Shown here piece after piece: positions 1 through 64,000 of a stretch of DNA of 64,000 nt (positions within the stretch are counted from its first letter, which is position 1; each line of letters begins with the position of its first letter). The stretch is from Kalaharituber pfeilii (lineage: Eukaryota > Ascomycota > Pezizomycetes > Pezizales > Pezizaceae). The notes beneath the pieces are model-generated. The model ran no database searches. It worked only from the letters and a program-made list of their open reading frames with translations, and was not told the DNA's origin. Where the stretch lies: assembly GCA_015179045.1 (NCBI GenBank), contig WHUZ01000045.1:310001-374000 (forward strand), in the 5' to 3' direction. Position numbers and translations under genes: made by a program.

Positions 1-1
1 G

Positions 2-1498
2 CTCTTCGAGGCCTCCTTTTCCAGCTACGTGCAGGATCGCCCGCAACAGTACTCGTACTGCCCGACGCCGGACTGCTCCACCGTATACCTCGTCACCCCT
101 CTGGAGTCCGTATTCACATGCAGTCAGTGCTTCCTCAGCATATGCACCGCGTGCCAGGGCCCCGCGCACCACGGCCAGACGTGCACCCAACACAAAGCCG
201 CCATCGATGGCGAGGAGCAGTTCGAGCACTGGAAGGCACATGCAGGCGTCAAGAGTTGCCCAAAATGCCACGTGGACATCGAGAAGAACGATGGGTGCAA
301 CCACATGATTTGCAAGTGCGGCGCGCATCTATGCTGGAGCTGTATGCGCGAGTTCCCACGCGACGCCATTTACGCGCACATGCGGGACGAGTGTTTGGGC
401 ACGGGGATCCCTGGAGAAGCTCAGCCGGCCCGCGCAGACACGCCACCGCCGCCGCTGCCGGAAGGGCTGTTGGACCGGCCGATATTTGTCGACGAGGACA
501 TCAACGCAGCTCGGAATCGTGAGGGTCATTGTGCCATATTCAGAGCCTATATAGCGGGTCGCCACAGGGAGCAAGAAGCAACGATGCAGCAACTCGCGAG
601 GATGCGAAGAGCAGAAGAAGCGAGAGCGCGCATGCAGAGAGAGATGGTGCAAGAGGTGGATGCGGTGCTCCAGAGGATACGAGTGCAGATGGAGAGGGAG
701 CAAGAATTAGCAAGAGCGAATGGAGAGATCGAGGGGGAGCAAGACGAGGCGAGAGTGAATGCAGAGCTTGAGAGGGAGGAACACGAGGCGATACTGAGTA
801 CAGAGCTTGAGAGGGAGCAAGACGAGGGGAGAGTGAATGCAGAGCTTGAGAGGGAGCAGGACGAGGCGAGAGTGAACGCAGAGCTTGAAAGGGCGCGCTT
901 GCAGAGGGAGAGGGAGCAAGAAGAAGCGAGAGCGAATGCAGAGATCGAAAGGGTGCGACTGGAGAGAGAGAGGGAGCAAGAGGAGGCGAGAGCGAATGCA
1001 GAGCTTGAGAGGGCGCGCTTGCAGAGGGAGAGGGAGCAAGAAGAAGCGAGAGCGAATGCAGAGATCGAAAGGGTGCGACTGGAGAGAGAGAGGGAGCAAG
1101 AGGAGGCGAGAGCGAATGCAGAGCTTGAGAGGGCGCGCTTGCAGAGGGAGAGGGAGCAAGAAGAAGCGAGAGCGAATGCAGAGATCGAAAGGGTGCGACT
1201 GGAGAGAGAGAGGGAGCAAGAGGAGGCGAGAGCGAATGCAGAGCTTGAGAGGGCGCGCTTGCAGAGGGAGAGGGAGCAAGAAGAAGCACGAATGAACGAG
1301 GAAGTGGAAATTGCACGCCTCGCAAAGTTGCAAAAGCAGCAGAGAGAGGAACAAGAAACGATGTCGGGGATGCCTTGTTACGAGACGTATCAGAAGGCGG
1401 TAGGGAAAATGGAGGCAAGGGAAAGCGCGGCAAGGGAAAGGGCCGAGCACGAAGGTAGTAAGCAGGAAAAGAGGCAAGAGCATTGTATCGTGACGTGA
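2..1498 (+). CDS. RBR-type (IBR-RING) E3 ubiquitin ligase, 3' part, with repeat-expanded coiled coil
   Basis: The frame is open to the left edge, so the 5' end (RING1) lies outside the window and no start can be given. Counting from the GTG codon at 29, an IBR zinc-binding region spans about residues 11-52 (CPTPDC, CSQC, CTAC, HHGQTC) and a Rcat/RING2 module about 77-105 (CPKC, GCNHM, CWSC). In RBR ligases the cysteine of GCNHM is the one that takes ubiquitin as a thioester before transfer, and it is present here at residue 90. From about residue 180 to the end the protein is Glu/Arg-rich and should form a long charged coiled coil. Residues about 287-425 are copies of a 40-residue unit encoded by near-identical 120-bp DNA repeats. 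The architecture resembles ariadne/parkin-type ligases; the substrate is unknown. The IBR and Rcat calls are firm; the coiled coil is inferred from composition. Confidence 0.85.
   Translation, partial: LFEASFSSYVQDRPQQYSYCPTPDCSTVYLVTPLESVFTCSQCFLSICTACQGPAHHGQTCTQHKAAIDGEEQFEHWKAHAGVKSCPKCHVDIEKNDGCNHMICKCGAHLCWSCMREFPRDAIYAHMRDECLGTGIPGEAQPARADTPPPPLPEGLLDRPIFVDEDINAARNREGHCAIFRAYIAGRHREQEATMQQLARMRRAEEARARMQREMVQEVDAVLQRIRVQMEREQELARANGEIEGEQDEARVNAELEREEHEAILSTELEREQDEGRVNAELEREQDEARVNAELERARLQREREQEEARANAEIERVRLEREREQEEARANAELERARLQREREQEEARANAEIERVRLEREREQEEARANAELERARLQREREQEEARANAEIERVRLEREREQEEARANAELERARLQREREQEEARMNEEVEIARLAKLQKQQREEQETMSGMPCYETYQKAVGKMEARESAARERAEHEGSKQEKRQEHCIVT
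888..1300 (+). repeat. 120-bp coding tandem repeat in the RBR gene
   Basis: The string GCGCGCTTGCAGAGGG recurs at 893, 1013, 1133 and 1253, exactly 120 bp apart, with almost no differences between units. Degenerate 30-60 bp versions of the same Glu-rich unit lead into it from about 690. Because 120 is a multiple of 3, unit gain or loss keeps the reading frame. Confidence 0.95.
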
Positions 1499-2424
1499 TT
1501 TGAATCTGTGTTGCTGAGAAGGGATCGTGAGGTTGTTGAGTTCTTGTCGTGTGGACAATGAGAATATCTTTGCTGTTTTTTTTGTTTTTTTTTGTTTTTT
1601 TTTTCTTCGTTTTGTTCATGACAAAATATGCCATAAAATGATGTTCCTGTTATCAATAAGAATACATATCATCAAGTTCCCAGCCGAACCGTGCAGTTCC
1701 AGTGTTGCAGAGGGGAGGGGGTGGCGTCGCGGGGATATACTCTAGAGTACTGTAGTGAAAAGAGCATTCAGTAGGGATTGAAATGTACTAAAATTTGTAC
1801 CTCGTTTAAATGGGGTCTTGGGCCTTAACATATCAGCAAAGAACACCGTACATATTCACGACGTCAACTGGTGACGTACAATAGCAACGTCTGCAACGGT
1901 TACTTTGGATGCAAGAAAGTTTAATGCTGCCATAGATGCTATTCGGGACTTTTCGTAAAGTGATTTTACTCTGCTGCTGCGCTACTTGCATGAGTAAGTG
2001 CTGAGAATTCCGGTCCGGTCCGACTTGGCTTTTTTGAACTGCTAGCTCCAGTGCTTGATCTTTTCTCTAGAATTTATAGCATATGCCAGATTAGCAGTCG
2101 CACTGCTTCCGATTGTTCTAAACCGGGTCTTGTGCAAGCGATATCTGAAACAAGACAATTCACCGCTCCGAATCCGACGAACTGCTGCGCACTGGGTTGG
2201 GGGATAGTAGGCATGTGGGCGAGGCGCATTTGCGAGGAGGAACCATGCGGGGAGTGTGGAACGCAGAGCACGTGGTCTCCGAGTGCACCGAGCTGCGGAG
2301 ACCCAAGCGGAAGAAGTAGAACGGGAAAGTGGCGACCTGAAATTTGCTAGGAGATCGTAGCGGAGAAGGGGAGGCAGGATGGAGTCCAGTCAAGTACATG
2401 TAGTAGTTCGCTAGCATCGACTTG
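1499..2424. other. Intergenic, no gene recognised
   Basis: Only short unsupported frames are present. A run of interrupted thymines at 1576-1606 has no target duplication or family tail that I can see. Confidence 0.5.
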
Positions 2425-2471
2425 AGCCCTGCCATGGCGAACAGCTGCAAGCGGGGTTACGTGCAATAAAC

Positions 2472-2499
<28 letters not shown>
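2425..2499 (+). mobile_element. Short retroposon, family A
   Basis: Body GCCATGGCGAACAGCTGC...GGGGTTACGTG followed by about 28 A. A 7-bp duplication CGACTTG flanks it at 2418-2424 and 2505-2511. Confidence 0.8.
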
Positions 2500-2503
<4 letters not shown>

Positions 2504-2511
2504 ACGACTTG

Positions 2512-3436
2512 GGATAGCCGAGAGGCTGGGGGTACGTCGACGCGCACGTGTGTATGTAGGTAGACTTTGTTACAAGTAGACTCTCGATACTAGCATGTCC
2601 GACATAAGAATATATTTGATATAAAGATCTACCCCCGTCAGTCACATGAAAATTAAGAATAACGAATATTCTTACGTTTCCTGCTCTTTCACCATATACA
2701 ATCTGATACTGAGCAAAGGCTCAACGCAAGAACCTGCGATAGTAATCAATTCCTCTACCCGGAAGAAGTAAGTTTGATAAGATCGAGGAAAGAATTTTAG
2801 CTTCCTATGCTCCTGCAGATTTCTGATGCGGAGACCCCCCGCCACCATCTCGCATAACATACCAAGCAGCCTTATAATTAGCGGCAATCGCTTCGGCAAC
2901 AAATTGTAAAAAGAGAAGCATCGCATCGCAAAATTACCGATTTTCTCCTCTTAGCACTTTTTCGGACTTCAATCTTTCCAGATATTCTTCTCTGTTTGCT
3001 ATACCTCCTTGAGCCTGTTTTAACACCTCGTTTATATTCCGCACCTTTTCCTATATATCTTTGAGCATTTCCTGTTCTTAGTTCTATATTTAATATAAGA
3101 ATATAGCCCCCGCCGCCCGATGAGATTCTTATATCGAGAGTGTGCGGTAAATACTTAGTTTGTAACCTGACCCAGGTATATGGGTCCCTGACAGACCAGT
3201 GGTAGCATATATGCTGATTTGTGATCTCCCCCATCAAAACAAGTCATTGATCCGCAAAGGTTTCATTCCTGCTTCTTGCCGCTGGTTTCAAGCTTGTCCT
3301 GCCTTCACTCAGGTCATCGCTGTCTCCATCTTACGTTCCTGCTTACCAGATTCCATCTTCCTCAATGTACCATCCCATTGCTCTTCTGCTCGCGTCAAGC
3401 GCCACTGCATTTAGACATCTATATTTTATACTCACC
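2512..3436. other. Intergenic; possible degenerate family C tail near 3165-3235
   Basis: At 3165-3185 the text TGACCCAGGTATATGGGTCC matches the segment found just upstream of family C tails at 10055 and 58855, but the hairpin and poly(A) are eroded. No gene recognised. Confidence 0.4.
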
Positions 3437-3450
3437 AACAATGGTTGACT

Positions 3451-3503
3451 TCCCTGCCATAGGCTTGTATGCGGGGTTGTCTGAACTAAAAAAAACAAAA
3501 AAA
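3451..3503 (+). mobile_element. Short retroposon, family C
   Basis: Body CCCTGCCATAGGC...TGCGGGGTTG ends in an interrupted A tail. A 14-bp perfect duplication AACAATGGTTGACT flanks it at 3437-3450 and 3504-3517. Confidence 0.9.
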
Positions 3504-3654
3504 AACAATGGTTGACTATCCTGGCCGAAGCCGCTCCGCACGAGGCAATGTGACCTGCGATCCGTCATCGCCTATGCAAATGTGATTTCCCCGCGATAAC
3601 GCCTACGTAGACATCGCCAAGATTGGGCTAGGGTCTATAAACTCGCCGGTCCAT

Positions 3655-3707
3655 AAAGTATTGGAACGGCTGACTAATTATGCGCCAGTCAGCCGTTCAA
3701 ATACTTT
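3655..3707. repeat. 53-bp imperfect palindrome
   Basis: AAAGTATTGGAACGGCTGAC on the left is the inverse of GTCAGCCGTTCAAATACTTT on the right, separated by about 11 bp. The arm resembles the TIR-like motif near 16624 (GTCAGGCGTCCGAATACTTT), so this may be two transposon ends left head to head. Confidence 0.6.
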
Positions 3708-3912
3708 TTGGTAGGTGCAAGGCAAGTACACGCCGCTGAGCTGCTCAAGGCGGTGTTATTGTAATGTCTCCACCCAACTCGCAATTGCCCTCTTTGTTGA
3801 GGACTCATAGTCCTCCGTAACTGCGTGTGAGTATTGTTCATCACAAGAAGAATCAAAGATAAGAGGGCGTTGTTGGCGCTATCAATAAGCGGCATTACAA
3901 GGCCAGGTTCTA

Positions 3913-3976
3913 ACCCTGCCATGGCCAAGTGCTACAAGCGGGGTTATGTGATTAAAAAAAAAAAAAAAAAAAAAAA
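3913..3976 (+). mobile_element. Short retroposon, family A
   Basis: Body ACCCTGCCATGGCCAAGTGC...GGGGTTATGTGATT with about 23 A. The duplication GGCCAGGTTCTA is at 3901-3912 and 3977-3988. Confidence 0.92.
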
Positions 3977-4011
3977 GGCCAGGTTCTATCATAGCCTGAT
4001 CGGCGCTTATA

Positions 4012-4603
4012 CAGTCAGACCTTGCTATAACGAACACGTAAAATTTGGCCCTTTCTTTTCGTTATAGCAAGGTTTTCGTTATAAAAAATTGTGACAAATT
4101 AGTCATGCATCCTTGGCAGCTGAGTTCGGACTCCTCAACAGTTATTGCAGCACATTTCGTATTGACTTACTAACATAGGAAATAACCAAATCAAGAAATA
4201 TTCGAGATTATAAAATAAAGCGTTTTTTTTTTTTTTTTTTCACGTGACCCCGCATGCAGCTGTTCGCCAAGGCAGGGCATAAAATAAAGCGTAAGTGAAT
4301 CTTGAAGTAACAGAAATCTGTAACGGACTGCCTTCGGTCCCGATTAGCACTCAGTAATTAGAACCAGTCAAGATGGATTGTCAGGGGAGTTTCTATAGAT
4401 TTCATTTGCCACTTTTCGTAATAGCAAGAACAATTTGTATGTAGACAGAAATAACTTCCCCTAAATTTTCTTTCGTTTCGTTATTTGGTGGGATTTCGTT
4501 ATAGCAAGGGCAGAATAGGTGGAGAGGGAAATCGCCGAGGGCAGTGCGTTCGTAATAGCAAGGTTTTCGCTATAGCGGGGTTCGTTATAGCAAGGTCTGA
4601 CTG
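4012..4603. mobile_element. MITE with 24-bp TIRs and TA target site (pogo/Tc1-like)
   Basis: The left end CAGTCAGACCTTGCTATAAC (continuing GAAC) at 4012-4035 is inverted perfectly at 4580-4603, and TA dinucleotides abut both ends (4010-4011 and 4604-4605). Subterminal copies of TCGTTATAGCAAGG occur near both ends. There is no transposase frame, so it is non-autonomous. A family A retroposon has inserted inside it at 4223-4278. Confidence 0.9.
4223..4278 (-). mobile_element. Short retroposon, family A, nested in the MITE
   Basis: About 18 T then CACGTGACCCCGCATGCAGC...GGCAGGGC. A perfect 13-bp duplication ATAAAATAAAGCG is at 4210-4222 and 4279-4291, so this insertion is younger than the MITE. 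Confidence 0.95.
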
Positions 4604-4605
4604 TA

Positions 4606-5011
4606 ATCATTTAGTTGCCGATGCTTTGCATAAATCAATCAGCCGCGTTCACGTAAGGCCCCCAAATTTTCATGCGGGTGTGATAGCAATTAGCCAATAG
4701 ATTTCCGGTTCTCAAATTTCATTGCCCCGCTTCTGTTCTAAGGGCACTGAAATTCTGCGGCCCAGTAACACTACTTTCTCCACACCCAGATGCTGTGAGC
4801 CAGAGATGGGAATACGGGGTATCCATGTTGTGCGTCCCCACTAATGATCCACAAGTGGGAGAATTGTGAAAAAGGAAAAGAGCAAGATGAGGTGATTAAA
4901 TAAGGGCATTACTCACCCCTGTACGTAGACAAAACAACAAACGCCTGACTATCTTTTCCCTACTACTGCAGTTTGATTATTTAGCTCTGCAACCCAAGTC
5001 AGAACCGTGCA
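4606..5011. other. Intergenic upstream of the lectin-like candidate
   Basis: No frame of interest; presumably the 5' flank of the gene beginning at 5012. Confidence 0.4.
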
Positions 5012-5711
5012 ATGTCAAGCGTGAGTATTCTAATCAGCATAACTGGATGGTCTAGTGGAGCTGACTTCTCTGTTTGCAGATTCAACCGTTGCCTGACGGT
5101 CGATATGACATATATAGCAGCGTCAGGCCAAGTGGCCGAGCTTTATATCTTCATGCCTTTGTTCCAGGCACACCAATCCACTATAATGACGTCGGCATAA
5201 GCGTTGTCAGTAAAACGATCTGGGTGCTTTCCTACCAGCCCTCGAGGGGAGCTTACTGGATCTGGGAAGAGGGCAAAGAAAAAGTCCTGGATGTGTTCCA
5301 ATGCATTCGTGGAGCAGTTGTCTCACATCCGCACCATGGTGGAGAAAATCAACTTTGGGCAATTCGAAGACACTTTCAACCAAGTGGAGGGTTTGTTTCT
5401 TTTCCAACACCGATTTAGTTGGCTGAACATGACATTGACTTGGAGCTAGTGGCTGGACATTGACACCCCTCTCTGATCCACATCTGGCACTCACCTTGAG
5501 AAAAGATGCTCGAAATAAAGTCATAAATCCAGCCATAGTGGAACCCGTCCCACCAAATAGTGCCCCTGAAGGGCGCCATTTGTGGATTTTCACCCCGACG
5601 GAAACACCAGGGACAGTTGGATTCGGTACCAAGAGTGGTGGAAAGGCATTCGTGCTTAACACGGAAACATTGGATGGTATGGCCACGCGGATGGAAAAAT
5701 TCCCCGAATAA
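5012..5711 (+). CDS. Putative ricin-B/CBM13-type beta-trefoil lectin domain protein
   Basis: A small first exon (5012-5020, Met-Ser-Ser) is followed by a 59-nt intron 5021-5079 (GTGAGT...TTTGCAG) and an exon from 5080 that reads QPLPDGRYDIYS, GTPIHYND, a VLDVF segment and GGENQLWAIRR. The alternation of DGxY, VLDV and xNQxW-like motifs is that of ricin-B beta-trefoil repeats. A second intron probably starts near 5390; a later frame ending at 5709 contains EGRHLWIFTP, which would fit a further repeat. Such domains bind sugars; in fungi many are intracellular or secreted lectins without enzymatic activity. No catalytic domain is attached. The antisense frame of 183 residues is considered a shadow. 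Exon 3 boundaries are uncertain and the family call is from motif spacing only. Confidence 0.4.
5021..5079 (+). other. Predicted 59-nt intron
   Basis: Donor GTGAGT, acceptor TTTGCAG and a possible branch site GCTGAC 15 nt before the acceptor. Removing it joins the ATG to the lectin-like frame. Confidence 0.5.
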
Positions 5712-6037
5712 TAGCGTCTTATTACGATCTTCACCTGGCATGCTTTGAAAATGTGCAAGGGACGTTTACAGCACGTATATGACGGTGCAGAACGAGTGGA
5801 GATGATACAAAATCAAAGCGAAGGTGATATTAGTAGTTCTTACGTATAAAACAATAAAGGGCGTAGTTGTGAGAGCCTACCGACAAGTAGCATTCAAGTG
5901 CAAAGTAGTACTACAAAGATAGAATTCAAGCGCATGCAGGCTTATACTAGAATCTATTTAGCATACGTCGGCATGGGATCGACAAATACAGTTGCTACGA
6001 ATATGTCCAGCTGTGAAAGATCCCTTGCAATAAACTA
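5712..6037. other. Intergenic, nothing recognised
   Basis: No coding potential or repeat identified between the lectin-like candidate and the outer foldback element. Confidence 0.4.
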
Positions 6038-7474
6038 CTGTATACGATGGTGAAACGGACCACGACGCAGAATAGGATCCGCAAATTTTGCAAAATAAAA
6101 AATTTAGATTTATTTCCCCCATAGTCTTATTGCTTTCATATTGCTACTTTCTCCACTTGTTCTAGATACTTCGATAGTGCGAGAGTGGGGTATTGGAGTT
6201 GGTAAGGTATGTGTGAGGTAGTGGTCTGTGCGCTGGGGTGAGTGGGGGCCAGTCACTCAACTGACACTCACCTCTACTGTAATTCACCACCAAGCGGGCC
6301 ACACCGGCAATCGGGACACCTTCGTCACCAAAACTGCACAACTTTCGCACTCAACATCTCAACAACCACAACAGCATTTGTTAATGTGCTTTATGTAGGT
6401 AGCAATCAAAGGGCCACTCTTGCGATCTAGCACTTATGCCTGCTCATGCGAAGGAATTATGGCTTGTCGCATTTCTATCAGAAGGCTTGCATTTATTTTG
6501 CATGGGATGCCCATACAAAATGTTCGCAAGACTAGAATGTAGTCCTACTCTTCAACGTTAATTACATTACCTATGATATTACATGTCAAGAGTCGTCTGA
6601 AGAGCCGTAGGAAGGTGGTGTATTAATTTGGCGTAATCTATTGAACTGTAGATTTGGCAACACAATTTATCTACTTTTGGGGAGTTGTTCTCATACAAAC
6701 GCTCTTTATAGGAATATGCTATTGTGAAAAATTTCACAATCACTCCAGATATTACCTAACTATGATGCTCATATATTCCTAATGAGCGATCCTGTTACAT
6801 GTGAGTGTCAGGATATTTTTTTTGTATTTATTGCAGGTGCAGCGTACAGAATTCGATAGCGGTGGCACTTGTATGGGCATCCCAAACAAATAAATGCCAA
6901 GCCTTCTTATGGAAATGCGACAAGCCATAATTCCTTCTCACCTACAATTTTTGAGCAGGCAAAAGTGCTAGATTGCAAGAATGGCCCTTTGGTTAATACC
7001 TACATAAAACACTAAAAAATGCTGTTGTGGTTGTTGAGATATTCAGTGCGAAAGTTGTGCAGTTTTGGTGACGAAGGTGTCCCGATTGCCGGTATGGCCC
7101 GCTTGGTGGTGAATTACAGTAATTCCAGATGCGCAACTCTTGCTGAAGTTTTCAGAAAATACTCTAAGTATTCTAGGGCATTGTCTGCACATAATTAATC
7201 CTCTACTGGGCTGGAAATTGGAAAGGAAGATATTCTGAGTATCACTATGGTCAGAATTACTACTTGATTGATAACCTACCCACTGGCCCCAACCCATTCC
7301 AGCACACACTACTCCACACATACCTTACCAACTCCAATACCCCACTCTCGCACTACCGAAGTATCTAGAACAAGTGGAGAAAGTAGCAATATGAAAGCAA
7401 TAAGACCATGGGGGAAATAAATCTAAATTTTTTATTGTGCAATATTTGGTGATCCGCTTCACCGTCGTATACAG
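6038..7474. mobile_element. Outer long-TIR (about 215 bp) foldback element with TA sites
   Basis: About 6038-6255 is the imperfect inverse of 7260-7474: CTGTATACGATGGTGAAACG at the left matches CACCGTCGTATACAG at the right, and the match continues inward through GGTATGTGTG and GGGGCCAGT. TA lies at both borders (6036-6037, 7475-7476). No transposase is visible. A second TA-flanked inverted-repeat element is nested inside. Confidence 0.85.
6277..7119. mobile_element. Inner TA-flanked element with about 103-bp TIRs
   Basis: The left arm CTGTAATTCACCACC...CAACAGCATTT (from 6277) is inverted at 7017-7119 (AAATGCTGTTGTGG...GGTGGTGAATTACAG) with TA on both sides (6275-6276, 7120-7121). The end sequence CTGTAATTCACC is shared with the element at 46516-47375, so both belong to one family. 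Confidence 0.88.
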
Positions 7475-7490
7475 TAGTGTCCGGAAGGTC

Positions 7491-7554
7491 TTTTTTTTTT
7501 TTTTTTTTTTTTTTGTCACGTGACCCCGCGTGCAGCTGTTCGCCATGGCAGGGC
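7491..7554 (-). mobile_element. Short retroposon, family A
   Basis: About 24 T, then GTCACGTGACCCCGCGTGCA...GCCATGGCAGGGC. A perfect 12-bp duplication GTCCGGAAGGTC is at 7479-7490 and 7555-7566. Confidence 0.95.
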
Positions 7555-7740
7555 GTCCGGAAGGTCAACCGTGTACTTGATGTAGTGAGAGCCGGTGTCT
7601 TATGGCCTTCCAGCGCTTAGTGAGTGTGTCATTCAGCTGTCACCTCGCAACATGGTACTCAGACAGACTGATCGTGAGTGCACCGTGTACCCAACGCGCT
7701 CAACTGTAACGTTCAGTCTTTTGTAGGAGCACTGCAGAGT

Positions 7741-7805
7741 TTTTTTTTTTTTTTTTTTTTTTTACATCACATAACCCCGCTTGCAGCGCCATGCCATGGC
7801 AGGGT
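7741..7805 (-). mobile_element. Short retroposon, family A
   Basis: T23, then ACATCACATAACCCCGC...CATGGCAGGGT. A perfect 14-bp duplication GAGCACTGCAGAGT is at 7727-7740 and 7806-7819. Confidence 0.96.
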
Positions 7806-7941
7806 GAGCACTGCAGAGTGTTTTCATGCCTTTAAACACTGTTCACTGAAAACAACGTAAAAGTTCCAAATAACCAATGTAATTTGGCCTTGGTGGGACA
7901 AATTACGGCTAAGTAATATGGTTGAAAGGAGACTACGGAGC

Positions 7942-8368
7942 TGTCACGGGCCTACCCAGAGAGGCTGGGGATATCCACGTGAGTTGCCCCGTAAGGCTGC
8001 TAGTGACCATTCGGCCTGATCAACCGATAGCTACAGCAGGGCAATACAATTGACAGGTCGGGTCATGGAAGCGTATCACAAGCGGAGCGCATGGTTGAGT
8101 GAGTTGCGCCACTGAATGGCAAGAGTACGCGTAGGCTTGTTGTGCACAGCCTCAGACGTTGTTACTGATTCTTAAGCGTTGACATCGATTGCTAAGCGTT
8201 GATATCGGTTGTTAAGCATAGATAGCATAAGCAATAGAACATACAGTGGGCGTGCGCGGGGAGCTGACTATATCACGAGGGCCCTCTGCCCTCGAGAGAA
8301 GGTCAAGCTTCAAGCGTTGTCCTAAGTTACACCCTCACTTTAGCTACATCATCGTAGACTCCGTAACA
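7942..8368. mobile_element. Solo LTR, 427 bp
   Basis: Ends are TGTCACGGG...CCGTAACA, the TG...CA pattern of LTRs, with a perfect 5-bp duplication GGAGC at 7937-7941 and 8369-8373. Internal short repeats of GTTGAYATCGRTTG lie at about 8165-8215. No internal retrotransposon sequence flanks it, so it is probably the product of LTR-LTR recombination. Confidence 0.85.
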
Positions 8369-8536
8369 GGAGCTACATGAGAGCATTTTTTAAAAGGAAT
8401 CCACAAAAGCCTGGCTCCTTCCCCCCTAGCGAGCAGTGCCACAAGTGGTGAAGATAACCATTTCAGCACTCTTGAAAAGGGAATGAGTCAAGGCAGTGCA
8501 CTATATTATAAACTTTAGAACCTAGAACAACCTTGG

Positions 8537-9092
8537 TTTTTTTTTTTTTTTTTTTTTTTTTTTATTTCACGTAACCCTGCTTGCAGCTGTTCGGCATGGC
8601 AGGGTCCCTGGACCGAAGTCCTTATGGCCCGGAGACAGGCACCTGTGCAACTACATACAAAAACGTCCCCTTATATGACATCGACAACATAAAACTGCCC
8701 CTTCCGGAACTTGAGGAACTTGGCTCCGTGTCTTGGGCAGGTGACATAGGAAGTAAAGAGCGACGAGACTCTCCCCTCACACCACTCCAAGCACTCTTCT
8801 TCTTGTTCTACCACTGCTTCATCCACGTCCATCCTGTCCTCCAGCTCCTTCCCCTTCTCTCTTGTACCCACTCCATTCCACTCGTATAATTCCGAGTGCA
8901 ACCATCTCCCCGGCAACCTTACCTTCACAGGTTTTTGGCCATCCGATTCTACCTCCCTTTTAGGTAGATTATTACCGAGCTAGTCTTCTTCCCTTCCCTC
9001 CTCTCCTTCTTCAACAACCATCGGGCTGCAACTATGCTCCCCACCCATGGGTTCGCCTTCTCCATCCAGTCCCTAACCTTTCCCAGCTTTTT
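8537..9092 (-). mobile_element. LINE derivative: ORF1-like domain joined to a family A 3' tail
   Basis: A perfect 11-bp duplication AACAACCTTGG (8526-8536, 9093-9103) bounds a 556-bp insert. Read on the minus strand it starts in a gag-like ORF1 (LGKVRDWMEKANP, KKTSSVIIYLKG, KVRLPGRWL, stops and frameshifts included) and ends with the family A hairpin and poly(A) (poly-T at 8537-8563). This copy ties family A to a LINE lineage. ORF2 is missing entirely. Confidence 0.85.
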
Positions 9093-9103
9093 AACAACCT
9101 TGG

Positions 9104-9967
9104 GTAAGGAGCTCCTGTAAATAGATATATATGAGGTCATAGCAGGCATTCGAGCTTTAGATTATATGAGACAATTTCTTATAAGGAACCTGCGGTGGAA
9201 GGTAACCACACCCCGACATAGCTCAAGGGAGGTCCCTTATGGTTGAAAAAATCGATAATTATGTAGCAATGTAATTTCGCATATAGAATGAAGAGAACAA
9301 GAATCCCAAATGTAGAATGGAGCATCAGTAAGTGAAAATTGTAAGATAGCGCAGATTTGCGTTCAGTCCATAAAACGTATGTGGAGGGAATAACAGTAAC
9401 AGCACCAATAGAAAAAGAATGCAATAATGCACACAGTGGGGGGTGGCAACTCGGGTGTACGTACGCCTAAAATCACACTTCGGAATGAAATTCTACGATA
9501 CCCGGTGTGGTGGTGAGCACGGTATCAGTGGAAAGAAAATGGCTGAACGCGGCCCGGAGCAGCACTTGTCGGTAGGGGCATATCATGATGCGCATATATG
9601 CTGAACAAGCGATCTATTATTTAAGAAGCGAGATGTGGATGTGTAGGTTTGGTCAGAAGGCGAAGGTCGTCTATAAATTGTATGTAGATAGGACTGTATG
9701 GGACATCCGATATAGACCAGGCATCGCGGACAACACTACAGGCATATATAATATCTTTCTTGACAGTTGGCCATTGAGACTGCTCTTAAGACCTCGTTCC
9801 GCCAGCTCTAGATACCGGTATCTAGTGCAAGACAGTGGATGCCGTTGAGCCTTCCTTTTTACACCGGTAAGCTGTTATGCTGAATCAATGCATTCAGAAA
9901 TCTCACGTGGTCACAAAATTGTGCTGTTAAATAGAGCATAGTATGCTGTCGTTTTCAATCTACCCTC
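9104..9967. other. Intergenic, nothing recognised
   Basis: Short frames only; none has family motifs. Confidence 0.4.
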
Positions 9968-9980
9968 TTGGGCCACCTTC

Positions 9981-10115
9981 TTTTTTTTTTTTTTTTTTGT
10001 TATTCACGGAACCCCGCATACAGGCTACCAGCCTATGGCAGGGACCCATATACCCGGGTCAGGTTAAAACAGCTACCTATCTACACTACATACACGCTTG
10101 GTACACGACGTACCC
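9981..10115 (-). mobile_element. Retroposon, family C, 135 bp
   Basis: T18 then the family C hairpin (AGGCTACCAGCCT) and about 75 bp of upstream LINE 3' sequence with TACCCGGGTCAGG. A 13-bp duplication TTGGGCCACCTTC is at 9968-9980 and 10116-10128. Confidence 0.93.
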
Positions 10116-10170
10116 TTGGGCCACCTTCAATCAGCAAATGTAACCTGTAAATAATACAAGTACTGTATCA

Positions 10171-12034
10171 TCAATCTACACTGAAAAACTCTCTTTTAGC
10201 CGCCCACCCTCGCAGAACGCGACTGTGGTCCTCTCTCCACTTGTTGTTCCACCACTTCCTCAACCACCTCTCTTGCACAAGCTCCCTTCGAAACCATTCC
10301 CCGCAGGCATTGTACTCCATTAAGCTCGCTCCTGGTTGCCACCACCGTACAGGGTTTATCGGCCACCACCTACTCGGGGTTCCTACCAGCCACTCAAACT
10401 CCCCACAGAGGAAAGTAATCCAATGGTACTTCATCATATGCAGCACGCATTCGTGCAAAGTCAGAAACCTGTGCACGCGCACCACGGGCGGACTTTGCGC
10501 TACAGGACTAAAGAGCACACTTTCACACGTACCGAACGGGCATCGCAAGCCTAGGGAGAACTCCTGGCGTGCTCGACGGAAGAGCTCGTCCGCCCCACCA
10601 ACTCTTGCACGGGACATATGCCAGTTGTAACCAAGTTTGAGAATCTCAGCACGCTGATGCCGGACAATGAAATTGTCCTGTAGGCCCTGCAAAGTAGTCA
10701 CGTGTGGCCAGCTCAGTGCATCCCTCAATCTGCCCAATCGATGCCTAATCACTTTCTCAACCCAGTTGTTATCCTCCCAAAGAGGGCCCATTCCGTCCGG
10801 GGAGCGGTGGGCTTTTGGGATCGTACAGAGCTCCCGCAATAACGGATCTTGATAAAAAAGTTTCGTCAACCATGAGCTCTGATCGCAGTCATCAATCTTA
10901 CGTGGGTCGCAGATCCAGGATATTGTCAGCTTTTCTGGAGGAACAAACCTCCGCACTCCAGCTATTTTATCCCTAGGTGTATTTTGATTTCCCCGGAATG
11001 GCAACATCCCCCAGTAAGCCTTGAATTCGGTAAATACGGCTTCGATAACTTCCTGGCGATACGTTCGTAGCTGAGCAAAAAGCCGCTTGGTCCAGCAATT
11101 TCTGGAGAGCATCGTGGGGCCCGTGTGATGAAGTAATTAGGCGTTGCACTGATGGCTTGAACAGAAGGTAACGGATCATACGGCCCTGCCACTGGACTTC
11201 GCGGGGCAGGTGAGAGGTTTCAATGCCGAGCTTGGGCACATCGAGTGCCCCTAATGATAGCCTCAAGTTAGTGATAGCAGGAACACAGAGCATGCGACAT
11301 CAGTCCTAAGATCGTAGCCTTCGTTGGCATCATGTGTAACACATAGTAGGCCATGTGCCTCCAATTTGTTGATATGAGTCCCTTCACGCTGATTAATGTG
11401 TAGTGAAATGCACAGGGAACTCACGGATGGTGTTGTCTTTGAAACAGCGGTCGCACAACCTAAGGTTCCATTTCTCAAATACTTTTCTCGTATGTTCCGC
11501 CTTGAGACACCACTGACATCCCGTATCAGTGTCGCGCAACATGGTCTCTAATAATAGCCTTTTAAAATCAACCACTCTCGCCACCTCCGCGTCATACTTC
11601 CCAAACACTTTCCCCACCTCCTTCCTGCTGAGATTCTTGACTTTTACTTTGCGCTTGTCACAGCAGTTTGCCCTGCCATTGTTCTCAAGCTGCACCTGGT
11701 TAGCTTTCAAATCACCTAGAAGGGTTCCCAAGGCCCAGCTCGCACTCCACCCGGGCATACAGTTGGCAAAGTCACCAACACGGTACCACAGGTAGTAGTT
11801 TGTTTTTGAGAGGACGCCTTGGTGGAAGTCTCTGCAGGTAAGTGAGAGAAAGATGGCTTCGCGGGGTGACAGGTGTTCAATGACAATGGTAGTAATGAGC
11901 TCGGCGCTTAGTCGAAGAAGGCCAGGTACCGTACGGTTGTGTTCTGCAGCCAGATTGTGGTTTCGGCTGGCGGGGGTAGCCGCTGGTAATGATAGCGATG
12001 GGCATGTAAGCATGGCGCACGCGGTTCGTGGCAT
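10171..12034 (-). CDS. F-box domain protein, multi-exon or slightly decayed
   Basis: The first ATG consistent with the F-box frame is at 12034 (MPRTAC). An F-box follows at about residues 37-72 (LLRLSAELITTIVIEHLSPR, then LSLTCRDFHQ), which would bind Skp1 in an SCF ubiquitin ligase. A CxxC pair (CQWC, CDRC) about 110 residues later could bind zinc. A 36-nt interval 11389-11424 with GTGAGT...AATCAG joins the frames in phase but is very short for an intron. Two more frame changes occur near 11285 and 11110; the last 300 residues (to the stop at 10171) form one clean frame rich in Trp and basic residues. The C-terminal region is unrecognised. Either introns I cannot define or frameshifts separate the blocks, so the exon structure should be treated as provisional. 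Confidence 0.6.
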
Positions 12035-12114
12035 GGGATCCTCACTTGGTGCTGTAAATAGGTATGGACACGGCGGAGGAGACACTGACTTTAATATTAC
12101 CTCTCGCAAGGCTA

Positions 12115-12675
12115 CGAATTAGTTAAGAGGTGTAGTATTTACTAGCCATGCATGTATCATTCCCCGTCGCAAGCCTTAATTTGTGCATATTTTTAACAAC
12201 TGAAACGAAATGGAATTTAAGCAAGAAAAGTAAAAGTGACCTAAAACATGGCCAATAGGCTAATATTTGCAACATTACAATCTAATGATTGGTGTTACTC
12301 AATTTTGCACGTGAACTCAGAAACCTCGCTAGTTGACGCTGACGCACGCTGGAGACAGTTCGTACTATTGCAATGATGCGAATCTAGTGAACCCTTCTGG
12401 TTGAAGGCCGATCTTTGTTTGCAGCAAGGAATGATGCATGCGAGGCTCAAAGTAGCATGGAACATACCGCACAGAAATCTCACCGGTTTCGCGAGGTTAA
12501 GAGATATAGGACATCAGGTAATTTGGCCGTCGATTGCGCATTTCACATCTACAGCTGTAAATAATAAGTTGTACAATAAGTGCCAAGATATTTCCAAGCG
12601 TTCATGCTTTTGTGACCAAATATAGTACAACTCAAAACTCCGCGCGTAATTGCTAACTACAGACTTGGCAGAGGC
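12115..12675. other. Intergenic, nothing recognised
   Basis: Upstream flank of the F-box gene; no coding frame with recognisable motifs. Confidence 0.4.
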
Positions 12676-12688
12676 TACCAGATGGATA

Positions 12689-12713
12689 TTTTTTCTTTTT
12701 TTTTTATATATAT
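12689..12713 (-). mobile_element. Tail-only retroposon insertion, 25 bp
   Basis: Between two perfect 13-bp copies of TACCAGATGGATA (12676-12688, 12714-12726) lie only 25 bp: an interrupted T-run and ATATATAT. On the minus strand this is at most about 8 nt of the family B 3' end (GATATATA) followed by A's. Confidence 0.85.
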
Positions 12714-12726
12714 TACCAGATGGATA

Positions 12727-13256
12727 GGAGTAGTTCTCGTGGATGAGAGTAACAGTCCTCAAGTACGGCCTATTTATTCCAACAATGGATGAAGAGGGTG
12801 TTTCTATGGTTTCAGACACGAATTGAGCTATCAGAGTGGGGTCCACAGCCATGAATATATTATTCTACAGAAGAATTGTCTTGTGTGTTTTATATCACTC
12901 CTCGCGCACGTGCAGTGGGCTATGCGAGCATACAGCAGAACCCTGTTGGAGCGATGTTTCTAGCCCCTCATTCATGCATGACTGCCGGAGTTGCGGAGGA
13001 ATGGTTGCACCGACGGACAGCTGGGAAAAGGCGACGGGAAGATAAATGGACCGATGGAGGAACTGTGGGATGGGAATTGTTGATTGACGGCCTGTTATCT
13101 GTAGGGGTAATGGGAAGCGATCTTTTGTTTCTTTCTTTTAGCCTGGAAATGACGAGGATAGTTGTTATTGAATGCAGTATTATTCCTGTCATAGCAACGT
13201 GAGCTTTACATGGTAGCAACACATCAAGAAAAAAGGAGATCCAAGATCTGCCACTG
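12727..13256. other. Intergenic; unsupported frames only
   Basis: A 108-residue frame at 12876-13202 has no recognisable domain and is not supported. Confidence 0.35.
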
Positions 13257-14460
13257 ATGCCACCAGACCAGGATTTTAGGATATATCAAGGAAGCAAACC
13301 AAGCGTCATGGCGAAAGAAGGCACAAGTGCATCCCAGCAAGCCGGATCGACAGACCTTGCCACCATATTGATCGCACCGCGCATATTGGAAAAACTAAGG
13401 GACAAAAATGACTACCCAGCCGGGGTGGTGGAAGCTAAAAGGCAACTTCATCACCAGAAACTATTAGATATAGTAGACGTGAACACCCAGGCCATCGTCT
13501 GGAGCAACAGAGTGGGATGATAAGTCAGATAAAGCTCTAGATTACTTAATGGATAACTGTGAGAAGGACACACAATTGAAAATCAGAGCAGCATCAAACG
13601 CCATGGAAGCGTGGAAAAGTCTGAAGGATAACTATGAAGGGCCATGAAGGCCAAACCAGAATACATTTGTCCTTTCTCCTCATAAGCATAACATACCTAG
13701 AACTCGATGATAGAAGAGTGATGGATAGAAAGTGACTATGCTATTGGCCTCACTACCCCAAATGCAACTCTATCAAAATATTATGAATAATATTACTTTC
13801 AAAGAAGATAAGCCTACCTATGCCAACTTAGTGATAAGACTAAGGGAAGTAACACCTAGGAAGAAAGCTTCCAAAGATGAAACCATAACAACAGATCCTT
13901 AAGCAGTCCTCACAGTTGCTCAAGAAATAAAGAAGAAAGTGCAGTGCTAGCACTGCGAGAAGGTAGGATACTCCAGCACCAACCATGATGAAAAGGATTA
14001 TAGATACAAGAACAAACAGACGAAGGAAGTATTGGTAAAGGAAGAAGAAAAAGAAGAAAAAGAAGAAAAATTCCTCTTCATACTGTCTCAGCAAGTAACC
14101 AGCAAATCCTCTGCCTGGAACAAAGACTGCACTGCTACTACCTATGTCACGTACAATGTAAATGATCTTATTAACTTACAAGAATAGTATAAGGATATAA
14201 AAGAGGCTTCCGGCATGGCTCGATCAACTCATAAAGGAATTGTAAGAATTAGCAAACTAGAATCACCAGTCATTCTCATGATTCCTAGCTGTCCCAGGAT
14301 ACTTGTCATCTGGAGAGCACTGGAGGATGCCAGTGTGGATATAAGTATGCAAAATAGAGAAGGAATTATTACTCAAAATGGAAAAGTAATGCATATCATC
14401 AAATAAGGAAAATTCAGGATGATATGTAAACAAGTTGATGTTTACTTCATACATTTCCTA
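13257..14460 (+). pseudogene. Degraded Ty1/copia gag-pol remnant
   Basis: Several frames together resemble a copia polyprotein in the right order: an N-terminal gag-like stretch (LRDKNDYPAG), a second gag piece at about 13525-13640 (ALDYLMDNC, AMEAWKSLKDNYEG), a broken zinc knuckle near 13945-13990 (VQC, HCEK, HDEKDY), a protease-proximal stretch near 14110, and a pre-integrase-like stretch (ILMIPSCPRILVIW, LEDASVDISMQNREG). Stops and shifts interrupt every block. No LTRs were found on either side. The AT-richer codon usage relative to neighbours is consistent with age or RIP. Confidence 0.65.
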
Positions 14461-15696
14461 TTTCAGTAATTAATTAAATTTGCACAATTTTCACCGCACT
14501 GTCTACCAAGAATTTTATTCTATACCGGAACCTTGCCGAAAAGTGCCAGATTTTAGCGACCCGGTACCGTATAGCAAGGGTAGACAGTAGCTGAAAGTCC
14601 ATTTTGGTGCTGAACTGTTTAACAATCTAGTGTGCAAATTTCAATGCTGTGCTCCGATTTATTTTTGCTTGCTATAGGACCAGTTGGCTGTGTCTTGAGC
14701 GCACACCTTGCAAGTAAAATATTGTTGTCAATCCCGTTCCCACTTACTATGATACGTTGCATTAACCTTGACCTCACCGCCCAATTGTCAATTCAACCTG
14801 CAGTGACCTAGTTCGCGCTGAACGGGGTTGAAATTACGACCAAACCAAAATAGGGAAGTACGTTGCTATAGACGCAAAATTTGTCGTTCACTGGAAATTC
14901 TCACAGCCTAGTCGAGCCGGCCTCAAATTTTTATAGTATGAAGGTACAAGTTGGGAAATGATATTCGTCCGGTAACTGGATTGATGACCAAACTCTGTCC
15001 TCATGGTTCTTTTCCTTTTACCAATTAGAAATCTACTATTACACCGAATTTCTGTTGCTTTTTCTGTTGCCTTACGAGCTACAGATGCGCTGTAATAGCG
15101 ATTGCAGAACAACTAGAATTTATATGTGATACTGGTAACCTCAGTGACGACGTAATTGATACGGTCGCTGATTGACCTGTGTATTGGAACGGACTATTTT
15201 TGGCGTTTACGAACCTCTTTTCTCTCCTTTTTTAAATAAAAAAATCATGTAAAACGGGAACGCAGGAATCTCCTTCACCTAGGTGCTCCATACACACGAC
15301 GTGCCTATAAAGATGCAGAACGTTGGTGCCTGGCGTCAGTTACATTCATCATGCATCTGTAAACCTTGCGCTGGAGCAAAGAATAGGGCTTACAGGAGTG
15401 GACCAGATTTCCACTGGCCACCGCGTTTGCTTGCGAACTTGCATGAAACGGCTCCCTGTCCCTACCATTGGAATTTTGTATATACCTGTATGCCAAGCCA
15501 AATCTCACCACGACCCGTGAAAGGACGTACTGTACCTGCCGCAGTGGGCTATAACAGGGGCTTACTGTTTGAGCTGGGGACGAACCTCCCTAAACATGGC
15601 TTTTTCAACCTCGTTGTCCCATTTCGTTCTGGAAGGCGCATAAAGAGGAGTCAGGAAAATGTCCCAAGTTTCAGTGCTATCAAAGATTGTGTGGGA
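14461..15696. other. Intergenic; one unsupported 139-aa frame
   Basis: A plus frame at 15283-15702 has mixed composition but no domain I recognise; its stop is just upstream of the next retroposon. It is recorded here rather than called as a gene. Confidence 0.3.
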
Positions 15697-15710
15697 GTGT
15701 AGGGCTGGAT

Positions 15711-15775
15711 TTTTTTTTTTTTTTTTTTTTTTTTAATCACATAACCCCGCTTGTAGCACTTGGCCATGGCAGGGT
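15711..15775 (-). mobile_element. Short retroposon, family A
   Basis: T24 then AATCACATAACCCCGCTTGT...GGCCATGGCAGGGT. A perfect 14-bp duplication GTGTAGGGCTGGAT is at 15697-15710 and 15776-15789. Confidence 0.96.
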
Positions 15776-16048
15776 GTGTAGGGCTGGATGATACCTGTAC
15801 CGACCGTTGATCCTGGATCCTTGTCCATGGATTGATAACTTGAGCCAGAGTTGAGTCTGCTACGATACTACTGCTGGACGGGATGACATAAACTGTCGAA
15901 GTCGGGTTGCACGTGAGGAAGGACAACTGCGGCAGACCGGTGACAACAAAAATACCCTGGCACCCCTCTCACCCCCATTATACCATTTGCTATTAACCGT
16001 ACAGGCCAGCGGTACATCAACCACCCCAACTCGATTCCTGACATGCTC

Positions 16049-16207
16049 TTTTTTTTTTTAATATCAGTAATCGCGTGCCGCCCTAAGGGCTATGGCGATG
16101 TTTTAGTTACATATGAAAGAAAAGAAAGAAAAGATAGAAGGAATTAAGTAGAGATCCCCGGTGTGAAGGGGAAGTAACAAGCTACCACGTAGCCAAAGAA
16201 AGAGAGA
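16049..16207 (-). mobile_element. Retroposon, family B, 159 bp
   Basis: T-run, then the family B hairpin (GCCGCCCTAAGGGCTATGG) and about 110 bp of LINE 3' UTR. A 13-bp duplication TCCTGACATGCTC is at 16036-16048 and 16208-16220. Confidence 0.92.
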
Positions 16208-16240
16208 TCCTGACATGCTCACAAGGCTATATTTCCCTGA

Positions 16241-16625
16241 ATTTTTTTTTTTCTTATATCATTAATCGCTTGCCGCCCTATGGGCTATGGCAATGTCTTA
16301 AATACATAGATAAGTGATGGATAAGTGCGAAAGAAAGGTAACACTAAAATAAAGGAAACGGGTCTCCTCATTCCCCAAGCATCTCTATCAGCTTCTTCAG
16401 CGGGTCCTCCTCCCCCTCTTTGCCCCGGCGGGGCCTTCTGACGTGCTCTTCCCCCCCAGGCCACCTCCGTCTCCACACCCTGCACTCGCCCAATACGTGT
16501 CTCATTGTCTCCTCTTTCTCCCCGCACCATCTGCATTCGGGGCCATCCCCTTCGCCTACGTGCCATCTCCACGCCCGTAGCCCCTTCCCCCCTAACAATC
16601 CCGCCAGTCGTCCAGTCATGTTAGT
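16241..16625 (-). mobile_element. 5'-truncated LINE: ORF2 C-terminal finger plus family B tail
   Basis: From the T-run at 16241 the minus strand gives the family B hairpin, then upstream a frame (16368-16619) reading GLLGGKGLRAW, CRWCGEKEETMRHVL and CRVWRRRWPG. This is the Cys/His finger at the C-terminus of Tad-like ORF2 proteins (CxxC...H...C). The 5' end falls near 16612-16625. I found no clear target duplication. Confidence 0.8.
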
Positions 16626-16880
16626 CAGGCGTCCGAATACTTTTGAAACTGGCTAGTATCATGTTGATGTAAAGTCCTAAATTTATTATGTCAGTTGTCC
16701 GGATACCTCTGACATAATGAAAATTGGACTATCATGAAATTTGGACTGGTCACATGGAGATCCCAGCTAACCATTCAGAAATATGCTAGTTCATACCAAA
16801 TACTGCATAGCGCATAATATGCATTGATCCCCTGTCCGGATACCTTTTTTTCCGGCTAGTACATACATTTTTCTATGTGA
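16622..16880. repeat. DNA-transposon relic with repeated GTCCGNATAC end motif
   Basis: GTCAGGCGTCCGAATACTTT (16624), GTCAGTTGTCCGGATACCTC (about 16690) and CTGTCCGGATACCTTTTT (about 16833) look like related Tc1/mariner-type terminal sequences. The boundaries cannot be fixed by eye. Confidence 0.4.
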
Positions 16881-17059
16881 AGATGAATCTTGTAAACTCC
16901 AACACTACTCTATTTCATCACCTTCGTGACATGGACTAGCATTCTGTGCAAATTTTACAGTAAAACTGCCCATTCGGGAGGGCATGTATCTTAACAACTA
17001 AAGCAGTTTTTTTCAAGTCATATTAAAATAAGCTAAACCAAGAGTTATACTTTGTTACG

Positions 17060-17480
17060 GAGGTGGTAAACGCAGAGAGTTACCGTCCGCCAGGCCAAAA
17101 AGACACTTGGCTAGCGATACTCGCCAGTCCTCTGCGTAGCTCATATAGCACTCATTTTGACGCTGGCGAAGGTGATGGACTGGGCGGCACAGTAGACGGA
17201 GTGGTGCAGGACACGCTCGATGTTGCGACGTTGTTTTTTACTTTTTCTGTGATGTTATACTCTGTTTATTCGTTGTTATGTATTTAAATCCTCGCCATAG
17301 CCTACAAGGCGGCATGCGAGTAATGACATAAAAAAAAAAAAAAAAATAGCACTCATTTATGCGATTGGGACGCCGCCTACCACCGTCGGCTCGCATATCG
17401 CTTGCATCGCATATGCACATTTCATATGCGCATGCATTTTCGCAATTTCGCGCGCTCCCACACTACGGTCGCGGTAAACC
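17060..17480. repeat. Repeat X, copy 1
   Basis: Text from GGTAAACGCAGAGAGTTACC to GCGGTAAACCTAATA matches 41215-41520 and 47330-47660 at moderate divergence (shared blocks AAAAAGACACTTGG and CATATGCACAT). It is interrupted by a family B retroposon at 17158-17346. Confidence 0.7.
17158..17346 (+). mobile_element. 5'-truncated LINE, family B, 189 bp
   Basis: A perfect 12-bp duplication TAGCACTCATTT is at 17146-17157 and 17347-17358. The body begins inside the last ORF2 codons (LAKVMDWAAQ then stop), continues through the 3' UTR and ends in the hairpin (ATAGCCTACAAGGCGG) and A16. Confidence 0.94.
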
Positions 17481-17762
17481 TAATATACGTAATATTATTT
17501 TCCTTTAACTCTCCAGAAGCGTTATTCTTAAAAAATATAATATTGCAAATTTCGCATTTGTTTAGTATTTTTTATTCTTTTAATTGAATATTTAACATAT
17601 TTATATAATAACTAAAATAATAAACTAATTATATAGTATTTATTTAATATTACTTATTCTATATTTATTAATATATATTTTTTACTTTATACCTATTTAT
17701 ATAATATTTATTATATAATTTATAATATTATCTATTTTAAAGGTTTTATATATTATATATAT
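17480..17762. other. Extremely AT-rich tract
   Basis: Long TA/AAT runs, no coding potential. Together with 19207-19680 it brackets the 1.44-kb element. The composition suggests RIP-like mutation, but this is not tested. Confidence 0.6.
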
Positions 17763-19206
17763 GTGCCAGGCCATTCGTAACAAACGTTCCAGTAGCCACT
17801 AGCTCAGACTACTCAATGGAATGCTGGTTCGTGATCACACACTAGTACAATGTATTAACCTTTTTGTTCTGCATACAGAACTACAACGGAATATTGGTAT
17901 GTTGGTAGCTGTTAAAATACTAGGGGGTTCGAAATTGTAATTATCTAAATTATTTATTTATTTTTTTTATTTATTTATTCAAGTATTTAAACTTGATATT
18001 TTTTCATGCTGTCAGTATTTTGAATATATTCTACATATATCGCATTTTATTCTATACACTTCTCTAGTATACAACGCTAAGCCTATCTTATTTACCTAAA
18101 CTGGTAATTACTTTTCAGCCTCATTCCTTAACAATCTTTACCTATGGAGTCTTTAACACCCAAAATTCGCTATCAATTCAAGCTATATATTCAATCTCGG
18201 GACCATACAAATAGATATCGAATGAAACCTCAGAAGTTACAAGAAATCTGTTATGATCTAGAATGACCCATGTCTTCAGCAGCTGAGAATAATATTGAAA
18301 CTCTTGCCAAGGTAAGTATAACCTATAAAGAGATTTTTTAATAAGACATTAACAAATTCGAAATTTTTTATTAATAAGGACAGAGTTTTAATGCGCAAAG
18401 CAAATCCTCCCTAAAATGAATACCATCGTGAGGTTATTATAGAAGATCAAGCATCTAATATTATTTAAGATATTCATTGCAATCATTTAGCTCCTGCTGG
18501 TAAAAATAAAACTTATTGACATACTGTATTAATAATCATTACTATAGTATTAATACAGATGAGGTACGTATTTTTTTTTAATATCTTATACGTAATAACT
18601 ACTAAAAATCTAACTACTAAAAAATCTAGGTATTATGGCTTATTCAGTGATGTCGTGTGTATATTCTTTATCGCCGGAGATGGTCTTTAATAAAGCTGTT
18701 TTTTCCTATCGCTGGAGGGGTCCTTAGTAGAGCTTTTTCTTGCTGTCGGAGGAGTTCTTTGTTGGAGCTGTTTTTCCTATTGCCAGAGGGGTCCTTGATG
18801 AAGCTGATTTTTCCTGTCGCTGGAGGAGTCCTTGATAAAGCTGTTTTTTCCTGTCGCTGGGGGTCCTTGATGAAGCTGTTTTTTCCTGTCACTAGAGGGG
18901 TCCTTGCCGCTGCTTTTTGTTTTTTTCACCGGAGACGGTCCTTAATAAAGCTGTTTTTTTCTGTCGCTGGAGGAGTACTTGGTAGAGCTGTTTTTTCCTG
19001 TGGCCGGGAGGGGTCTTTAGTGACACTGTTTTCCTCAAACAGTAGATGTGTGGACACGCGAGTGTGTGTGTGAGAGTTTGAGAGGGTGAATTGTAGGTAA
19101 AATGAGAAACTTCAAATTCTAAGTGGCCCAAACCAGTCACGAACCAGCATTCCGTTGAGTAGTCCGGGCTAGTGGCTACTGAAATATTGTTACGAATGGC
19201 CCGGCA
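17763..19206. mobile_element. 1.44-kb element with about 75-bp TIRs in AT-rich DNA
   Basis: GTGCCAGGCCATTCGTAACA at 17763 and onward is inverted at 19132-19206 (TGTTACGAATGGCCCGGCAC at the end). Inside are AT-rich remnants with a possible broken transposase-like frame near 18140-18540 and a tandem repeat at 18665-19045. The borders lie in (TA)n, so a target duplication cannot be read. Confidence 0.75.
18665..19045. repeat. Minisatellite, about eight units of about 45 bp
   Basis: Units of the type GTCGCTGGAGG-GGTCCTTGATGAAGCTG-TTTTTTCCT are repeated with 5-15% divergence. Both strands show open frames through it, as expected for a repeat of this length and not evidence of a gene. Confidence 0.85.
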
Positions 19207-19677
19207 CATATATATATATATTATTTTAAACTTTTATAAAAAATATTTAATTTTTTTTATATTGATGAAGTATTTTTATTAACTTTAAATAAAATAATTA
19301 TATATTAGTTTCAAAACTTTTATAAATCTATTTTAAATAGTACTTTTAGATAAATATTATAATCTTAAAGTAATATTTCTATATATTAATACTTATTTTA
19401 TTATATACTTATACTACAGTAATAATTAATTTATATATCTAATAATATTATTTAGATAATGAAGCTATAAAGTATAAAAGTTTATTATCTAATATAGTTT
19501 AAGAGCTATGGTTAAAATATAACTATTTTAATAGATTTTAAATAGCAGAAAGTAGAAAATCTTTTTAAAATTTTACTTGCAGATAAAAACTTAAAAAGTT
19601 AAGTATTTTAAAATAAAAACTAAATTCAAAGACTTAGTATACTAAGTTCTTTTAATTTATATAAGTTTTACTGAAGG
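19207..19677. other. AT-rich tract, no gene
   Basis: Almost entirely A and T with stops in all frames. Confidence 0.6.
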
Positions 19678-19686
19678 AGATATTAT

Positions 19687-19736
19687 TTTTTTTTTTTCCA
19701 CGTGACCCCGCATGCAGCTGTTCACTATGGCAGGGT
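19687..19736 (-). mobile_element. Short retroposon, family A
   Basis: T12, then CCACGTGACCCCGCATGCAG...CTATGGCAGGGT. The 9-bp duplication AGATATTAT is at 19678-19686 and 19737-19745. The AT-rich surroundings lack the family's GC content, so the insertion looks younger than the decay. Confidence 0.88.
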
Positions 19737-19929
19737 AGATATTATAGTTGTGAAGTGGCTTCTAGGTACTCATCCTGTTAAAGTAGTTGTTGCTGGCTCG
19801 TAGAGTACTGTAATTTACTACAATATTACAAATATTATGTCCTGACAGATATTTTATACTAAAACTCAGTATGCATGATAATATATATCTCAATCACCAA
19901 AATTTTCGCGGCCAGCCATCTTATCCGGG

Positions 19930-19979
19930 CCCTACTCTGCCATGGCGAATAGCTGCATGTAAAAAAAAAAATAAAATAA
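19930..19979 (+). mobile_element. Degenerate family A copy
   Basis: CCCTACTCTGCCATGGCGAATAGCTGCATGT followed by an interrupted A tail; the GGGGTTACGTG part of the hairpin is gone and no target duplication is visible. Confidence 0.55.
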
Positions 19980-20187
19980 AATACTTATAATGGCCACTCA
20001 GTAACTGGGATACTCATCACTAAAGCGGGCCACTGATCAATTTACAAGGACAAAAGACCAAAAATGAGCAAAGATGTATAATCAGGTACATGAGTGAAGA
20101 TGTTGCCGCTTTATAGTACATCATTTCTTAACTGACATAAATAGTATTATGAACATCATCATTTATATCTTGCAAGAAGAGCTGAAG

Positions 20188-20290
20188 TAGTTTAGCCTGT
20201 CTCCGGGCTATGAGGGCTTGCCCAGGGACCCTGCCATGGCTTAGTGCTACAAGCGGGGTTATGTGATTTAAAAAAAAAAAAAAAAAAAAA
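20188..20290 (+). mobile_element. Retroposon, family A, long form
   Basis: The body extends 5' to TTAGCCTGTCTCCGGGC...GCTTGCCCAGGGACC before the usual hairpin and A23. A 10-bp duplication AGAGCTGAAG is at 20178-20187 and 20291-20300. The same long form occurs at 29000 and 41941. Confidence 0.93.
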
Positions 20291-20300
20291 AGAGCTGAAG

Positions 20301-20940
20301 CTCTAAAATATACTAAACAGCGAAGGTTGCGAAGCTGTAAGACTGGACTTCGAAGAATGAAAATTTTTTTTTCTGGAATAGATTTGGGCAATGTTTCATA
20401 GAAGGCGAAGATTTTACTAGGGGCAGGAAGGCTCCGCTACATGTATAGCATGTCCAAGGCCAATAAGTACAATTTACAGGTGCACTCGGGATTGGTTGGA
20501 CAGCCTGTTCCGTCTGGTCTCTGCTAGAACGGTGTAAGTGTCTATAGCAAAGGATCTCCTGTAATGCGATCTGGTATTTGCAAGGTATGAGTGTAATAGT
20601 TTCATGCGCCACTGAATTCAAGAACAAGGGAACGCATCACTTCATGGTACGATGTGATAATAATGATGCGCGATGTGGACTGCTAAGTGCAATTGAGACC
20701 CACACATGTCGGCCGAGAGAGATTGCTTAACTAGTCATGTAATTGTTTCCTATTTCATCCATGTGTATCCACGTCCTTTGGCTGGTGAAAAGCAAACCTT
20801 GTTGAAACTCAAGTTCCTCCTTTCCACGAGGCAAGATTTGCAATTAATATAGTTGCTACCCTACCCGGGTGATACGCACGGGAACTACTCGAGAGAGAGG
20901 AATGCAAAGCAGAAGGACTTCTGGGGCTTATGGCGGGAGG
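20301..20940. other. Intergenic upstream of the LysM gene
   Basis: No family motif; the missing signal-peptide exon of the LysM gene could lie here but I could not identify it. Confidence 0.35.
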
Positions 20941-21417
20941 AATGAAGCATCATGAGAGCCTTTTTCACCAATGCTACCGTCCCATCTCCTCTCAGCATCA
21001 CCTGTACAAATGCTCTCCTTGAAGACGTGTCGTGCAGTCCCGTCGTCGCAGCGCTTCGAAGTGGGCAATACTACCCCACGTCCACCCTCACGCTTGCCTG
21101 CACCTCTGCATGTGCCAGCGCTCTTGCAGCATACCAAAACGGAATTGCCAGCGGATGCGGAAACGAGACGTGGAGAGGGTATGAGGAACAAGAGTTGCCC
21201 GTTCTGATGATACCAGACATCATGAGGTACCATTATAACACTGTTTGTTTGCAGGATTCGGGGAGGTGGTGCAATAATGTTGCAGCGCAATATGCTGCAG
21301 AGTTAGATCCGTCTGGTATGGAGATTTCAGTCTGTTTTACCTTGCCATCCTGTTATCTAGGCCTCTGGAACAATATATGCACCAGTGTAGTTTTGGCGCA
21401 CAGACGGATCGACTGAT

Positions 21418-22012
21418 TGTCGAAACATGACATCCGCCACCCGTGTTCGAGCTATCTATCAACATCCGCTACCCGTATGTTGCTGTTACTAATAGATATG
21501 TTTTTTCTATTACTGTTACTAATGGATACGTTTCTTCCTGTTACTGTTACTAATGGATACGTTTCTTCCTGTTACTGTTACTAATAGATAGTTCCCTCTA
21601 ACTGCTGTTTCGTCTGTTTATTGGTTGCTGTTCTGTTCTTTCATTTAACATACACATGATCTACACTCCGTTGCTATTATATGTCTGAATCATGCAATAA
21701 CGCCACAGCACCAACTTCACGCCACAGCGCTTAGTTGCAAGCCATGCATTCCGTTACTTCCGCACCTGCCTGATATGTTACACCTGCCTGTCTAGTCATG
21801 GTTCTGCAGTCACGTCATGCAATGCTCATTATGTATATAATCCTGTTTGATTCTGCATCTCTTTAATCAATCAGACTTATTGGACCCAACGGTACGGACC
21901 CAACGGTATAGATCTTCTTTATTCCTTCAGAAGCTCTTTCTTGTTTTTCCTACGTGACGAAGCCCTCCTTATTCTAAGTGCGAATCCGGAATTCAGGGTC
22001 GACGTTCAGTCA
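21418..22012. mobile_element. Solo LTR, 595 bp, in an intron of the LysM gene
   Basis: Ends TGTCGAAACA...GTTCAGTCA with a perfect 5-bp duplication CTGAT (21413-21417, 22013-22017). Inside, GTTACTGTTACTAATGGATA units repeat about four times at 21480-21590. Without it the host intron would be about 135 nt. Confidence 0.75.
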
Positions 22013-22897
22013 CTGATGACACTGACACTCGTGCAGCCAGCCATCCGGTCACAGGTGAGCCTGTTGTTGTGACCAACACCACAGACCGGTGCGACCTGTG
22101 TTTTATCAAGCATCTACGTATCTTAGCTGGCTCACCATATTATGATGGGCCATTTCTGGCCGAGATATATGAGTCGAAGACATCTGCTTGTAGCGTCATC
22201 GGATACCCTTTAACCACCACTACCCTGTCCTTCTACACGTAAGTCTACGCTTGATCCTACATTGTTAGTATTCAAGGTTGGGTAGATTGTGAAACCTGTC
22301 ATGTCTATCTGAGGACCTGAATGGAGGCAATGGCTAGACTAACGCTGCGTGATGCATGCATACAGACCCATTGACCCACCAGATACAGACCCTGAGCCAT
22401 GCACAGGGACCGAGTACACCATTGCACCAGGTGACACATGCCACTCAATATCACTTGCCGAGGGAATCAGTACCGGCTGGCTCCTAGCCGACAACAAACT
22501 AACGGCCAATTGCGTTAACTTTCCCACCAACGGCACCTTGTGCATCGCCAACCCCTGCACTGTGTACACCATAGTCGAAGGGGATACCTGCGAATCGATC
22601 GCGGCTGCACACGGGATCACAGTTTCCCAGTTCAAAGCTTGGAACCCTGTAAGTCCAGTCCATTGCAATTCTGCAAGTCATTAGCATCCGAACATTGTTC
22701 TGAGGTTAATCCCGCAATGATTTTCACGAATAGTCTGTCAGCTCTGGTTGCTCTAACCTCGCCAAAATGGTCTCTCACCAAGTGTGTATCAGTGTCCCCG
22801 GTCGTCCTTACACTACCCCCGCACCCATTACTCTGGCCCCGTCCATCCCGACAATACCGGCACCAGTACCAACCGATTTGGCCAACCTGACAAACAC

Positions 22898-22900
<3 letters not shown>

Positions 22901-22933
<33 letters not shown>

Positions 22934-22970
22934 CACATAACCCCGCTTGTAGCACGTGGCCATGGCAGGG
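22901..22970 (-). mobile_element. Short retroposon, family A, in LysM exon
   Basis: T28 then AAAATCACATAACCCCGC...GGCCATGGCAGGG. A perfect 13-bp duplication TGACAAACACGTA is at 22888-22900 and 22971-22983. Insert plus duplication is 83 bp, so the frame is shifted. Confidence 0.96.
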
Positions 22971-23126
22971 TGACAAACACGTATTGCGGCCGGTATTACC
23001 AAGCCTTGCTTGGAGACTATTGCAACATGATTGTCGTAAGGTTTGGAATCTCGCTTGAGGATTTCGTATTCTTAAATCCTTCGATTAATGAGAACTGCAC
23101 GAACCTATTTGCCAATGAAAGTTACT

Positions 23127-23831
23127 TCAGCCCCATCACGTGTACAGACATCCCGCCGGCGGACAACAGCCCACCACCACCACCACCGACGAGAAAGAGG
23201 AGAAGAAAATCAAAAAAGGGAAAAGCCAAGAAGATTTCCTCCTCGCCGACGATCGACGAATCGGCGACTCGCACGGTCGAAGAAACGGCAGCCACCCCAG
23301 CTGCCCCCACGACACCAACCACAACCCCAAAACCCAAACCAGCACCAGCACCAACACCAGAACCCGCGCCCCGTCCACGCACACAGACAGGAACTCCCCG
23401 CCGACCCCAACCACAGCACGGCGTCGTCATTCATGGCGTCGCCCTGAGAAAAGACCTGGGAAAGGTAAGGAGGTGGTTAGAAACAGACAACCAAGACCTA
23501 GGCAAGACGACAGGCATTCGGTGGCTGCGGAAAGAGACAACACTGAGAGAGGAGGGAAAGAAGACAAGCTCGGTGGTCGTCTATACTCAGACATCAAAGG
23601 AAGCTGGGAAGGTTAGACTGGGAGGGAAATGGTTGCGCATGGAGGTTTACGAGCCAGACAGAGGAAGGAGATAGACAGGCTCGGACATCTCGCTTCCCGA
23701 ACCACGGAATTTTACCTCGGGAAATACTTGTAGTTAAGACAATTTTCTTTCTTTTTAGTTAGTTTTATACACCTCGCCATAGCCCACAGGGCGGCACGCG
23801 AGTAATGAAATTAAAAAAAAAAAAAAAAAAA
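23127..23831 (+). mobile_element. ORF1-only LINE derivative (half-LINE), family B tail, in LysM exon
   Basis: A perfect 10-bp duplication GAAAGTTACT is at 23117-23126 and 23832-23841; the host LysM frame continues on both sides. The insert encodes a Pro/Lys-rich disordered stretch followed by the gag-like ORF1 domain (HGVALRKDLGKV, KTSSVVVYT, VRLGGKWLRMEVYEPDRGR, stop at 23674), then about 150 nt of 3' UTR, the family B hairpin (GCCCACAGGGCGG) and A18. There is no ORF2. The upstream LysM frame runs into the ORF1 frame, giving a spurious fusion frame of 234 residues. Confidence 0.9.
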
Positions 23832-24130
23832 GAAAGTTACTGCGTGCAGGCAGTTGGAGATAGTAAGCATCCAGCCCCGATTGCCCCTCTTCATTGGATT
23901 GTTGGAGTACTTTCTGGTCGCTGTGGTTTTCCGCATGGATCTCTGATTTATGCAATACAGTCAAAACCTACAAAGGGCACCCTGGCTCTGCGCTCCTGAC
24001 TACTGTAACCTCTATTACCATAACCGACAACGTAGCCACACTTCCGGACGCGGACTACACCACTCCTCCCCCTCGCGTAACCGAGGCCCCAATTGCGTCG
24101 GGTAGCAGGAAAGACTGTGCCGAGTACATC

Positions 24131-24490
24131 TTTTTTTTTTTTTTTTTTAATTCCATTACTCGCATACCGCCTTGTAGGCTACGGCGGAGGTGTAGATACA
24201 TGCAAAATAATACACGGAAAATAAACAGCATATAAAACCATAAAGTGAAAGGAAAAAGTGAGACTATATCCGGTTACTCCGCCGCCCAGTCCATCACCCT
24301 CCGCCAACGTTATGTCTCCCCCCTCCTTATCTCTTGACAGCTCCCTTAACCCCGCCTCTCCTCTCGGTAGTCTTTTCTTCCACACTTCACACCTACTCAT
24401 GATGTGCTCAAAATTTTCGAAGTCTCTTCCACACCATCTGCAGTCGGGAGAGGTCTCCTTCCCTATCTGATATCTCCACTGTCGTAGTCC
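24131..24490 (-). mobile_element. 5'-truncated LINE, family B, in LysM gene
   Basis: T18 then the hairpin (CCGCCTTGTAGGCTACGG) and, on the minus strand, a 3' UTR plus the end of ORF2 (IKGLRQWRYQIG, CRWCGRDFENFEHIM, MSRCEVWKKRLPRGE). The 5' border near 24490 is estimated from where homology to the copies at 51250 and 16610 stops; the matching target duplication was not found. Confidence 0.8.
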
Positions 24491-24619
24491 CTTGATGGTA
24501 GCTCAATGCAGCTCGACCTTAACGGTACCCGTGGAAATCAACTTGCGAGTTCGTGGCTACATTGTATGGGGTGTCATTAGAGGAGTTAGAGATTTGGAAT
24601 CCACGTGAGTAGTATATTT

Positions 24620-24674
24620 TTTTTTTTTTTTTTTTTTACGTGACCCCGCTTGTAGCTGTTCGCCATGGCAGGGC
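24620..24674 (-). mobile_element. Short retroposon, family A
   Basis: T-run, then ACGTGACCCCGCTTGTAGCT...GCCATGGCAGGGC. A perfect 13-bp duplication GAGTAGTATATTT is at 24607-24619 and 24675-24687. Confidence 0.94.
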
Positions 24675-25208
24675 GAGTAGTATATTTAGTCCACACCACG
24701 AAAGCACACATATAGCCATACTCGAGCCGCCTGGCATTTTACATGGTGATCCAAATATTCAGGGCCTCTAATGCACCTTTTATACTGCTTGCATGGTACG
24801 GTAATCGTATAGAGCTAGGAAACACTACCTTGTCAACATGCTCATTCCAGACGGGAGTGCGATATTGCGCAAAGTACTTCTTTGGAGAGGCATATGTACC
24901 ACCCATAGTGCCCGAGCCGGAGCTTCCGATCAGAGTCAGTTTGTATCATTATCTCCTCCCCTCTCCCTCTCGAAAGCGGACATTCGTCTATTGACATCTG
25001 CGCAATGCTGCACCCACACAACAGGATGGCACAACTCCCAACTGTACTGAGTATCTCGAGGTTACCGAAGGCTGGACGTGCGCAGATATTCTTGAGGTGT
25101 ACAAACTGACAATTGGACAATTCTACACCTATAACCCAGCTGTGCTTCAGGACTGCAGTGGAATGTGGTTGAGTATGTGGAATTTTTGTGGAATTCTAGG
25201 GTGGCTCA

Positions 25209-25248
25209 ACGTGATTAATGATGTAAAAAAAAAATAAAAAAAAAAAAT
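25209..25248 (+). mobile_element. Micro-retroposon, about 16-nt body, in LysM intron
   Basis: Only ACGTGATTAATGATGT plus an interrupted A tail lies between AGGGTGGCTCA (25198-25208) and AGGGCGGCTCA (25249-25259). ACGTGATT is the 3' end of family A. Confidence 0.8.
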
Positions 25249-25750
25249 AAGGGCGGCTCAGCAAGGATATATATGGGCGTCTACCCTATGTACATTTAGC
25301 GCTAATTTATGACTGGTCCTTTTGTTCCTCCTAGATTACCGCTACTGCGTCCGCGATCCATCCTACCGAGATCCGAACCCTACAATCAGCACGGAGACGC
25401 TGCCTCCAACTGCGACTGGACCACCTGGTCCAACACAGCCTGGGCAGCCAGGGGACTGTAATAAGTGGCATATTGCTATCAGTGAGATCTTCCCCTTCGT
25501 ACGCTGGCAAGCCACTGTTTCGCTATTTTCTTAGCTGTCTTATCTTGCACAGGGCTTAAGATTTCACTAATCCTGCTTTCCGCTAGAGGATGCCGACACG
25601 TGCACGACCATTATAAACACCTACTTCATCACCCTTGCGCAGTTCCTCAAGTGGAATCCTGCTGTCTCCTCCGACTGCTCTGCAGGCTTGTGGGGCACGT
25701 ACGCGTACTGCGTAGGTGTTATCGATACGCTGTCGTCTACTCGCGTGTCT

Positions 25751-25812
25751 TTTTTTTTTTTTTTTTATATCATTGATCGCAGGCCGCCCTACGGGCTATG
25801 GCGATACACGAT
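25751..25812 (-). mobile_element. Short retroposon, family B, in frame in a LysM exon
   Basis: T-run, ATATCATTGATCGC, hairpin (GCCGCCCTACGGGCTATGG). A perfect 13-bp duplication TACTCGCGTGTCT is at 25738-25750 and 25813-25825. Insert plus duplication is 75 bp, so the LysM frame stays open through it and gains 25 residues beginning with a Phe run. Confidence 0.95.
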
Positions 25813-26227
25813 TACTCGCGTGTCTGCGCCCACCGACCCTACGGCCACAAGCACTCCTGTCCACGTCCCAGATCCGCACCAAGAAAACAATGCCATCTCG
25901 ACATGCAACAAGTTCGCACAGGCGCAGGAAGGGGACTGGTGCTTCCATTTCGCCGAACAAAATGGGTACGCCAGAGCAGTTGTATGCGGTGCTGGGACCT
26001 GGTGGGAGCTCATGCGGGTCGATGCTCTGGGCAACATATTGGTACTGTGTGGGGGCTACAGAATGACCGGTTGCAGAGATATTTATGTAAATTTATATAG
26101 GAACTCTGAGCTTATGCTTGTTTATTTGTTATTGGTGGTGGTTAAATCCACTTAGAGAGTATTGCAGCGGACAGTAGCGAGGCGTGTCCAACAAGACAAA
26201 TCCATTCATCAAACAAGCTCACTTTAC

Positions 26228-26397
26228 GGGATCATACTGGGCGCCACCCGCATCATGGAGGAGTCCGCGGGTATCACATGTATTTAGGTTGTTAGTTGGG
26301 TTAGTCGTGGTTTTCTCTTTCTTTCATTAATAAAGACCCTCGCCATAGCCCGTCGGGCGGCCCGCGAGTATTGATATAAAAAAAAAAAAAGAAAAAA
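26228..26397 (+). mobile_element. Retroposon, family B, 170 bp
   Basis: About 100 bp of LINE 3' sequence, hairpin ATAGCCCGTCGGGCGG and an interrupted A tail. The 12-bp duplication AGCTCACTTTAC is at 26216-26227 and 26398-26409. Confidence 0.93.
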
Positions 26398-26547
26398 AGC
26401 TCACTTTACATTCACTGCCAGTCAATATTAGTGATTTGTTAGTTTGAACATGTCTCACCCTCTCACTGGGTGTGCACATGAATGCCCGCCGACATTAGCC
26501 AGTCCTGGGTAAATGAGAGATGTTACTCCCTGCCATATGCTGTAACC

Positions 26548-26615
26548 AAGAATAAACCCTCGCCATAGCCCTCAGGGCGGTATGCGAGTAATGATATAAA
26601 AAAAAAAAAAAAAAA
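26548..26615 (+). mobile_element. Short retroposon, family B
   Basis: AAGAATAAACCCTCGCCATA, hairpin, GAGTAATGATAT and A19. The 13-bp duplication ATATGCTGTAACC is at 26535-26547 and 26616-26628. Confidence 0.95.
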
Positions 26616-26814
26616 ATATGCTGTAACCTGCATGTGGGATTATGTGACCCGGCAACATAAAAAATTGCACAGTTTACAAAGTAATTAATATGTGTTCCGC
26701 TGGGGGAAGCTCACGACCGGCTGCTAGGTTATGGAGGCCAACAGGGATGTGAGGGGGGATGGAAAAGTACTGAGACATAAGATTTTGTATGTTCCCTTTG
26801 CCCGTAATCTCATC

Positions 26815-26862
26815 ACAGCTCGAAGGGCGGTATACGAGTAATCTTGACACCAAAAAAAAGGA
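26815..26862 (+). mobile_element. Degenerate family B tail
   Basis: ACAGCTCGAAGGGCGGTATACGAGTAATC then eight A's, with no readable target duplication. Confidence 0.4.
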
Positions 26863-26980
26863 ATTTATGCAACCAAAATACAACGTCCGCATTCAGGACC
26901 CTATACTAGAAACACACGGCACCAGGCCAGCCCAAGGAATCCGATGCACATCTTGCGTGAGCACAAAAACACCAACACAA

Positions 26981-28908
26981 TCACACTGACCAGGTGTGCA
27001 CTCTCACAACTCCTGCATGACCTACCCAATCCTTCCACATTGCCTCGACGTCTCCTTCCACGTCAGTCGCGCCCCATCCAGTCTCACTGCCAAAATAAAC
27101 ATGCCATCTGCGCACACTCATCCCGTCCTCCTGCCATTCAGTGAGACCCCCTGGTTGCCCAACGCCAAGCCCATTAATCTCCACAAAGCTCTTAGAATCC
27201 AACCGATTCAGCTCGAAAAAGAACCTGCGCAGCTTTGGCATTCTCCTCACTGCGCGGGACATAGCTCGTAGCAATGGACGAAACTCAGCCGGATCCAAGC
27301 GCGTACGGAAGGGCCTACATCGCTCTTCGGGCTCTGAGTCGGAGCTGTCAACCCAGTAGTCGTCGTCGTCGTAGTTCCCAGGGTTCAGGTCGGGGAGGTA
27401 GTACCATCCTCCTGCAGGGGTCATCATATTCATGTTCAATTGGTATTCCTCCATGCAGGGCCATATCGGCGACTCAGGGGCATTGTCGTCGCTGTTCATG
27501 ATATCATGTGTAGGCCAGAAGATTTCGGGAGAGAGAACAACCTCGCATGTGAGTGAAAAGTTCTTCAAAAGTGGACATCGTGTCGTCAGGGCATGCAACG
27601 CACGGCTGAGCGGGTCAGCTGTAGGGACCCCGGCGGGTGATGTGCACAAGACTGGCGGGCTGATGGCGTGGTCGAGGGGTGTTGAACACGGATAGTCGAT
27701 ACTGAGCGTAGTGAGGTTCGGCAGTTGAAGGCGAGCGATTATGCGGGCGAAGTCTAACGTGCCATTCCATGGTCATAGTCGGTCATTAGCCACGCGCGAC
27801 TGTCGGAGGGGCAATGCAAAGGTGGATGGGCACACATACCAGACCGCATTCTTTTTCTCAACCGCACATCCTTGTGCTCGTCATCCCAGAGCGACCACAC
27901 CGCATGCCTCAGCCGCGGGAAACATCGTGTAATCGTCGCAACCGCAGCAGCAGCGTAGTGACGACTGTATGTATTCTGCGCTGGTGCGGCATAAAATGCT
28001 TCCACGTTAGGCACAATTGGTAATTGTATCTCTGCCTCTCCGCCTTCTCCTTCGTCCTGCATTTCTCCAAGGTGCAGAAATGAGTACTTATACCGACCCC
28101 CCTGCGGCAATGCCTCCGTTTTTGGAGTGTTCTAGCTCCAATCATCCAGGTTTTTGTTACGGAGCTCGTCCATTTCCGCATACGCCCTGACTGTTAATGT
28201 AATTCCCCCCTTCGCATCCCAGCTTGCTAGCTCCCCTAGAAGCTGCTGCACTGCCGCTCCGAACACTGCATTATTCCGTTGTTGATCCTCTTCTGTCTCC
28301 CTCCTTGCTTGAGCCTCGGAGTCATACGGCGGCAACACCACGTCGAAATCGATGGAGCGCAGCGCGCGGCGGCGGTGAGCGGGAGCAAAGAGCGTCGGCA
28401 AGCGCGGAAGATCGGTAGATTTCAGGTGGAAGGCATGGAATGTGATAGACTCAACAGCAGGGAGAAACGCGCGGCAGACGCTCGCGTATGGGGAGTGGGG
28501 GTGGGGAAGGTAACGGACGATAAGTAGCAGTAATTCTGGGGGTAGGGCCAGTAGTGAGCGGCACGAGCCGAGCCAGCTCGAGCCAGCTCGAGCTCAAACG
28601 AGCCAAGATCATGCTTGTGTTTTTCTTGACAGCTCGCTAAAATGCTTAGCCAGTGCAAGGTTTCATAAACTGTAAATACCTACTATAGTAATAATTAGAG
28701 ACTTGGAGCTCATTCTGACCTACCAACAACTTCGAAATGCACAATTTAGCTGATAGTAGTGAGAAAGATGAAAATTTAGCTTAGTTTAGTTTAGTTTGTC
28801 AATATTATGATCCAGGCTCGAGCTCATGCCACGCCAGCTCGAGCCAGCTCGAGCCAGCTCGTGCCGCTCACTAAGGGCCAGGAGAGCAGAAGGTGAACGT
28901 TCAGCCAT
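26981..28908 (-). pseudogene. F-box/LRR-type protein gene split by a hAT-type MITE
   Basis: The ATG at 28906-28908 starts MAERSPSALLAL; a MITE (28552-28873) then cuts in, and on its far side the frame resumes with the F-box itself (LPPELLLLIVRYL, ASVCRAFLPAV). Removing the MITE and one 8-bp duplication restores a continuous frame at that junction. Downstream are LRR-like stretches (LPRLPTLFAPAHRRRALRSI), a region with CFPRLRHAVWSLWDDEH, and a C-terminal block (26981-27649) with an acidic DDDDYWVDSSDSE segment and MPKLRRFFFELNRL. An in-frame TAG at 28132-28134 and a one-base shift near 27770 are further lesions. F-box proteins of this kind recruit substrates to SCF ubiquitin ligases; the target is unknown. 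The gene now appears dead. Confidence 0.82.
28552..28873. mobile_element. hAT-type MITE, copy 1 (322 bp)
   Basis: The 17-bp end TAGTGAGCGGCACGAGC is inverted at the right end. A perfect 8-bp duplication AGGGCCAG is at 28544-28551 and 28874-28881. The ends TAGTG and 8-bp duplication are those of the hAT superfamily. Subterminal GAGCCAGCTC palindromes are abundant. No coding content. Confidence 0.93.
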
Positions 28909-28999
28909 TATGGTAGATGAGATATCCTAGGCGACGTTTCGAGTTGTTTGTGTTGTCAAAGTGTTCGTGGGTTAGGGAACCAGCAAGAACGACTCACGT

Positions 29000-29100
29000 T
29001 AGCCTGTCTCCGGGCTATGAGGGCTTGCCCAGGGACCCTGCCATGGCCAAGTGCTACAAGCGGGGTTATGTGATTAAAAAAAAAAAAAAAAAAAAAAAAA
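29000..29100 (+). mobile_element. Retroposon, family A, long form
   Basis: Starts TAGCCTGTCTCCGGGC, ends in the hairpin and A28. A perfect 14-bp duplication AGAACGACTCACGT is at 28986-28999 and 29101-29114. Confidence 0.96.
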
Positions 29101-29114
29101 AGAACGACTCACGT

Positions 29115-30286
29115 GGCAACACGCTGCCAAGCTGGCGGCACAGCAAGAACGAGCGTCTTCTGGTCACGAATCGGCTATACATGCCTGTTTCCGATGAAGA
29201 GCGTAACACATTTGAAGGCTCGCACTAAATGAGGGATCATGAGACTCCCCATGAAAGACCTACAGTATACTCTTGCTATACCAGATGTCCTCTTGATGCG
29301 CCTCACCATGCGACTCTACTTTAGCCCGATTTTGGCATTCCACATCAGGATGACAAGAGGGTGAACAGGTACGTAGCTGCTGCGTTTTTGACTAGTGTTT
29401 GAACCTGCCCAGGACAAGATCAGATGTGAGAGTGTGGGGAATGAGGTGACGGTGAATATCTCGAGGCGCCCTGTAAGGAATTAGGATCTTACATACTCAA
29501 TCAATATATTTGCCAAGGCAGACAATGGGAGCGGCTACGTTTGTTTTCTGTAGGGCGGCGATAAATGCAGTTTTTCACTCAAGTATGCAGGGTATTTATT
29601 CGGACTTCTGACCAGAAACCTGGGCCCACCAGCATAAATATGGATGGCCCGGGCCACTCATCTCAGAATGCGGACCACTGGCCCGGGATATCCACTTTTG
29701 TGTGGAAGAAATGGCTGGCCCCGAACAGCTGTATACTTGAATTTTGTTTTATGTACTTTCCATCTTATTGCGTTCCTGATGTTTATATGTTCTAGACTTA
29801 GGCGCTTATGATGTTTCATCTTCGTTTGCTACGGAGCTTGAGAGTAAGGGCGGCATTGGGAGCATAGATGTGGGCTCGAAGCTGGCATATTGGCTGGACT
29901 GGCGGCTGCCGGTGTTTCTTGGAGGATTCGCACAAAAGTTCGGCGCAGGTAATATTTGTGTGGCGCTCGATACCTTTCGTTAGCGGATAAGGAGGACTTG
30001 AACCCTGGAAATCCCACTCGCGGGCCCTACGGAATGGATGTCGTAGGGTTGCTTTGTGCGGAAACAAGCTGCTGTGCATGAAGGGGAAGTGGGGTTTAAA
30101 CTGTAGAGAGCAGGTCAATATGTACGTTCAGTGTCGAGATGTTGGGGATTAATACTCGACGCATGTCTTGATCAAAGGAAGTCGGGGTCTACTTGGGACA
30201 TGGCATTATGAACGCGGGGTGAATGCGAATACGGGTTGTGGGCGATAGGCGATGAGCGGGGAGAAGTCACGCGTGACAAACGCCTG
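29115..30286. other. Intergenic; 29.8-30.4 kb is a diverged copy of 34.5-35.2 kb
   Basis: Blocks such as AAGGGGAAGTGG...TGTAG and TGTCGAGATGTTGGG correspond to AAGGGGATGTGG...TGTAG and TGTCAAGATGTTGGG at 34815-34960 in the same order. Neither copy has a convincing gene. Confidence 0.45.
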
Positions 30287-30299
30287 CAGCTGGGGCTGT

Positions 30300-30364
30300 T
30301 TTTTTTTGTTTTTTTTTTTCGTTATATATCATTGCTCGCATGCCGCCTAAGGGCTATGGCGAGA
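30300..30364 (-). mobile_element. Short retroposon, family B
   Basis: Interrupted T-run, ATATCATTGCTCGC, hairpin. A perfect 13-bp duplication CAGCTGGGGCTGT is at 30287-30299 and 30365-30377. Confidence 0.95.
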
Positions 30365-30634
30365 CAGCTGGGGCTGTGACGGATACGCAATGTCGCGGAC
30401 GTGGATGCGGCATACGACTGTGCTAAGGCTGCGACAGCATCCTACAGCTGCATATGGGCTCTGCATAGGCATACAGATTGAATGGACGGTCCCAACCGCT
30501 GCAGAGGCCATTTAGGAACAGGAAAATGATGTAATCCAAATACATGAATAGCGAGAGACAGTGACAATCAAAGATCTTACATTTCTGCTCATTTCCACGA
30601 AAACGGAATGAGTGTGCAAACCAAAGGACATAGC

Positions 30635-30690
30635 CCTGAAATGGGGAACAGCTGTGAGCGGGGTTACGTGATATTTGAGGGAAAAAAAAA
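30635..30690 (+). mobile_element. Degenerate family A copy
   Basis: CCCTGAAATGGGGAACAGCTG...GCGGGGTTACGTGAT followed by a short A tail; no duplication readable. Confidence 0.55.
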
Positions 30691-30794
30691 GACGAGATGG
30701 TGCCCCACTCCATAAACACAAATTCAAACCACGATACATTATAACAATAACATCTCAATGGTACCTCTCGATCATCAGGGGCACTTCTCTGGTG

Positions 30795-31704
30795 CTACCA
30801 GGGCCCCCACCTGCATCCACTCTGCTCCCTGTAACAATGGTAGCTTAAAAAGCCAGTCTTACTGCAATTGACGTTCGGGCACCGGGGCACTTGACGATCG
30901 GCTTCACTCCAGTTCATGACTGTCCACCCTTTCATGCAACTCCTACAATGAATCCAAAGAATAGGTTCGGTCATTTTACAACCAACGCAAGTTTCGGTAA
31001 TTGTGCCGTCCAGTGATTTGCTGCCAGCAGTTAGCTTTTCTGCTCGTGTTAAACGAATCAAGGCCATGGCTGCATGCGGATGGGCAAGAACCAGCTCTTC
31101 ACATTCTGCCAGATCACAAACGTTGTGCAGTATCTTGGCGATGTAACGTAGGAGGTGATCCACCAGTCTCTCAGTCAGAGCTGGGAGATTCTCAACAGCG
31201 AACTTCGCTGTGCTGAGGACATTAGCAGAAAGGCTGCAATCAGGCTTAGACTGCTCATCCAGAAAAGAAGTGAGCTTCTGGAAACTCAAATCTTTCAAAG
31301 AGCCAACATTGAATCGGTCGGCAAAGACATAAAGCTTTGCATGAAGAAGAAGTGCATTGCTTGTTGCTTGGGATCTGGAGTCACTTATTTCATTAGTACA
31401 TATATATTCGTATCGATGTTGCACAGGCAACCTGCATTTTGTAGTCCCTCACGTATGCCCATTGCAGGAAGCACTGCACAGTAACTTCATCCACATCATA
31501 AAGTACCATCTCCCCATTCAAACCTTCTTTCATCTCATTGTCAATGTGTTTTCGCAGCTCTGGAGACAGCGATGCCAGGAGTTCCCGGTGGACAAATAAT
31601 GTGGTGGCGCCATCACTCCCACCAACTTGCTTTTCATCCCCTAAAGTCAGTTTGAAGAACTGACTTTTGAGTATGTCGAAATTGAATGCATTGACAGCTT
31701 CCAT
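30795..31704 (-). pseudogene. BTB/POZ domain protein, copy 1, frameshifted, with zinc-binding C-terminus
   Basis: Starts MEAVNAFNFDILKSQFF at 31704. The BTB fold (LTLGDEKQ, FVHRELLASLSPELRKHI, LYDVDEVTVQCFLQWAYVRDY) occupies residues about 15-95. Near 31425 the frame shifts by one relative to the intact paralogues at 40037 and 45226, then continues as SRSQATSNALLLHAKLYVFA, the BACK-like helical part. The C-terminus has eight cysteines and histidines in pairs (CVGC, HCRSC, CPNVNC) and ends GCRWGPW, shared with the copy at 50409. BTB proteins often act as Cullin-3 adaptors; that role is inference here. The shift could also be a tiny intron, but paralogues show none. Confidence 0.8.
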
Positions 31705-31879
31705 GATTTCCTGCCGATGTGAACTGACACACAGCAAGGAATTAGATTCCTAATCTATCAGCAACTGGCGGGTTTGGCAGCGGGTTGGCGGGTTAGGTCT
31801 GAGGAGTTGCTGAGCGGGGCTTTGGCGTTGACAAGATCCCGCCAAGGTGGCCAAGAATAACACGTGACTTTAGGCCTAC

Positions 31880-32074
31880 CGCCGCAGAGAAAATGGGCGA
31901 CTGTCAATTACCGATAGTGGAAATAGGCAGGACTATTAAATCTAATTCACCTGGGTTAAATTCTAAAATCGCTTGAATTTACGTAAATGGCCTGGTTGGC
32001 TTGGACCCGCCTGAACCGGTCCAGGCGGTTTCAGTCCAATGCAGATCACGCCCTGTCAGATTCATTGGTGCCAA
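31880..32074. repeat. Repeat family with CCTGG/CCAGG-rich core, fragment a
   Basis: TCACCTGGGTTAAATTC...TTGAATTTACGTAAATGGCCTGG is the inverse of the right half of 32855-33130. It ends at AGATTCATTGGTG, close to the family's TTGGATTCATTGG terminus. Confidence 0.6.
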
Positions 32075-32087
32075 GAGATCGGTCACT

Positions 32088-32152
32088 TTTTTTTTTTTTT
32101 TTTTTATATCACATGACCCCGCTTGTAGCTGTTCGCCATGGCAGGGCAAAGT
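32088..32152 (-). mobile_element. Short retroposon, family A
   Basis: T-run, ATATCACATGACCCCGC...GCCATGGCAGGGCAAAGT. A perfect 13-bp duplication GAGATCGGTCACT is at 32075-32087 and 32153-32165. Confidence 0.93.
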
Positions 32153-32216
32153 GAGATCGGTCACTAATAGGTAAGCGACAGCAGTGTGTATAGTTTACTG
32201 AGTGTTCTTTTCTCTC

Positions 32217-32770
32217 TTTTTTTTTTTTTTTTTTTTTTTTGGCTTCTTGGGGGACATAGCGCGGTACACAGGCCACCAACCTATGGCAGGGACCCATTTA
32301 CCGGGTCAGGTTGAGCTTCTGCCTAACTACATACTCTATGTAACCTTCGGCCCCTCGGCTATCCCAGCCGAACCAGTCCCTTCGACCGGGTCGTTCATCA
32401 TACTTCATGCATTCGACCCTCTGCCGCCTTCTCATCCGCCTTCTCATTACCCCCTACCCCCAATGTGAGCTTCACGGTCCCGGCATCCCTCAGCCTCCAC
32501 CGCATGTCTACCACCAGCTGCACTATGCGTGCCACATCTGTACTCCTCGCCTTGCCGGCTCCTCCTGCTCTCTTGAAAACACCAGGATCTGCGAGCACCA
32601 GCACCTTCGGTCTATTATCAACAGCTCAAGGCCCCCCATGCCTGAGACCTCGCCATCCCGCACTGTGGGTGTGGTGCCAACTCACCGGGGCCCTTCTGAC
32701 TCTAAACAACACTTTCTCCTCCTTGTCAACCTCGAGTGTACTGGTACTACTGCCTACTATTGATTCAAAG
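32217..32770 (-). mobile_element. 5'-truncated LINE with RNase H end and family C-like tail
   Basis: T25, then a diverged family C hairpin (CAGGCCACCAACCTATGGCAGGG), ACCGGGTCAGG and, on the minus strand, a frame at 32398-32604 whose end TLGVGGNEKADEKAAEGR is the last part of an RNase H domain (GNExADxxA). It links family C to a LINE lineage. The upper limit near 32770 is approximate. Confidence 0.7.
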
Positions 32771-32854
32771 CTGTCGCCTTTTGCCATGATCCGTCCCAAA
32801 CTGAAGTCCCTCGAATCCCTCCCTTTCTCGCCTTGCCTGTCCGGGTCTAAGGCA

Positions 32855-33130
32855 ATGAATCCAACAGGCCAGGCCAGGCCAGGCCAACCGGAGGCCTGGA
32901 CTGGCCTGGACCGTGAAATTCTGGGCCTGGCCTGGCCTGAAACAGTCAGGCCGGTCCAGGCCAATCAGGCTGGTCCAGGCCAATCAGGCCGGTCCAGGCC
33001 ATTCAGGCCGGTCCAGACCATTCAGGCCAGTCCAGGCCAACCAGGCCATTTACGTAAATTCAAGCGATTTTGGAATTTAACCCAGGTGAATTAGATTTTA
33101 AATAATCCTCGATATTTCCACTATCAGTAA
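32855..33130. repeat. 19-bp satellite-like array (CCGGTCCAGGCC core)
   Basis: Between about 32945 and 33050, AGGCCGGTCCAGGCCAATC and variants repeat five times at 19-bp spacing. The flanks match fragments at 31880, 33140-33530 and 36880-37220, so this is one dispersed element family with a variable internal array. Confidence 0.75.
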
Positions 33131-33139
33131 TTGACAATT

Positions 33140-33530
33140 GCGCATTAGGTATCATCATCCAAGAATTGAGTCCAGTCTGTTGTATTATGTGGAAGGTCCA
33201 TCATTTCTAAAATGTTTCTTAGTATATATACTTGAATACAAAGTGTGATACATACTTGAGAAAAGTCGTAGACCGCTGCTGTTTAAAATTCTAGACATAC
33301 GGGAGATTCTACTCATATAAATACTCAAACAATCTGGTAAATGCTGGCCTCAATTCACCTGGATAGCTGTGGAGTGATTGGTTTAATTGGCCTGAACCGG
33401 CCTGATTGGCCTGGACTGGCCTGGTTGGGCTGATTCATGTGGATCAGGCCGGTCCAGGCGGTTTCAGTCCAATGCAGATCACGGCCTGGTCGGCCGGCCT
33501 GGCCTGTTGGATTCATTGGTCTAAGGCCTC
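33140..33530. repeat. CCTGG-rich repeat family, fragment b
   Basis: GTCGTAGACCGCTGCTGTTT, GGGAGATTCTACTCAT and the CCTGG core recur in the same order at 36880-37220. Ends TTGGATTCATTGG. Confidence 0.7.
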
Positions 33531-33877
33531 GATCCCCTTGGAGCTCTCAGGGCACAGGTCCTCAATGTGGAAAAATATAGGGTTGGTAATACTTAAAGCA
33601 TATGATACGACTGAAATCCTCGATGATCTATCTAATGCTAGATGAGACTTCCAGACCCATATGTATACAGAAAAAATACATAACACGAAGTTGCATACAA
33701 AAACAATATACTACGATAGCTAGGTGTATGGAGGGTGCATGGCCCGCCTCACGGCCCCCAGTGACATCCCACTGACATCCGGCAGTATAAGTCAACTCCG
33801 ATGAGATCGACCCATCATGTGCGATCCGTTATTTACTATCCGACCGGAGATTACTGCTGACCTCTTGGTCCGTACAC

Positions 33878-34183
33878 TAGTGAGCGGCACGAGCCGAGCC
33901 AGCTCGAGCTCAAACGAGCCAAGATCATGCTAGTGTTTTTCTTGCCAGCTCGCTAAGCCAGTGCAAGGTTTCATAAATTGTAAATACCTAATATAGTAAT
34001 AATTAGAGACTTGGAGCTCATTCTGACCTACTAACAACTTCGAAATGCACAATTTAGCTGATAGTAGTGAGAAAGATGAAAATTTAGCTTAGTTTAGTTT
34101 AGTTTGTCAATATTATATATATAATCAATATAGGCTCGAGCTCACCCTCCAGCTCGGCTCGAGCTAGCTCGTGCCGCTCACTA
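33878..34183. mobile_element. hAT-type MITE, copy 2 (306 bp)
   Basis: Same TIR TAGTGAGCGGCACGAGC at both ends. CGTACAC precedes the left end and recurs 7 bp beyond the right end, so the target duplication is not clean. Confidence 0.9.
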
Positions 34184-34189
34184 CCGGCG

Positions 34190-34843
34190 GCGTACACCTT
34201 AGCTAGTCATGGTTTCCAACACTCACACCTGTACGGTCCCTTGTTGACATCAGTGCATATCTTGTCTTGACCATCGCTCCCGCAGCTCCCCGAACCTCCC
34301 CTCTTAGGCAGCACAGAATGAAGATAGAACAGAAAGTTCAAATCGATAGAGAGAATGCACTGGCTCCAATATCGTCGGTAAGCCCAAATCCTATTCCGCG
34401 AAGGAACTCAGCCTCTTCACCTCAACCCTGTAGGCCAGAGTCGACTCGACAATGCTCTCCCCATTGATATATACTGCCCAAATATTGGGCTCAAAGGTCA
34501 TGTGCCTTGGCCAGAATAGCTACAGAAGTTGCTCAACGAGACCAAGAGCCTTGGATGGCGAACAGACATGACCGTGGTTTTTCGAGTTCGACACAGGCGG
34601 CCTGTTCGCCAGAAAGGAAGTGTGCGATAATGGCCGCGCCAGTGATGACACAGAGCACCAGGAGACTGGAATATCGGTGGGACTGGTTATGAAGTTTGAG
34701 AGAATGAGGTCGGTAATGCATGAATATTCGCTCGGAACTGGAAGATCGGCTCCTCTGGCGGCTGTAGGTGCCTTTCATTGTTGAGGCTTAGTGTGGAGTC
34801 AAGCTGTCGGGCATCAAGGGGATGTGGAGCTTAAGCTGTAGGG
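34190..34843. other. Intergenic, nothing recognised
   Basis: Short frames only; the right part belongs to the diverged repeat pair with 29.8-30.4 kb. Confidence 0.35.
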
Positions 34844-34855
34844 AGAAGGTTACAT

Positions 34856-34890
34856 CTGCCCTGCCATGGCGAACAGCTACAAGCGGGGTT

Positions 34891-34920
<30 letters not shown>
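34856..34920 (+). mobile_element. Short retroposon, family A
   Basis: CTGCCCTGCCATGGCGAACA, hairpin, GGGGTTACAT, A28. A perfect 12-bp duplication AGAAGGTTACAT is at 34844-34855 and 34921-34932. Confidence 0.95.
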
Positions 34921-34924
<4 letters not shown>

Positions 34925-34932
34925 GGTTACAT

Positions 34933-35842
34933 GTGCTTTCGGTGTCAAGATGTTGGGAGTGATCACGTGAGGCAAGGTTTGAGAAACGAAGTGGGGCTTT
35001 GCTTAAGATTGTCATGCCACCGTAAGGCGAAGACTTGTTGCGAATACGGGCAATGGACGATGGGCGATCAGGGAGCACGTAAGAATTGTGCTGAGATAGC
35101 TCGGAGCGGCCGCAACTTAGGGGGTGGCGAATGCGGACGCGCCATACGAGGGTGCGTAGGCCGCCGCTGCGTCTATGCACACTCGGCCCGCATAGAGACT
35201 GTAGCAACGGGCTGTCCCACATGCACCAGTGGTGTTGGAGGAAGGACGAAGTAAAGTTCAACCTACGTACAGGAGGAAGTTCGAGACCTATTTATAATTG
35301 AGATCTCGAGTACAAAGAGAATGTAGATATTTCCAAACAAGGAATGAAAAAGCAAGTTACGTGTATGTAACGTGATGATCACATGACCTTAGAAATATCT
35401 AGAAGTATCAAGAGTAAAGAACGTAGAGACAGAAACATCCAGAATACATGATGTATAAGAACATTCACGATGGAGAGAAATCAAACCTAACCAGCAGCAT
35501 CAAATTCAACTTTGACGCCTTTAACCCGAACCTGGTGACTATTCCAGTTAATGTAACTTCTCTCTATCCCGTAGAGCAGCAGGGCCATACATAAGTTCTT
35601 TGACGAGCTCTGGACTGAACTAATTGACAATTAGCAGCATAACCTGCGTTACATTTTTTGCTCACAACGTTACCCTGAACACCAACACAACTAGTGAGAA
35701 ATGCCATCCTAACTTTTATAGCGCCTTCCTGGAGAACCAACTCCCATCGCCAGTGATTGCTTGGCATATAGTTCGCTCAAACCAAACCATCATCTTGCAG
35801 CATAGATGGATCTTGCATGCTCCGCCGATGAGCCTCTGACAT
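34933..35842. other. Intergenic, nothing firm
   Basis: A plus frame at 34931-35254 is rich in Cys and Arg but matches no domain I know, and its start lies at a retroposon border. Confidence 0.35.
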
Positions 35843-35855
35843 TGGCGAGTGGAGG

Positions 35856-35912
35856 TTTTTTTTTTCTTTTTTATATATCCTTAATCGCGTGCCGCCCTAT
35901 GGGCTATGGCGA
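35856..35912 (-). mobile_element. Short retroposon, family B
   Basis: Interrupted T-run, ATATATCCTTAATCGC, hairpin. A perfect 13-bp duplication TGGCGAGTGGAGG is at 35843-35855 and 35913-35925. Confidence 0.95.
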
Positions 35913-36028
35913 TGGCGAGTGGAGGAGAGCCTAGAAATAAGCTAATGTACACCCAGTCCAAATGAGAGAACAGGGTAACACAACATTCCAAATAGCACGA
36001 TACACCTTATCTCCTCTTGCCGAACCTT

Positions 36029-36079
36029 TTTTTTTTTTAATATCATTACTCGCGTGCCGCCCTATGGGCTATGGCGAGG
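36029..36079 (-). mobile_element. Short retroposon, family B
   Basis: T-run, AATATCATTACTCGC, hairpin. A perfect 12-bp duplication TTGCCGAACCTT is at 36017-36028 and 36080-36091. Confidence 0.94.
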
Positions 36080-36091
36080 TTGCCGAACCTT

Positions 36092-36846
36092 CCATGCCCC
36101 GCCCTGCCTTTGATACCACCCTGTGTCCTGATTTTCAACTTGCAGTAATTGGCACCAGCAGTCGCAGATCTCTTGCCTCTTGCCACTTTAGCCGGCCTCG
36201 TATCAAATTTAGAAGGGGCAGCGGTACTTGTTTTCTTCGCAAGTTTGCCGATAGGCTTCTCCATCTTTGGTATAGCTGCATCAGTATCATCAACCTCAGA
36301 GTAATTTGATACGTCATCATCATCAGATGCCGCATCGAAAGTAAGTCCATTGGCAGATTTGAATTTTTCTTTGCCTGCATTAGCTGGCTTATCATCTTCG
36401 GCATCAGAATCTTCGTCATCATCCTCTTCTTGTGCGATAGTTGATGTAGGTTTATTTCGCAACTGCATGACTAAATTCATCACCATCTGCGTTCCTTCCT
36501 CCCCACCCCTAGAGGCCTTCTCTATGACATCCAGAAAACAGATTTTGTCTCTCAGACTCTTATATAGAGCCCTCTGGCGGTATGTAAGGTTGCAGTAAAT
36601 ATCCAGCTCAATTTTATCCCTAAGTTCTTTCTGCACATGGTTCTTGATACGTCGAAGCATAAAAGGTTTTAAGATCATATGCAATCGACGAAGTTGTGCC
36701 TCATTCAGTTGCGTATTGCTTTGCGCATGGCTCTGAATCTCGCCATAGCCCTTAGGGCGGCATGCGAGTATTGATATATAAAAAAAAAAAAAAAGGCTCT
36801 GAATATCTTTTGAAAACCACTCGCTAAATTCGTCAGCTTCCATCAT
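36092..36846 (-). pseudogene. INO80: INO80-type SNF2 ATPase fragment fused to an unrelated acidic sequence
   Basis: On the minus strand, [48 protein letters not shown] and [14 protein letters not shown] match the conserved middle of the INO80 chromatin-remodelling ATPase between its two helicase lobes, ending at MNLVMQLRN. Instead of the expected continuation (a Cys/His/Pro segment) the frame runs into an acidic, Ser/Lys-rich stretch ([29 protein letters not shown]) typical of another nuclear protein's tail; I could not identify it. The first residues are missing and the fragment starts 8 codons before SEWF. A 56-bp family B retroposon sits in the coding part at 36739-36794 and leaves the frame open. 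It is a partial copy and not a working ATPase, since neither helicase lobe is complete. Confidence 0.8.
36739..36794 (+). mobile_element. Short retroposon, family B, in frame in the INO80 fragment
   Basis: CTCGCCATAGCCC hairpin, GAGTATTGATATAT, A16. A perfect 10-bp duplication GGCTCTGAAT is at 36729-36738 and 36795-36804. Insert plus duplication is 66 bp (22 codons), read antisense as a Phe run then [15 protein letters not shown]. Confidence 0.95.
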
Positions 36847-36879
36847 TTCGCGATGCTCAACCAGCCCTTAGAATCCGGA

Positions 36880-37220
36880 TCTATCAGGTTTGAATTGACT
36901 CCCGTCTATTGTATTGTCTGGAAGGTCCCTCATTTCCAAAATACCTGTTAGTATATATACTTGAATATAAAGTCGTAGACCGCTGCTGTTTAAAATTGTA
37001 GATGTATGGGAGATTCTACTCATTTAAATACTCAAATAATCTGGGAAACGCTGGCCATAATTCACCTGGATAGCTGTGGAGAGATTCGCTTAATTGGCTT
37101 AAACCTACCTGAATGACCTGAATGGTCTGGACCAGCCTGAATAGTATGGACTGGCCTGGTTGGCCTGATTGTTTCACACCGCCTGAATGGCCTGGCATGG
37201 CCTGCCCTGTTGGATTCATT
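36880..37220. repeat. CCTGG-rich repeat family, fragment c
   Basis: Colinear with 33140-33530 at roughly 85% identity by eye, ending TTGGATTCATTGG. Confidence 0.7.
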
Positions 37221-37225
37221 GGCGG

Positions 37226-37277
37226 CCCTGCTACGGCGTACAGCTGCAACCGGGGTGACGTGACAAAAAAAAAAAAA
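37226..37277 (+). mobile_element. Diverged family A copy
   Basis: CCCTGCTACGGCGTACAGCT...CCGGGGTGACGTGAC with A13; target duplication not visible. Confidence 0.6.
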
Positions 37278-37289
37278 CAAGGTATTAAA

Positions 37290-38536
37290 AATCAGATATT
37301 ATGCAAATAGAGTATATAGATAATACACTCCTCAAGACCCGATATACAATCAAAGAGGGAATAAGTATACAAGAAATGTGGCCGCTCAAAATATGGGTAA
37401 AACAGTGCGGCGGACATGCCCCCCCAATTTCGGGCGACTTTAGTTCCACACTACGGCCGGAGGCCCGAAAATAATAGTCTGGGCAGGAGAATAGATTAGT
37501 GCCACGTTTGCAGTTCAGCACTATAAATCGCGAGTATACAAGGATGCAGAAGGCAGTGATACGATGGTTAAAAAGCCTGTATCGGGATTAGGGTATCTGG
37601 TCGCATATGATCGCACTTTGCTACATCTAATTGGATTGAGCCAGAAGTTTCCACTCTATGGAGTGTCGGATCTTATACTTGAACGTTGGCAGGTTTCTCA
37701 ATCAGGTAACATTAGATGGTAACAGATGAGGTGTAATGAAAGTGAGGTATAGTAGCATTTAACTACTTAGGTAAATACCATTTCCGGATGCGTATTTGAA
37801 ATCACACTTTTTACTCCTGTAATCTATTACTCTGACCTCGTTTTTGGATATATTGATCTCAGATTTTTTAAATTCTTTTCTTAATATAAAGGTCATTTGA
37901 TGTACTCTATTCTAATGTTGTACAAATATATATGTAGCGAATACTAAAAAATTAGTTCTCCACAGCTTTGAACAAAACCATTAGAGTCCTAAATGCTATA
38001 TATTTTTCTTCAACAGCCATACCACTATACTACTATAAATAACTTACTATTTCTTCTCTCTCGTTTCTTTTCGCCTACTATTTCTCCAGCAGCCTCTCTG
38101 CAGCTACTCTTTTTTTTTTCTTTTGAAGACAAAATAATATCAAAAGAATGTTTATCAAATATTAAATCTGTGGCTAGCAAGAACATAGTACAATAAAAGC
38201 AAGTTCCATGATTTTATAGTATTGGTAATATTTGAAGTGTAAAGATAGAATAGTGTTAGAAGTACTTTCAAATATTAACGGAAGGGGCGTGCAACGGTGT
38301 GCGTCGCGGTTATGGTAAAATAAGGGCTTTAAGACATTCATTCCTATGCTACATGAAGCTCCTCTGGAAGAAACCACGCCTGAATACAAATTCAATCCAG
38401 CGTGCATATTAACAACAGCGTCAACTTGACCACATGATAATACCAATTGCACTGCCACTATGGTACCATCCGTGGTAGCACCCAGCAATGCTGTTTGTAT
38501 TCTCGTATGCTCACGATTGATAGTACTTTGATATTG
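37290..38536. other. Intergenic, nothing recognised
   Basis: AT-rich in the middle (37750-38170), no coding motif. Confidence 0.4.
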
Positions 38537-38548
38537 TTTCACCACGTT

Positions 38549-38764
38549 ACCCCTTGGCCCGAGTTGCTGGGGTGGGCGGGCAATGACTTTCTTACTTTCT
38601 TTCCTTTACGAGTATCTCAGGAGGCAGAGGGGACGCTGGCGGTTTTTTATTTACGTCCACTGTTGAATCTTTTATTTCCTAACTCTCCTTTGTACCTAAC
38701 CTCGTCATAGCCCACAGGGCGGCATGCGTATAATGATATAAAAAAAAAGGAAAAATGAAATAAA
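38549..38764 (+). mobile_element. 5'-truncated LINE, family B, 216 bp
   Basis: Begins in the last ORF2 codons (LGWAGN, corresponding to LDWAA in other copies), then 3' UTR, hairpin GCCCACAGGGCGG and interrupted A tail. A perfect 12-bp duplication TTTCACCACGTT is at 38537-38548 and 38765-38776. Confidence 0.93.
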
Positions 38765-38966
38765 TTTCACCACGTTCTGACGTTGACCAGCATCCGATTC
38801 ATGTTTTTCACTACAGCCGGATGACATGGCGCCCCGCTTGCTAAATTGATTTCACGATAGACAGTAACAATAGCATCCTAGCGGTACCTTGTAATCACAT
38901 ACACATCAGACACGCTTCTATGGTGCTACCAGGGGGCCTGAAAAACATCTGATCCCATTTTGGAAG

Positions 38967-39026
38967 TTTTTTTTTTTTTTTTTTTTTTTATGTCAGTACT
39001 CGCGTGCCGCCCTACGGGCTATGGCG
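38967..39026 (-). mobile_element. Short retroposon, family B, with an empty site in the duplicate
   Basis: T-run, ATGTCAGTACTCGC, hairpin. Duplication ATTTTGGAAG is at 38957-38966 and 39027-39036. The second segmental copy has a single ATTTTGGAAG at 42599-42608 with no insert. Confidence 0.97.
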
Positions 39027-40036
39027 ATTTTGGAAGAATAATCGTGGTCAAGTTGATGAGGTTGAGTCAGTAGCGTCTTGACATCCGGTGGCCTGAGGGC
39101 GCAGACAAACCTGCTCTCGAGCGGTTTTAATTTCCAGCTCTGCCACCGGTTATCTCAGTCAAACCTCGATTCATCAGGGACGGGGACAGAAGCGGGGAAT
39201 TCGAAAGCCTGTATTTCATTCATGTGAATTCTGGCAGTACTTGTCGAGTCACGGAGTACCAAACACGATTTGCTAGGGCCATCCGATAGGAACGATTCAA
39301 AGACGTGGGTGAATCGTTTTGATCCTATCTTTACGACACAGTTACGGTCTGGTTGAAGTATTTATCAATCTGATCATGCGCACAGTCAAGATGAACGGGA
39401 CGGGGCAAAGGCACAGACACAATGAAACATTTATTCTCAAGCTCCCAACAAAAAGACGAAGAAAATAAATCTACAGCCGACTCACAGTCCATGGACTGAG
39501 AGAAACAAACAGAACCAGAAGACAGACCCATTCCTCCACAAAATTCCAATGAACCTTTGCAGGCGGGAGAGTCAGCGATCTGTAGTTCCGCGCGGTGAGA
39601 AGTCTTGCATGCCCAGGTGATGGCAGACAGTTCTTTACCAGTTTGCACAGCCGTGGGAGCAGGAGAGGCGTCGGACTTACGAGAAATGAAACCAGAAGCG
39701 ACGGAAACAGAAGACAATGGTGCAGAAGACGAAGAAAGGGAATCCATCACTTCCCCGTTGGGACTGGGACCCAGTCGTCCCTCTTCCAAAAGAACTGAAA
39801 GACCAACACCGTTCCACTACCCGCAGGAAATAGCGCGACCCGGACGATCAGCCCCCGGGGGAGGAACCAGCAGTAGCCACAGCGGAAATACAAGACGGAG
39901 GATGACCGATGATGACGAAGTTTTGCCCAGCAGAGTTGGCGGACCGAGGACGACGACAAGCAGTGCAGACATTGCCTCATGGCAGTGTCAATTGCTGGCC
40001 GTAATGGCCGCCATTTCTTCCCGAGTCAGTGCTGAC

Positions 40037-40828
40037 TCAAAGCCGTCGCTTCACCTTGAGTTTCCGAGGTAGAAGGTAGGCTTCGGCGGGGGGGGATTCG
40101 GGCAGATCACAGTTGTACGTGGTCTCATACTTTCTCCACCGCCGGTTTGGAATCAGTGATGGCCTTTCCTCTCGTGCTAAACGGACTATGGCCACAGCAG
40201 CATGCGGATGGGCAACGGCCAGCTCTTCGAATTCTGGCAGACCACAAACATTGTCTAGCATCTGAGCAATATAACGCAGGAGGTAATCTACCAGACTCTC
40301 AGTCAGAGCTGGGAGATTTTCAATAGCATACTTTGCTGCAGTGAACACATCAGCGGCGGCGCTGGGGTCTGGGACGGGGTCCTCATTCAGAATAGAAATG
40401 AGCTTCCCAAAACTCAAATCTTTCAAGGACCCAATATTGAATCGGTCAGCGAAAACATAAAGTTTCGCATGGAGGAGAAGTGCAGGATTCGTTGACTGAG
40501 ACCTAGAGCCTCCAATCTGATTAGCACAATTTTTGACTGGGATTGCACAGGAAGTGTACGTTTCGTAGTCTTTCATATATGCCCATTGCAGGAACCGCTG
40601 CAGAGTGTCTTCATCCACATCATAAAGTACCATCTCCCCATTCAAACCTTCTTTCATCCCATTTTCGATGTGCTTTCGCATCTCCGGAGACACCGATGCT
40701 AGCAGCTCCCTTTGGACAAAGAATGCAGTGTTGTCATCATTCTCTGCACTTTGCTTTTTATCCCCTAATGTGAGTTTGAATAATGGACTTTTGAGTATGT
40801 TGAAATTGAATGTGTTTAGGGCTTCCAT
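40037..40828 (-). CDS. BTB/POZ domain protein, copy 2 (263 aa)
   Basis: Uninterrupted frame from MEALNTFNFNILKSPLFKLT. BTB motifs at residues about 15-95 (FVQRELLASVSPEMRKHIEN, LYDVDEDTLQRFLQWAYMKD) are followed by a BACK-like helical stretch (NPALLLHAKLYVFADRFNIG, NLPALTESLVDYLLRYIAQM, EELAVAHPHAAVAIVRLARE). The cysteine-rich C-terminus of copies 1 and 4 is absent; after LAREERP the sequence is unrelated and basic (LPRKLKVKRRL). BTB domains dimerise and may link substrates to Cullin-3. It lies in segmental copy 1. Whether the altered tail is functional is unknown. Confidence 0.8.
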   Translation of the reverse strand: MEALNTFNFNILKSPLFKLTLGDKKQSAENDDNTAFFVQRELLASVSPEMRKHIENGMKEGLNGEMVLYDVDEDTLQRFLQWAYMKDYETYTSCAIPVKNCANQIGGSRSQSTNPALLLHAKLYVFADRFNIGSLKDLSFGKLISILNEDPVPDPSAAADVFTAAKYAIENLPALTESLVDYLLRYIAQMLDNVCGLPEFEELAVAHPHAAVAIVRLAREERPSLIPNRRWRKYETTYNCDLPESPPAEAYLLPRKLKVKRRL

Positions 40829-41214
40829 GATTGTTGTTCCGTGCTAATTAGATTCTGGCTCTATCAGGAACTGGCAGGTTTGGTGATGGCGGTGGACGGG
40901 TTCGGCCCGATGGGTTGCTGAGTGGGGCTGTTGCATAACGAGCTAAATTTAACCCCTCTTCGCCAAGGACCGCACGTGGCTTCAGGCCTACCACATGTGC
41001 ATGCACAATCAGATCGCCGTGGTAAAGCGGCCTAGCCAATTACGAAAGGCCAAATACTGTACGAATTCTGGGCACGATCTGACGAATGGATCCATCACGA
41101 CCGACACCGTCGGGAGACTCAATACCTGTACAGATACCAAAGGAACATCATGGTCTCATTTCAGAGCTCAAATACGCAAAGCTTCCAGAGTTACGGATGA
41201 AGCCTTTCTCTTGT

Positions 41215-41520
41215 AATGGGGGCGGTAAATCCACAAAGTTACCGTTCGCTGGGCAATTAAGACACTTGACTATCGATACTCTCTAGTTTAATGCGTAGCC
41301 CATACGGCATTCATAGCGTGACTGCGACGCCTCAGCTGTTGCATATCGCCTGCGTCACATATGCACATGTTGCGCGTGCAAGGTCCACTTTTTCAGCCAC
41401 CCCACTTCCTTTTTTTCTTTTTTCTTTTTTTTTCTTAAATATATCATTAATCGCTTGTCGCCCCTTGGGCTATGGCGATATTTTATGTACCCACTTACGG
41501 TTGCGCTGAACCTATAACAT
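41215..41520. repeat. Repeat X, copy 2
   Basis: Matches 17060-17480 and 47330-47660. At 41240-41241 it has an unoccupied TA where copy 3 carries the 860-bp element. Confidence 0.75.
41408..41489 (-). mobile_element. Retroposon, family B, older than the duplication
   Basis: Interrupted T-run, ATATCATTAATCGCTTGTCG, hairpin, short UTR. Duplication CCCACTT is at 41401-41407 and 41490-41496. The same insertion with the same target is at 47544-47621. Confidence 0.88.
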
Positions 41521-41837
41521 GTAAGCAGTCCTAGATTAACGCGTGCACCGGTATATTAAAGCTCAAACCTGAGGATCTGACATTGCATTACCAGATGAGT
41601 TCGCAACGATGTTGACAGAATCGCACTATCTCATCAATCAAATAGCCTCCGACGGCAACCGAATATATGATGCTTTTATGGTGACCTTCGGAAAGTATAT
41701 ACAGATGGAAAATACGATTCCAGAAGAGACCCAATCCACACCACCGACTAGTTTACGTAATGCTAATACGCAGACCAAGTATGAAGAGTGCTTGAACTAC
41801 TGCTTGGGGAGGAATATGACATTTTAGGGAATTTCCT

Positions 41838-41900
41838 CGCCGGGGTCAAGTTCTAGAAGGTAGGAGAGCGCGGGGTCAAGTTCTAGAAGTTAGGAGAGCG
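41838..41900. repeat. Two-unit tandem repeat, about 31 bp
   Basis: GGGGTCAAGTTCTAGAAG-GTAGGAGAGCGC is followed at once by a near-identical unit with TTAGGAGAGC. Confidence 0.8.
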
Positions 41901-41940
41901 GGGGCGACGGCGCGATGGGGCCATGTACGTAGAAAGTTAG

Positions 41941-42039
41941 TTTAGCCTGTCTCCGGGCTTCGAGGGCTTGCCCAGGGACCCTGCCATGGCTTGGCGCTGT
42001 AAGCGGGGTTATGTGATTATAAAAAAAAAAAAAAAAAAA
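41941..42039 (+). mobile_element. Retroposon, family A long form, at the duplication border
   Basis: TTTAGCCTGTCTCCGGGC to A19. No target duplication: the sequence right after the tail (TCAGACAC) is the first base block of segmental copy 2, whereas the left flank is unrelated. Confidence 0.85.
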
Positions 42040-42047
42040 TCAGACAC

Positions 42048-42550
42048 TGTGGTAGGCGGCGCGCGCCTACTTGCTAGTTGCTACTTATTTACTAACCGCG
42101 CTGGCGCTGGGCTCAGATAACGCCGTAGGTCACGTGGAAGTTCAAGAGCAATAGTGAAGTAGCACGGGCACGTGAGGATGAGGGTAAGCCGGGTTGATTA
42201 GAAATGACCGAACGGTCTGCGGTATAAAGAGGTTCTGTTCCTTTTGCACATGTATCATACACATATATACAATACACACATCATCCATTTTGTACATACG
42301 CACGATTACTCTGTCTTCTACAGTCATGTAGATATTGCCGCGCCGTTATACTACTTCCTTTTCCTACTTACCACATTCCCGCACTCTTTTATTGTACTTA
42401 CACATTCTACTCGCTACTGCCATTGCCGAATATACACATATCGAGACTTTCTACTACTCAAGATAGCGATTCGCCTCCTTCGGACAGTGACTCGAGGACC
42501 ACCTAGTAGAGGAACCGCGCATAGTTGACTGAGCAGCCTCGCGCCCGCTC
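42048..42550. mobile_element. Probable solo LTR, about 503 bp
   Basis: Ends TGTGGTAGGCGG...CGCCCGCTCA, with GACAC before and AACAC after (one mismatch). A TATA-like GGTATAAAG is at about 42220. Segmental copy 1 has the uninterrupted sequence CAGACACGCTTC at 38907-38918, an empty site. Confidence 0.75.
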
Positions 42551-42896
42551 ATAACACGCTTCTATGGTGCTACCAGGGGCCTGAAAAACATCTGATCCCA
42601 TTTTGGAAGAATAATCGTGGTCAAGTTGGTGAGGTTGAGTCAGTAGCGTTTTGACTCTGGTGGACTGAGGGCGCAGACAAACCTGCTCTCGAGCGGTTTT
42701 AATTTCGAGCTCTGCCGCCGGTTATCTCAGTCAAACCTCGATTCATCAGGGACGGGGACAGAAGCGGGGAATTCGAAAGCCTGTATTTCATTCATGTGAA
42801 TTCTGGCAGTACTTGTCGAGTCACGGAGTACCAAACACGATTTGCTAGGGCAATCCGATAGGAACGACTCAAAGACTTGGATGAATCGTTTGGACC

Positions 42897-44490
42897 TGTT
42901 CTGGCCTACCGACGAACATTGCGGTTCGCGAACCGGCCAGGCCCATTCGCGAATCGGCCAATTCGTCGGTGGGCTGGCTGATTCGCGAATGGGCCAGCCC
43001 ACCGACGAACACTGGTTTAGTACAAGTACCACTAGGTACCTCTACATATTACCAGCGTTAATTGATAAACCAGTTACTGTGTGCTAGCACAGCCCTATTG
43101 CCACTGACAAGTTGCCACCTACAAGTTGCCACTTGAAAGTTGCTGTCGGTGATAGTTGCTAATATGAGTAGCAAGTTGCTACTGCTTACCCACATACTAG
43201 AAGATAATACAGACAATTTAATTAATAATTCACTACGCTTCTGGACTACTCTAGTTAAGAATACAAATTTGTAATTATAACTAAAGTATTGTTAACCGAA
43301 ACACTAGAAGAAAATTACTAACTAAATATGCTTCTAGTATTCTTCTTACTCTAAGCGAAATTTTGGAGTGTTTTTTTTTTTTTTTTTTTTTTTTTTATAT
43401 CAGTAATCGCGTGCCGCCCTAAGGGCTATGGCGATGGTGTGCTAAATACATAGGAAAAAAGGTTAAAATCACGCCTCCAGAAACAGCCCGCCTAAAAACA
43501 CCAAGCCTAATCCACCAAACCTAACATCCCCTTACACTTCTAATTACATGTATTGCCCGCGGGATCTCCAATAGCGCGGGTGGAGCCCGATATGGACCCT
43601 ACTCCCTCCCCCTTCCCGGCTCATAACGGACCGCGTCAAGCCATCTCCCGCTCAGCCTGACTTTCCCCTCCTTCTCCATCTCCTTCCCCAGGTACACAAC
43701 CACCGAACTCGTCTTCTTGCCCTCCTCCACCAAAATTGACTTTTTCCTCAACCAGCGAATCCCTCCTATCTTCCCCATCCCCGGATTCGCAGCCTCCAGC
43801 CAAGCCCTTACCTTCCCCAAATCCTTCCGCAAGGCAACGCCGTGCACCACGATGCCATGCCTGCCCCCCGTTCTGGCCTCGGCTCTCTCTGGTGTTTTGG
43901 AGTGTTATCTTCATAGGTAGAGATATCCGGAATCCTCCGCCATTTCTGGTATTATATTGTGGCAGTAACAGGGATTGCGTTGATGTCAAGAATGAAAATT
44001 TTGGTGGTTGTATTACCAGAAACAGTAGATAATAAGATCCCTGCAAGTGCCAAGTACCCACTTAAAGCAACCTCATCATGATAAACTTGTCAAGACAAAA
44101 TTTCATGTTCTTGTCTAGGTACCTGTTCTTCTCTTCGTTGTACATGCATACGTCAAAAAGGCTAAATGTTCTTATTCTTGTAATAAAAGCAATGCTAGTC
44201 GATGTACTAACCTGGAGAATGAGAGTGAATATAGTACTATTTTTTGTACATAGATGACTGCGTAGGGGGATAGGAGACTGTGGAAATTGCTTAGTTAGCT
44301 GTATGATAGATCACTATTACATAAAATCATAAGCGAGTATATATATTACATATAGGTACATCGAGGTACATTCATGTTTGCGGCTGGGCCAGGTGTTCGT
44401 GGCTGGGCTGGCCCCGTGAAAAACACCATATGTTTTTCACGGGGCCGGCCGGTTCGCGAACCGGAAAATGTTCGTCGGTGGGCCAGAACA
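42897..44490. mobile_element. 1.6-kb TIR element with 4-bp duplication GACC
   Basis: TGTTCTGGCCTACCGACGAA at the left is inverted at the right (TTCGTCGGTGGGCCAGAACA), the arms continuing about 43 bp. GACC lies at 42893-42896 and 44491-44494; segmental copy 1 has a single GATC at the matching place (about 39320). The palindrome TTCGCGAA and the motif ACCGACGAACA recur several times near both ends, like transposase-binding subterminal repeats. No transposase frame survives. A half-LINE is inserted inside. Confidence 0.88.
43371..43900 (-). mobile_element. ORF1-only LINE derivative (half-LINE), family B tail
   Basis: T25, hairpin (GCCGCCCTAAGGGCTATGG), about 170 nt of 3' UTR and, on the minus strand, a gag-like ORF1 end at 43599-43850 (HGVALRKDLGKVRAWLEA, KTSSVVVYLGKE, KVRLSGRWLDAVRYEPGRG, stop). 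TTTTGGAGTG borders it on the left (about 43361-43370) and recurs just after it near 43893-43904. ORF2 is absent. It is closely similar in layout to 23127-23831. Confidence 0.87.
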
Positions 44491-45043
44491 GACCCTATCC
44501 TTACGAAAGAGTGACGGTCTAGTTGAAGTATTTATCACTCTGATCATGTACAGAGTCAAGATGAACGGGACGGGGCAAACGCAGAGACACAATGAAACAT
44601 TTATTCTCAAAATCCCAACAAATAGATGAAGAAAATAAATCTACAGCCGACTCACAGTGCATGGGCCCAGAGAAACCAACAGAACCAGAAGACAGACCCA
44701 TTCCTCCACAAAATTCCAAAGAATCTTAGCAGGCGGGAGAGTCGGCGATCTGTAGGTCCGCGGTGAGAAGTCCTGCATGCCCAGGCGACGGCAGACAGTT
44801 CTTCACCAGTTTTCATAGCCGTGGGAGTAGGAGAGGCGTCGGACTTACGAGAAATGAAACCGGAAGCGACGGAAACAGAAGATAATGGTGTAGAAGACGA
44901 AGAAAGGGAATCCATCACTTGCCCCATTCTGGGCTGCGACCCAGTGGGCCCTCTTCCAAAAGAACTGAAAACACCGACATCATTCCGCAACCCGAAAAAA
45001 ATGGTGCGGCCCCCCCTGAGTATCAGCCGCCGGGGAGGCGCAA

Positions 45044-45070
45044 GCAGCAGCAGCAGCAGCAGCAGCAGTA
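45044..45070 (+). repeat. (AGC) trinucleotide run
   Basis: About eight to nine AGC units, not expanded in the duplicate at about 39860. Confidence 0.85.
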
Positions 45071-45225
45071 GAAATACGAGACGAGGATGACCCACAACGA
45101 CGAAGTTTTGCCCAGCAGAATGGGCGGACCGAGGACGACGACAAGCAGGGCAGACATCTGCCTCATGGCAGTGTCAATTCCTGGCCGTAATGGCCACCAT
45201 GTCTTCCTGAGTCAGTGCGGCTGAC

Positions 45226-46134
45226 TCAGTGGCGTCGCGGATACGCTGCATAACGCCCCAGCTGGTCGCGGAGGAGGCTTGCTGCGGGAGGAGAATCAGG
45301 GTTGCACATGATCGCCCCCTGCCGGCGCCAGTTTGGATCAGTGGAAGCGAAGGCAGAAGCAAACGCGGCAGCAGCAGGCAAGGACGTTGAAGGGGAGCCG
45401 ACCACGTCGCCGAGAGGGGTAATTACGCCCGACAGGGGTATGGTCGCGGAACCCTTAATCAGTGGTGGCTTTTCTGCTCGTGCTAAACGGACTAAGGCAA
45501 CAGCTGCATGCGGATGGGCAAGGGCCAGCTCTTCAAATTCTGGCAGATCACAAACGTTGTCTAGAATCTGAGCAATGTAATTCAGGAGGTGATCTACTAG
45601 TCTCTCAGTCAGAGCTGGGAGATTTTCAATAGCATACTTTGCTGCAGTGAACACATCAGCAGAGAAGCTGTGATCTGGGTTCGCGTGCTCATTCAGAATA
45701 GAAGTGAGCTTCCCAAAACTCAAATCTTTCAAGGACCCAATATTGAATCGGTCAGCGAAAACATAAAGTTTCGCATGGAGGAGAAGTGCAGGATTCGTTG
45801 ACTGAGACCTAGAGCCTCCAATCTGATTAGCACAATTTTTGACTGGGATTGCACAGGAAGTGTACGTTTCGTAGTCTTTCATATATGCCCATTGCAGGAA
45901 CCGCTGCAGAGTATCTTCATCTACATCATGAAGTACCATCTCCCCATTCAAAGCTTCTTTCATCCCATTTTCGATGTGCTTTCGCATCTCCGGAGACACG
46001 GATGCTAGCAGCTCCCTTTGGACAAAGAATGCAGTGTTGTCATCATTCTCTGCACTTTGCTTTTTATCCCCTAATGTGAGTTTGAATAACGGACTTTTGA
46101 GTATGTTGAAATTGAATGTGTTTAGGGCTTCCAT
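45226..46134 (-). CDS. BTB/POZ domain protein, copy 3 (302 aa)
   Basis: Near-identical to copy 2 for the first 220 residues: BTB at about 15-95 (FVQRELLASVSPEMRKHIEN), then the BACK-like part (LLLHAKLYVFADRFNIGSLK, NLPALTERLVDHLLNYIAQI). After LARAEKPP the tail differs from every other copy and is low-complexity (LPAAAAFASAFASTDPNW), so its C-terminus arose after divergence or by local frameshift. The 5' flank (to about 46350) is also shared with copies 2 and 5. It is the longest uninterrupted copy here. Confidence 0.8.
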   Translation of the reverse strand: MEALNTFNFNILKSPLFKLTLGDKKQSAENDDNTAFFVQRELLASVSPEMRKHIENGMKEALNGEMVLHDVDEDTLQRFLQWAYMKDYETYTSCAIPVKNCANQIGGSRSQSTNPALLLHAKLYVFADRFNIGSLKDLSFGKLTSILNEHANPDHSFSADVFTAAKYAIENLPALTERLVDHLLNYIAQILDNVCDLPEFEELALAHPHAAVALVRLARAEKPPLIKGSATIPLSGVITPLGDVVGSPSTSLPAAAAFASAFASTDPNWRRQGAIMCNPDSPPAASLLRDQLGRYAAYPRRH

Positions 46135-46515
46135 GATTGTTGTTCCGTGCTAATTAGATTCTAGCTCTATCGGGAACTGGCAGGTTTGGTGATGGCGGTG
46201 GGCGTGTTCGGTCCGATGGCTGAGTGGGGCTTTCGCGTAACGAGCTAAATTTAACCCCTCTTCGCCAAGGACCCCACGTGACTTCAGGCCTACCACATGT
46301 GCATGCACAATGAGTCTGCTGTGGTAAAGCGGCATGCCGAGGAACCAATTCTGGGCACGATCTGACGAATGGAGCCATGTACCGTCGGAAACTCAATACC
46401 AGTACAGATACCAAAGGAACATCATGGTCTCATTTCAGAGCTCAAATACGCAAAGCTTCCAGAGTTACGGGTGAAGCCTTTCTATTGTAATGGGGCCGGT
46501 AAATCTACAGAGTTA

Positions 46516-47375
46516 CTGTAATTCACCACAACCCGACGTGCACCATGTCCCGACGCATGTTTTACACCAAAACTGTCCGCGCGCGACAACATATATCTCA
46601 ACCACCAAAATAGAATATTGTATGCAACTTGTGGAGCAGTTAAACTAAGGACTATTCTTCATATTCTATACCTTAGCTTCTTCAATATGTTGCTTTGAAG
46701 GGATTTATGATTCATGAAATTCTTACCATAAATTGGCATAGGCTTAGCATATATTTTTGTGATATCACTAATTTTGAATTCCACTCATCACACCTGAAGT
46801 AAATTTGATAAAAGCAGTAGAACACTTGAATATCAATATTTTATCTTATTCAAAGATGTGAGAAGCACATCAAGAAAATTTCTAAAGAAGTGGTATAGCT
46901 ATTCACAAAATTCATTTTCTCATAGAAATTGTATGCAATAATTGGATAGGAAAACTATCAGAAATGGCAATTTGATGTATAAATTTGGCATTAAACAACA
47001 TTAAGCCAATTGAAGCACTCATTGACAAGAGCCCTATTGGGGAGGCTCCCTAGCCCACAATTCTATAGACATTATGGTGAACGTTGAAGAGAAGTTGTGT
47101 ATTCTACCCTCCAGTTCACTTTATATGGGAATTCCATATAAATAAATGCATGCCAAGACATCAATGAAAAACTCATGGTGCCATTAATCAACCACAATGT
47201 CTTTTCAGTGCAATTAGAGGGATTAAAGATGAATAATAACCCTTTATTTATTTCTCCTGAAGAGCGCATACAAAATTCTATTCTGGCGGTTGAGATATAT
47301 GTTGTCGCGCATGCTCAGTTTTGGTGTAAAACGTGCGTCCGGACGTGGTGCACGTCGGGTTGTGGTGAAAGACAG
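46516..47375. mobile_element. 860-bp MITE, about 100-bp TIRs, TA target, empty site in duplicate
   Basis: CTGTAATTCACCACAACCCG...ATAGAAT is inverted at 47275-47375 (ATTCTATTCTGG...GGTGAAAGACAG). TA is duplicated at 46514-46515 and 47376-47377, and segmental copy 1 has a single TA at 41240-41241. The internal 640 bp is AT-rich and non-coding. Shares its end sequence with 6277-7119. Confidence 0.92.
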
Positions 47376-47660
47376 TACCGTCCACAAGGCCAAAAAGACA
47401 CTTGACTATCGATACCCTCTATTTTTCTGCGTAGCTCATACGGCATTCATTGCGTGATTGCGACGCCTCAGCTGTTGCATATCGCCTGCGTCACATATGC
47501 CCATGTTGCGCGCGCGAGGTGCACCTTTTCAGCCGCCCCACTTTCGTTTTCTTTTTCTTTTTTTTAATATCTATATCATTAATCGCTTGTCGCCCTTTGG
47601 GCTATGGCGATATTTTAGATACCCACTTACCAGTGCGCTGAACCTATAACATGTATGTAG
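47330..47660. repeat. Repeat X, copy 3 (right part)
   Basis: From CCGTCCACAAGGCCAAAAAG onward it matches 41241-41520; its left part lies before 46514. Confidence 0.7.
47544..47621 (-). mobile_element. Retroposon, family B, duplicate of 41408-41489
   Basis: Same element and target (CCCACTT at 47537-47543 and 47622-47628) as in copy 1, so inherited through the duplication. Confidence 0.88.
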
Positions 47661-47956
47661 TCCTAGATTAACGCGTGCATCGGTATATTAAAGCTCAAAC
47701 CTGAGGATCTGACATTGCATTACGTAGCAGATGACTTCACAACGATGTTGACAGAATCGCACTATCTCATCAATCAAATAGCCTCCGACGGGAACCGAAT
47801 ATATGATGCCTTCATGGTGACCTTGAGACAGAATATTAAAAAAGCAGATGGAAAATACGATTCCAGTAGAGACCCAAATCACACCACCGACCAGTTTACG
47901 TAATGCGGATACGCAAACCAAGCAGCCCATATATGCAGAGTGCTTGAACTACTGCA

Positions 47957-48875
47957 CTATCCCCCAAAGATACGGCAAGCACCTCTCACCCCACCCAGCG
48001 TGGTGAAGAAGAGAAATCCACCGGTCCGTCCAGGTCAAAAGGAAAAGACCACCTCTAATAGAAGCCAGAACTATAACCTGTGACTTCAGAAATCGTAGTT
48101 GATATGATAACAGTGACCAAGAGACCGAGGAATGTTCAGAAGTAGTTGTAGGTGGATACTGAATTGGGCATGAAGATCGCTGGGGCTAGATAACTACTGA
48201 AGCAAGAGAGGAGGGAGGGAAAGTCGACCAGTTCAGTAGTGGAGGCGATAGGTAGAACTGGTCAATTACTGGAGCCTCTATTTCAGTGGAAAAAGTACAG
48301 ATAGGATGTGTATGAGTAGGATAGAGGAAGAAGCGAGGTCCATGAGGGGGAGAATCCATTGAGGAGAGATTGAGAGTGCCAGATGCGGGCAGGTAGGTGT
48401 TGTTGCATGTGTGCAAGCAGTTGCGAGTTAGCTTAGAAAAAAAAGGAACGGTGTGAGGATGCATTAACTGCACTGCAACTTGCAGTCCACCAAAGATAAA
48501 TACTATAAAAACGAGGGATATGTGAGGGCTGCTTTATCGTGGTAAAGCCTAATTCAGGAAGGGAAGATATATGGAGTTACCGTTAAGTCTATTGATCTAA
48601 AAGTCGCAGGAACAGCAGGGTTATATAAATGAGGAGCCTAACATAACGTGACTAGAGAACCATAACTAGATTGAAAAGAATATAATGTGAGAGGGCCACG
48701 GAATGCGTGGCTTGTAAATTAAACTCCATGGTGCGAAGTGGGTGCTGTGGCGTGAGTCGTATACAATATAACAACGAGACTAAATGCATATGAGTGGGGA
48801 CGAAAAGGAAATACTGTAAGAGGGGGCAACGGATCTATCGTATGCATAGGTAGAAAGATGATAGCTGACTAGTGG
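47957..48875. other. Intergenic, nothing recognised
   Basis: No family tail, TIR or domain visible. Confidence 0.4.
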
Positions 48876-48883
48876 GTCACGAT

Positions 48884-49197
48884 TAGTGAGCGGCACGAGC
48901 CGAGCCAGCTCGAGCTCAAACGAGCCAAGATCATGCTAGTGTTTTTCTTGCCAGCTCGCTAAAATGCTTAGCCAGTGCAAGGTTTCATAAACTGTAAATA
49001 CCTAATATAGTAATAATTAGAGACTTGGAGCTCATTCTGACCTACAAACAACTTCGAAATGCTCAATTTAGCTGATAGTAGTGAGAAAGATGAAAATTTA
49101 GCTTAGTTTAGTTTAGTTTGTCAATATTATATATATAATCAATCTAGGCTCGAGCTCACCCTCCAGCTCGGCTCGAGCTAGCTCGTGCCGCTCACTA
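48884..49197. mobile_element. hAT-type MITE, copy 3 (314 bp)
   Basis: TIR TAGTGAGCGGCACGAGC at both ends; internal sequence nearly identical to copy 2. TCACGAT abuts the left end and recurs 4 bp beyond the right end. Confidence 0.9.
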
Positions 49198-49209
49198 GGA
49201 CTCACGATG

Positions 49210-49792
49210 GTCATAGCGAGGGGAAGCGACAAACTCTTATTTCCTTATCTGATGCTGTTATTTTGGCTTTTGTCGGTAGTTGGACTTTGCTTGTTTATTT
49301 TATTCTATTATCACCTATGTACCTAATCTCGTCATGGTCCCCAGAGAAACGGAGAGATATACAAATACGGCGCAGATTGTACCCAATTTTCTGTCGCAAG
49401 TTAGTCGTGCTAGGCATGGACTCTGATATTGAGTGACAGGGCGTTTGAATACCAGTTACCTTAGGGTTGGAATGAAAGCCACCCTCAGTTTGTGGTAGAG
49501 CTTCGCAGTTTTCGCTGAAAGTGCGTGCTTTGTGTTGGTGGAATGTGACCACCACATATGGAAATATAACAATCAAAATTACATGTAAGATACTAGGCAT
49601 CCCCACACTCCCTGTGACGCTCAGAACAGGAGATTTTGAACAGTATCTGAGTTGGTGAAGGATTCCAAATATCTCTGCGGCAATACTCCGGAATTTCACT
49701 CAGGGCAACGGAAAATTCCAGAGCACATCCAGTAATCTTCCTAGAATAGTTCTTCAATAGTTACAAAATGATAACTTCAGGTCCCTGTTGTT
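49210..49792. other. Intergenic, nothing recognised
   Basis: A 134-residue minus frame (49295-49699) has no recognisable domain. Confidence 0.35.
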
Positions 49793-49805
49793 AACGTAAG
49801 TATAG

Positions 49806-49868
49806 TGCCCTGCCATGGCGAACAGCTACAAGCGGGGTCACGTGAAAAAAAAAAAAAAAAAAAAAAAA
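49806..49868 (+). mobile_element. Short retroposon, family A
   Basis: TGCCCTGCCATGGCGAACAG, hairpin, GGGGTCACGTG, long A tail. A perfect 13-bp duplication AACGTAAGTATAG is at 49793-49805 and 49869-49881. Confidence 0.95.
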
Positions 49869-50019
49869 AACGTAAGTATAGAAACGAGAAGAGCTTCAAT
49901 CAATTGAATTTATATCTACATTCGGCCCTAGGGGTTGCGCTGATAGTGGAGACTTGCTAGTGCCAGTAGGGTGACTTGCCACAGCATTTCCATTCTGGTG
50001 GTTAGACGCTCAGAGGCTG

Positions 50020-50082
50020 TCTCATCATAGTCCCTAGTGCGGTACGCGAGTAATATTTTCTTTTTTTGGAAAAAAAGTGAGA
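50020..50082 (+). mobile_element. Degenerate family B copy
   Basis: CTCATCATAGTCCCTAGTGC-GGTACGCGAGTAAT followed by a mixed T/A run; loosely flanked by GGCTGTC and GACTGTC. Confidence 0.45.
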
Positions 50083-50408
50083 GACTGTCCTAGTGGGCAG
50101 TAACTGGTATAGGGACTAGTGCGCCCAAGTATAGGTCTGTGTCTAATGAGCTCGCCATAGCCCAGTCATGAGCGGACTGCTTTCGCGGATCCAGACTGTT
50201 CAACGGACGTTCTTCAACGCACCTGTGGCAGGTTTTCAACAGTGAAATTGATGTATCTAACTCCTTGAAGGGTGATAAACAATGCAGATTCAATAAATGT
50301 CACATGTCAGGTCATCTCCATTTGCACAAAATGAGAGGTCAACAGGAGGAGATGATGTCCCACTACTGCATGACTACAAATTTATTACCATACATGCTGA
50401 TTCATATC

Positions 50409-50866
50409 TCAATCACGAAGCATGGTGACACTAGGTGCACTGCTATCGTTCTTCCAGGGTCCAAGGAAGCATCCACTCTGCACCTTTTCGCAATGGTATA
50501 GGAGATTTCCACTCTGGCGGCACTGGGTGTTCTTGCACCGGACCTTCTTCCAGTCCGCTTCATTCCAGTTCTTGGTTTCCCACCCTTTATTACAGGTCTT
50601 GCAATGAACCCCGATAATAACTTCGGTCATTCCACATCCTATACAGGATGCGGTAATTGGGCCAACCTGGGGTATGCGTGCGGATAGCCTATTTGGCGCT
50701 GGCTTTTCTGCTCGTGCTAAACGGAATAAGGCAATAGCTGCATGTGGGTGCGCAAGAATCAGCTGTTCGAAATCTGCCAGATCACAAACAGTGTCAAGCA
50801 TCCGAGCAATGTAACGCAGGAGATGATCTACCATTCGCTCTGCCAGGCTTGGAAGATTTTCGATAG
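50409..50866 (-). pseudogene. BTB/POZ family protein, copy 4, C-terminal fragment
   Basis: Homology starts abruptly at about 50866 (AIENLPSLAERMVDHLL) and covers the BACK-like end (LILAHPHAAIALFRLARAEK) and the cysteine-rich tail (CIGCGMTE, HCKTCNKGW, VRCKNTQC, YHCEK), close to copy 1. The BTB domain is missing. The four CxxC or CxxxxC pairs are intact, which suggests that the tail once bound zinc. No start codon of its own is supported. Confidence 0.75.
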
Positions 50867-50869
50867 CCT

Positions 50870-51240
50870 TTTGTCATTGTCGCTTAATTCGCCGACGCAA
50901 TAGGCTTAAGCAAATAATTAACAAGAGAGCTTCTTCGAACTTATCATCTGTATCAGTGGAGATAATTCAGTGTACATGTGTATTTCAGCATAGATCTGAG
51001 GGGGGCAATATCTTGTGCTTATTCCCGTTCTTCTACTGTTATATCATGCCTTGGCGTTTCTTGCCGCCCATTATCCCCAGAATGGAACTTACATACCACA
51101 CTAAGAAAAAATTTAATAAAATTACTTGGACAATTGAGGCTCCTTACTTCACTTCATGTGGCAGCACAAGAACATTTGCGGATTGCTATCTGATATGTTT
51201 TGCTGGTTTATTTCCAATAGTCATACTCTCACAAGGTATT
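50870..51240. other. Intergenic, nothing recognised
   Basis: No domain or repeat seen. Confidence 0.35.
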
Positions 51241-51246
51241 GTGTGC

Positions 51247-51640
51247 AGGCATATTGGGAAATAAGGGGCTGCGACAGTGGAGACATCAGATAGAAAAGGA
51301 CGACTCACCAGAATGCAGATGGGGTGGAAAGGGTCTCGAGAACTTCGAGCACATTATGAATGAGTGTGAAGCATGGAAGAAAAGGTTACCGAGGGGGGAG
51401 ATGGGGTTGAAGCAGCCAACAACAAAGGAGGGGGAAGGAGACACACTGGCGGAGGTGCTAGACTGGGCGGCAGAATAATTTCCCGTTTCTCTCGTTGATC
51501 ATATCACTTAGTTTTCTCTCCTACTATTTCTTATTCATTTTTATCCCAACTATCATGTATCTAACCCCTCGCCATAGCCTGTTAGGCGGCACGCGAGTAA
51601 TGAAATAAAAAAAAAAAAATACCGTAATGAAATAAAAAAA
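51247..51640 (+). mobile_element. 5'-truncated LINE, ORF2 end and family B tail
   Basis: Begins AGILGNKGLRQWRHQIEKDD, includes the C-terminal finger (CRW, HIMNECEAWKKRLPRGE; one Cys replaced by Gly) and ends LAEVLDWAAE, stop at about 51478, 3' UTR, hairpin GCCTGTTAGGCGG. The tail is doubled: ATGAAATA-A13-TACCGTAATGAAATA-A11. AAGGTATTGTGTG lies at its left border (about 51233) and recurs beyond the next element at about 52015, so the two insertions are nested at one target. Confidence 0.85.
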
Positions 51641-51653
51641 AAAAGGTATTTTT

Positions 51654-52008
51654 TTTTTTTTTATTTCATTACTCGCGTGCCGCCAAATAGGCTATGGCGA
51701 GATCTTATATAGACTAAAATTCCTTACAAACTGATAAAGAAAAACAAAGAAGAAATGGGAATTAAAAGAAACCTGAAGAATTCAGTCCTGCCCTGCCCAT
51801 TCCAGTATTTCCGCGATATTGACTCCCTTTCCCGACTGCGTCAAGCACTCCGCCCCTTCTTTTGTCTTTCGCTTCCATGCCTGGCAATCCCTTGCTATGT
51901 GTGTCAAGTTCTCCGGGGCCTTTCCGCACCATCGGCACTCCGGTGAATCCGCCTTGCCTTTGCCGTATCTCCATTCTTTGAGTCCCTTGTTTCCGAGGAT
52001 GCCTGCTA
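51654..52008 (-). mobile_element. 5'-truncated LINE, inverted, tail to tail with the preceding copy
   Basis: T-run, hairpin (GCCGCCAAATAGGCTATGG), 3' UTR and minus-strand ORF2 end (LAGILGNKGLKEWRYGKGKA, CRWCGKAPENLTHIARDC, LEWAGQD). Duplication AAAAAAGGTATT lies at about 51642-51653 and 52009-52020. Confidence 0.85.
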
Positions 52009-52955
52009 AAACAAAAAAGGTATTGTGTGAGAACGCCTTCCAAAACTCAATATCCATCAACCATGTGGCTGCTCAATTAAAGTTAACAAAAGTACTGGAT
52101 TATAGTATCTGTTTTGAAAACGCCCTATTTTTTTATTTTATTTTTTTTTATATCATTACTCACATGCCGCCCTGTGAGCTATGGTGAGGTTCTAAATATA
52201 TAGGAGAAGAATAACAGAAGAAGAATAGCAGAGCTGTATCCTGTCTACTTTTCCAGCTGCTCTAGCAGTGTCACGATTGATCTCATGTCCTCCTTTGGGG
52301 GTCTCATCAAGTCTTCCCTTCTCCCTGGCCATATTCTGTCCCTCCATACCCGGCATTCGTCTAGTAGGTGCTTAGTAGTTTCTTCCTGCTCGCCGCACCA
52401 CCGGCATTCTGGTCTATCTGCTTTTCCTATCCTGTATCACCATACGCGTAGGCCCTTCTCCCAGAGCAATCCTGCCAGGGGGACAAGATGTGTGCCTAGG
52501 AGTTGCAAAGGTCTGTAGCTCAGCTGTAGGCGGTTCCTCTCGTCTGCTCTTTTTTCTTTTACGTGCTGGCGAAGACTGGGTTCAGTCACTCATTTGTCGT
52601 GGTATTGCAGGTACGTTCCCACCTTGGCCGCCCTGTCTGCTTCCGTGTTCCCCTTTAGGCCCTTGTGGCCTTTTACCCACATCACGGCCACGTCGTGGTC
52701 TCCGCGAGCTATCCTGTCTGCCTAGGCCTTTCTCACTGCGTTTGTGGCTCCGTCTGCGATGGGGTGGCCTGCGCTACCTTTATCATCTTGCTTATCGCCA
52801 CCTTCGAGTCGGTAATGATCAGGATCTGAGGTTTCTCTGATCCAAGTGCTTCAGCGATCACCAGCAGTTTCGCGTCGTTCACAGTGGCCTTGGGCCCTAG
52901 ATATGACGAGGTGCTTGTTGAGGAGTATGTGCCTGTCCCCGCCCTCCCTTCCATT

Positions 52956-53291
52956 TTTTTTTTTTTTTTTTTTTTTTTAATATCATTACTCGCGTGCCGC
53001 CACATGGGCTATGGCGAGGTTAATTACATGAAGAAACGTTATGAAGTAAAAAGAAAAGAAAGGAAACCTAAACCTGTCGTCTCGCCCACTCTAAGATATC
53101 CACCAACGCGTCGTTGTTGCGATTAATGAAAGAAAAAAAAAAAAAAAAACGCGTCGTTGTCCGTCTGATCGTCTTTCGAGGGTCTGAGCAGGTCCGCCTC
53201 TCCTCCGGGCCATTTCTTCTTCCAAACCTTGCATCGTGCTAGAACGTGGGAGGTGGTCTCCGCCTCTTCACCGCACCACCGGCACTCCAGG
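52956..53291 (-). mobile_element. 5'-truncated LINE nested in the RNase H region
   Basis: Perfect duplication CTCCCTTCCATT at 52944-52955 and 53292-53303. T-run, hairpin (GCCGCCACATGGGCTATGG), UTR and minus-strand ORF2 end beginning at LECRWCGEEAETTSHVL. A 31-bp micro-insertion lies inside it. Confidence 0.93.
53118..53148 (+). mobile_element. Micro-retroposon, 15-nt body
   Basis: TGCGATTAATGAAAG plus A16 sits between perfect 12-bp copies of ACGCGTCGTTGT (53106-53117, 53149-53160). The body matches the last bases of family B (GCGAGTAATGAAAT). Confidence 0.92.
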
Positions 53292-53708
53292 CTCCCTTCC
53301 ATTCTGCTGCCGTCTGTGTATATGCTCGTCCATCCCTCGTCCTCTTCTTCCACAATATGCCGTTCCCATTCTTCTTTCTCGGAGTCGGCCGGAAGTGATG
53401 GGATAATGGCTAATGGCAAGGGGTCCTTGAGCTGTAGGAAGCCTCTCAGGTATTGGTGCCTCTTCCAGGTCCTCTAGGGGTTCGTCCTCGTACCGTAATG
53501 CTCGTGCCTCCATCCGGATACGTTCGCTTTCCGCGTAAGTATGGATCGATCCAGGTTTGCCAAACCCTCCACCACGTCCCTTCTGGTGCCCCTTGGTGCC
53601 CCAGTGATGGATCTCGCAGTTGCGTACTGCCATTTTTCAAGCTCTCTCAGTCCGGCGTCTGCTCCGAAAACACCCTAGTATTAGAGGTTCATAGCCATGG
53701 TAAGCTGC

Positions 53709-53772
53709 TTTTTTTTTTTTTTAATTCAGGTAACCCCGCAACCCCGCTTGCAGCCATTCGCCATGGCAGGGC
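53709..53772 (-). mobile_element. Short retroposon, family A
   Basis: T-run, AATTCAGGTAACCCCGC with a small internal duplication of AACCCCGC, GCCATGGCAGGGC. Duplication GGTAAGCTGC at 53699-53708 and 53773-53782. Confidence 0.93.
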
Positions 53773-53859
53773 GGTAAGCTGCGTTGAAAGGTACTCGTGT
53801 GAAGTAAGTATTTAGTATACGGACCCCAGACAAATAGTTACCAAGAAATCAAGCGAAAA

Positions 53860-54080
53860 TGCGCTGGGCCATACTTCCTCAAAAATTAAATTTTTTTCGC
53901 CGTTGAGGATGCAAATATAAAGAGTAGCCCGTTGACTTTAGCTTCACCGCAAACCGCATCAAAAAGGTCTGTTCTGGTGGTGAAGATATATGCGGTCCAA
54001 GATATATGCGGTCCTCAGGGATTGGTTCTGAGGTAAAACGTGCGTGGGCAGGTGTGTTCTAGTACATCGCCTCTTGGTAA
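53860..54080. repeat. Degenerate relative of the CTGTAATTCACC MITE family
   Basis: TCTGGTGGTGAAGATATATG and GAGGTAAAACGTGCGTGGGC match the right arm of 46516-47375 (TCTGGCGGTTGAGATATATG, GGTGTAAAACGTGCGTCCGG). Confidence 0.55.
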
Positions 54081-54312
54081 AATACCAGTACTGCAAAAGA
54101 ACTTCGGACCGGCATGTGGTACGCCTGAAGTCACGTGGTATTCTTGGCCGCACTTGCCAGGATTCAAATTTAGCTCGTCATGCGAAAGCCCCGCTCAGGA
54201 ACACATCGCAATCGGACGAAACTGCTAACTGCCATCAACCAAACCATCCAGTCTCTGATAGAGTCAGAATCTGACCCCTAGTTGAGAAACACGTCTGCTA
54301 GAGGAAACTATC

Positions 54313-54800
54313 ATGGAAGCCATTAATGCATTCAATTTTGACATACTTGAAAGCCAGTTCTTCAAAATCACGTTGGGAGATGAAAAGCAAGTTGCAGGGA
54401 ATGATAGTGCGACTACATTCTTTGTCCAAAGGGAACTCCTAGCATCGCTCTCTCCAGAGCTGCGAAAGCACATAGAGAATGAGATGAAGGAAGGTTTGAA
54501 TGGGGAGATGGTACTTTACGATGTAGACAAAGATACTGTGCAGCGCTTCCTGCAATGGGCATATTTGAGAGACTACAAATCGTAGGTTACCTGGCCAAGA
54601 TCGTTTCAAATTCTGCTAATTAAACTAGATCTCAGGGAACGGGCAGTGCGCTTCTCCTGCACACAAAGTTTTATATCCTTGGTGACCGATTCAATATTGG
54701 CTCCTTGAGAGATTTGAGTTTTGGGAAGCTCACTTCTCTTCTGAACCAGCCTGGCCCAGATGCCACCATTGCTGCCGATGTATTCAGTGCAGCAAAATAA
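54313..54800 (+). pseudogene. BTB/POZ domain protein, copy 5, broken after the BTB domain
   Basis: MEAINAFNFDILESQFFKIT through LYDVDKDTVQRFLQWAYLRD is intact to a stop at 54583, then about 55 nt of unrelated sequence, then the next block resumes (SALLLHTKFYILGDRFNIGS, LSFGKLTSLL) and stops at TAA near 54798 inside the helical region. The cysteine-rich tail is missing. This copy is on the plus strand, opposite to the other four, and keeps about 160 bp of the shared 5' flank. The interval between blocks might be read as an intron (a GT-AG pair exists) but the later stop still truncates it. Confidence 0.78.
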
Positions 54801-55222
54801 TCATCTTATTTGACTCAAGCAGCATGAGAAAGTGCTAAAAGTCACAATTGTGTGAGCAATAGGTGTAGATAGTTTGCATGTAATAATAGGTCCATAATAT
54901 ATTTGCCTTTGCAGTGACGCTGGCGCGTGATATGCTGACAAATTTGAGACTCTCGGAGTTTGAGAATTTTGTGTTGCTATGGGAATCGAGTCTGGGACGG
55001 AATTTGGACTAGGAATCTGGGTCTGTGAATATGCGACCATGGGAAGTCATTCGCAGACCCATTGCAATCGACAGCTTGTCACCGCTTGCAAGATGAGCCG
55101 CTAATACAACTGGAAATTGCTATCCCCACCTATAGACAATGTAATCGATGATTTGCTACGCTTGTGGAGATCTGGTATTGTTTGCCATTTCTTGTGTATT
55201 CAGTCTTCTATTTCTGGAAGTG

Positions 55223-55256
55223 CGGCATGCGAGTATTGATATTAAAAAAAAAAAAA
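55223..55256 (+). mobile_element. Micro-retroposon, 21-nt body, family B
   Basis: CGGCATGCGAGTATTGATATT plus A13 between perfect copies of TTTCTGGAAGTG (55211-55222, 55257-55268). Only the right half of the hairpin is present. Confidence 0.94.
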
Positions 55257-55637
55257 TTTCTGGAAGTGACAGTGATCACGTGCCAATCATGAGTATTTTT
55301 CTGGTTGTATTGCCTGAAAGGGTAGTAACCAGAGTCCCTGTCCCCCAGCAGCAGCGCCAGACCTCATGTTCTCGTCCCCTCGGGGTTTCAGTCCGCTCCG
55401 AGATCGGTCCGGTCACCTCGGGAATTGTACGTAGTTCCTAAGAAGCGCAGGCCGATCGACAAATCGGTCGGTTCAGGACTCAGTATTTTCAAAGCTCACG
55501 AAGTAAATATGTGCGATGCTTCCACGTTTATTGAAAATTAATTACAGAATATTTTTTTTTTAAGGTCATGTGGCTGGACATATCCTCAGTGACTTTGGAG
55601 CTTCAGTTTGACGCTCAACCTCCGCTCTCGGAGACCT

Positions 55638-55906
55638 GGAAGGGGAAGGAAGAGGGGGAGAAGAAGGGGATGAAAGAGGGGGAGAAGAAGGGGATGAAAG
55701 AGGGGGAGAAGAAGGGGATGACACTGGCCGAGGTGCTGGACTGGGCAGCGAGTTAGCTGATTTCTATTCGACTATTATTTTTCCTTTACGCTCTTTTCTT
55801 ATCTATCATCTGCGATTCACACATTCTGTACTTAACACCTTGCCGTAGCCTGATAGGCGGTATGCGAGTAATGAAATAAATAAAAAAAAAAAAAAAAAAA
55901 AAACAA
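55638..55906 (+). mobile_element. 5'-truncated LINE, family B, with expanded 24-bp repeat
   Basis: TCTCGGAGACCTG (55625-55637) and TCTCGAAGACCTG (55907-55919) bound it. ORF2 end GMKEGEKKGMKEGEKKGM then LAEVLDWAAS and stop, 3' UTR, hairpin GCCTGATAGGCGG, A21. GGGGATGAAAGAGGGGGAGA units repeat at 24-bp spacing. Confidence 0.92.
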
Positions 55907-55919
55907 TCTCGAAGACCTG

Positions 55920-56369
55920 TACAGGTACTGTGCGGCCCCTCTGCCCGGTTTTCAAATTTTAGGAGGAAATGGAGTTCGGCAGCTTGACTAAGTAGACTTA
56001 GTAGGTAGTGTTTGAAATATACAAGTGTAGATAGGCAATACAGCATCAGATTACGCCATAAAAATTGTAAAGTCCTTATGCGAAACTAATATACATAATC
56101 GCCAGCGTGTGGTCAAGAAGCGGGGGGTGCCTCCAATTCCTGCCGTGGGGCACCTGGAAAGCGGCAGTAGAACGAGATATAGGAACTCTGCAGGGAAAAT
56201 AAGTGGAACGGCAAAAGGAAAAAAGGAAAAAAAAAGGAAAGGATCGCAGGATTGGACAGGAGCTCAGCCGGATAACTTGGCTCGATTGACTATGTTAATA
56301 CTTCCAAAAGAACCGCATCGAGCAGCATCTACAAGCCTCGGCTCGCTTTTCATATCCCAGACAATATAT
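55920..56369. other. Intergenic, nothing recognised
   Basis: 3' flank of the HET gene. Confidence 0.35.
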
Positions 56370-58430
56370 TCATGCAATATAAATAGCGTCGTATTCCCTC
56401 TGCGGAAAGGAGCAGGACTTTGGAAATAGGTTGTCGGTGTTGTACTTGTCGAACTCTACTGTCTGTAGTTTGCGGAGCACAAGGATGCGTGAATATTTTG
56501 CTACTACCGCGGGTTCAGATGCAAGTACGGCGGGCTTGTGCTTCTCCGGCAGGGCTGCACAGACGAGGCATGGCGTTTCTCTGTTGCCCCGATGTAAGCA
56601 CAGTAGAAAAACTTTGCTCACCCCCTCTGGCAGCCATACCGCATTCGAAGCATTTTCATTGTTTCCAGGAATCAGCTGAAATGTTCCATTGGTCTGAGTT
56701 TTAAACTGTATCCACTGACCGCCCTTAGGCCATGTTGTTTCAGAAGAAGACTCCACAACTGCTGCTGCGAATGGCACCTGTAGACCCATAAAAAACGTTG
56801 GAACGGCCAAGGGATGCCGGTAGTCAATCAGGTACACGGAATGGTCACCCCCCACGGGCAGAGTTACCGACCTGCTAATCCAGACAGCGTCTTTAACCTG
56901 ATCGGACCACCGTGGGACCCATGATGGTAACCATGGACCGTCTCCCGGATTGCCTTCTATCTTTCGCGCTGCCTGGACTCCAGTCAACAGTTCGAGCTTG
57001 CGCTCCAATGGCATGCATCGGACCAGTTTCAGCCATACATCCTCAATATCTTCGGAAGGTTTGTAGACTGGCAAATCGAAAGGAGAATTCGCCGGCCACA
57101 ACAAGTAACAAAGACCAGCAATTTTATCAATCTCGTTACTGGCATGGCGCGACTTCATTTCCTTAATTAATGTCCCCAAATGGCACCCGCTGGAACTGTC
57201 AGTTTCATAGTCAAACTCGTCCATAGTCTTGCGGTAGCGTTGATATTGCTCTGATAAATGCGGTTCAGTGGACATGGCTTCTCGCATAGTCCAAGGATTG
57301 CGAGTCTCCTGTAGGGTCCAGGCTCGCTTAGTCCAGTGGCGGGGGCTGGCCCAAGTATCCTCACTGGGATCGTACTCGAGACCGAGGCCATTGAAGTACC
57401 TAATGACGCATCTAGTCTTCCGGTAAATATTACCAATCGTTGGTACATCCACTTCCCATTCCTTCAGTCGTGCATCCTCTCTCCATTGATCCTGTGATCC
57501 TTGCTGTCGTAAACACACTACATCCAGCCACACATACCGCGACTTGACATTGGTAAACGAAATACCCTGATGAACCGCATTGGAAATGTCAATCCCTGCC
57601 GGCGCTGGAACGGGCCATTGGTACGCATTAATAGGTGTAAGAGTGGCAACCATATCATTAGTCCAACTGTGACTGATTGCCGCAAAGGACAAGTCAAGAC
57701 AGAAAGTGGATGGATTCTAAGGGGGTGCATTAGTTATCGAACAAATGTGTCACAGCGATAAAATAGAAAGTAGCTTCAAGTGCTGCAACGGACGTACATG
57801 ATCTAGACACCATTGACACAACCCCAAGGTCTGACCGTAAACGAAAATGACTCGGTTTGCTACCAAATCCCACAGCCGCCTAGGTGGTACTGAGCCTGCG
57901 TGTAGTATGACGTCGCCTCTCATTTGTGCTTGATAACGCCGTTGTTGGGTTGTCCGTAGTACGTCATCGGCATCATTCGCGCCTACGCAGTCACAACGCA
58001 TCTGATGTGGGTTTAAGTGCTCGCATTGCCTACCGATGCATGGAACCTTCCATACCACACTCCCAATAGCCGATCGGAACCTGCAACCTGTACACCGTCG
58101 TATTGGCCATTTCAACGTCGCTATTGCCATTAGAAGGCCGAGATCGATTCCGTTGCTCTGCGCGCAACGGGTATCTCGGAGCATCTCATCTTCAGAAACC
58201 CATCCCATAAAGCGCTCCGGGACTTCGTAGACTTCCCCTGCTCTCAAGATGGCCCCCTTCAACGCGGTCACAATGTCCTCAGCGCCGAAGCTGCTACAAG
58301 GCATGTCTTGCCAACCCTCTGGAAAGATGTCCGCTAGAATTTGACCGGGGTTTAACCCTCCCCCGGCTCTGGTGATCGTCCAGTGTGCTGCGTCCAATAC
58401 GGAATCTATGGTAGAATGCTGAACACCCAT
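56370..58430 (-). CDS. HET-domain protein (heterokaryon-incompatibility family), two exons
   Basis: Exon 1 (58430-57798) starts MGVQHSTIDSVLDAAHWTIT and contains a CxxC pair (CTGC) and PPRRLWDLVANRVIFV. An 81-nt intron 57717-57797 (GTACGT...CCCTTAG, branch-like CTAATG) joins it in phase to exon 2 (57716-56370), which carries the HET core: FAAISHSWTNDM, SRYVWLDVVCLRQQG, VPTIGNIYRKTRCVIRYFNG and HWTKRAWTLQET. HET proteins in filamentous ascomycetes govern non-self recognition and can trigger cell death when incompatible partners fuse; the partner and specificity cannot be read from sequence. The C-terminal 250 residues are unassigned. The gene is about 660 codons, free of stops and of retroposons, in contrast to its surroundings. 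Confidence 0.88.
57717..57797 (-). other. Predicted 81-nt intron of the HET gene
   Basis: Donor GTACGT after ...WCLDH, acceptor CTTAG before NPSTFCLDLSFAAISH; without splicing, exon 1 reaches a stop inside the intron. Confidence 0.8.
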
Positions 58431-58628
58431 TTTCGACGGACAATACCAATCAAAGGTAGATTAGAGGATCAGAAAACGAAATAGTGACCTGATGCTTTAA
58501 GGCTTATTTGCGTAATGCAGTTGTAAGGGCCAGTGGCCGGTCTTGGTGGTTCGTTGATTGGGGTGATTGGGGTTCGCTGTCGAAGCTGTGTGGTTTAAAT
58601 ACATAGCAGTTGCGTGCTTAGACTAGAT

Positions 58629-58932
58629 GCACAGAACTGGAGCGGCCCCAGAGGAAGAACAAAAATGGGGCACATGTCACCTGGCAGTCCTGGAAGGACC
58701 TAGAGGAGAAAGGATGGAAGCAAGAAGGCGTGGAAGGTGACCCGGTCGAGTACTGGTTTGCCTGCCTCGATCTGGGGTAGCCGGGGACCGGGGGACGGAG
58801 GGCACTGGGTGCTCAAGGGTGTATGTAGATTCCGTAGTTAGTTGTCTCAAACCTGGCCCGGGTATATGGGTCCCTGCCATAGGCTGGTAGCCTGTATGCG
58901 GGGTTACGTGAATTAAAAAAAAAAAAAAAAAA
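58629..58932 (+). mobile_element. 5'-truncated LINE 3' end, family C, 304 bp
   Basis: AGACTAGAT at 58620-58628 and 58933-58941. Contains GGCCCGGGTATATGGGTCCC, hairpin AGGCTGGTAGCCT, GCGGGGTTACGTGAATT and A19. Confidence 0.9.
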
Positions 58933-58941
58933 AGACTAGAT

Positions 58942-59693
58942 TGCGGTTAAAACATGCAGGTGTCTAGCGGAGAATACGCCTGTTGCTGCACGGTGTATGA
59001 TTAATCAATGAGAAAAACTGTAAAACTTACAAACACAGAAAGCTTGCCTAAGCCACTACATTAGGGCCTGCACTGATAGTATCGCTCGAAAACACTTGCT
59101 AGAATGGAGTTGGTAATGATTTCAACTTTGAATATCAGTACCCTAAGTACCAGCTGGTAATGAAGATATGCACGGCGGTGCCGGAGACTCTTTTTTTCAT
59201 GTGAAACATCACTGCCTGCAGGAAAAAGATTGATCACGCACATTATGGTGAGGGGAGCAAGTATGGAGTAACCAGCCCACCAGCAAGGATTCCACATTCA
59301 TAAAGCGGCGAGTGTCTTGAAGTGGGGCTACGTGATGTAAAAAAAGAAAGGCGACGACACATATTTTATTCCCAGGTTAGATTAATTTTTCCCTGGAATC
59401 ACAGTAGAGTTGATTATTTCCTTTTCTTGTCGTCTAGTTTACTGTTATCTCCGCCCCCACTCGTATAACTGCATAAGCACATGCCAGGCTGTGTCACATG
59501 CTGGCCACTGTTGGTTGAAGTTGACGCTTCCGATGCCGGTCCTACTCACACCTATGAGCAGAAATTTTACGAATCTATGTCCCACTTCTTAGCAAGTTGC
59601 TATTGGAGAGTCCCTGGGCGAAGATCTTAACACCCGGCGATAGGGGGAAAAAGGATAAGCTACATTCCGCTATGCAGATACTCCAGAAGGGCT
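58942..59693. other. Intergenic; possible eroded family A tail at 59318-59350
   Basis: GTGGGGCTACGTGATGTAAAAAAAGAAAG resembles the last third of family A. Nothing else recognised. Confidence 0.35.
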
Positions 59694-59733
59694 ACCCTGC
59701 CATGGCAAATAGCAGTAAGCGGGGTTACGTGAT
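59694..59733 (+). mobile_element. Family A copy without poly(A)
   Basis: CCCTGCCATGGCAAATAGC...GCGGGGTTACGTGAT is followed directly by unrelated sequence; tail and duplication are lost or never present. Confidence 0.55.
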
Positions 59734-59799
59734 ATACTAGTACACCTACCCTATCTCCCCTTTCCCCTTCTGCTTGGGACTCGCAAGGGGGCCTCAACA

Positions 59800-59859
59800 C
59801 CTTGCCATGGCTTGGCGCTGCAAGCGGGGTTACGTGATTTTTTTTGTAAAAAAAAAAAA
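59800..59859 (+). mobile_element. Short retroposon, family A
   Basis: CCTTGCCATGGCTTGGCGCT, hairpin, GGGGTTACGTGATT then T8 and A12. Imperfect flank CTCAACA at 59793-59799 and 59866-59872. Confidence 0.75.
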
Positions 59860-59879
59860 GGGGTGCTCAACAGGATCGG

Positions 59880-60670
59880 ACCAATTGAACTGCCCAGTGC
59901 AGGTGTAGAAATGTACTACGGCTTGCCAGCACCTCTTCCCAATTAGGCAACGCCAAAGTATTCACTTGCGACCAGTTGGATAGTTGTTGCATTACATCTG
60001 AGTGGGGCGGCGTTGGCATGGTCAAGCCGGGGTAGATTGACAAAGGACAGCGGGGCAGACAGCCGCAAGCGAAGAATGATATAAATCGTGCGAATCAAGA
60101 GGTCGCAAAATGAGCGGATGTAGATACAGTCACTGGTCAAAAGTCTTGGTGAAAGGGATCTGAGCACCAAGCGGCGACAATGTCCATTTGAACAAAAATT
60201 GAGATATCTCCACAAGAAGTGACCCAATTAACCTACAACTTAAACTGGTGATAGTGTAAGCAGTATGGTTTATGCTACAGCACAGGACATACTAATAGCA
60301 CACTGATTGCAGTGTAATATCTAACCAAAGTTATTGAATACAAGGTATTCCATACAAAAACTGTGAATTTTTGAAATGCGATGTATCTTTCACACCACAA
60401 CTAGATAGACCAACAGGATTTTTTCTATGATAGATACTACCTGAAACTTTCATGGTTCCGGTTGTAGAACAGATGTTGGGGTCATGTGGCTGCCGAGATA
60501 AAGTCGCAAACTTCAAAGAATGCCAAGATTGCCAAATTCCCATACAAAATTGTCATTTTAGGGTCAAATTTTAAGTGACTGGAAAATAGATAGCTCCATA
60601 CAGAACCTGCAACACAACATAAAAAATATCAAAAATATGAAATAAGATGGATTCATATGTATTTTCATAG
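59880..60670. other. Intergenic, nothing recognised
   Basis: No domain or repeat. Confidence 0.4.
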
Positions 60671-60679
60671 CAAAATTTA

Positions 60680-61232
60680 CTAGCCCCTAAAATATTCTCT
60701 ATCCAGTATTTCTTTCAGTGTGTCCTTGTCTCTACTCTTAGGTGGTTTCAACAGATCCGCCATTCTCCCTGGCCACCTCCGCTTCCAAGTCCTGCATCTA
60801 GATAGCACGTGTGTGGTGGCCTCCTCCTCTTCTCCACACCACCGACACTCCGAGCTGTCCGCCTTGCCGATTTCGAACTGCCACTTTCTCAATGATTTGC
60901 CTCCAAGTAGGCCTGCCAGTGTCGAGACCCTTCGTCCGAGTCGTGTCAGTGGTCGATAGCTCAGCTCCAGTCGGTTTCTCTCTGCAGCTCTGCGGGAACT
61001 TGACAGTTGGCGTATCCCCGCTTCAGTAATTGTCTCATCCTGGTACGGGAGGAAAACCCCAATTTTGGCTGCTGTATCTGTTTCGGTGTTCCTCTTGACT
61101 CCCTTGTGGCTCTTCAACCACATTACTGCAACGTCCAAGTCACCCCTCTTGGCTCTCTTATCCCACGCCTCTCTTACATGTTGTGATGCACCCTCGTGTG
61201 TGGGGTCTTTTTGCGCGATCTTTTGGAGTTTG
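60680..61232 (-). mobile_element. LINE ORF2 remnant: RNase H end and C-terminal finger
   Basis: Minus frame 60680-61138: DLDVAVMWLKSHKGVKRNTE (end of RNase H, with ETDTAAK), RLSTLAGLLGGKSLRKW-type connector, CRWCGEEEEATTHVL and CRTWKRRWPGR finger, end LKEILDREYFRG. The RNase H text continues to about 61232. Unlike the other copies, no hairpin tail follows on its 3' side, so the 3' end is lost. Confidence 0.82.
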
Positions 61233-61290
61233 GAAATCGTTTTATATCAGTGATCACGTGCCGCCATATGGGCTATGGCGATTTTTAAGT
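61233..61290 (-). mobile_element. Family B tail fragment
   Basis: TATATCAGTGATCACGTGCC, GCCATATGGGCTATGG and UTR start GCGATTTTTAAG, with only four T's; adjoins the ORF2 remnant head on. Confidence 0.65.
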
Positions 61291-61625
61291 ACATGTAAGG
61301 AGATATGCACGTTGGAATGCGCTATCCACCATGTTCTCAGGCACCCGCCCCCCTGTCGTGCGGCCACGCGGATAACGCATCATTTTGCCACACGAAGGAC
61401 TTTTCTCCTTCAACGGCAAAAATGTCCGTTGATTTCAACAACGAGCCAAATTGCTTCCTTGTGAACAACGCCGACATGTACCCAATATGATGTCTCAGGA
61501 TAGCATCGTGCGCCATGAGATCGGACTTCCACAAGGCGCAACCTTGCAGACCGCCCCTGATCAATTAACAGGTCACCTCCTGACATTGAGGTTACCAGCC
61601 GTGTTCAGCAGTAGAGGGAGGTATT

Positions 61626-61976
61626 TTACTGCATCCTGTTTTCCGGTTCGGCATGCAGCGATCTCCATCGTTCGACCGAGTGATTCTCGGAAGGGGAGCT
61701 GGTGGCAGTGAGGCACCTCATTAGCCCTTTGCAGCCTGAGCAGCGCTGGCCGGTGGTTGCATTGCTTTGCGCTGCCGACTGGGGTTCTGGAGGATTATTC
61801 CTCACATACTCGTCCAGAAACCTCTGTGTAAGAGGGCCCGTGGTTGGAGGCGGAACCGGCAGGGGCTCAGAGCGAGATCTCTCCCCTGGCTCTGTCGATG
61901 TTGCCTGGTTCAGGGACCTGGTTCTTTTGTGGTTCGGGACGAAGGCAGAAAGCACGGATTTAATCGCGGACTTCAT
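61626..61976 (-). CDS. Hypothetical protein, possible exon
   Basis: Starts at ATG 61976 (MKSAIKSVLSAFVPNHKRTR), Pro/Ser-rich middle (EPLPVPPPTTGPLTQRFLDE), one CxxC (CSGC). The amphipathic start and coherent composition suggest a real exon, but there is no recognised domain and no second exon was found. It could be chance. Confidence 0.25.
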   Translation of the reverse strand: MKSAIKSVLSAFVPNHKRTRSLNQATSTEPGERSRSEPLPVPPPTTGPLTQRFLDEYVRNNPPEPQSAAQSNATTGQRCSGCKGLMRCLTATSSPSENHSVERWRSLHAEPENRMQ

Positions 61977-63210
61977 GGTAGATATTGGGAGAGATGGAGT
62001 CTGTCCGCAATCTCATGCGTCTGTCGCTGGGCATCCGGGGCGGTATATGTCTTTACCCCTATATATATGATGGCGGAAGGTGTCCTGAAACATTTGAGGT
62101 AACGAAACAAGATCTTCTAGCATGCGTCATCACTTCAGTGACTTCCGGAGTCGAGGATTTGTGCATCCATTGAACTCGGCGACGGCCATGCACTGAGCAA
62201 GATTAGCTGTGGCCATTTCACTGATTGCGAAAACGCGAACCCATGTGGGCGTTCCTTTGTATTCGGAAAGGCTGTCTAGCCAGTTTCTCGTGTGATTTGG
62301 TGTTTGAAGCGCACCACATACTGTAATCTGTTCCAACATAGGCAGCTCGCGCGACTCTACCTATCTCGAAGGTTTTGACTATGATACTTGGCGTGAAGCT
62401 TACTGCTTGAATCTAACTTTCGATCGAGTAGTAGTCTCACCAGTACCAGTAGTCCCACTTTGCGTACGTGGACACAGCATGCGTACTCAAGCCTCTTCCT
62501 CGAGGGCGGAGTGTTGGAAAAGGCTATGGAGTCTTGTTTCTGAGTTTCAGCGCAGTCTTTAACATATGGTCGTTCTCATCATAGTGAAAGCAAATCTTGA
62601 GCGTCGCAATGGAATTACAATGGGCAACGGAAGCTGACGATCTACTTATATCAGCAGGCCAACTGTTATGCTACTCTGCGATAGAAGGCTTCCAATACGA
62701 GCACCTGCAGTGTGACGTTACAGTCGCTCTGAAAACCAGTTTTCTAGATTAACATGTTTAGCTCTTTTCATTGTGTGTGCATCTATGCGCAGCAAAGTCA
62801 TAATAGTGAGGTAATATCTAAATGTTAAACGCACTTTTTATGCTTCAGAAGTTCTTACTTGGATATTAGACTTTGAGTGGCTCCGCAGTTTATACGATTA
62901 CCCTCTTTGAGGTGACCATACGCCATGTCCTGAGATCAGAACACTCCTGCTCTACCTACCTTCAAGAACCGCTGAGCAGAGAGGAAGTGCGGATTGACAT
63001 ACCTCCATTCTCCTGATGTGCAGCTGTATTCAAGATCACCAAAGGTTAACTCAACAGCAGAATCGTTTGAAGGCGATGGGTGAAATGTGGTTTTAACTTT
63101 TTTTCTATTTTGATTATTGGTGTTCACATCCCGCTCCCCCGCTCGCCCGCTCCTGACTCGTCTGACCACCTGTTATGCTGTTCCCATGATGCACTTGGTC
63201 CTCTCATAAT
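61977..63210. other. Intergenic, nothing firm
   Basis: Short minus frames near 62130-62339 and 62936-63169 carry no known motif. Confidence 0.35.
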
Positions 63211-63245
63211 AGTGAGCGGCACGAGCTAGCTCGAGTGGGCTTGGG
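63211..63245. mobile_element. hAT-type MITE, end fragment (copy 4)
   Basis: TAGTGAGCGGCACGAGC followed by TAGCTCGAG, then unrelated sequence; only one terminus remains. Confidence 0.7.
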
Positions 63246-63514
63246 CTCCTACTACCGTACTTCTTCTTGGGATCCTCATACTTCTTGCCTAGGTTCCTGC
63301 GCCTCCCAATGCACCCCTACTCGATTTTGGCATCCTGATATCGTGGAAAATGAGCTCCTCTGGGCGAAGCATTCACTTGGCAGCAGCCGTATTATGTCTT
63401 TGGGGATCTAGGCAGTGAAAGGGGGCGCCAGCTTGCCACCTTACATAGCGTATGTTGATTTATGTAGCTATGTAGTGTTGGGTTCCGCATTGCAGTAATC
63501 TGGTTGGCCTTCCA

Positions 63515-63865
63515 ATGCAAATAGCGGCTTTCGCACAAGCTTGGCAGGAGTGTACGCTCCTTTCATTAGACCTCTACCTCTCTGAGCCCCAACCACGTAG
63601 TATCATCTGGGCACAATGGAACCTGCGGGCGAGTGTGGCTGACACGGTGGGACCGATGCTGAAAATACTGCACGGGAAGGGATATCTCCACACCTATAAT
63701 ATCCATCCCACCGTTAACAGTGCCCACCACATTTCGTTCAACAACCCTGTGGTGCTCGTACGCTCTTTGACCAAGCAAGGCTTTAAGCCCCTCAATATCA
63801 ACGTTCCCCTACGTCACAGACAGCGACAACAACCTCCCGGGGATAATAACCACGCGATCTATTAA
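63515..63865 (+). CDS. Hypothetical ORF, weak
   Basis: 116 residues (MQIAAFAQAWQECTLLSLDL...) without a recognised domain; a possible exon of a gene running off the right edge. The antisense frame is shorter. Low support. Confidence 0.2.
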   Translation: MQIAAFAQAWQECTLLSLDLYLSEPQPRSIIWAQWNLRASVADTVGPMLKILHGKGYLHTYNIHPTVNSAHHISFNNPVVLVRSLTKQGFKPLNINVPLRHRQRQQPPGDNNHAIY

Positions 63866-64000
63866 TATTATCCGGTGCGCCGACATACAGGTCAGCAGCA
63901 GAAGGCGCTCCAGGATATATGGCACTCAGATGGATTCAGTCGATAGCTGAGGACCCTGAAGGGTGGGCAGCTTATGGGTTTATTGTTGAGCGCCGTAAGT

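Follow-up and report, generated by a model that had tools for sequence, protein, structure and literature searches.

Short LINE-tail retroposons that end at the base of a 3' hairpin in the genome of Kalaharituber pfeilii

Background

Stringent LINE/SINE pairs, in which both elements end in a common stem-loop tail, are exemplified by eel UnaL2 and zebrafish ZfL2 and, in fungi, by Mg-SINE with MGL and SINE2-1_BG with Tad1-24_BG (PMC3747384, PMC4176376). Cognate ORF2 proteins of stringent LINEs are described as binding the 3' stem-loop (PMC4176376). Ordinary LINE copies are truncated at various 5' positions, with lengths given as 100-1000 bp (PMC3747384). At issue is the origin of this truncation, either decay of the template or stopping of the enzyme, which is hard to study because the ends are usually scattered. 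Unstable R2 templates are reported to yield more 5'-truncated insertions (PMC11331408).

Short inserts in the window

The window, that is, the whole 64-kb stretch of DNA analysed, holds 25 short inserts in both orientations, each with a body of 15-82 nt followed by poly(A). Automated target-duplication scoring accepted 22 of them, 14 with the A tail and 8 with the B tail, all followed by poly(A), with bodies that measure 15-82 nt and a duplication score of at least 8.5. The remaining three, at 2425 (A), 30299 (B) and 3450 (C), were taken by eye. An automated B row at 51593 with a body of 0 was spurious and was dropped from the window list; it is counted as unresolved in the peak-rate calculation below. 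The inserts are as follows.

2425..2499, + strand: A hairpin-only insert, body about 47 nt, A28; imperfect duplication GCATCGACTTG/GCAACGACTTG, score 7.5, by eye
3450..3503, + strand: C hairpin-only insert, interrupted poly(A); 13-nt duplication by eye
3913..3976, + strand: A hairpin-only insert, body 41 nt, A23; 14-nt perfect duplication
4223..4278, - strand: A hairpin-only insert, body 38 nt; 14-nt perfect duplication
7491..7554, - strand: A hairpin-only insert, body 40 nt; 12-nt perfect duplication
7740..7805, - strand: A hairpin-only insert, body 42 nt; 19-nt duplication, 1 mismatch
15710..15775, - strand: A hairpin-only insert of the LINE-type subtype; duplication 14 nt perfect, 18 nt with 1 mismatch
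19686..19736, - strand: A hairpin-only insert, body 39 nt; 9-nt duplication
20188..20291, + strand: A insert, body 82 nt, its 5' end 5 nt upstream of the predicted outer hairpin H3; 11-nt duplication
22901..22970, - strand: A hairpin-only insert, body 42 nt; 15-nt perfect duplication
24617..24674, - strand: A hairpin-only insert, body 37 nt; 13-nt duplication
25750..25812, - strand: B short insert, body 46 nt; 13-nt duplication
26548..26616, + strand: B short insert, body 50 nt; 13-nt duplication
29000..29101, + strand: A insert, body 76 nt, its 5' end at the first paired base of H3 in the insert's fold; 15-nt duplication
30299..30364, - strand: B short insert, body about 45 nt, interrupted poly(A); 12-nt duplication by eye
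32087..32152, - strand: A hairpin-only insert with extra 5' nucleotides, body 47 nt; 13-nt duplication
34860..34921, + strand: A hairpin-only insert, body 35 nt; 16-nt duplication, 1 mismatch
35856..35912, - strand: B hairpin-only insert; 13-nt duplication
36027..36079, - strand: B hairpin-only insert, body 41 nt; 12-nt duplication
36739..36794, + strand: B hairpin-only insert within an INO80-like ORF (- strand); 10-nt duplication
38967..39026, - strand: B hairpin-only insert, body 37 nt; 10-nt duplication
49806..49870, + strand: A hairpin-only insert, body 39 nt; 13-nt duplication
53118..53149, + strand: B insert cut inside the hairpin, body 15 nt; 13-nt duplication
53709..53772, - strand: A hairpin-only insert, tail variant, body 50 nt; 10-nt duplication
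55223..55256, + strand: B insert cut inside the hairpin, body 21 nt; 13-nt duplication

All 13 coordinates named in the preliminary description prove to be inserts, 12 by automated scoring and 30300 by eye. Its count of at least 25 tiny inserts in both orientations is confirmed; its bodies of down to about 7 nt are not, the shortest accepted being 15 nt in the window and 14 nt at locus L011. The insert at 4223..4278 lies in a repeat with terminal inverted repeats, at about 4008-4606.

Target duplications and empty sites

Among the 54 short and 50 other resolved copies, the duplications measure 8-19 nt, mostly 12-14, and their length is common to short and longer copies. A duplication score of at least 9 was obtained at 59 of 93 real sites, against 8 of 279 trials in which the sequences following the poly(A) were swapped between inserts (the table for this chance control bins the scores, 8.5 being counted in bin 8). 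The first duplicated base is A in 35/54 short and 29/50 other copies, and it is preceded by C or T in 43/54 and 39/49, respectively. The Y|A target preference is thus alike in short and longer copies.

Empty sites were found in paralogous repeats. The A short copy L012 has an ungapped empty site in L010 (97.5% over 160 nt), and the B short copies L083 and L044 have theirs in L010 and L027 (98.7% over 159) and in L082 (96% over 154), respectively. For the B insert at 38967, a near-empty paralogue lies inside the window (95% over 127 columns, 2 gaps). The B insert at 36739 is in frame and adds 22 residues to the INO80-like ORF on the - strand; these residues are missing in all seven aligned INO80-type proteins, which provides an orthologous empty site.

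By their poly(A) and duplications, their empty sites and the target preference that they have in common with longer copies, the inserts are target-primed (non-LTR) retroposons. The preliminary description had set against this the prospect of copies devoid of flanking duplications or behaving as conserved regulatory elements. Duplications are common, however, and the regulatory reading is rejected because empty sites exist both in paralogous repeats and in the INO80-type orthologues.

Tail families and longer copies

Within the 78-Mb genome, assigned by protein matches to the desert truffle Kalaharituber pfeilii, and allowing up to 3 mismatches, the A hairpin occurs in 4716 copies, the B hairpin in 8471 and the C hairpin in 728, the reversed-pattern control giving 0 for each; some reverse-strand counts were left out, as the variable gap inflates them. 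Longer copies in the window, recognised by poly(A), tail and reading frame, are the following.

8537..8980, - strand: longer A-tail copy with ORF1-like coding upstream
16242..16650, - strand: longer B-tail copy with ORF2 C-terminal coding and a CRWCG motif
43371..43903, - strand: longer B-tail copy with ORF1-like coding
52954..53470, - strand: longer B-tail copy with ORF2 C-terminal coding

The initial proposal of three families of LINE-tail retroposons with target duplications is borne out. LINE coding segments had been proposed to precede the tails of longer copies of each family; this is confirmed for A at 8537 (ORF1-like) and for B at 16242 and 52954 (ORF2-type), but not for C at 32217.

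The A tail is carried both by a LINE (L111) and by a SINE-like element (L113), one copy of each having been read. The L111 frame has an RNase_H match (E 3.9e-11) and continues a frame with an RVT_1 match, the RNase H following the reverse transcriptase, which makes this LINE a candidate member of the Tad1 clade. The SINE-like element contains GTTCGAACC, presumably a B-box-like motif, and ARAGORN and Rfam returned no tRNA or other match for it. As for the hairpin-only copies, the bodies read consist of the hairpin and a few bases, in which the box motifs of an internal RNA polymerase III promoter, expected of a SINE, are not apparent. Locus L112 showed neither a LINE frame nor the tail, and two loci that came up in the search for LINE reverse transcriptase carry frames that read, from their sequence, as LTR-type integrase.

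Two A subtypes are mostly short, the upstream AGGGR being absent from 465/534 and 121/151 exact hairpins. Such figures would suit a mobile lineage of short copies passing from stub to stub via host transcripts, which we nonetheless consider very unlikely, as neither subtype tested consists of stubs alone. Their 69 and 30 members with upstream sequence indicate that longer sources exist for both, so that a purely stub-only lineage is unsupported here. One of these subtypes also forms the end of the SINE-like element; hence the short copies need not be pieces of LINEs only.

The body-length peak

Bodies of 37-47 nt occur in 26 of the 48 A-type tails sampled from the 3' end, against 0.34 expected at the background rate. 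Two of the 48 rows are C-type by their hairpin (L029 and window 58899, one of them inside the peak), and setting them aside leaves 25/46 for A proper. The sample counts both of the nearly identical loci L032 and L033, and includes 13 unresolved rows, among them window 2452, accepted by eye elsewhere. For B, bodies of 37-50 nt are found in 6 of 45 tails against 0.70 expected (Poisson p 9e-5). Counted per nucleotide, copies are 77 times as frequent inside the peak as outside it for A, and 9 times for B. Loci L002-L008, the best matches to a longer A copy, favour longer copies and were kept out of these two samples. They are included in a pooled set with identical stretches merged, from which L001 is omitted because it repeats the window. 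A further set, anchored on intact hairpins, comprises 22 A and 28 B rows, or 20 and 25 distinct sites (L083/L101, L085/L105 and L086/L108 overlap), and is blind to copies cut inside the hairpin.

Longer truncated copies come in many lengths, as ordinary random 5' truncation would have it, the short ones then being over-noticed because they are easy to see. The smooth distribution of 5' ends expected from such a process was not found in the A and B samples, where the ends peak at the hairpin base, and the 77-fold and 9-fold rates, together with the sharp -1/-2 boundary in A (see below), make this explanation highly improbable.

A hairpin-sized peak had been named beforehand as support for a hairpin-driven class, and such a peak is present, very sharply in A and less so in B. 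The accompanying suggestion that the hairpin is the minimum substrate has to be amended: it is no strict minimum for the inserted DNA, since 2/48 A copies (in two nearly identical loci) and 6/45 B copies are cut inside the hairpin. The data locate the end of template identity; that the hairpin suffices alone as a substrate lies beyond them.

The 5' boundary and RNA folds

At base -1, which corresponds to about the outermost stem pair in A, 36/36 short A copies have A or G and so fit the LINEs. At -2, the G of the LINE is found in only 4/36, against 38/46 longer or unresolved copies. In the short B copies, -1 pairs with its stem partner in 15/18 (longer copies, 58/59) and -2 is C in 9/18 (longer copies, 44/59). 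The B ends are spread over -1 to about -5, giving a softer edge than in A. Extra nucleotides, 1-6 in number, stand at the 5' end of 10/36 short A copies and fit the LINE in at most 1 of the 10. Base -2 is C or T in 30/36 short A copies.

Two A copies, at 29036 (insert 29000..29101) and L017, begin at the first paired base of H3. The copy at 20229 (insert 20188..20291) is 5 nt off, L084 and L003, with weak duplications, do not fit, and only 2/6 folds of longer templates retain H3 as a helix. Covariation is seen in the B stem, both at its base pair (C-G 44, A-T 13, other 5; 62 rows) and at an inner pair (C-G 45, T-A 16, other 1; 62 rows); in A, a one-sided change is found at the stem base only.

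A helix upstream of the hairpin could block the reverse transcriptase, the copy then stopping at the 3' edge of that helix. Folds were checked for 41 longer templates of A and for 55 of the 56 of B. In 36/41 A templates, a helix is predicted whose 3' edge falls between -2 and -8, and in one of the first folds it abuts the hairpin, so that blocking could give similar ends in this family. In B, however, only 21/55 templates have such a predicted edge and the mean pairing at -2 to -7 is 0.26-0.41, although the boundary lies almost at the same place. Moreover, the A copies end at -1 though the mean pairing climbs again only at -6. A stop at an upstream helix is therefore disfavoured by B but may apply in A; overall, we judge it quite improbable.

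Trimmed templates or aborted synthesis

The best explanation, which we hold with about even confidence, is that the LINE enzyme copies RNAs that have already been trimmed from their 5' end down to a helix, the short copies being hairpin-only retroposons. The LINEs of this genome finish with a conserved stem-loop and then poly(A), as do SINE-like and ORF1-bearing relatives with common tails. A large share of the LINE-tail RNAs would lose their 5' part before use as template: a putative 5'-to-3' nuclease, or a cut, would halt where a stable helix begins on its 5' side, usually at the last hairpin and sometimes at a stronger one upstream. The LINE protein, by precedent, would bind the stem-loop, and the leftover hairpin and poly(A) would serve as template for ordinary target-primed reverse transcription, with run-off at its 5' end. 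The expected products measure about 40 nt plus poly(A) and have normal target duplications on either side. The peak, the -1/-2 precision, the extra 5' nucleotides, the H3 starts, the duplications and targets common to all copies, the B covariation and the precedents cited above all argue for such trimming. Against it, the 5' end of a DNA copy cannot by itself separate a trimmed template from a polymerase that stopped there, the B peak rests on 6 copies of the unbiased sample, and the H3 class on 2 copies.

RNA polymerase may fail to escape from its promoter. The main rival to trimming is a comparable abortive synthesis, in which the LINE protein grips the 3' hairpin, often fails to release it and ends after copying it. 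On this view too, copies of every family should end at the 5' base of the hairpin that is recognised. It also accounts for the copies cut inside the hairpin, which the trimming reading can explain only by abortive synthesis or by trimming that runs past the helix. The ORF2 protein of stringent LINEs is known to bind the tail (PMC4176376), and the Magnaporthe LINE reverse transcriptase is reported to switch template at hot spots beside predicted hairpins (PMC2104539). Abortive synthesis does not easily explain the two H3 starts, however, nor does it predict a sharp single-nucleotide end unless release is very exact, and the extra junction nucleotides fit run-off better. On balance, we judge it somewhat unlikely.

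A bolder version of the trimming model is improbable: the promoterless hairpin of about 40 nt with its poly(A) would be a complete mobile unit, reinserted by the LINE enzyme from host transcripts. As its own helix would set its 5' end, it could be trimmed out of any host transcript once it lies in transcribed DNA.

Significance

In this genome, the ends of many insertion events fall together at a position set by RNA structure; two families provide counts, and a third provides two examples. The models may therefore be separable by mapping of RNA ends or by a simple enzyme assay. Inserts of 40 nt may also escape repeat annotation, and one of them sits in frame in an INO80-like reading frame.

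Comparison with known systems

Among the matches listed from open-licence PubMed Central (titles and the starts of abstracts), no paper deals with hairpin-only retroposons; such papers may exist elsewhere. As in the stringent pairs, a LINE and a SINE-like element have a conserved stem-loop tail in common, with target duplications, and with poly(A) as in SART1 (PMC3747384, PMC4176376). Judged by sequence, the tail common to L111 and L113 and the stem-loop kept by base pairing in B would place these elements among such pairs. Unlike the pairs as described in those two sources, they include a stem-loop-only class of inserts with a sharp 5' end. The short copies resemble ordinary 5'-truncated LINE copies in tail, duplications and target preference; whereas those end at various positions (PMC3747384), many here end at one place, after about 40 nt. 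Mammalian tailless retropseudogenes of truncated tRNA or SINE RNAs are likewise retrocopies of truncated RNAs, but are described as lacking the poly(A) that the Kalaharituber pfeilii hairpin copies have (PMC3747384). Finally, in the Magnaporthe MGL/Mg-SINE/WEIRD chimeras (MINE), reverse transcription by a fungal LINE is likewise affected near predicted hairpins; there the enzyme switches template, whereas in Kalaharituber pfeilii the copy ends (PMC2104539).

Short LINE-tail inserts in the window and the genome

The preliminary description had claimed a swarm of at least 25 ultra-short LINE-tail retroposons with target duplications, and this is borne out. The opening 9 kb were read directly, A or T runs of at least 9 nt were listed with their flanks throughout, and target duplications were scored around the A and B tails, with swapped sequences as control (A, B and C being the three LINE-tail hairpin families). 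There are 25 inserts, with bodies (the insert less its poly(A)) of 15-82 nt; duplication scoring yields 22 (14 A, 8 B) and inspection by eye the other 3. All 13 positions named earlier are inserts.

Across the assembly (78.0 Mb, 360 contigs), in which the window occupies C301:310001-374000, hairpin matches with at most 3 mismatches number 4716 for A, 8471 for B and 728 for C; the reversed patterns of the three hairpins give 0 matches in the same genome-wide search. At up to 5 mismatches, the 64 kb of the window contain 21 A and 23 B hairpins, which makes it a dense region. Along contig C1 (2.99 Mb), tail copies among the matches listed are concentrated in the first 550 kb and few after that, as would be seen in a genome divided between repeat-rich and gene-rich regions. 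Extrapolation to the whole genome from C1, a second contig (C2) and the window is rough, and concerns the DNA of one genome. Other features of the window are as follows:

4008-4606: MITE-like repeat; its terminal inverted repeats are CAGTCAGACCTTGCTATAACG, and it harbours the A insert at 4223
22632-23084: open frame running through an insert, poly(A) being read as phenylalanine or lysine runs
25571-26155: open frame of the same kind
34788-35291: open frame of the same kind
36046-36867: INO80-like frame containing a B insert in frame
40037-40843: frame of a repeated family; no match in a Pfam search
45226-46149: closely similar frame of that family; likewise no Pfam match
56370-57716: frame matching the HET domain (Pfam, E 2.8e-06)

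Short copies are insertions

The short copies are insertions. A script deleted the insert and one copy of the duplication, and the joined flanks were compared with other copies of the same repeat. One short A copy (L012) gives an ungapped match of 97.5% over 160 nt to locus L010. Two short B copies do likewise: L083 at 98.7% over 159 nt (against L010, L027, L073 and L070) and L044 at 96% over 154 nt (against L082). Further short copies align with gaps or at lower identity. Short and longer copies are alike in duplication length and share one target preference.

At 36739 a B insert lengthens a conserved stretch of the INO80-like frame by 22 residues, which are absent from all seven INO80-type proteins aligned (7 of the 120 listed, 270 having been found). 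This frame may be a gene fragment, since the INO80 resemblance is lost after about 138 residues. Two nearly identical C1 loci (L032 and L033) carry the same 19-nt A insert and are probably a segmental duplication.

Body lengths and the 5' boundary

The proposal that body lengths cluster near hairpin size was put to a length test, in which tails were sampled from the 3' end, leaving every body length visible (window, C1 tiles and C1 sites listed). A hairpin-sized peak is found. A body of 37-47 nt is found in 26 of the 48 A-type tails, where the rate outside the peak predicts 0.34; the rest comprise 2 shorter, 7 longer and 13 unresolved tails. The 48 include two that are in fact C-type (L029, inside the peak, and window 58899, longer), leaving 25 of 46 A copies proper in the peak. 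For B (n=45), 6 copies fall at 37-50 nt against 0.70 expected, with 6 shorter, 14 longer and 19 unresolved, the last including one spurious zero-length row. The C2 sample was anchored on intact hairpins, overlapping stretches being counted once. There, 5 of the 8 resolved A copies (20 sites) start 1-2 nt before the hairpin, and 7 of the 13 resolved B copies (25 sites) start from -1 to +5. For C, two hairpin-only copies were identified: L029 and, by eye, the window insert at 3450.

The base preceding the hairpin (-1) is A or G in 36/36 short A copies, as in the LINEs; according to predicted folds it forms the outermost stem pair, or in some the next to outermost. One base further out (-2), the G of the LINE is kept in 4/36 short A copies versus 38/46 longer or unresolved ones. 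The B edge is softer, because the -1 base is paired to its stem partner in 15/18 short copies (58/59 longer) and C at -2 is still present in 9/18 (44/59 longer). In two A subtypes the hairpin continues into the upstream AGGGR in 69 of 534 and 30 of 151 exact hairpins, so most copies of both start within about 4 bases of the hairpin. These short-copy shares are upper limits, since a copy whose upstream base is mutated would be scored as short; longer relatives of both subtypes are possible sources.

Origin of the short class

All observations are consistent with a single LINE machinery that works by target-primed reverse transcription. Random 5' truncation of LINE copies is argued against by 5' ends that fall sharply at a helix's 5' side. 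We prefer, at about even odds, a model in which the template RNA would be trimmed to a helix before the LINE machinery copies it. The preference has three grounds. The 5' ends of one 76-nt and one 80-nt A copy coincide with the first paired base of H3, a predicted outer hairpin upstream in the A tail that is retained in 2/6 folds of longer templates; a third starts 5 nt upstream of H3, and two more, whose duplications are weaker, depart from this pattern. In ten short A copies, 1-6 additional bases stand in front of the hairpin. Finally, more 5'-truncated insertions are reported from unstable R2 templates (PMC11331408).

Copies cut inside the hairpin favour the rivals of trimming. One of these, abortive synthesis, in which the enzyme halts once the hairpin is copied, seems to us rather unlikely. 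It is more doubtful still that a helix upstream of the hairpin halts the enzyme. A speaks for this, with a predicted helix edge within -2 to -8 in 36/41 longer templates; B does so less (21/55 longer templates), with a boundary that is nearly the same.

Elements carrying the tails

Among the tail carriers, a single LINE 3' end and a single SINE-like copy were read. At locus L111 the A tail lies downstream of a LINE frame that ends with RNase H and continues a 1248-aa open frame with a reverse-transcriptase match; we take this LINE to belong to the Tad1 clade. ORF1-like frames precede the A tail in 6 of the 7 longer A copies first fetched (L002 and L004-L008; L003 is without). In those six the frame (motif VVHGIA...) stands directly before the tail, with no ORF2 end there. 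The B tail is preceded by either ORF2 C-terminal or ORF1-like frames. It is as if the ORF1 and ORF2 proteins were spread by separate elements with a common tail. The SINE-like copy, read by eye, is:

L113:473-630: body of 158 nt with an A tail, its own duplication and a B-box-like motif

It looks young, because 20 of the 30 genomic occurrences of a 35-nt piece of it are identical.

Comparison with known systems

LINE/SINE pairs whose partners end in a common stem-loop tail, as here, are already known, fungi included (PMC3747384, PMC4176376). Among the open-licence papers listed no precedent was found for a class of inserts consisting of the stem-loop alone, with a sharp end, and to that extent the class is new.
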